Shown: in pieces, positions 1 through 16,917 of the stretch
Layout: every line of letters starts with the position of its first letter
How positions within the stretch are numbered: position 1 is the first letter of the stretch
From: Synechococcales cyanobacterium PMM_0003
Lineage (GTDB): Bacteria; Cyanobacteriota; Cyanobacteriia; Pseudanabaenales; Pseudanabaenaceae
Assembly: GCA_949128015.1 (NCBI GenBank)
Contig: CASBRC010000434.1
Span: 1-16,917, forward strand
DNA length: 16,917 nucleotides
Direction of reading: 5' to 3'
Position numbers and translations under genes: made by a program
Notes under the pieces: generated by a model
Told to the model about the DNA's origin: nothing
Seen by the model: the letters and a program-made list of their open reading frames with translations, nothing else
Databases searched by the model: none

Positions 1-1607
1 ATCCGACCAAACACAGCCCCAGATGCTGCCGCACGGCTAAAGGTCTGCGCGTCCATTGCTTCTAAGGTTTTCTGGGTAAACACCGCATCTTCAGGAACTG
101 CAATCCCTGCTTGGCGAGCAATCGAAGCCACAGTTTCTACACTGTCGCCTGAAATTACTTTGAGACGAATATTTAGAGCTTGCAACTCGGCGATCGTGGC
201 GATCACATCAGGTCGGAGGCTATCTTCTAGCAGTACTAAACCGCGATCGCGGCGATTGCTTGGTAAGGCAGGATTTTTATCAGAGACATCGATGCTATCT
301 TCGCTAGTCACGACTGCGATCGCCCGTAAGCCTTGTCGTCCATATTGCTTGGCTTTTTCCTGCATTTCAGGACTGGTGAGCAAAATCTCTGGCGCACCGA
401 CCATAATCGTTGTGCCGATATTAATTGCGATCGCACCCCATTTGCGACTAGAGCTAAAGGGGATTTCGCTGACAAATTGCGATTGCGATCGGGGCTTATC
501 CGTAAAAGTCGCCATCGCTTTGGCACTACTATTCTGAGTTCCCATCAGATTTGTATAGAGGGCAATTAGCTCTCGCAGCGAATCCTCATCTGTATCTCCC
601 AAAGGCACAATTGATTGCACAACTAGCTTGTTTTGGGTAAGAGTTCCCGTTTTGTCAGTACATAAAATTCGGACGCTATTCATCGAATCAACGGCATTGA
701 TTTTTTGAATCAAAGTGCGCCGCTTACTGATTTCTACTGCACCGATCGCAAAAGCAACACTAATCGATAAAATCAACCCTGCTGGCACAAAACTATTAAT
801 GATCACCGATGCATAGCGGATGATATCCACCATCGTCCGCCCTGAATTGAGACTGGATGATAAATATAAGAAGGAAGCGACGATCAGCACGAGAATGAAA
901 ATCTCGACTAACGTATCAATCTTTTTCTGTAAAGGCGTAAATACGCGCTTATAAACCCTTGATGACTGCGATAGCTTCACGGCATAGCTCTCGTTGCCAA
1001 TTTTGTCGGCACGAAATACGCAACTTCCCGCCAAGCAAAAAGAACCTGACAACACAACATCGTCTATCTGCTTGGCGACAGGATCGGACTCACCCGTGAG
1101 CAGCGATTCATCCATTTCGACATTCTGCGAAACCAGCACTGGCCCATCGACAGGAGCGCGATCGCCTGGATTAAGTTCAATTAAGTCATCACGGACTAGC
1201 TCACCAACAGGAATCTCTAATAATTCGCCATTACGTTTAACCTTTACCTTTTGTACAGACAGCAGAGCCAGCTTATCCAGTGTTAACTTGGCTTGAATTT
1301 CCTGTGTCACACCGACCAGAATATTCATAAATACTGAAAATCCTGAAAATAAAGCATCGGTAATCTGACCAAGTGCCATCATCAGAACTAAAATCACCCC
1401 AAAGGTAACGTTAAACAATGTAAAAACGTTTTCCTTGAAGATGTCATTGTAAGTGCGACTTGAGCGCATGACTACGACATTAATATCACCGCGCCGCTGT
1501 CGGTCTGAGACTTCAGTTTCACTAAGTCCAAGTTCAGGATTGATCGCCACATTTGAAGTTGCGATCGCAGATAAGTCTGGCGTATTTGCTGATGTAGGTT
1601 GTGGCAT
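1..1607 (-). CDS. P-type cation-transporting ATPase (N-terminal 535 residues; 3' end outside window)
   Basis: ATP-driven inner-membrane cation pump. Translating the minus strand from the ATG at 1605-1607 gives an open frame to the window edge. It shows hydrophobic segments at about residues 62-80 and 88-104, the actuator-domain TGES at 171-174, further membrane segments near 232-250 and 263-290, and the phosphorylation motif DKTGTLT with Asp318 (codon 654-656). A nucleotide-binding domain with GAPE near 403 and a P-domain GDS near 487-489 follow. The second hinge motif and the last membrane helices lie beyond base 1. The short cytoplasmic N-terminus without CxxC or His-rich metal domains argues against a P1B heavy-metal pump; the layout resembles the CtpE-like HAD-IC group, some of which move Ca2+. 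The M4 motif reads VPAGL, where many P2-type pumps have PEGL. No clear Shine-Dalgarno precedes the start. The ion is not deducible. Confidence 0.93.
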   Translation of the reverse strand, partial: MPQPTSANTPDLSAIATSNVAINPELGLSETEVSDRQRRGDINVVVMRSSRTYNDIFKENVFTLFNVTFGVILVLMMALGQITDALFSGFSVFMNILVGVTQEIQAKLTLDKLALLSVQKVKVKRNGELLEIPVGELVRDDLIELNPGDRAPVDGPVLVSQNVEMDESLLTGESDPVAKQIDDVVLSGSFCLAGSCVFRADKIGNESYAVKLSQSSRVYKRVFTPLQKKIDTLVEIFILVLIVASFLYLSSSLNSGRTMVDIIRYASVIINSFVPAGLILSISVAFAIGAVEISKRRTLIQKINAVDSMNSVRILCTDKTGTLTQNKLVVQSIVPLGDTDEDSLRELIALYTNLMGTQNSSAKAMATFTDKPRSQSQFVSEIPFSSSRKWGAIAINIGTTIMVGAPEILLTSPEMQEKAKQYGRQGLRAIAVVTSEDSIDVSDKNPALPSNRRDRGLVLLEDSLRPDVIATIAELQALNIRLKVISGDSVETVASIARQAGIAVPEDAVFTQKTLEAMDAQTFSRAAASGAVFGR

Positions 1608-1648
1608 AGACACACAGGTATCATTTTTAGTAAGAAGTATAGCAATCA

Positions 1649-1699
1649 AAAACCCAAAAGAAGAAAGAACGCAAAGCGTCCTCTCTTCTTTTGAGTTTT
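1649..1699. repeat. 51-base palindrome, 24-3-24
   Basis: The arms 1649-1672 and 1676-1699 pair over 24 positions with three mismatches around an AAA loop; the tip is ACGC-AAA-GCGT and the outer ends are AAAACCCAAAAG / CTTTTGAGTTTT. It lies between the divergent P-type ATPase and thiS, so it sits in a promoter region and not behind a gene. Pairing was checked base by base by eye. Confidence 0.85.
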
Positions 1700-1742
1700 A
1701 GTCGCGGCAAACTCTAAAATCGTTATAGAAACTTAATCAAAA

Positions 1743-1766
1743 GCTGAATTTATGGCTGAATTTATG
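1743..1766 (+). repeat. 12-base tandem duplication spanning the thiS start codon
   Basis: GCTGAATTTATG occurs twice without a gap (1743-1754, 1755-1766). Each copy ends in an in-frame ATG, so thiS has two candidate starts four codons apart. Confidence 0.9.
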
Positions 1767-1967
1767 ATTGCATTGCAAGTAAATGGTGATAATCGCACAT
1801 GTGAGCCAAATCTTACGATGATCGAATTACTGAAATATTTAGGGCTAAATCCTCGCCTCGTAGCCGTGGAATATAACGGCGAGATTTTGCATCGTCAGTT
1901 ATGGGAAGACACAACTATTCAAAATTGCGATCGCCTAGAAATCGTCACCATCGTCGGTGGCGGTTAA
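1752..1967 (+). CDS. thiS: ThiS sulfur carrier protein (thiamine biosynthesis)
   Basis: ThiS is the small ubiquitin-fold protein whose C-terminal glycine is adenylated, converted to a thiocarboxylate, and used by thiazole synthase ThiG as sulfur donor for the thiamine thiazole ring. The 71-residue product has the expected beta-grasp pattern, including LTMIELLKYLGL, VAVEYNGEI and the terminal IVTIVGGG. It ends in the required Gly-Gly right before the stop. Family members usually begin at MIxLxVNG, matching the second ATG at 1764 (67 residues); the first ATG at 1752 comes from a 12-base duplication and adds MAEF. No Shine-Dalgarno distinguishes them. No other thiamine gene is nearby, and I saw no TPP riboswitch-like sequence upstream. 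A MoaD-type protein is the alternative, but the length and the spacing of the motif favour ThiS. Confidence 0.9.
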   Translation: MAEFMIALQVNGDNRTCEPNLTMIELLKYLGLNPRLVAVEYNGEILHRQLWEDTTIQNCDRLEIVTIVGGG

Positions 1968-1975
1968 CGGTAGTG

Positions 1976-1989
1976 TCACAGATCTGTGA
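1976..1989. repeat. 14-base perfect palindrome after thiS
   Basis: TCACAGATCTGTGA begins nine bases after the thiS stop. It is perfectly self-complementary. The half-site order is opposite to a CRP site (TGTGA-N6-TCACA), so it is not called one. No T-run follows, so it is not a clear terminator. Confidence 0.6.
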
Positions 1990-2028
1990 AAATGGGAAAT
2001 ATAGCCATTGGCATATTCATCAATTGAC

Positions 2029-2049
2029 TTACAGCAAATTCCGATCAAA
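2029..2049. repeat. Copy of a dispersed repeat end (TTACAGC...GATCAAA)
   Basis: This 21-base segment matches the reverse complement of 4704-4724 at 20 of 21 positions (A/T difference at position 10). At 4704-4724 the sequence forms the right edge of a composite hairpin element, so this copy may be an isolated end of the same family. Confidence 0.65.
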
Positions 2050-2155
2050 ACCGCCAAAAGTACTCATCATCAAATCTATAAGCCATTTACTACCCTATTC
2101 CATATCTTTTATATATATCTGTTGATGAAATAGTAGATCTTCCTTCCATCCGTTT

Positions 2156-2275
2156 ATGGGCTATTGTAGCAACTTTTCTAAGCCCATCTCAATGTGGGAA
2201 TACTTTGCCCAAAACCTCAAGCCGCAGGGATATGTGATCGGTTACAGCAAAGAGGGTTTTGCATTTGCAAATTGA
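2156..2275 (+). CDS. Possible 39-residue small protein (unrecognised)
   Basis: An ATG at 2156 (alternative ATG at 2192) opens a short frame ending in TGA at 2273-2275. The predicted product has a plausible amino-acid mix, with MWEYFAQNL followed by KPQGYVIGYSKEGFAFAN at the C-terminus. I do not recognise the family. Its last seven codons form the left arm of the 2255-2318 inverted repeat, so the reading frame may be incidental to a structural repeat. There is no convincing ribosome-binding site. It could equally be the remnant of a larger gene. Confidence 0.22.
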   Translation: MGYCSNFSKPISMWEYFAQNLKPQGYVIGYSKEGFAFAN

Positions 2276-2318
2276 GATGGTCGTGGTTAGTGAGGAATTG
2301 CCGCGCAAATGCAAAACC
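2255..2318. repeat. 14-base inverted repeat with 36-base spacer
   Basis: GGTTTTGCATTTGC (2255-2268) is exactly complementary to GCAAATGCAAAACC (2305-2318). The 36-base spacer contains ATTGAGATGG, which pairs instead with CCATCTCAAT upstream at 2184-2193, so two mutually exclusive or interlocking folds are possible. It lies 56 bases before the start at 2375. No T-run follows the right arm. Confidence 0.7.
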
Positions 2319-2374
2319 TCTACTTCCCCACAAAAAAACAAATGATAAAATGAATGCAGTAAAAACTGAAATAT

Positions 2375-2980
2375 ATGTCAGACCAAATCACGATCGCCGA
2401 TATTTATAAATTATTCGAGCAAACCAACGCCGCATTAGAGCGATCGCGTGTCGAGTTTGACCACAGCATCGCCCAAGCCAGAGCCGAAAACGATCTCCGT
2501 GCCGCCGAAAACTCCCTCTCTATGAAGCAGCTTGAACGCACCGTTGCTCAAACTAGCCGCGAAGTTGCAAATCTGACGACTCGTTGGGGTAGATTTGTCG
2601 AGGAGCTAGTACGTCCTGCGGTGATAAGAATGTTTCGCGATCGCGGTATCGACATCAATCAAACCAGTCTGCGCGTCAAATCAGAAGCTGTCAAAATCGA
2701 AATCGATATCTTAGGTGTAAATGGAGATGTAGTCGTGGCGGTGGAATGTAAATCGCGACTCTCGCAGGACGATGTGGATGAAATGTGCGATCGCTTACGG
2801 AAGTTTAAATCCGCTTTTCCGCAATATGCTAACTATCAGATTTATGGAGCGGTAGCAGGCATAGAAATAAACGAGAGCGTTGATGTTTATGCCTATCGTA
2901 AAGGGCTTTATGTAATTCGCACTTCAGGCGATAGCGTTGAAATTGCTAATGATGAGAAATTTAAGGCGATCGCTTGGTAA
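2375..2980 (+). CDS. DUF3782-like PD-(D/E)XK family protein with N-terminal coiled coil
   Basis: The 201-residue protein has two parts. Residues about 10-70 are charged and heptad-like, rich in Glu, Arg, Ala and Gln, and predicted coiled coil. Residues about 72-201 form a restriction-endonuclease-like fold: a WGRFVEELVRPAV helix, then a core with Asp111 in EIDILG and Glu124-Cys125-Lys126 in VAVECKS, the D...ExK triad of the PD-(D/E)XK superfamily. Such proteins are frequent and often multicopy in cyanobacteria, usually annotated DUF3782; no substrate is established that I can name. No methylase or other defence partner lies next to it. Start ATG at 2375 follows an A-rich stretch without a strong Shine-Dalgarno. 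cobD begins 34 bases downstream on the same strand, so the two may share a transcript without sharing a pathway. Confidence 0.8.
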   Translation: MSDQITIADIYKLFEQTNAALERSRVEFDHSIAQARAENDLRAAENSLSMKQLERTVAQTSREVANLTTRWGRFVEELVRPAVIRMFRDRGIDINQTSLRVKSEAVKIEIDILGVNGDVVVAVECKSRLSQDDVDEMCDRLRKFKSAFPQYANYQIYGAVAGIEINESVDVYAYRKGLYVIRTSGDSVEIANDEKFKAIAW

Positions 2981-3014
2981 AATCTCTTCATTCAGACTCT
3001 TACAATCAAAACTT

Positions 3015-4097
3015 ATGCTGTCAACCGATCACTTACGCCCAATGCATGGGGGGAATCGCCAATGGGCAGGGAGTCTTGCGGGTATTGCACCAGAAAGTAT
3101 CTTAGATTTTTCGGCGAGCATTAATCCTCTTGGCTCCCCTAAATCTGCGATCGCAGCAATTCAATCCCACTTGAGCGATCTCAATCATTACCCCGATCCC
3201 GAATACACATTACTCAGACAAGCTTTAGGAAAGTTTCATCAACTATCACCAGAATGGATTTTGGCGGGAAATGGTGTGGCGGAGTTACTAACTTGGGTAG
3301 GGCGAGATCTTTCACAACTATCAGCAACGGTACTATTCACGCCAGCTTTTACCGATTATTATCGCGCTCTGAAAGCCTTTGACTGTCAAGTAGAAGCTTA
3401 TCCACTTCTATCTAAAAATAAATCTTTTTGTTTAAACGCAGAACTTCCACGAATTGTTAATCCCCAAACCAAAGGAATATTAATAAATAATCCTCACAAT
3501 CCTACTGGTTATTTATTTTCTAGAGATAGCCTTTTGCCTTATCTAGCCGAGTTTGCGCTGGTGGTGATTGATGAAGCGTTTATGGATTTTCTCTTGCCAG
3601 AACAGCAACAAAGTTTGATTGATTTAGTGCCGTTGCATCCTAATTTAGTGATTTTGCGATCGCTAACCAAATTTTATAGCTTACCTGGTCTGAGATTAGG
3701 ATATGCGATCGCCCATCCAGAGCGTTTACAGCGTTGGCAAGCATGGCGCGATCCTTGGTGTGTCAATAGTTTAGCGGTAGCAGCAGGAATCGCAGTTTTA
3801 GAAGATGTGGAGTTTCAACAAAAAACATGGGCTTGGTTAAAGATTGCCAAATCTCAACTATTTACAGGTTTATCGCAAATATCGGGTTTAAAGCCCTTAC
3901 CAAATGCTGCTAATTATCTATTAGTCCAAACAGAAATTGCAGGTTCTCTTTTACAAAAGCAATTATTACAAAACGACAAAATTCTTATTCGTGATTGTCT
4001 AAGTTTTCCTGAATTAGGCGATCGCTATTTTCGCGTCGCCGTGCGACTAGAAAATGAAAATCAAAGATTAATAGAATCTCTATCAAAACTAATGTAG
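3015..4097 (+). CDS. cobD: CobD, L-threonine-O-3-phosphate decarboxylase
   Basis: PLP enzyme that decarboxylates threonine phosphate to (R)-1-amino-2-propanol phosphate, the linker of the cobalamin nucleotide loop. The frame is open from 2937, but the family begins just before the MHGGN motif, so I chose the ATG at 3015 (360 residues, near the usual ~364) with no overlap of the upstream gene. Evidence: MHGGN close to the N-terminus, ILDFSASINPLG, NNPHNPTG (Asn162), VVIDEAFMDF (Asp186), and SLTKFYSLPGLRLGYA with the Schiff-base Lys219; Arg340 in YFRVAVR is the expected carboxylate ligand. HisC is the nearest alternative, but MHGGN and DFSASINPLG indicate CobD. The stop codon lies inside a 36-base perfect palindrome, with a terminator-like hairpin and T-run following. 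The CbiG-CobJ gene of the same pathway lies convergent, 700 bases away. Confidence 0.9.
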   Translation: MLSTDHLRPMHGGNRQWAGSLAGIAPESILDFSASINPLGSPKSAIAAIQSHLSDLNHYPDPEYTLLRQALGKFHQLSPEWILAGNGVAELLTWVGRDLSQLSATVLFTPAFTDYYRALKAFDCQVEAYPLLSKNKSFCLNAELPRIVNPQTKGILINNPHNPTGYLFSRDSLLPYLAEFALVVIDEAFMDFLLPEQQQSLIDLVPLHPNLVILRSLTKFYSLPGLRLGYAIAHPERLQRWQAWRDPWCVNSLAVAAGIAVLEDVEFQQKTWAWLKIAKSQLFTGLSQISGLKPLPNAANYLLVQTEIAGSLLQKQLLQNDKILIRDCLSFPELGDRYFRVAVRLENENQRLIESLSKLM

Positions 4098-4125
4098 TGG
4101 CAATTCATGAATTGCCACTACATTA
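4090..4125. repeat. 36-base perfect palindrome overlapping the cobD stop
   Basis: Left half 4090-4107 is exactly complementary to right half 4108-4125, with no loop; the centre is AATTCATGAATT. The last sense codons and the TAG of cobD (4095-4097) are part of the left half. Palindromes of the type GTAGNGGCAATTC/GAATTGCCNCTAC are a known repetitive style in cyanobacteria, from general familiarity. Confidence 0.92.
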
Positions 4126-4130
4126 AAACT

Positions 4131-4193
4131 TAAAGCCCAAAAAGCTGTAGCGCACGTTGCGCGTGCGCTACAGCTTTCTGGGCTTTATTTTTT
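4131..4193 (+). terminator. Rho-independent terminator-like hairpin after cobD
   Basis: Arms 4131-4155 and 4163-4187 pair over 25 positions with one mismatch (A4140/C4178), loop GTTGCGC. A run of six T (4188-4193) follows on the plus strand, the classic form for terminating cobD. The arm carries AAAAAGCTGTAGCGCAC, shared with the hairpins near 4750 and 6260. On the minus strand it also ends the toxin remnant 4199-4294. Confidence 0.85.
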
Positions 4194-4198
4194 ATTGC

Positions 4199-4294
4199 CT
4201 ATTTACTTAACAATCTTTCATTTGCTTTTTCTTGAATCTGAACTGGCAAATCATCGTATAATTTGCGAAATGAGGCTAAAACAACAGATTTCAA
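4199..4294 (-). pseudogene. Truncated RelE/ParE-like toxin remnant
   Basis: Downstream of the small antitoxin gene, the minus strand encodes 31 residues, with VVLASFRKLYDDLPVQIQ central, then ends in TAG at 4199-4201. The pattern S/T-x-x-F-x-x-x-Y-x-x-L-P-x-x-I-Q matches the N-terminal helix of the RelE-like toxins that normally follow this kind of antitoxin in cyanobacteria, usually about 85-95 residues. The core beta-sheet and catalytic part are absent. The frame would start at TTG (4292-4294), overlapping the antitoxin stop by three bases, as in an intact operon. A palindrome begins directly after the premature stop, at the point of truncation. The match to the toxin family is from memory and not from a search. 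Confidence 0.55.
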
Positions 4295-4509
4295 AGCTTT
4301 CCTAGAAATAGATCTTGAGTTTTGCCAGCACGATACTCTGACATTGCCTCGCCAGCTAATTTTGCCAACATATCTTGAGAACGCTCAAATGAAATGTCCC
4401 ATTTGATTTCATCCTCAAGCTCTTCTAAGATGATCATCGCAATCGCATCTTGTCGATCGCCCGATAAATCTCTTAGTTTCGTAATTGTCCGTTCAAGTAA
4501 CTCAGTCAT
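4291..4509 (-). CDS. Small antitoxin-like protein, toxin partner truncated
   Basis: 72 residues, beginning MTELLERTITKLRDL and containing a QDAIAMIILEELEDE helix, a WDISFERSQDMLAKLA middle and an AMSEYRAGKTQDL tail. I recognise this as a cyanobacterial type II antitoxin pattern (often annotated as hypothetical or as the partner of a RelE/ParE toxin), in which the N-terminal helices dimerise and the acidic C-terminal tail wraps the toxin. The tail is intact although the toxin frame immediately downstream (4199-4294) is only 31 residues long. A solitary antitoxin could persist as a neutral leftover, or protect against a related toxin elsewhere in the genome. Start ATG at 4507-4509; no strong ribosome-binding site is visible. 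The assignment rests on sequence pattern only. Confidence 0.65.
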   Translation of the reverse strand: MTELLERTITKLRDLSGDRQDAIAMIILEELEDEIKWDISFERSQDMLAKLAGEAMSEYRAGKTQDLFLGKL

Positions 4510-4617
4510 GACGGCTGTAATCCTTAATAGAATTGATGCTTAATCAGTTTAGCTTTTTTAGTGTAGTGCTTTTAAAAGTCTGATTTCTTGTTAGAGCGGT
4601 CAATATATAAATATTTC

Positions 4618-4724
4618 TTACAGCGCTTTGCGCTCAAACCATAACCAGTAAAAATTTTAAAAGGGTTGCGAAGCAACCCTTTTAAAATTTTTACTGTGGT
4701 TCGTTTGATCGGAAATTGCTGTAA
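4618..4724. repeat. Composite hairpin element, copy A
   Basis: The element starts with TTACAGCGCTTTGCGCT (4618-4634), whose AGCGC-TTT-GCGCT part is itself a small hairpin. A 51-base palindrome follows (4646-4669 / 4673-4696; 24 perfect pairs, GAA loop), flanked by AACC and GGTT that can also pair. It ends with GCTGTAA at 4718-4724, the inverse of the opening TTACAGC. The same 17-base leader and layout recur at 7941-8028. A MITE-like or REP-like element is possible; no target-site duplication was identified. Confidence 0.75.
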
Positions 4725-4809
4725 ATATGACTAATAAAAACTTAAAAGCCAAAAAGCTGTAGCGCGTGCGCTACAGCTTTTTGACTTTTGGTTTTTATTA
4801 GTCATATTT
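4723..4809. terminator. Long hairpin that includes the 3' end of cbiG-cobJ
   Basis: Inner stem 4744-4764 / 4769-4789 (AAAAAGCTGTAGCGC type, one mismatch) extends, after a small bulge, into a further 19 perfect pairs: AAATATGACTAATAAAAAC at 4723-4741 against its exact complement at 4791-4809. The right part is the end of the cbiG-cobJ coding sequence (stop at 4798-4800), so the left part is an inverted copy of that gene end. It is placed to terminate the minus-strand transcript. Confidence 0.8.
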
Positions 4810-6213
4810 GCGGGGAGTATACACTCGCAAGCGATCGCACCATTGCAAACTCTTAGTTTTGCTAGAACCAATGATAATCACCGTTTGCATATCGGCAAGT
4901 TCAGGAACTAACTCTGCAAGCGTAATCACCCGCACATTTTCGCCCTTGCGCCCCATCTTGTGACCTAAAATCACGGGTGTATCAGGCGATCGCCATTTTA
5001 ATAAAATCTCTTTGGCAGCAGTAAGTTGCCATTTTCGCTGTGTGGAAATCGGGTTGTAAATTGCGATCGCAAAATCAGCTTCAGCGACTGCGGCTAATCT
5101 TTGTTCGATGATTTCCCACGGTTTGAGAATGTCTGATAGTGAAATCACACAAAAATCATGCCCAATGGGAGCGCCGATCGCCGCCGCCGCCGCTTGAACT
5201 GCCGATATGCCAGGAGCAACATGGATATCGATCTGGCTCCATCTGGGATCAGGCTCATGATCGAGAACTTCAAAGACAGCAGAAGCCATCCCATAGATCC
5301 CTGCATCACCTGATGAAACGATCACTACCGATTTGCCGACCGTTGCCAAGTCAAGAGCAAGACGAGCGCGATCTAGTTCGACACGATTATCTGAGGCGTG
5401 GATCGTCTTCCCTTTCGTAAATTCTTTGACTAAGTTCACATAGGTTTTATAGCCGACGAAATCTGTAGCATCTTCGAGAATAGCTTTGACTTCGGGAGAC
5501 ATCCATTTGGCGGCTCCTGGTCCTGTCCCCACAATCGAAAGTTTGCCTGTAATGGTTGGAACTGGAATAGCTTCGACTTGGTATACCAGATATTTGGAAC
5601 TTAGTTTAGAATCGATTATTTCTAATTTTAATTCGCTAGAAATCACTTCTATGAGATGGCTTGCCTGATCGGCAAAGGGTAGATTACTTTCCATTAACCA
5701 ATCGGCATCACCGATAATTTGAACTGATGCGCCTGCTAATAAATCTGCTAAAAATGTCTTTGCTTGCTCGTCATCATTTAGTAATCGATAACCTTTGGGA
5801 GGCGCTAACAATGAGGTCTGAAATCGCAATTCGCCTGTAGTAGTGATGGCGGGTTGGACTTGAAGTTTCTTGGCGATCGCTCTGGCTAGTTCATTTGCGC
5901 CATTTAGTCCGCCGAGTAGAGGCACAACCGCACTACCATCTTCTGCGATCGCAATTACAGGCGGCTCAGCGCGTTTATCTGAGAGTAAGGGTGCTAGCGA
6001 TCTGATTAAAATTCCTGCGGCACAAATGCCAATAATCGGATGCCCTTGACTAAATAATTCGCTTGCGGTTTCACTAAACTTGTCATATTCGCGATCGGCT
6101 GTTTGTGTACGCGATGCTAATCCGTAAATAATTGCCTTAGGAATTACGGTTTGGATCTGTCTTGCGATCGCAATACTTTTCTCTCCTAAAACGATGATAA
6201 TAGTCGGTTTCAT
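4798..6213 (-). CDS. cobJ: CbiG (N-terminal and middle domains) - CobJ fusion, cobalamin biosynthesis
   Basis: Bifunctional-looking 471-residue enzyme of corrin-ring synthesis. Residues about 1-130 match the CbiG N-terminal domain (GICAAGILIRSLAPLLSDK, EDGSAVVPLLGGLNGAN), linked to opening of the C20 delta-lactone of cobalt-precorrin-5A; about 130-215 resemble the CbiG middle region. From about 223 to the end is a tetrapyrrole methylase of CobJ/CbiH type (precorrin-3B C17-methyltransferase, SAM-dependent ring contraction): GTGPG at 229-233, SSGDAGIYGMA at 300-310, then a conserved IYNP. No separate CbiG C-terminal (CobE-like) domain is seen. The frame reaches TTG at 6237, but ATG at 6213 starts the domain directly and is preferred. 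cobD lies convergent nearby. The gene end is part of a long hairpin. Confidence 0.9.
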   Translation of the reverse strand: MKPTIIIVLGEKSIAIARQIQTVIPKAIIYGLASRTQTADREYDKFSETASELFSQGHPIIGICAAGILIRSLAPLLSDKRAEPPVIAIAEDGSAVVPLLGGLNGANELARAIAKKLQVQPAITTTGELRFQTSLLAPPKGYRLLNDDEQAKTFLADLLAGASVQIIGDADWLMESNLPFADQASHLIEVISSELKLEIIDSKLSSKYLVYQVEAIPVPTITGKLSIVGTGPGAAKWMSPEVKAILEDATDFVGYKTYVNLVKEFTKGKTIHASDNRVELDRARLALDLATVGKSVVIVSSGDAGIYGMASAVFEVLDHEPDPRWSQIDIHVAPGISAVQAAAAAIGAPIGHDFCVISLSDILKPWEIIEQRLAAVAEADFAIAIYNPISTQRKWQLTAAKEILLKWRSPDTPVILGHKMGRKGENVRVITLAELVPELADMQTVIIIGSSKTKSLQWCDRLRVYTPRKYD

Positions 6214-6258
6214 TATTTGTTTTGGAAATAGTGGCAATTAATTATAGTTTAAAACCCA

Positions 6259-6297
6259 AAAAGCTGTGGCGCACGCGCAGCGTGCGCCACAGCTTTT
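6259..6297. repeat. 39-base palindrome, GCTGTGGCGC subfamily
   Basis: Arms 6259-6276 and 6280-6297 pair perfectly over 18 bases around a GCA loop. The arm AAAAGCTGTGGCGCACG matches the hairpins at 4131-4187 and 4744-4789 except that an A-T pair there is a G-C pair here, and the partner arm carries the matching change. It lies between the end of the half-transporter gene (6306) and the start of cbiG-cobJ (6213). Confidence 0.88.
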
Positions 6298-6305
6298 GAG
6301 ATTAA

Positions 6306-6581
6306 TTAGTTGTCATCATTCATAAGCAGACGCATCGCCATAATCGCAAACAACAACGCTGCGATCGCCTTGAGTAATTTTGTTGGTAAAAATATGGAGA
6401 TGCTGTCTCCCAGAAATACGCCAACTGCACTTGCTAGTAATAAGGCGGCTGCCGAGCCAATAAAAACAAATCTCGGAGCCGTCGAACTACCACTTAAGCT
6501 CAAGGTCGCTAGTTGGCTTTTGTCGCCCAACTCTGATAAAAAAATCGTGCCGAAGCTCAGAAATAATAATTGCCAGTCCAT
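6306..6581 (-). CDS. UPF0016 (GDT1/TMEM165/Mnx) family half-size membrane transporter
   Basis: 91-residue, three-helix membrane protein with the family signature ELGDKSQ at residues 17-23 in the first helix; other hydrophobic segments lie at about 36-57 and 66-86. UPF0016 proteins export Mn2+ (and in eukaryotes also exchange Ca2+/Mn2+ for protons); the acidic signature residues form the ion path. Full-length members carry two such signatures in six helices, so a single-signature protein must pair with another. The gene just upstream in the same operon (6654-7019) encodes the second half, suggesting a heterodimer like the hemi manganese exchangers described in Synechocystis. Location would be plasma or thylakoid membrane. 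It starts at ATG 6579-6581 and lies 72 bases from its partner, with a short palindrome between. Confidence 0.88.
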   Translation of the reverse strand: MDWQLLFLSFGTIFLSELGDKSQLATLSLSGSSTAPRFVFIGSAAALLLASAVGVFLGDSISIFLPTKLLKAIAALLFAIMAMRLLMNDDN

Positions 6582-6604
6582 ATTTAACTCATGGTGTAGG
6601 AATT

Positions 6605-6635
6605 AAGATAGACGGCGCAAAGCGCCGAATATCTT
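6605..6635. repeat. Short palindrome between the two half-transporter genes
   Basis: Arms 6605-6618 and 6622-6635 pair over 14 positions with two mismatches; tip GGCGC-AAA-GCGCC. It sits inside an apparent operon, so it is either a weak attenuator or processing site or simply another member of the palindrome family. Confidence 0.8.
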
Positions 6636-6653
6636 GTTAACATTAACGGTGAA

Positions 6654-7019
6654 TTAGGCGATCGCTTCCCATAGTAGGCTAATCGACAGAATCAGAAAAC
6701 TTAAGCCTGCTAAGGTGTTTAACAAGCTCGGTGAAAAAGTTTTGGCAAGCCATTTACCAGCGATTACGCCTAATAAGCTCGTTGAGACTAATGCGATCGC
6801 AGCTCCTGCAAACACAATCCAAGGCTGATGTGACTGTGCCGAAATTACTAAAATACTTAGCTGAGTTTTGTCCCCGATTTCGGCAAGAAATACAGTAATG
6901 AAAGTGGTGGTGACAATTTGCCAATGCTCAGTGTTTGGCTGTGCTTTGACAGGTGATGTTGGTTGCACTTGGGCTTGAGATGACTCTTGTGATTGAGATT
7001 TAGACTTTACAGACATCAT
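6654..7019 (-). CDS. UPF0016 family half-size membrane transporter, partner with N-terminal extension
   Basis: 121 residues. Residues 1-31 are a polar, Ser/Gln/Pro-rich, probably disordered cytoplasmic extension. Then come three hydrophobic segments (about 34-57, 65-86, 98-119), the first with the signature EIGDKTQ at 47-53. With the single-signature protein encoded immediately downstream (6306-6581) it would complete the two-signature, six-helix arrangement of a UPF0016 cation/proton exchanger, most likely for Mn2+ by analogy with cyanobacterial Mnx. The start is one of two adjacent ATG codons (7014-7019). No manganese-sensing yybP-ykoY aptamer was recognised in the 80 bases upstream, although long palindromes occupy 7099-7248. 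Substrate is inferred from family. Confidence 0.88.
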   Translation of the reverse strand: MMSVKSKSQSQESSQAQVQPTSPVKAQPNTEHWQIVTTTFITVFLAEIGDKTQLSILVISAQSHQPWIVFAGAAIALVSTSLLGVIAGKWLAKTFSPSLLNTLAGLSFLILSISLLWEAIA

Positions 7020-7098
7020 TTACGAGCGTTATTCAAACTTTTCATAATCATTTCATTTTAGCTTTGTGTTTGTCTTTAGGATCGCAAATGAAATAACT

Positions 7099-7197
7099 TA
7101 CTCCCTTCCCACCCAAGAATTAGCGTTGCGGCGCTTCGCGCCGCAACGCTAATTCTTGGGTTTTACTGTCTAAATCTGTCTCACGGGGAAGGGAGTA
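7099..7197. repeat. Nested palindrome: perfect 24-3-24 hairpin inside a 12-base inverted repeat
   Basis: The inner hairpin 7111-7134 / 7138-7161 has 24 perfect pairs and a TTC loop (tip GGCGC-TTC-GCGCC). Immediately outside on the left is TACTCCCTTCCC (7099-7110); its exact complement is at 7186-7197, separated from the inner right arm by 24 unpaired bases (7162-7185). With the insert removed this would be a continuous 36-pair stem. Confidence 0.88.
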
Positions 7198-7205
7198 TGT
7201 ATTGG

Positions 7206-7248
7206 AAAACCCAAATATGATTCGCCCGCCGAATCATATTTGGGTTTT
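7206..7248. repeat. 43-base palindrome, possible terminator of the 7267-7902 gene
   Basis: Arms 7206-7224 and 7230-7248 pair perfectly over 19 bases, loop CCCGC. The outer ends AAAACCC / GGGTTTT give a bidirectional terminator-like form in which the T-tract belongs to the arm. It lies 18 bases beyond the stop of the minus-strand gene at 7267. The tip does not follow the GC-NNN-GC pattern. Confidence 0.85.
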
Positions 7249-7266
7249 ATTTAATTTGCTGATCCC

Positions 7267-7902
7267 TTAGTTGGCAATAATTTGAGCTAAGCGGCGGAGA
7301 ATTTGTAACACTGTAGGAAGATCGTCATCGGGTGGAAAAATTGAAAACAGCGACGATGTGGCATATTTGGGCTGGTCATTGACTGCATTCAGTTTCAAAA
7401 ATCGATATTCACTACCGTTAGAAATTAACCCAAATGTAGTTTGACTTGGGTTAGGACTAGCAAGCATATAAGCAAGCGCTTGAGGCAAGGCTTTATGGAG
7501 TGAAAAACTACTGCTTTTGGACTCGATCACCAATATCCATAGGCTTTTCTGGATAACTAAAATATCAATACGTCCTCGATAGATCGTCTCGCCATCGATC
7601 GCGGATATTGAGATCGATTCTTCATCAGCGATCGCATATTGGGAACTGTAAAACCCAGCCAGATCGAGTAATGGTGACAATATCGCCATTTTGATCATGT
7701 TTTCCGAAACCACAGATCGCCGACTAATATTTTTGTAAAATTCAGTGATTCGTTTGAGTGCGTCAAGATCATGTTTTGTAAGGTTCGGCAGAGCTTGTTG
7801 CCACTCTGTAAAGAAATCTAGATCATCACTACGCTGCAACTGAAAGTCTCGCTCTAGTCCTTCTAGACTTGTCTCTTCAGAAATCCTGAGTAGTTGAACC
7901 AT
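7267..7902 (-). CDS. PD-(D/E)XK protein resembling the HsdR N-terminal (type I restriction) domain
   Basis: 211 residues. The N-terminal ~60 residues are charged and helical. From about 62 the sequence follows the restriction-endonuclease-like fold: Glu67 in VSENMIKMAIL, then GRIDILVI with Asp113, and WILVIESKS with Glu127 and Lys129 (D...ExK), followed by HKALPQALAYMLAS, a helix typical of HsdR-N-like nucleases. No helicase, HsdM or HsdS is fused or adjacent, so it is a stand-alone protein of a kind common in cyanobacteria, not a working type I system. Nuclease activity is plausible because the triad is intact, but unproven. Start ATG at 7900-7902 has a good ribosome-binding site, AAAGGT, eight bases upstream (7911-7916), one of the few clear ones here. 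It is a single gene flanked by palindromes on both sides. Confidence 0.75.
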   Translation of the reverse strand: MVQLLRISEETSLEGLERDFQLQRSDDLDFFTEWQQALPNLTKHDLDALKRITEFYKNISRRSVVSENMIKMAILSPLLDLAGFYSSQYAIADEESISISAIDGETIYRGRIDILVIQKSLWILVIESKSSSFSLHKALPQALAYMLASPNPSQTTFGLISNGSEYRFLKLNAVNDQPKYATSSLFSIFPPDDDLPTVLQILRRLAQIIAN

Positions 7903-7910
7903 GATTAGTT

Positions 7911-7916
7911 ACCTTT
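7911..7916 (-). promoter_or_regulatory. Ribosome-binding site of the HsdR-N-like gene
   Basis: AAAGGT on the minus strand, eight bases before the ATG at 7902, supports that start. Most other genes in the window have no recognisable Shine-Dalgarno. Confidence 0.6.
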
Positions 7917-7940
7917 AAATGTTGATGATCAATGTTGATC

Positions 7941-8028
7941 GGTTACAGCGCTTTGCGCTGCCATAAAACCCAGAGTAATTTTTGAAAGTGCCGCAAAGCG
8001 GCACTTTCAAAAATTCCTCTGTAACCTT
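7941..8028. repeat. Composite hairpin element, copy B
   Basis: It opens with GGTTACAG (7941-7948) and closes with CTGTAACC (8021-8028), a terminal inverted repeat. Positions 7943-7959 equal the leader of copy A at 4618-4634 (TTACAGCGCTTTGCGCT, 17 of 17). The main hairpin 7971-7994 / 7998-8021 has 24 pairs with one mismatch and an AAA loop: 51 bases, as in copy A. The left flank CCATAAAACCCAGAGTAA aligns with CCATAACCAGTAA in copy A, but the inner arms differ. Confidence 0.8.
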
Positions 8029-8074
8029 TAAAGCCTCAATAGGCTGTATCTCGATTTATTAATAGATGTTCTCC

Positions 8075-9439
8075 TTATTTCACAATTTCGTTGCGATCGC
8101 TATCTCGCCAAGGTGTTTCTGCAAAACTAGCGATCGGTAACTTGGGCGAACCCCATTTGGCAACTAAAGTTTGTAAAACGCGATCTTGCGATCGATGAAA
8201 AGCATCAATATCACCATCACCGCGATTGACGATCGCAAACCAGATTACGCCATGCTGTTGCGTCTGGACGATCCCTGCTAAGGCACTGACATCAGAAAGA
8301 GTCCCAGTTTTGACGATCGCCCCTTTCGGCATTTTGCGCCCCTCGATTGTGCCGCAGTTGCAATCACTAATCGGGAACAAATCGGCAAGGGTTAAGCCTT
8401 CGACTTGAGCGCGATTATGTACTGCCATCATAATTGCGACAGAGGCGCGAGGAGATATTTGATTGGCTTGCCCCAAACCTGAACCATTAATTAATCTTAT
8501 TTCTGAAAGCGGAATATCTGTAGCATTAGCCGCGATCGCCGCTACCTGTTTGCTGCCGCCCAGTTGCGAAGCTAACATTTCTGCCATCTCATTATTGCTG
8601 AAGGTATTCATGCGCTTCAGGATTTGCCAAAGCGGTAATGACGCATGACGGATTAATACTTTGCTAGGAGAAATATTTGCTGAGGCAAGGTTTGGCACAA
8701 TCTGCACATTGCCGATAATCGCTAGTTGCGGTTTAGGTGTTCCCGCAGGCATGGCAGCGTACTGCTCGGCAACTTCACCGCGCCATCGGCTGCTATCAAA
8801 GGCTAAGCGCAGAAAATTAGCAGCTTCCTGTGGATTAGACTCAAAGTTCATCGCGAATCTACCTGTAATGATGAGATTGCCTTGAACACGCTTAATTCCT
8901 AGCTGATTTAGTTTATTGCCAAGGGCGATCGCCTCTTCCCACACAAAAAATGGATCACCACTGCCTTCAATGATCAGATTGCCTTTGAGGGTATCGCCTG
9001 TCAGATTGCCTGTGGTGCTGATATTGGTAACAAAGCGATAGTTTGATCCCCATGTTTGCAGGGCTGCTAGGGTGGTGACAGTTTTAGTAAGCGATGCAGA
9101 TGGCAATGGGCGACTTGATAAATTACCTGAGGCGATCTCGCCATCATGAGACTGAATCCAAACTCCTTGGTTAGGATCACTTAGCCCCGCTTGCTTGAGT
9201 TCGTTGAGCATAACTGCGATCGCTTGTTTGGCGACAGGATCGATCTGTGTATTGGCGCTCGCCTCTGATGCTAAAACTGGGCGGGTAGCATAGCTCATCA
9301 GCGTTCGCGGCACTGTGGCGACCTCACGACCATCAAGAGCTTGGGTCGAGACCGATAACAGCAAAGCGCCTACTAAACTCCACATTGTCATTAGGAAAAC
9401 CAAAACTAGAATATGTATGCCGATCGTATCAGCACACAT
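8075..9439 (-). CDS. dacB: D-alanyl-D-alanine carboxypeptidase, PBP4/DacB-like (peptidase S13)
   Basis: Penicillin-binding serine peptidase acting on peptidoglycan stem peptides outside the plasma membrane. 454 residues. An uncharged hydrophobic segment at about 7-31 is the likely signal or anchor. The three active-site motifs are in order: SxxK as Ser116-Leu-Thr-Lys119 in PSASLTKT, SxN as Ser281-Asn-Asn283 in FSNNEMAEML, and KTG as Lys377-Thr-Gly in VKTGTLSDVSALAG. The insert between SxxK and SxN (about 160 residues, with GNLIIEGSGDPFF) is the S13-type extra domain, separating it from DacA-type S11 enzymes. It is translated last in remA-gmk-dacB: its ATG (9437-9439) lies three bases after the gmk stop, suggesting coupled translation. 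The lack of positive charge before the hydrophobic stretch leaves the exact start uncertain (Met17 or Met19 are alternatives). Confidence 0.9.
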   Translation of the reverse strand: MCADTIGIHILVLVFLMTMWSLVGALLLSVSTQALDGREVATVPRTLMSYATRPVLASEASANTQIDPVAKQAIAVMLNELKQAGLSDPNQGVWIQSHDGEIASGNLSSRPLPSASLTKTVTTLAALQTWGSNYRFVTNISTTGNLTGDTLKGNLIIEGSGDPFFVWEEAIALGNKLNQLGIKRVQGNLIITGRFAMNFESNPQEAANFLRLAFDSSRWRGEVAEQYAAMPAGTPKPQLAIIGNVQIVPNLASANISPSKVLIRHASLPLWQILKRMNTFSNNEMAEMLASQLGGSKQVAAIAANATDIPLSEIRLINGSGLGQANQISPRASVAIMMAVHNRAQVEGLTLADLFPISDCNCGTIEGRKMPKGAIVKTGTLSDVSALAGIVQTQQHGVIWFAIVNRGDGDIDAFHRSQDRVLQTLVAKWGSPKLPIASFAETPWRDSDRNEIVK

Positions 9440-9442
9440 ATT

Positions 9443-10039
9443 CTAATCGTGAAACATGGCTTTTTCGAGTTGTTGCAGAGCAATTTCTAGATCGTCGTTG
9501 ACAATGGTGATGTCAAACTCGTTTGCGGCGGCGACTTCTAACTCAGCGTGATGCAACCGCTTGATAATTTGTTCATTACTATCGGTACTGCGATCGCGTA
9601 AACGACTTTCCAAGACTTCCATCGAAGGTGGGGCAATAAAAATTCGCTTAGCACTCGGGAAAGATGTCGCTACTTGTCGCGCCCCTTCGAGTTCGATTTC
9701 TAATAGGACAATCTGCCCAATTGCGATCGCTTGGTCAATGGCTTGACGCGGAGTCCCGTAAAGATTTCCTGCATATTCTGCCCATTCGAGAAATTCGCCC
9801 GCATCGCGCTTTTGTTCAAATTCAGCCCGATCCCAAAAGAAATATTCTCGACCATGTTCTTCGCCTGTACGTGGCGATCTGGTCGTTGCCGAGATCGAGA
9901 AGAGAATGCGATCGGGATAGCGTTCTAGTAATCTCTGTAATAGAGTGCCTTTACCGACCCCACTTGGACCCGTTACAACAATTAATTTGCCTTCACTCAA
10001 CGTTTCGTATGTTCCTATAAAATTGATATCAATTTGCAT
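9443..10039 (-). CDS. gmk: Guanylate kinase
   Basis: Converts GMP (and dGMP) to GDP with ATP, an essential cytoplasmic step of guanine nucleotide supply. 198 residues, the normal bacterial length. P-loop GPSGVGKG at about 24-31, then ISATTRSPRTGEEHGREYFF with the GMP-binding Arg and Tyr residues, FLEWAEYAGNLYGTP, VLLEIELEGARQV, FIAPPS and the lid arginines RLRDRSTDS. All are standard. The first ~16 residues precede the usual start of the fold, so a slightly later start cannot be excluded, but the ATG at 10037-10039 is the first available. It follows remA by 74 bases holding a 49-base palindrome, and precedes the carboxypeptidase by 3 bases. Confidence 0.97.
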   Translation of the reverse strand: MQIDINFIGTYETLSEGKLIVVTGPSGVGKGTLLQRLLERYPDRILFSISATTRSPRTGEEHGREYFFWDRAEFEQKRDAGEFLEWAEYAGNLYGTPRQAIDQAIAIGQIVLLEIELEGARQVATSFPSAKRIFIAPPSMEVLESRLRDRSTDSNEQIIKRLHHAELEVAAANEFDITIVNDDLEIALQQLEKAMFHD

Positions 10040-10051
10040 TCATTTAGCTTA

Positions 10052-10100
10052 AAAACACAAGTCAAAATCATTGCAAAGCAATGATTTTGACTTGTGTTTT
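10052..10100. repeat. 49-base perfect palindrome between remA and gmk
   Basis: Arms 10052-10074 and 10078-10100 pair perfectly over 23 bases; loop AAA, tip TTGC-AAA-GCAA. It lies inside the remA-gmk spacer, so if transcribed it would form a strong hairpin ending in TTTT, able to attenuate gmk relative to remA or protect an RNA end. Confidence 0.9.
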
Positions 10101-10113
10101 ATTTGTTTATTAT

Positions 10114-10374
10114 TTATTCTGTTGCTCCTTCTTTACTGATGACAAAACGATTGGCAACAGTTTCAGGCTGAATTGCAGATAGAACTACATGGCTAGAATC
10201 GGTGACAATTACGGCTCTAGTGCGCCTACCATAGGTGGCATCAACCAACTTGCCGTGCTCTCGAGCATCACTAATGATACGCTTGATTGGAGCAGATTCG
10301 GGGCTAACGATCGCCACAACTCGATTTGCTGAAACAATATTACCAAAGCCGATGTTGATGAGCTTAATATCCAT
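10114..10374 (-). CDS. remA: RemA-like regulatory protein (DUF370)
   Basis: 86 residues matching the DUF370/RemA family: [34 protein letters not shown], a [25 protein letters not shown] core and [15 protein letters not shown]. In Bacillus subtilis RemA is a DNA-binding activator of biofilm matrix genes, and there too the gene lies just upstream of gmk, so the remA-gmk order is conserved across phyla. In cyanobacteria the function is not established as far as I know; the basic [10 protein letters not shown] segment is the DNA-contact region in the family. Start ATG 10372-10374; first gene of the apparent remA-gmk-dacB transcription unit, with a 223-base upstream gap containing one 51-base palindrome near the trpB side. 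Confidence 0.9.
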
Positions 10375-10511
10375 AATTTTATCGACCTAAAATCGATTGA
10401 GAGGTGATGTAGCTTCATTTTTGCATGTATTATCGCATTATCCTGAAAAAACAACTATCTACGATATATTTTGTCATGTATAGCGGTCGCCACTTGTACC
10501 AAGACAAATCA

Positions 10512-10562
10512 AAACCCAAAAGAGAGAGGCGGCGCGGAGCGCCGCCTCTCTCTTTTGGGTTT
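10512..10562. repeat. 51-base perfect palindrome, 24-3-24, after trpB
   Basis: Arms 10512-10535 and 10539-10562 pair perfectly; loop GGA, tip GGCGC-GGA-GCGCC; ends AAACCCAAAAG / CTTTTGGGTTT. It lies 36 bases beyond the trpB stop on the minus strand and upstream of remA, so it could terminate trpB. The form is bidirectional. Confidence 0.92.
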
Positions 10563-10597
10563 ATGTCCTAACAAGACTGGCGATATTGCCTACTTAC

Positions 10598-11830
10598 TTA
10601 TAGATTGAGATATTGAATTACGGTATTTACATCCTTATCACCACGTCCAGAGCAGTTAATAATAATGCGCTGATCGGCAGTTAACTGAGGACACAAAGTT
10701 TCTAAATAGGCGATCGCATGGGATGTTTCCAACGCAGGGATAATTCCTTCCAAACGAGAAATTCGTTGGAATGCATCTAGAGCTTCTTGATCGGTGACAC
10801 TGTAATATTCTGCGCGTCCCAAATCCTTGAGATAGCTATGTTCTGGTCCGACACCTGGATAATCCAAACCAGCACTAATGGAATGCGCTTCTTGTATCTG
10901 CCCTTGTGAATCTTGTAATAGATAGCTCATCGCCCCATGTAATACACCGACACGTCCAAGGGTTAGAGTCGCGGCATGGAATTCTGTATTTGTACCTTTA
11001 CCTGCGGCTTCTACACCAATCAGGCGTACGCTCGGCTCTTCGACAAACTCATGGAATAAACCCATTGCATTTGAGCCACCACCGACACATGCCAACAAAA
11101 TATCTGGCAAGCCGCCCCATTTCTCTTGACTCTGACGACGGCTCTCTTTCCCAATCACAGCATGGAAATCACGCACAATCATCGGATAGGGATGGGGCCC
11201 TGCCACGGAGCCAAGAATGTAATGGGTATCGACTACATTAGTCACCCAATCGCGAATCGCCTCGGATGTCGCGTCCTTGAGAGTGCCAGTCCCCGACTCA
11301 ACGGGACGCACTTCTGCACCCATCAGTTTCATGCGGAATACGTTTAAGGACTGCCGCTCCATGTCTTGTACGCCCATGTAGATGACGCAATCTAAACCAA
11401 AGCGGGCGCAAACTGTCGCTGTTGCCACGCCATGCTGTCCTGCACCTGTTTCCGCAATCACGCGCTTTTTACCCATGCGGATCGCCAGCAGAACTTGAGC
11501 TAAAGCATTATTGATTTTATGAGCGCCAGTATGGTTAAGGTCTTCGCGCTTGAGATAAATCTGGGCTGTCCCATAGTGCTGTGTTAGTCTTTCGGCAAAG
11601 TATAGAGGGCTAGGTCTGCCTACATAGTCGCGCAAATAGCCGTTTAGTTCGTTGTTAAAATCAGGATCATTTTTGTAATGATAAAAAGAGGTTTCTAACT
11701 CAGCAAGTGCGCTCATGAGGGTTTCAGGGACATATTTGCCCCCGAATATGCCAAATCGTCCTAGTGCGTCGGGACGATTGACGGACGTGGGTTGTACGGT
11801 TGTTTTGGGTGCGATCGGCGTTGTGGTCAT
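10598..11830 (-). CDS. trpB: Tryptophan synthase beta chain
   Basis: Catalyses the last step of tryptophan synthesis, joining indole (channelled from TrpA) with serine. 410 residues, TrpB1 type. A ~20-residue non-conserved Thr/Pro-rich extension precedes [16 protein letters not shown]. The PLP Schiff-base lysine is Lys105 in [10 protein letters not shown], the catalytic Glu127 lies in AETGAGQHG, and the phosphate-binding loop GGGSNAMG is at 250-257; near the end is the conserved [10 protein letters not shown]. The gene is alone, without trpA, as is usual in cyanobacteria where trp genes are scattered. Start ATG 11828-11830; no Shine-Dalgarno is evident. Nothing is missing from the active site. 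Confidence 0.98.
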
Positions 11831-11957
11831 TGCGGTGGGTCTTGACTGATGAGTTGGCTAATATATTAGAAATTGCTTGGTGCGCTTGTGGCACTCTATT
11901 CAGGATAACAAAATAATTTGCGATCGCCTTTATAGCCTAACGTGTAAACACAAGATA

Positions 11958-12065
11958 CCAAGAACTAAAGTTCTTGGCTAAAAGCTAAAGTCAGTTGAAA
12001 CTGACTGAAGAGGATTAACCCGTTTCAACGGGTTTTAGCTTTTAGCCCGCAATTTATTGCAGGGC
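11958..12065. repeat. Multi-hairpin (cloverleaf-like) intergenic element
   Basis: Four nested or adjacent stems: CCAAGAAC / GTTCTTGG (11958-11977, loop TAAA); a 14-base outer stem GGCTAAAAGCTAAA / TTTAGCTTTTAGCC (11976-11989 / 12034-12047) enclosing GTCAGT-TGAA-ACTGAC (11990-12005) and CCCGTT-TC-AACGGG (12019-12032); and GCCCGCAA / TTGC-A-GGGC (12045-12065). Neighbouring stems share one or two bases. It fills most of the gap between the kinase stop and trpB. The style with GTTTCAACGGG is familiar from cyanobacterial interspersed repeats. Confidence 0.8.
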
Positions 12066-12096
12066 ATTTATGGTGGCTTGTGTGTACACGGTAGCT

Positions 12097-13548
12097 TTAT
12101 AGAAATGAATAGAGTAATTGAAAAATTAGGCGAAAGGCTGCCATGATCGCGATCGCACTAAAACCTGCAATCCCACAATATTGAGCAATATCGATCCAGT
12201 TTGGCAAACTCTGAAATAGTGTTTTTATAAAGATTTGACCGCCCCAGACTGCGCCGAAGCTCAACAGGTTAACGAATACAAATAGATCTTTATTATCAAG
12301 AACAGAACTGACTCTAAGAAGGATTATGCCTAATAACGCGATCGCAAAAGCGATTAAATTAGCAGGAGTGCCGATCGCAGCTATACCCACAGTTGTACTT
12401 ACTTGCCATAACAGCATCGCCTCGACACCCAACAAAAAAGCGGCAATAAACTGGGTGGGAATCGGGGCAGCTAGTAGCCAAGGTGTTTTTTGCGATTTTG
12501 GAGATTTAGACGGAGGTTTGGGGACTGAAGGAGCATTAATCGCATTGGGCGAAGCGATCGGTACAGGGACTTGAATACTCGTTTGGTGTTTTGGTTTTAC
12601 TGGTGCTGGTGCTGTGACCGCTATTTTAGAGCTAAGGGCTTGGATTACACTTGCAGCCGAATTGTAGCGATCGCTGGGTGCAGTCTCTAACATTTTTTGT
12701 AAAACTTTATTAAAACTAGGACTTAGCTTTACAAAGCGATCCCATTGCCATTTGTTGTAATTCACATCAAATAACTCGTCAGGATCTTTCCCCGTCAATA
12801 AAAAGAGACAAGTGACTGCAAAGGCATAGAGATCGGTGGCAGGAAAAACCGTATCGCCACGCATTTGCTCAGGTGCGCCATAGCCGGGAGTAAAAATCCC
12901 TGTAGATTTTTGACCTTGGACGGCTCCAGCCACTTGCTTAACTGCGCCAAAGTCCAATAAAAAGTATGTCTGATCGAGCTTGCGTACCATGATATTTGCA
13001 GGTTTGATATCACGATGGATCGATCCTTTTTCGTGGATAAACTGCAATACGGGTAATAGGCTTTGCATAATTTCTAAAACATCGGTTTCTGCGATCGCAC
13101 CATGCTGCTCGACAATTTGCTCAAGGGTAAAGCCATCGACAAATTCTTGTACCAAATAAAAAAATTCATCCTGTCCCGACTGCACCTCAAAATAGGCAAG
13201 GAGATCAGGAATTTGGGGATGTGTCCCCAAATCTTCTAAAACCGTAGCCTCACGCTCAAACATTTGTTTGGCGATCACCATCTGCGAACTGGTCAGCCCC
13301 ACTGGTTGCAATAGCTTAACCACGCAACGTTTCATTGCAGGCGTATAGCGATCGCGAGCCAAAAATGTCGCACCAAAGCCACCTTGGGCGATCGGACGTT
13401 CGACAATATAGCGCCCACCGAGCAGCAAAGGCATTCCGCAAGCCGTACAGAATTTTTGGGCAATCGTTTTAATCGTATTGCCGCTATCAAGATCAGCAAA
13501 AGAATTTAAAGGTTTTGTACAATTCGGGCGCGTGCAGTAAATATCCAC
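12097..13548 (-). CDS. Serine/threonine protein kinase with N-terminal zinc ribbon and C-terminal membrane helices
   Basis: 483 residues, in order: a four-cysteine ribbon (Cys5, Cys10, Cys34, Cys37), a Hanks-type kinase domain at about 46-310, a Pro/Ser/Lys-rich linker at 312-356, then four hydrophobic segments (about 362-383, 386-415, 422-444, 453-480). The kinase is complete: glycine loop AQGGFGATF (55-62), Lys78 in VVKLL, HRDIKPANI with Asp180, Asp199-Phe-Gly, and GYGAPEQ. It should be active and membrane-tethered with the catalytic part in the cytoplasm. This is a known cyanobacterial kinase layout; the substrate is unknown. The start is GTG (13546-13548): an in-frame TAA lies two codons upstream and no ATG would preserve the Cys pair. 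It is divergent from the helicase gene, with a perfect palindrome between them. Confidence 0.92.
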   Translation of the reverse strand: MDIYCTRPNCTKPLNSFADLDSGNTIKTIAQKFCTACGMPLLLGGRYIVERPIAQGGFGATFLARDRYTPAMKRCVVKLLQPVGLTSSQMVIAKQMFEREATVLEDLGTHPQIPDLLAYFEVQSGQDEFFYLVQEFVDGFTLEQIVEQHGAIAETDVLEIMQSLLPVLQFIHEKGSIHRDIKPANIMVRKLDQTYFLLDFGAVKQVAGAVQGQKSTGIFTPGYGAPEQMRGDTVFPATDLYAFAVTCLFLLTGKDPDELFDVNYNKWQWDRFVKLSPSFNKVLQKMLETAPSDRYNSAASVIQALSSKIAVTAPAPVKPKHQTSIQVPVPIASPNAINAPSVPKPPSKSPKSQKTPWLLAAPIPTQFIAAFLLGVEAMLLWQVSTTVGIAAIGTPANLIAFAIALLGIILLRVSSVLDNKDLFVFVNLLSFGAVWGGQIFIKTLFQSLPNWIDIAQYCGIAGFSAIAIMAAFRLIFQLLYSFL

Positions 13549-13575
13549 TAGTTAATCATTGAGTTTAGAGATTAA

Positions 13576-13626
13576 GTGATCTTTTGAGATGGTTGGCGCT
13601 TAGCGCCAACCATCTCAAAAGATCAC
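13576..13626. repeat. 51-base perfect palindrome, 24-3-24, in the kinase/helicase divergent promoter region
   Basis: Arms 13576-13599 and 13603-13626 pair perfectly; loop TTA, tip GGCGC-TTA-GCGCC. It lies between two genes transcribed away from each other (starts at 13548 and 13686), where a terminator would have no obvious purpose. Confidence 0.93.
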
Positions 13627-13685
13627 AAGTAAACATTTTTGGCATACTGTATTAGAGTCTACCTAAGTTTCTCCCTCCTGCGCCC

Positions 13686-16061
13686 ATGAGTTCCAATTTT
13701 TTGCTTCATCTCAACCCTGCTCAACAAAAAGCCGCCAGTCATCTGCATGGTCCAATGCTGGTGGTCGCAGGGGCAGGTTCAGGGAAAACACGGACATTGA
13801 CCTATCGCATCGCTAACTTAATGCTCAATCATAATGTTGCACCTGAGCAAATCCTTGCTGTGACTTTCACCAATAAAGCTGGCAAAGAAATGAATGAGCG
13901 AATTCAGACTTTGTTAACGCAAGAAGTCGCCCAAAGGGAATTAGGTAAAACTTTAAGTGAAATTGCTGACTGGGAACAGGATAAGCTGCGTAAAAAAGTT
14001 TATAAGCAATATATCAATAGTTTTGCTCAAGATGGTCTATGGATGGGGACTTTCCATAGTATGTGCTGTCGGATTTTGCGCCTTGATATTGATAAGTATA
14101 AAGATCAAAATGGGAGAAGCTGGGCAAAGAATTTTTCCATATTTGATGACTCTGATGCACAGTCTTTAGTCAAAGATATCGTCATCAATCAACTCAATTT
14201 AGACGATAAAAAGTTTGAGCCAAAGTCGGTGCGCTTTGCGATCGGCAATGCCAAAAACAAAGGCTGGACTCCCGAAGAATATGAAAAACAAAGCGATGAT
14301 TCATCTTTTCGCAAACGTGCGATCGCCCAAGTTTATAATCTCTATCAAAATCAACTCGCCACAAATAACGCCCTCGACTTTGATGATTTAATCTTTTTGC
14401 CAGTACGTCTATTTCAACAAAATCCTGAAGTTCTTAATTATTGGCACAATCGCTTTAAGCATATTCTCGTTGATGAATATCAAGATACCAATCGTACTCA
14501 ATATGATTTGATTCGGCTCTTAGCCACTAATGACGCATCGCCAACTTGGGAAAATCGTTCTATTTTTGTAGTCGGTGACGCGGATCAATCAATTTATAGT
14601 TTCCGTTCGGCGGACTTCACGATCCTGATGGAGTTTCAACAAGCATTTGGCGATCGCTTGCCTGATGCCCATACTGGCACGATGATCAAGCTAGAAGAGA
14701 ACTATCGCTCTGTTGCCAATATTCTCGAAATCGCCAACCAACTGATTGACCATAACACGCAGCGGATTGATAAAGTCCTGAAGGCAACTAGACCTGATGG
14801 CGATTTGATTGAGCTATTCCGTGCTGATGATGAAGTGGATGAAGCACAGTTTGTCATTGAGCAGATTCGTCGCGTCAAAACCAAAACTCCTAGCGCCAAT
14901 CTCGGACATTTTGCGATCCTTTATCGCACTAATGCCCAGTCTCGTCCCTTTGAAGAAATGCTCGTGCGTTGGAATATTCCTTACAAAGTTGTTGGCGGCT
15001 TGCGCTTTTACGATCGCAAAGAAATTAAAGACGTTCTCTCATACTTACGCTTGCTTTCCAATCCATCCGATACCCTTGGCTTGATGCGAATCATTAACGT
15101 TCCTAAGCGCAGTATCGGCAAGGCAACTCTCGATAAACTCCAACAAGCTGCTCAAGAACTGAGTGTCCCGATCTGGGATATTATCAGCGATGAAACGACG
15201 GTAAAAACTCTAGCAGGGCGATCGGCGCGTGGAGTTCTCTCCTTTGTAGAACTGATGCAAAAATGGCAAGCGAAAGTGCCTGTCACCCCAGCCGCCGACA
15301 TCATTCAAGGTATTCTCGCAGAATCTGGCTATGTTGATGAGTTGAAGGCACAAAGCAATGATGAAGCTAATGATCGCATAGCCAACTTGCAAGAACTTTA
15401 TAATGCAGCGATCCAATTTGCAGAAGAAAACGAAGATGCTTCTCTTGATGCTTTCTTAGCCAATGCTGCTCTTGCTTCTAGCCTCGACGACAATAAAGAG
15501 AATGCTGAGAAAGTTACGCTGATGACCCTCCATGCTGCCAAGGGTTTAGAATTTCCTGTCGTCTTCCTTGTTGGTTTAGAGCAAGGACTATTCCCTAGCT
15601 TCCGTTCCATCAACGATCCGATGGCACTGGAAGAAGAACGCCGCCTCATGTATGTGGGAATCACTCGCGCCCAAGAGAAACTTTTCCTAAGTCATGCTCA
15701 AGCCCGTCGTCTTTACGGCAACCGTGAATATGCAATTCCTTCTCAATTTCTTGCCGAATTGCCAAAAGAATATTTGACTGGACATGGCATCGATAAATTT
15801 ATCAGCAAGGCAAGTCAACGCGCCGAAGCTACAAGTGTTAAGGGTTCGCTGAGGTCTGCTCCACCTGTCAAGGTAAATGCTATGAAACCTAAACCCCGTA
15901 TTGATTGGCAAGTAGGCGATCGCGTGGTGCATGATAAGTTTGGCGAAGGTCAAGTCTCAAATTTGCTAGGCACTGGCGACAAGATGTATCTAGCTGTAGC
16001 CTTCGCAGGTCAAGGCAAAAAAATTATCGATCCTAAAATCGCACCAATTCAGAAGGTTTAG
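13686..16061 (+). CDS. pcrA: ATP-dependent DNA helicase PcrA/UvrD
   Basis: 3'-5' superfamily 1A helicase of nucleotide excision repair, replication restart and recombinase removal. 791 residues, near full family length. Motifs in order: Q-motif LNPAQQKAA, Walker A AGAGSGKT ending at Lys34-Thr35, TFTNKAGKEM (Ia), Walker B VDEYQDTNRTQ, GDADQSIYSFRSAD (III), EENYRS (IV), MTLHAAKGLEFPVVFLVG (V) and EEERRLMYVGITRAQ (VI). The C-terminal ~55 residues, beginning WQVGDRVVHDKFGEGQV, form the Tudor-like module of PcrA that contacts RNA polymerase. Start ATG at 13686 gives the canonical N-terminus; there is no Shine-Dalgarno. The gene stands alone on the plus strand. Confidence 0.97.
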   Translation: MSSNFLLHLNPAQQKAASHLHGPMLVVAGAGSGKTRTLTYRIANLMLNHNVAPEQILAVTFTNKAGKEMNERIQTLLTQEVAQRELGKTLSEIADWEQDKLRKKVYKQYINSFAQDGLWMGTFHSMCCRILRLDIDKYKDQNGRSWAKNFSIFDDSDAQSLVKDIVINQLNLDDKKFEPKSVRFAIGNAKNKGWTPEEYEKQSDDSSFRKRAIAQVYNLYQNQLATNNALDFDDLIFLPVRLFQQNPEVLNYWHNRFKHILVDEYQDTNRTQYDLIRLLATNDASPTWENRSIFVVGDADQSIYSFRSADFTILMEFQQAFGDRLPDAHTGTMIKLEENYRSVANILEIANQLIDHNTQRIDKVLKATRPDGDLIELFRADDEVDEAQFVIEQIRRVKTKTPSANLGHFAILYRTNAQSRPFEEMLVRWNIPYKVVGGLRFYDRKEIKDVLSYLRLLSNPSDTLGLMRIINVPKRSIGKATLDKLQQAAQELSVPIWDIISDETTVKTLAGRSARGVLSFVELMQKWQAKVPVTPAADIIQGILAESGYVDELKAQSNDEANDRIANLQELYNAAIQFAEENEDASLDAFLANAALASSLDDNKENAEKVTLMTLHAAKGLEFPVVFLVGLEQGLFPSFRSINDPMALEEERRLMYVGITRAQEKLFLSHAQARRLYGNREYAIPSQFLAELPKEYLTGHGIDKFISKASQRAEATSVKGSLRSAPPVKVNAMKPKPRIDWQVGDRVVHDKFGEGQVSNLLGTGDKMYLAVAFAGQGKKIIDPKIAPIQKV

Positions 16062-16080
16062 GAATTGCTAGTTATGTATA

Positions 16081-16121
16081 GGAATATTTTTTAGGGCGCG
16101 AAGCGCCCTAAAAAATATTCC
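16081..16121. repeat. 41-base perfect palindrome between pcrA and the Uma2 gene
   Basis: Arms 16081-16099 and 16103-16121 pair perfectly over 19 bases; loop GAA, tip GGCGC-GAA-GCGCC. It starts 19 bases after the pcrA stop. Arms contain A/T runs but no T-run follows, so terminator function is only possible. Confidence 0.9.
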
Positions 16122-16145
16122 CAAAAACAGTTGTTTTTTGTGAAT

Positions 16146-16853
16146 ATGACTATGACCACTACATCCATAGCACCTAAACCAGAAATAGCCGCGAATTCTA
16201 ACGCTGTGCTAACAAATATTAGTTGGCAAACCTACGAAACGTTACTTGCGGAGATGGGCAATCATCGCGCAACCCGTCTAGCCTACTATCATGGAGACTT
16301 AGAGATCAAAATGCCCTTGGGATTGCATGAAACCATTAACCACATCCTAGAGAGAATGATAATTGCTTTAACCGAGGAATTAGATTTGGGTATTCGCGGA
16401 TTTGGTTCTACAACTTTAAATCGTGAAGATTTAGCCGCAGGGGTAGAGCCAGATTGTTGCTTTTATATTCAAAATTGCGATCGCATTAGTGGAAATGAAC
16501 TAAATCTTGTCAGCGATCCACCTCCAGATTTAGTCGTTGAGGTCGATATTACAAGTCCTAGCAGCCGTAGATTTCCGATTTACAGAGATTTAGGTGTTCC
16601 AGAAATATGGCAATATAATGCTTCGGGAATCCACATCTATAAACTGCAAGCGAATGAATATATAGAGAGCGAATTTAGCCCTACTTTCTTAATAATTTCT
16701 CGCGACATTCTAAATCATTTTTTAGAAAAATCAGTATCTACAAATGATAATAAATTGATTCGTAAGTTTAGAGAATGGATACGGGAGCAACTTCACCTTC
16801 TATATATAATACATAGTTGTAGTAACTTGACGTTGGCGATGCCGATCGCATAA
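16146..16853 (+). CDS. Uma2 family (DUF820) PD-(D/E)XK protein
   Basis: 235 residues from ATG 16146; the open frame begins at a TTG at 16131 and another ATG lies at 16152. The sequence follows Uma2, a restriction-endonuclease-like family greatly expanded in cyanobacteria: ISWQTYETLLAEM, RLAYYHGDLEIKMP, HETINHILERMI, GVEPDCCFYI with Asp103, and PPDLVVEVDITSPS with Glu132 and Asp134 (D...ExD, usual in this family in place of ExK), then RFPIYRDLGVPEIWQY. Function is unproven; nuclease activity is assumed from fold. The typical C-terminal FREWIREQ is followed by about 18 further residues (starting LHLLYIIHSCSNL) that do not look like the family and may result from loss of the original stop. Confidence 0.85.
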   Translation: MTMTTTSIAPKPEIAANSNAVLTNISWQTYETLLAEMGNHRATRLAYYHGDLEIKMPLGLHETINHILERMIIALTEELDLGIRGFGSTTLNREDLAAGVEPDCCFYIQNCDRISGNELNLVSDPPPDLVVEVDITSPSSRRFPIYRDLGVPEIWQYNASGIHIYKLQANEYIESEFSPTFLIISRDILNHFLEKSVSTNDNKLIRKFREWIREQLHLLYIIHSCSNLTLAMPIA

Positions 16854-16916
16854 ATCCTTGAGCGTACAGCTGTCTAGCACGCTGGAAGCCGCATTTTGAG
16901 ACAATTCCCAAACTTC
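16800..16916 (-). CDS. Possible 3' end of a minus-strand gene at the window edge (unrecognised)
   Basis: On the minus strand one frame is open from the window edge to a TAG at 16800-16802, giving 38 residues with ELSQNAASSVLDS and TLKDLCDRHRQRQ. A second minus-strand frame is also open through this region, so openness alone is weak support. It overlaps the atypical tail of the Uma2 gene by 54 bases. No family is recognised; the longer sequence to the right would decide it. Confidence 0.2.
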   Translation of the reverse strand, partial: EVWELSQNAASSVLDSCTLKDLCDRHRQRQVTTTMYYI

Positions 16917-16917
16917 G

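Follow-up and report, generated by a model that had tools for sequence, protein, structure and literature searches.

Intergenic triloop hairpins of Pseudanabaena with arms that probably evolve in concert by replication template switching

The DNA analysed here, a stretch of 16,917 nucleotides (the window), belongs to the Pseudanabaena group and carries intergenic hairpins with three-base loops. They form a large set that spans the Pseudanabaena genomes sampled. Two kinds were distinguished, terminator-like hairpins at gene ends and others carried by several MITE-like insertion families of ~85-150 bp. Probably their arms evolve in concert by replication template switching, the length of 51 bases being in good part a matter of family inheritance. 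A polymerase arriving at a hairpin during replication would switch onto the other strand, use it as the template for one arm and the loop, and then switch back, an event that would erase mismatches between the arms and invert the loop. Arm sequences could then drift at roughly the pace of ordinary non-coding DNA without losing complementarity, which would explain why arms look perfect yet unrelated. This reading builds on the pairing, the placement, the inversion of loops, the paired arm changes with their spectrum and the presence or absence of hairpins as insertions; the interstrand switch would be the physical step behind them.

The six palindromes of the original prediction were recovered at 1649, 4646, 7111, 7971, 10512 and 13576, each 51 bases long and with the mismatches it had counted, none at 4646, 7111, 10512 and 13576, one at 7971 and three at 1649. 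The finder scores the hairpin at 13576 as 25-1-25 over the same 51 bases, as the outer loop T and A pair too. A 49-base hairpin at 10052 was also confirmed. At a finder score of at least 11 the window contains 12 hairpins (six of 51 bases and one each of 71, 49, 46, 43, 41 and 39), far in excess of chance, as 60 dinucleotide shuffles of the window averaged 0.08 and never exceeded 1. The hairpins are intergenic as had been claimed, predicted genes containing only 8 of 495 hairpin centres. The one at 13576 had been placed between divergent promoters; it lies between divergent frames (12097-13548, minus strand; 13686-16061, plus strand), whose promoters are putative. The arms had been called mostly unrelated, which holds in part: the hairpins at 4646 and 7971 belong to one family (F1), share a layout of 105 bp and have arms that can be aligned, and those at 1649 and 10512 have the outer arm AAACCCAAAAGA in common. 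The features of the window are the following.

1649..1699, unstranded: hairpin of 51 nt, 24-3-24, loop AAA/TTT, three mismatches, outer arm AAACCCAAAAGA like that at 10512
4124..4194, unstranded: hairpin of 71 nt, GTAGCGCACGC (F2-like) repeat family
4619..4723, unstranded: F1 MITE-like element of 105 bp, TACAGCGCTTTGCGCT...GCTGTA, containing the 4646-4696 hairpin
4646..4696, unstranded: hairpin of 51 nt, perfect, loop GAA/TTC, family F1
4744..4789, unstranded: hairpin of 46 nt, GTAGCGC (F2-like) family
6259..6297, unstranded: hairpin of 39 nt, perfect, loop GCA/TGC, GTGGCGCACGC (F2) family
about 7096-7200: dispersed element of ~105 bp around the 7111 hairpin, inverted ends ACTTACTCCCTTCCC / GGGAAGGGAGTATGT
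7111..7161, unstranded: hairpin of 51 nt, perfect, loop TTC/GAA
7206..7248, unstranded: hairpin of 43 nt, outer arm AAAACCCAAA
7944..8048, unstranded: F1 MITE-like element of 105 bp, containing the 7971-8021 hairpin
7971..8021, unstranded: hairpin of 51 nt, one mismatch, loop AAA/TTT, family F1
10052..10100, unstranded: hairpin of 49 nt, perfect, in the spacer between remA-like and gmk-like frames
10479..10583, unstranded: family F4 dispersed element of ~105 bp, surrounding the 10512 hairpin
10512..10562, unstranded: hairpin of 51 nt, perfect, loop GGA/TCC, 3' of a trpB-like frame
13576..13626, unstranded: hairpin of 51 nt, perfect, loop TTA/TAA, in a divergent spacer
16081..16121, unstranded: hairpin of 41 nt, perfect, loop GAA/TTC, 19 nt past the stop of frame 13686-16061

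A copy related to the F1 element at 4619..4723 has an empty-site counterpart showing a TA repeat. In all 11 relatives compared, a hairpin also lies between the remA-like and gmk-like frames, mostly with different arms. No relative at E<=1e-4 was detected in the sampled Pseudanabaena DNA for the hairpins at 1649..1699 and 13576..13626, nor was one detected at this threshold for 16081..16121. An Rfam search of the window gave 15 matches at E<=1, all of them below the gathering score of the family concerned and 11 to miRNA precursor models; they were interpreted as chance similarity to long hairpins.

Across 2.0 Mb of the Pseudanabaena group 734 hairpins were obtained. Given the constant length in the window, a process or protein measuring 24-base arms had been proposed and a genome-wide length distribution set as the check. 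The outcome was mixed. Lengths are broad (28-125 nt) and no single total length defines the class, yet a true peak is present at 51 (70 of 734, against 22 at 49 and 38 at 53). At least 39 of these 70 hairpins lie in classified repeat families, mainly F1 (19 of 58 at 51) and F3 (13 of 26), both of which peak at 51, while other families have modes of their own (55 in F4, 43 in F6). No 24-base ruler is therefore apparent, a length-specific binding protein is unsupported, and such a process setting the arms is hardly credible. Among unclassified hairpins a smaller excess persists at 51 (31 versus 16 and 20 at the neighbouring lengths), and some of these resemble unassigned family members. The fraction in the window, 6 of 12, exceeds that elsewhere (binomial p = 0.0003), in a window that was chosen as striking. 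The 51-base length thus owes much to inheritance within F1 and F3, and in this window some coincidence adds to it. What is conserved is not the length but the centre GC-NNN-GC with its three-base loop, present in 471 of 658 odd-length hairpins; 640 of the 734 hairpins have no mismatch at all. Loops of the type GNA/TNC occur in 295 of the 658. In this centre and these loops the hairpins resemble d(GCGNAGC), described in an excerpt of PMC4686876 as forming extra-stable DNA mini-hairpins, but AAA, TAA or AAT loops are common here as well.

The inversion of loops was observed between genomes G002 and G021, which are 93.0% identical across 211 kb aligned and have 59 alignable orthologous hairpins in common. 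With an arm identity of at least 0.8, 51 pairs were kept and 8 dropped. The 47 triloops among the 51 comprised 14 that were the same, 13 inverted, 8 nearer the same, 8 nearer inverted and 4 ties. Of the 14 exact flips seen among the shared hairpins, 4 could each be explained by a single middle-base substitution. When loops differing from their own inverse at the middle base only were set aside, the remaining clear triloops were the same in 10 cases, inverted in 9, nearer the same in 5, nearer inverted in 7 and tied in 1 (pooled: 16 inverted versus 15 same, one tie). In the control, clear triloops with stems of 3-8 bp, there were 0 flips in 1,636. Clear triloops with stems of at least 10 gave 7 flips, 7 same and 9 other, all of the flips having stems of at least 11. 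Two flips at short stems outside the triloop class (5-nt loop, stem 7; 6-nt loop, stem 3) count against this pattern. Half of the clear exact flips (5 of 10) also bear a paired arm change. Loop flips recur in named genome pairs; they could be polymorphic within a culture, and assembly errors are less likely.

The same 51 hairpins offered 840 pairs, of which 24 carried changes on both sides that preserved pairing, 22 a change on one side and 3 changes on both sides that left them unpaired; 16 further columns were pair gaps. Had the arms evolved independently at the 6.5% by which intergenic DNA diverges, ~102 changes on one side and ~3.6 on both would be expected. That one-sided changes fall short of this is partly a matter of ascertainment, because counting requires a recognisable hairpin in both genomes and decayed ones are missed: for G002, 84 of 292 hairpins had an orthologous place, with 7 weak hairpins, 7 without a hairpin and 17 empty sites, and for G021, 83 of 209 (2 weak, 10 none, 9 empty). 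The rate of changed pairs, 49 of 840 (5.8%), matches the intergenic rate only under the identity filter, since restoring the 8 dropped pairs raises it to 94 of 983 (9.6%), and the neutral rate is only bracketed, as third codon positions differ at 14.4%. In spectrum the paired changes (14 transitions, 10 transversions) resembled intergenic substitutions (883:714; Fisher p = 0.84), and one-sided changes were richer in transitions (17:5); with the dropped pairs the paired changes became 25 transitions and 33 transversions. In an alignment of F1, 19 of 24 pairs covary and 98.6% of cells are paired, with G-U in one of 432. Of the processes originally suggested, copying between arms is well supported: loop inversions, paired changes and their intergenic spectrum indicate that one arm is templated by its partner, although arms of any length are homogenised in this way and no measuring of 24 bases was seen.

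Selection on an RNA hairpin, either a terminator or an mRNA 3'-end protector, with ordinary compensatory mutations keeping the pairing, would account for the placement. Convergent spacers contained 5.96 hairpins per kb, tandem spacers 2.72 and divergent spacers 1.46 (own gene caller), and of the 242 hairpins in tandem spacers 137 either overlapped the upstream stop or had the nearer edge fewer than 30 nt past it. Towards the outside the 5' arms are rich in A, with the GC-rich portion adjoining the loop, and the window has 37 terminator-like sites versus 16.6 in shuffles. For a U-tract beyond the stem, positions 1-5 of the 3' flank gave T at 0.32-0.44 and A at 0.28-0.34. By placement the hairpins resemble bidirectional terminators and may act as such; like intrinsic terminators they follow stop codons, occupy convergent spacers and have a GC-rich stem by a tight loop, with the outer stem A-rich 5' and T-rich 3'. 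Unlike them, they have longer and nearly perfect stems and three-base loops, the T-tract lies mostly within the stem, and divergent spacers are occupied too. As the cause of the pairing, RNA selection is already weakened and rather improbable. Sense-strand mismatches are unbiased, G-T (54) not being preferred over A-C (55) on the mRNA strand, and a G-U route would yield transitions only, so that the 10 transversions among 24 paired changes speak against a drive through RNA wobble. Moreover, changed pairs are no rarer than intergenic substitutions would suggest, and selection of this kind does not predict the inversion of loops.

Ectopic gene conversion or re-insertion from family copies, swapping whole hairpins, would also let orthologous arms differ in step. 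Many hairpins do belong to high-copy families (108 matches to ACCCAAAA...TTTTGGGT per strand in G000), quite different hairpins occupy some orthologous sites, and the 8 pairs dropped for low identity may be examples. We nevertheless consider this very unlikely, as 33 hairpins of at least 0.8 identity that are single-copy within the 0.8 and 0.6 Mb sampled, further copies elsewhere in those genomes being possible, behave alike in inversion and paired changes (10 flipped, 10 the same, 12 paired changes). An earlier single-copy test (16 nt, 2 mismatches), too permissive, had left 10 unique hairpins (2 flipped, 4 the same, 3 nearer flipped) and was replaced. Presence and absence as insertions was scored in 28 cases, of which 9 had direct repeats of at least 5 nt, 8 had repeats of 2-4 nt and 11 of 0-1 nt; thus presence/absence with target duplication, as in MITEs, applies to a subset only. 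With MITEs and other small mobile bacterial repeats the elements have in common inverted ends, presence or absence as insertions, partial short target duplications and a gene-less size. They differ in that several families with different ends bear the same triloop hairpin type, and no autonomous relative sharing the ends of the seven MITE-like families (nine end patterns) was detected in the 2.1 Mb sampled. Elhai et al. in 2008 reportedly dealt with cyanobacterial repeats.

A REP-type system, in which a RAYT/TnpA-REP HUH enzyme creates or mobilises the hairpins, had been suggested as well and would fit their high copy number, intergenic position and palindromic form; a PF01797 match is present in 19 of 22 same-genus genomes and, as one partial match, in G000 itself. 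However, G007, G017 and G021 are without such a match, yet are hairpin-rich, at 7.1, 2.7 and 3.3 per 10 kb of the stretches sampled. A RAYT is therefore not needed. The GTAG/GTGG foot is depleted (52 of 1,468 ends versus 89 in control stretches), and target duplications of at least 5 nt accompany 9 of the 28 insertions. Single-strand insertion by HUH enzymes is not expected to yield target duplications. A REP system as necessary cause is largely refuted here, and as an explanation it appears extremely improbable. Compared with REP/RAYT elements as portrayed in the excerpted parts of PMC3733652, the hairpins are likewise abundant short intergenic palindromes, but they are devoid of the GTAG foot, have far longer stems and occur where no PF01797 protein (Y1_Tnp) is associated.

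Template switching at the hairpins is a known mutational mechanism, here in an unusually large set. Quasipalindrome-associated template-switch mutation is known in E. coli, phage T4 and yeast (PMC8604942, PMC7202029, PMC8794818, in the excerpts considered). Homogenised arms together with spacer inversion are presented as the signature of intermolecular switching in the relevant part of PMC8604942, which for yeast confines spacer inversion to arms >9 bp. The Pseudanabaena hairpins are similar in their homogenised arms, short inverted spacer and dependence on arm length (here stems of at least 11). They differ from these events at scattered sites in that loop orientation looks randomised between two species over dozens of hairpins. 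For rRNA, the excerpt of PMC8794818 calls it extremely rare that a loop inverts along with a compensatory change, whereas half of the clear exact flips here are accompanied by a paired change. Loss of the palindrome nuclease SbcCD was considered and is unsupported: SbcD scored above the cut-off in 23 of 23 genus genomes searched, as did XseA in the genus genomes searched, and SbcC gave long matches under the curated cut-off (best 439 of 478.5 bits). The rate of template switching would be expected to vary with replication and nuclease genes, and homologues of SbcC, SbcD and XseA occur in the genus. In the open-licence PMC literature no paper on such Pseudanabaena palindromes was found by title among the matches listed, none combining Pseudanabaena with 'miniature inverted-repeat', and no title on Pseudanabaena hairpins among the matches listed for concerted evolution of inverted repeats in cyanobacteria.

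Covariation is usually taken as strong evidence for a selected RNA structure. In genomes such as these covariation alone could mislead RNA finders, because the spectrum and the loop flips point to copying of DNA. We raise tentatively, as a possibility that we doubt somewhat, that in Pseudanabaena interstrand switching at GC-NNN-GC centres is unusually active, possibly aided by loops extra-stable as DNA or by a second SbcCD pair, so that loop orientation is randomised on the time scale of species and perfect palindromes persist throughout the genome with no need for their pairing to be selected. If so, 'covariation' would here arise from mutation alone. The hairpins offer a natural system, replicated within a genus, to measure template switching in bacteria, each triloop serving as a two-state marker of switch events.

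The six 51-base palindromes of the original prediction, each with 24-base arms and a 3-base loop (starting at 1649, 4646, 7111, 7971, 10512 and 13576), were found in the window as described. The 16.9 kb window contained 12 hairpins with a score of at least 11, against a mean of 0.08 in dinucleotide shuffles (n = 60). Its source draft genome comprises 3.1 Mb and is 77% complete. The trpB-like protein of the window showed 94-97% identity to the 19 top-ranking loci. Records named Pseudanabaena supply 16 of these and records under other names three (L027, L028 and L035), and all 19 were counted as one group; the labels trpB, gmk, remA and dacB were assigned by reading translations only and are putative. 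Hairpins with a score of at least 14 occurred at 3.6-5.3 per 10 kb in samples of the Pseudanabaena group and at 0.37 per 10 kb in other cyanobacteria (61 trpB loci). In 2.0 Mb of DNA of the group 734 hairpins were obtained, 640 of them mismatch-free and 658 of odd length; a GC-NNN-GC centre was present in 471 of the 658, and the 5' base closing the loop was C in 89% of hairpins.

The lengths of the 734 hairpins were bimodal: one mode was wide and lay around 37, the other was a peak of 70 hairpins at 51, compared to 22 at 49 and 38 at 53. Among families assigned by short motifs under our own labels, the modal length was 51 in F1 (19/58) and F3 (13/26), 55 in F4 (16/47) and 43 in F2 (15/62) and F6 (11/14). 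As two families have their mode at 51 and 39 of the 70 51-nt hairpins belong to classified families, the apparent size lock is to a good extent family inheritance, although a slight excess at 51 (31 versus 16 and 20) persisted among the 506 unclassified hairpins. Thus, the proposed constant length corresponds to a true peak, but lengths vary and the peak is in good part inherited within families, and the length distribution with its family-specific modes speaks against a process measuring 24 bases.

Several hairpins reside in mobile-looking sequence. Those at 4646 and 7971 are centred in 105-bp elements with the ends TACAGC...GCTGTA, and those at 10512 and 7111 lie inside dispersed elements of about 105 bp. 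A further dispersed element of about 110 bp (11957-12067) carries two adjoining hairpins, and its ends are long inverted repeats, GGCTAAAAGCTAAAG...CTTTTAGCC; its top BLAST matches were five full-length copies of 116-120 nt (L020, two in L038, L123 and L129). Between the Pseudanabaena genomes G002 and G021, 28 hairpin-bearing stretches (49-217 nt) were present in one genome and missing in the other, with junction direct repeats of at least 5 nt in nine, 2-4 nt in eight and 0-1 nt in eleven cases, indicating that many hairpins are gained or lost whole, in part by insertion. One 217-nt insertion (G021, block 20001) consisted of nested MITE-like elements, a TATAGC-ended F4 inside a TACAGC-ended F1. 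The REP-associated transposase that had been suggested was not supported as the source of the hairpins, which are not RAYT-dependent, and a REP foot, which was looked for, is not a feature of them. Loss of SbcCD was not supported as an explanation by searches for SbcD and SbcC homologues in the genus. Two SbcD matches above the family cut-off were obtained in 22 of 23 Pseudanabaena genomes and in none of 15 genomes of other genera, and two long SbcC matches, below the SbcC cut-off, were common in Pseudanabaena; judged from these matches, a second SbcCD pair looks genus-specific.

In close genome pairs, loops were flipped (TTT to AAA, TTC to GAA) while the arms were identical. Statistics came mostly from G002 and G021 (93.0% identity over 211 kb aligned), and the flips recurred in named pairs. 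An orthologous place could be assigned to 84 of the 292 hairpins of G002 and to 83 of the 209 of G021; 59 orthologous hairpins had recognisable arms, of which the 51 with an arm identity of at least 0.8 were analyzed and eight left out. Among their 47 triloops, 14 were the same, 13 flipped, eight nearer same, eight nearer flip and four ties. Some loops differ from their own inverse at the middle base only, so that an apparent flip may be one substitution, as for four exact flips; without such loops the counts were 10, 9, 5, 7 and 1. Triloop orientation looks random at this distance. As a control, all aligned DNA of the pair was surveyed: clear triloops with 3-8-bp stems showed no flip in 1,636 cases, those with stems of at least 10 bp seven flips, seven same and nine other, and loops of 4-7 nt two flips (5-nt loop with stem 7; 6-nt loop with stem 3). 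The zero contrasts with the F1 module AGCGC-TTT-GCGCT (5-6 bp stem), whose loop is AAA in L020 and L021 and TTT in L038.

Orthologous spacers hold hairpins whose arms differ between genomes. At a score of at least 8, the gmk-remA spacer carried a hairpin in 12 of 12 genomes compared, including the window, and the dacB-gmk spacer in four of eight. In the dacB-gmk spacer of L027 the outer arm of a new hairpin repeats the neighbouring flank AAACCGATTTT in inverted orientation; possibly the arm was extended by fold-back copying or the hairpin inserted beside similar sequence. In the 51 G002-G021 hairpins, 840 arm pairs (besides 16 pair-gap columns) showed 24 paired, 22 one-sided and three two-sided unpaired changes, counted in hairpins not decayed past recognition. 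Intergenic DNA outside hairpins diverged by 6.5% (1,597/24,504; third codon positions 14.4%); if arms changed independently at 6.5%, one-sided changes should number about 102 and two-sided ones 3.6. The rate of changed pairs was 5.8% with the identity filter and 9.6% (94/983) without it, so that an arm pair changes at roughly the pace of a single site in ordinary non-coding DNA; the match to the intergenic rate depends on the filter. Filtered paired changes comprised 14 transitions and 10 transversions versus 883 and 714 intergenically (p = 0.84), one-sided changes 17 and 5. Aligned hairpin sites differed at 10.7% overall, with 142 transversions to 94 transitions, to which loop flips and replaced hairpins may add. 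In 226 hairpins, mismatches scored in the mRNA sense were G-T in 54, A-C in 55 and other in 99 cases; in an alignment of 18 F1 sequences of 51 nt, 19 of 24 pairs covaried, with a single G-U cell. In 33 hairpins judged single-copy from the sampled DNA, 10 flips, 10 same, five nearer flip and four nearer same were counted; of their 534 pairs, 12 had a paired and 15 a one-sided change.

The Pseudanabaena hairpins show homogenised arms and inverted spacers, the two signatures that PMC8604942 describes for template switching at inverted repeats; in that work on yeast, spacers were inverted only where the arms exceeded 9 bp. PMC8794818 proposes template switching for RNA genes too, but describes compensatory change with loop inversion as extremely rare; here, in contrast, five of 10 clear exact flips carried a paired change, compared to three of 11 clear unflipped loops. 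We consider it likely that these are triloop hairpins whose arms are kept matched by replication template switching, a confidence slightly lowered by the four ambiguous flips and the filter-dependent rate match. The GC-GNA-GC centre, described as an extra-stable DNA mini-hairpin (PMC4686876), may promote such switching.

Placement was surveyed in 1.2 Mb with our own quick gene caller, whose calls are rough. Only eight of 495 hairpin centres lay within genes. Among spacers of 40-600 bp, convergent ones held 5.96 hairpins per kb (68/99 with a hairpin), tandem 2.72 (197/482) and divergent 1.46 (45/140). Of the 242 hairpins of tandem spacers, 137 began less than 30 nt past the upstream stop codon or overlapped it, and outer arms on the 5' side were rich in A. 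Although divergent spacers carry hairpins too, this placement and the A-rich 5' arms are terminator-like, and a role in termination is predicted from sequence.
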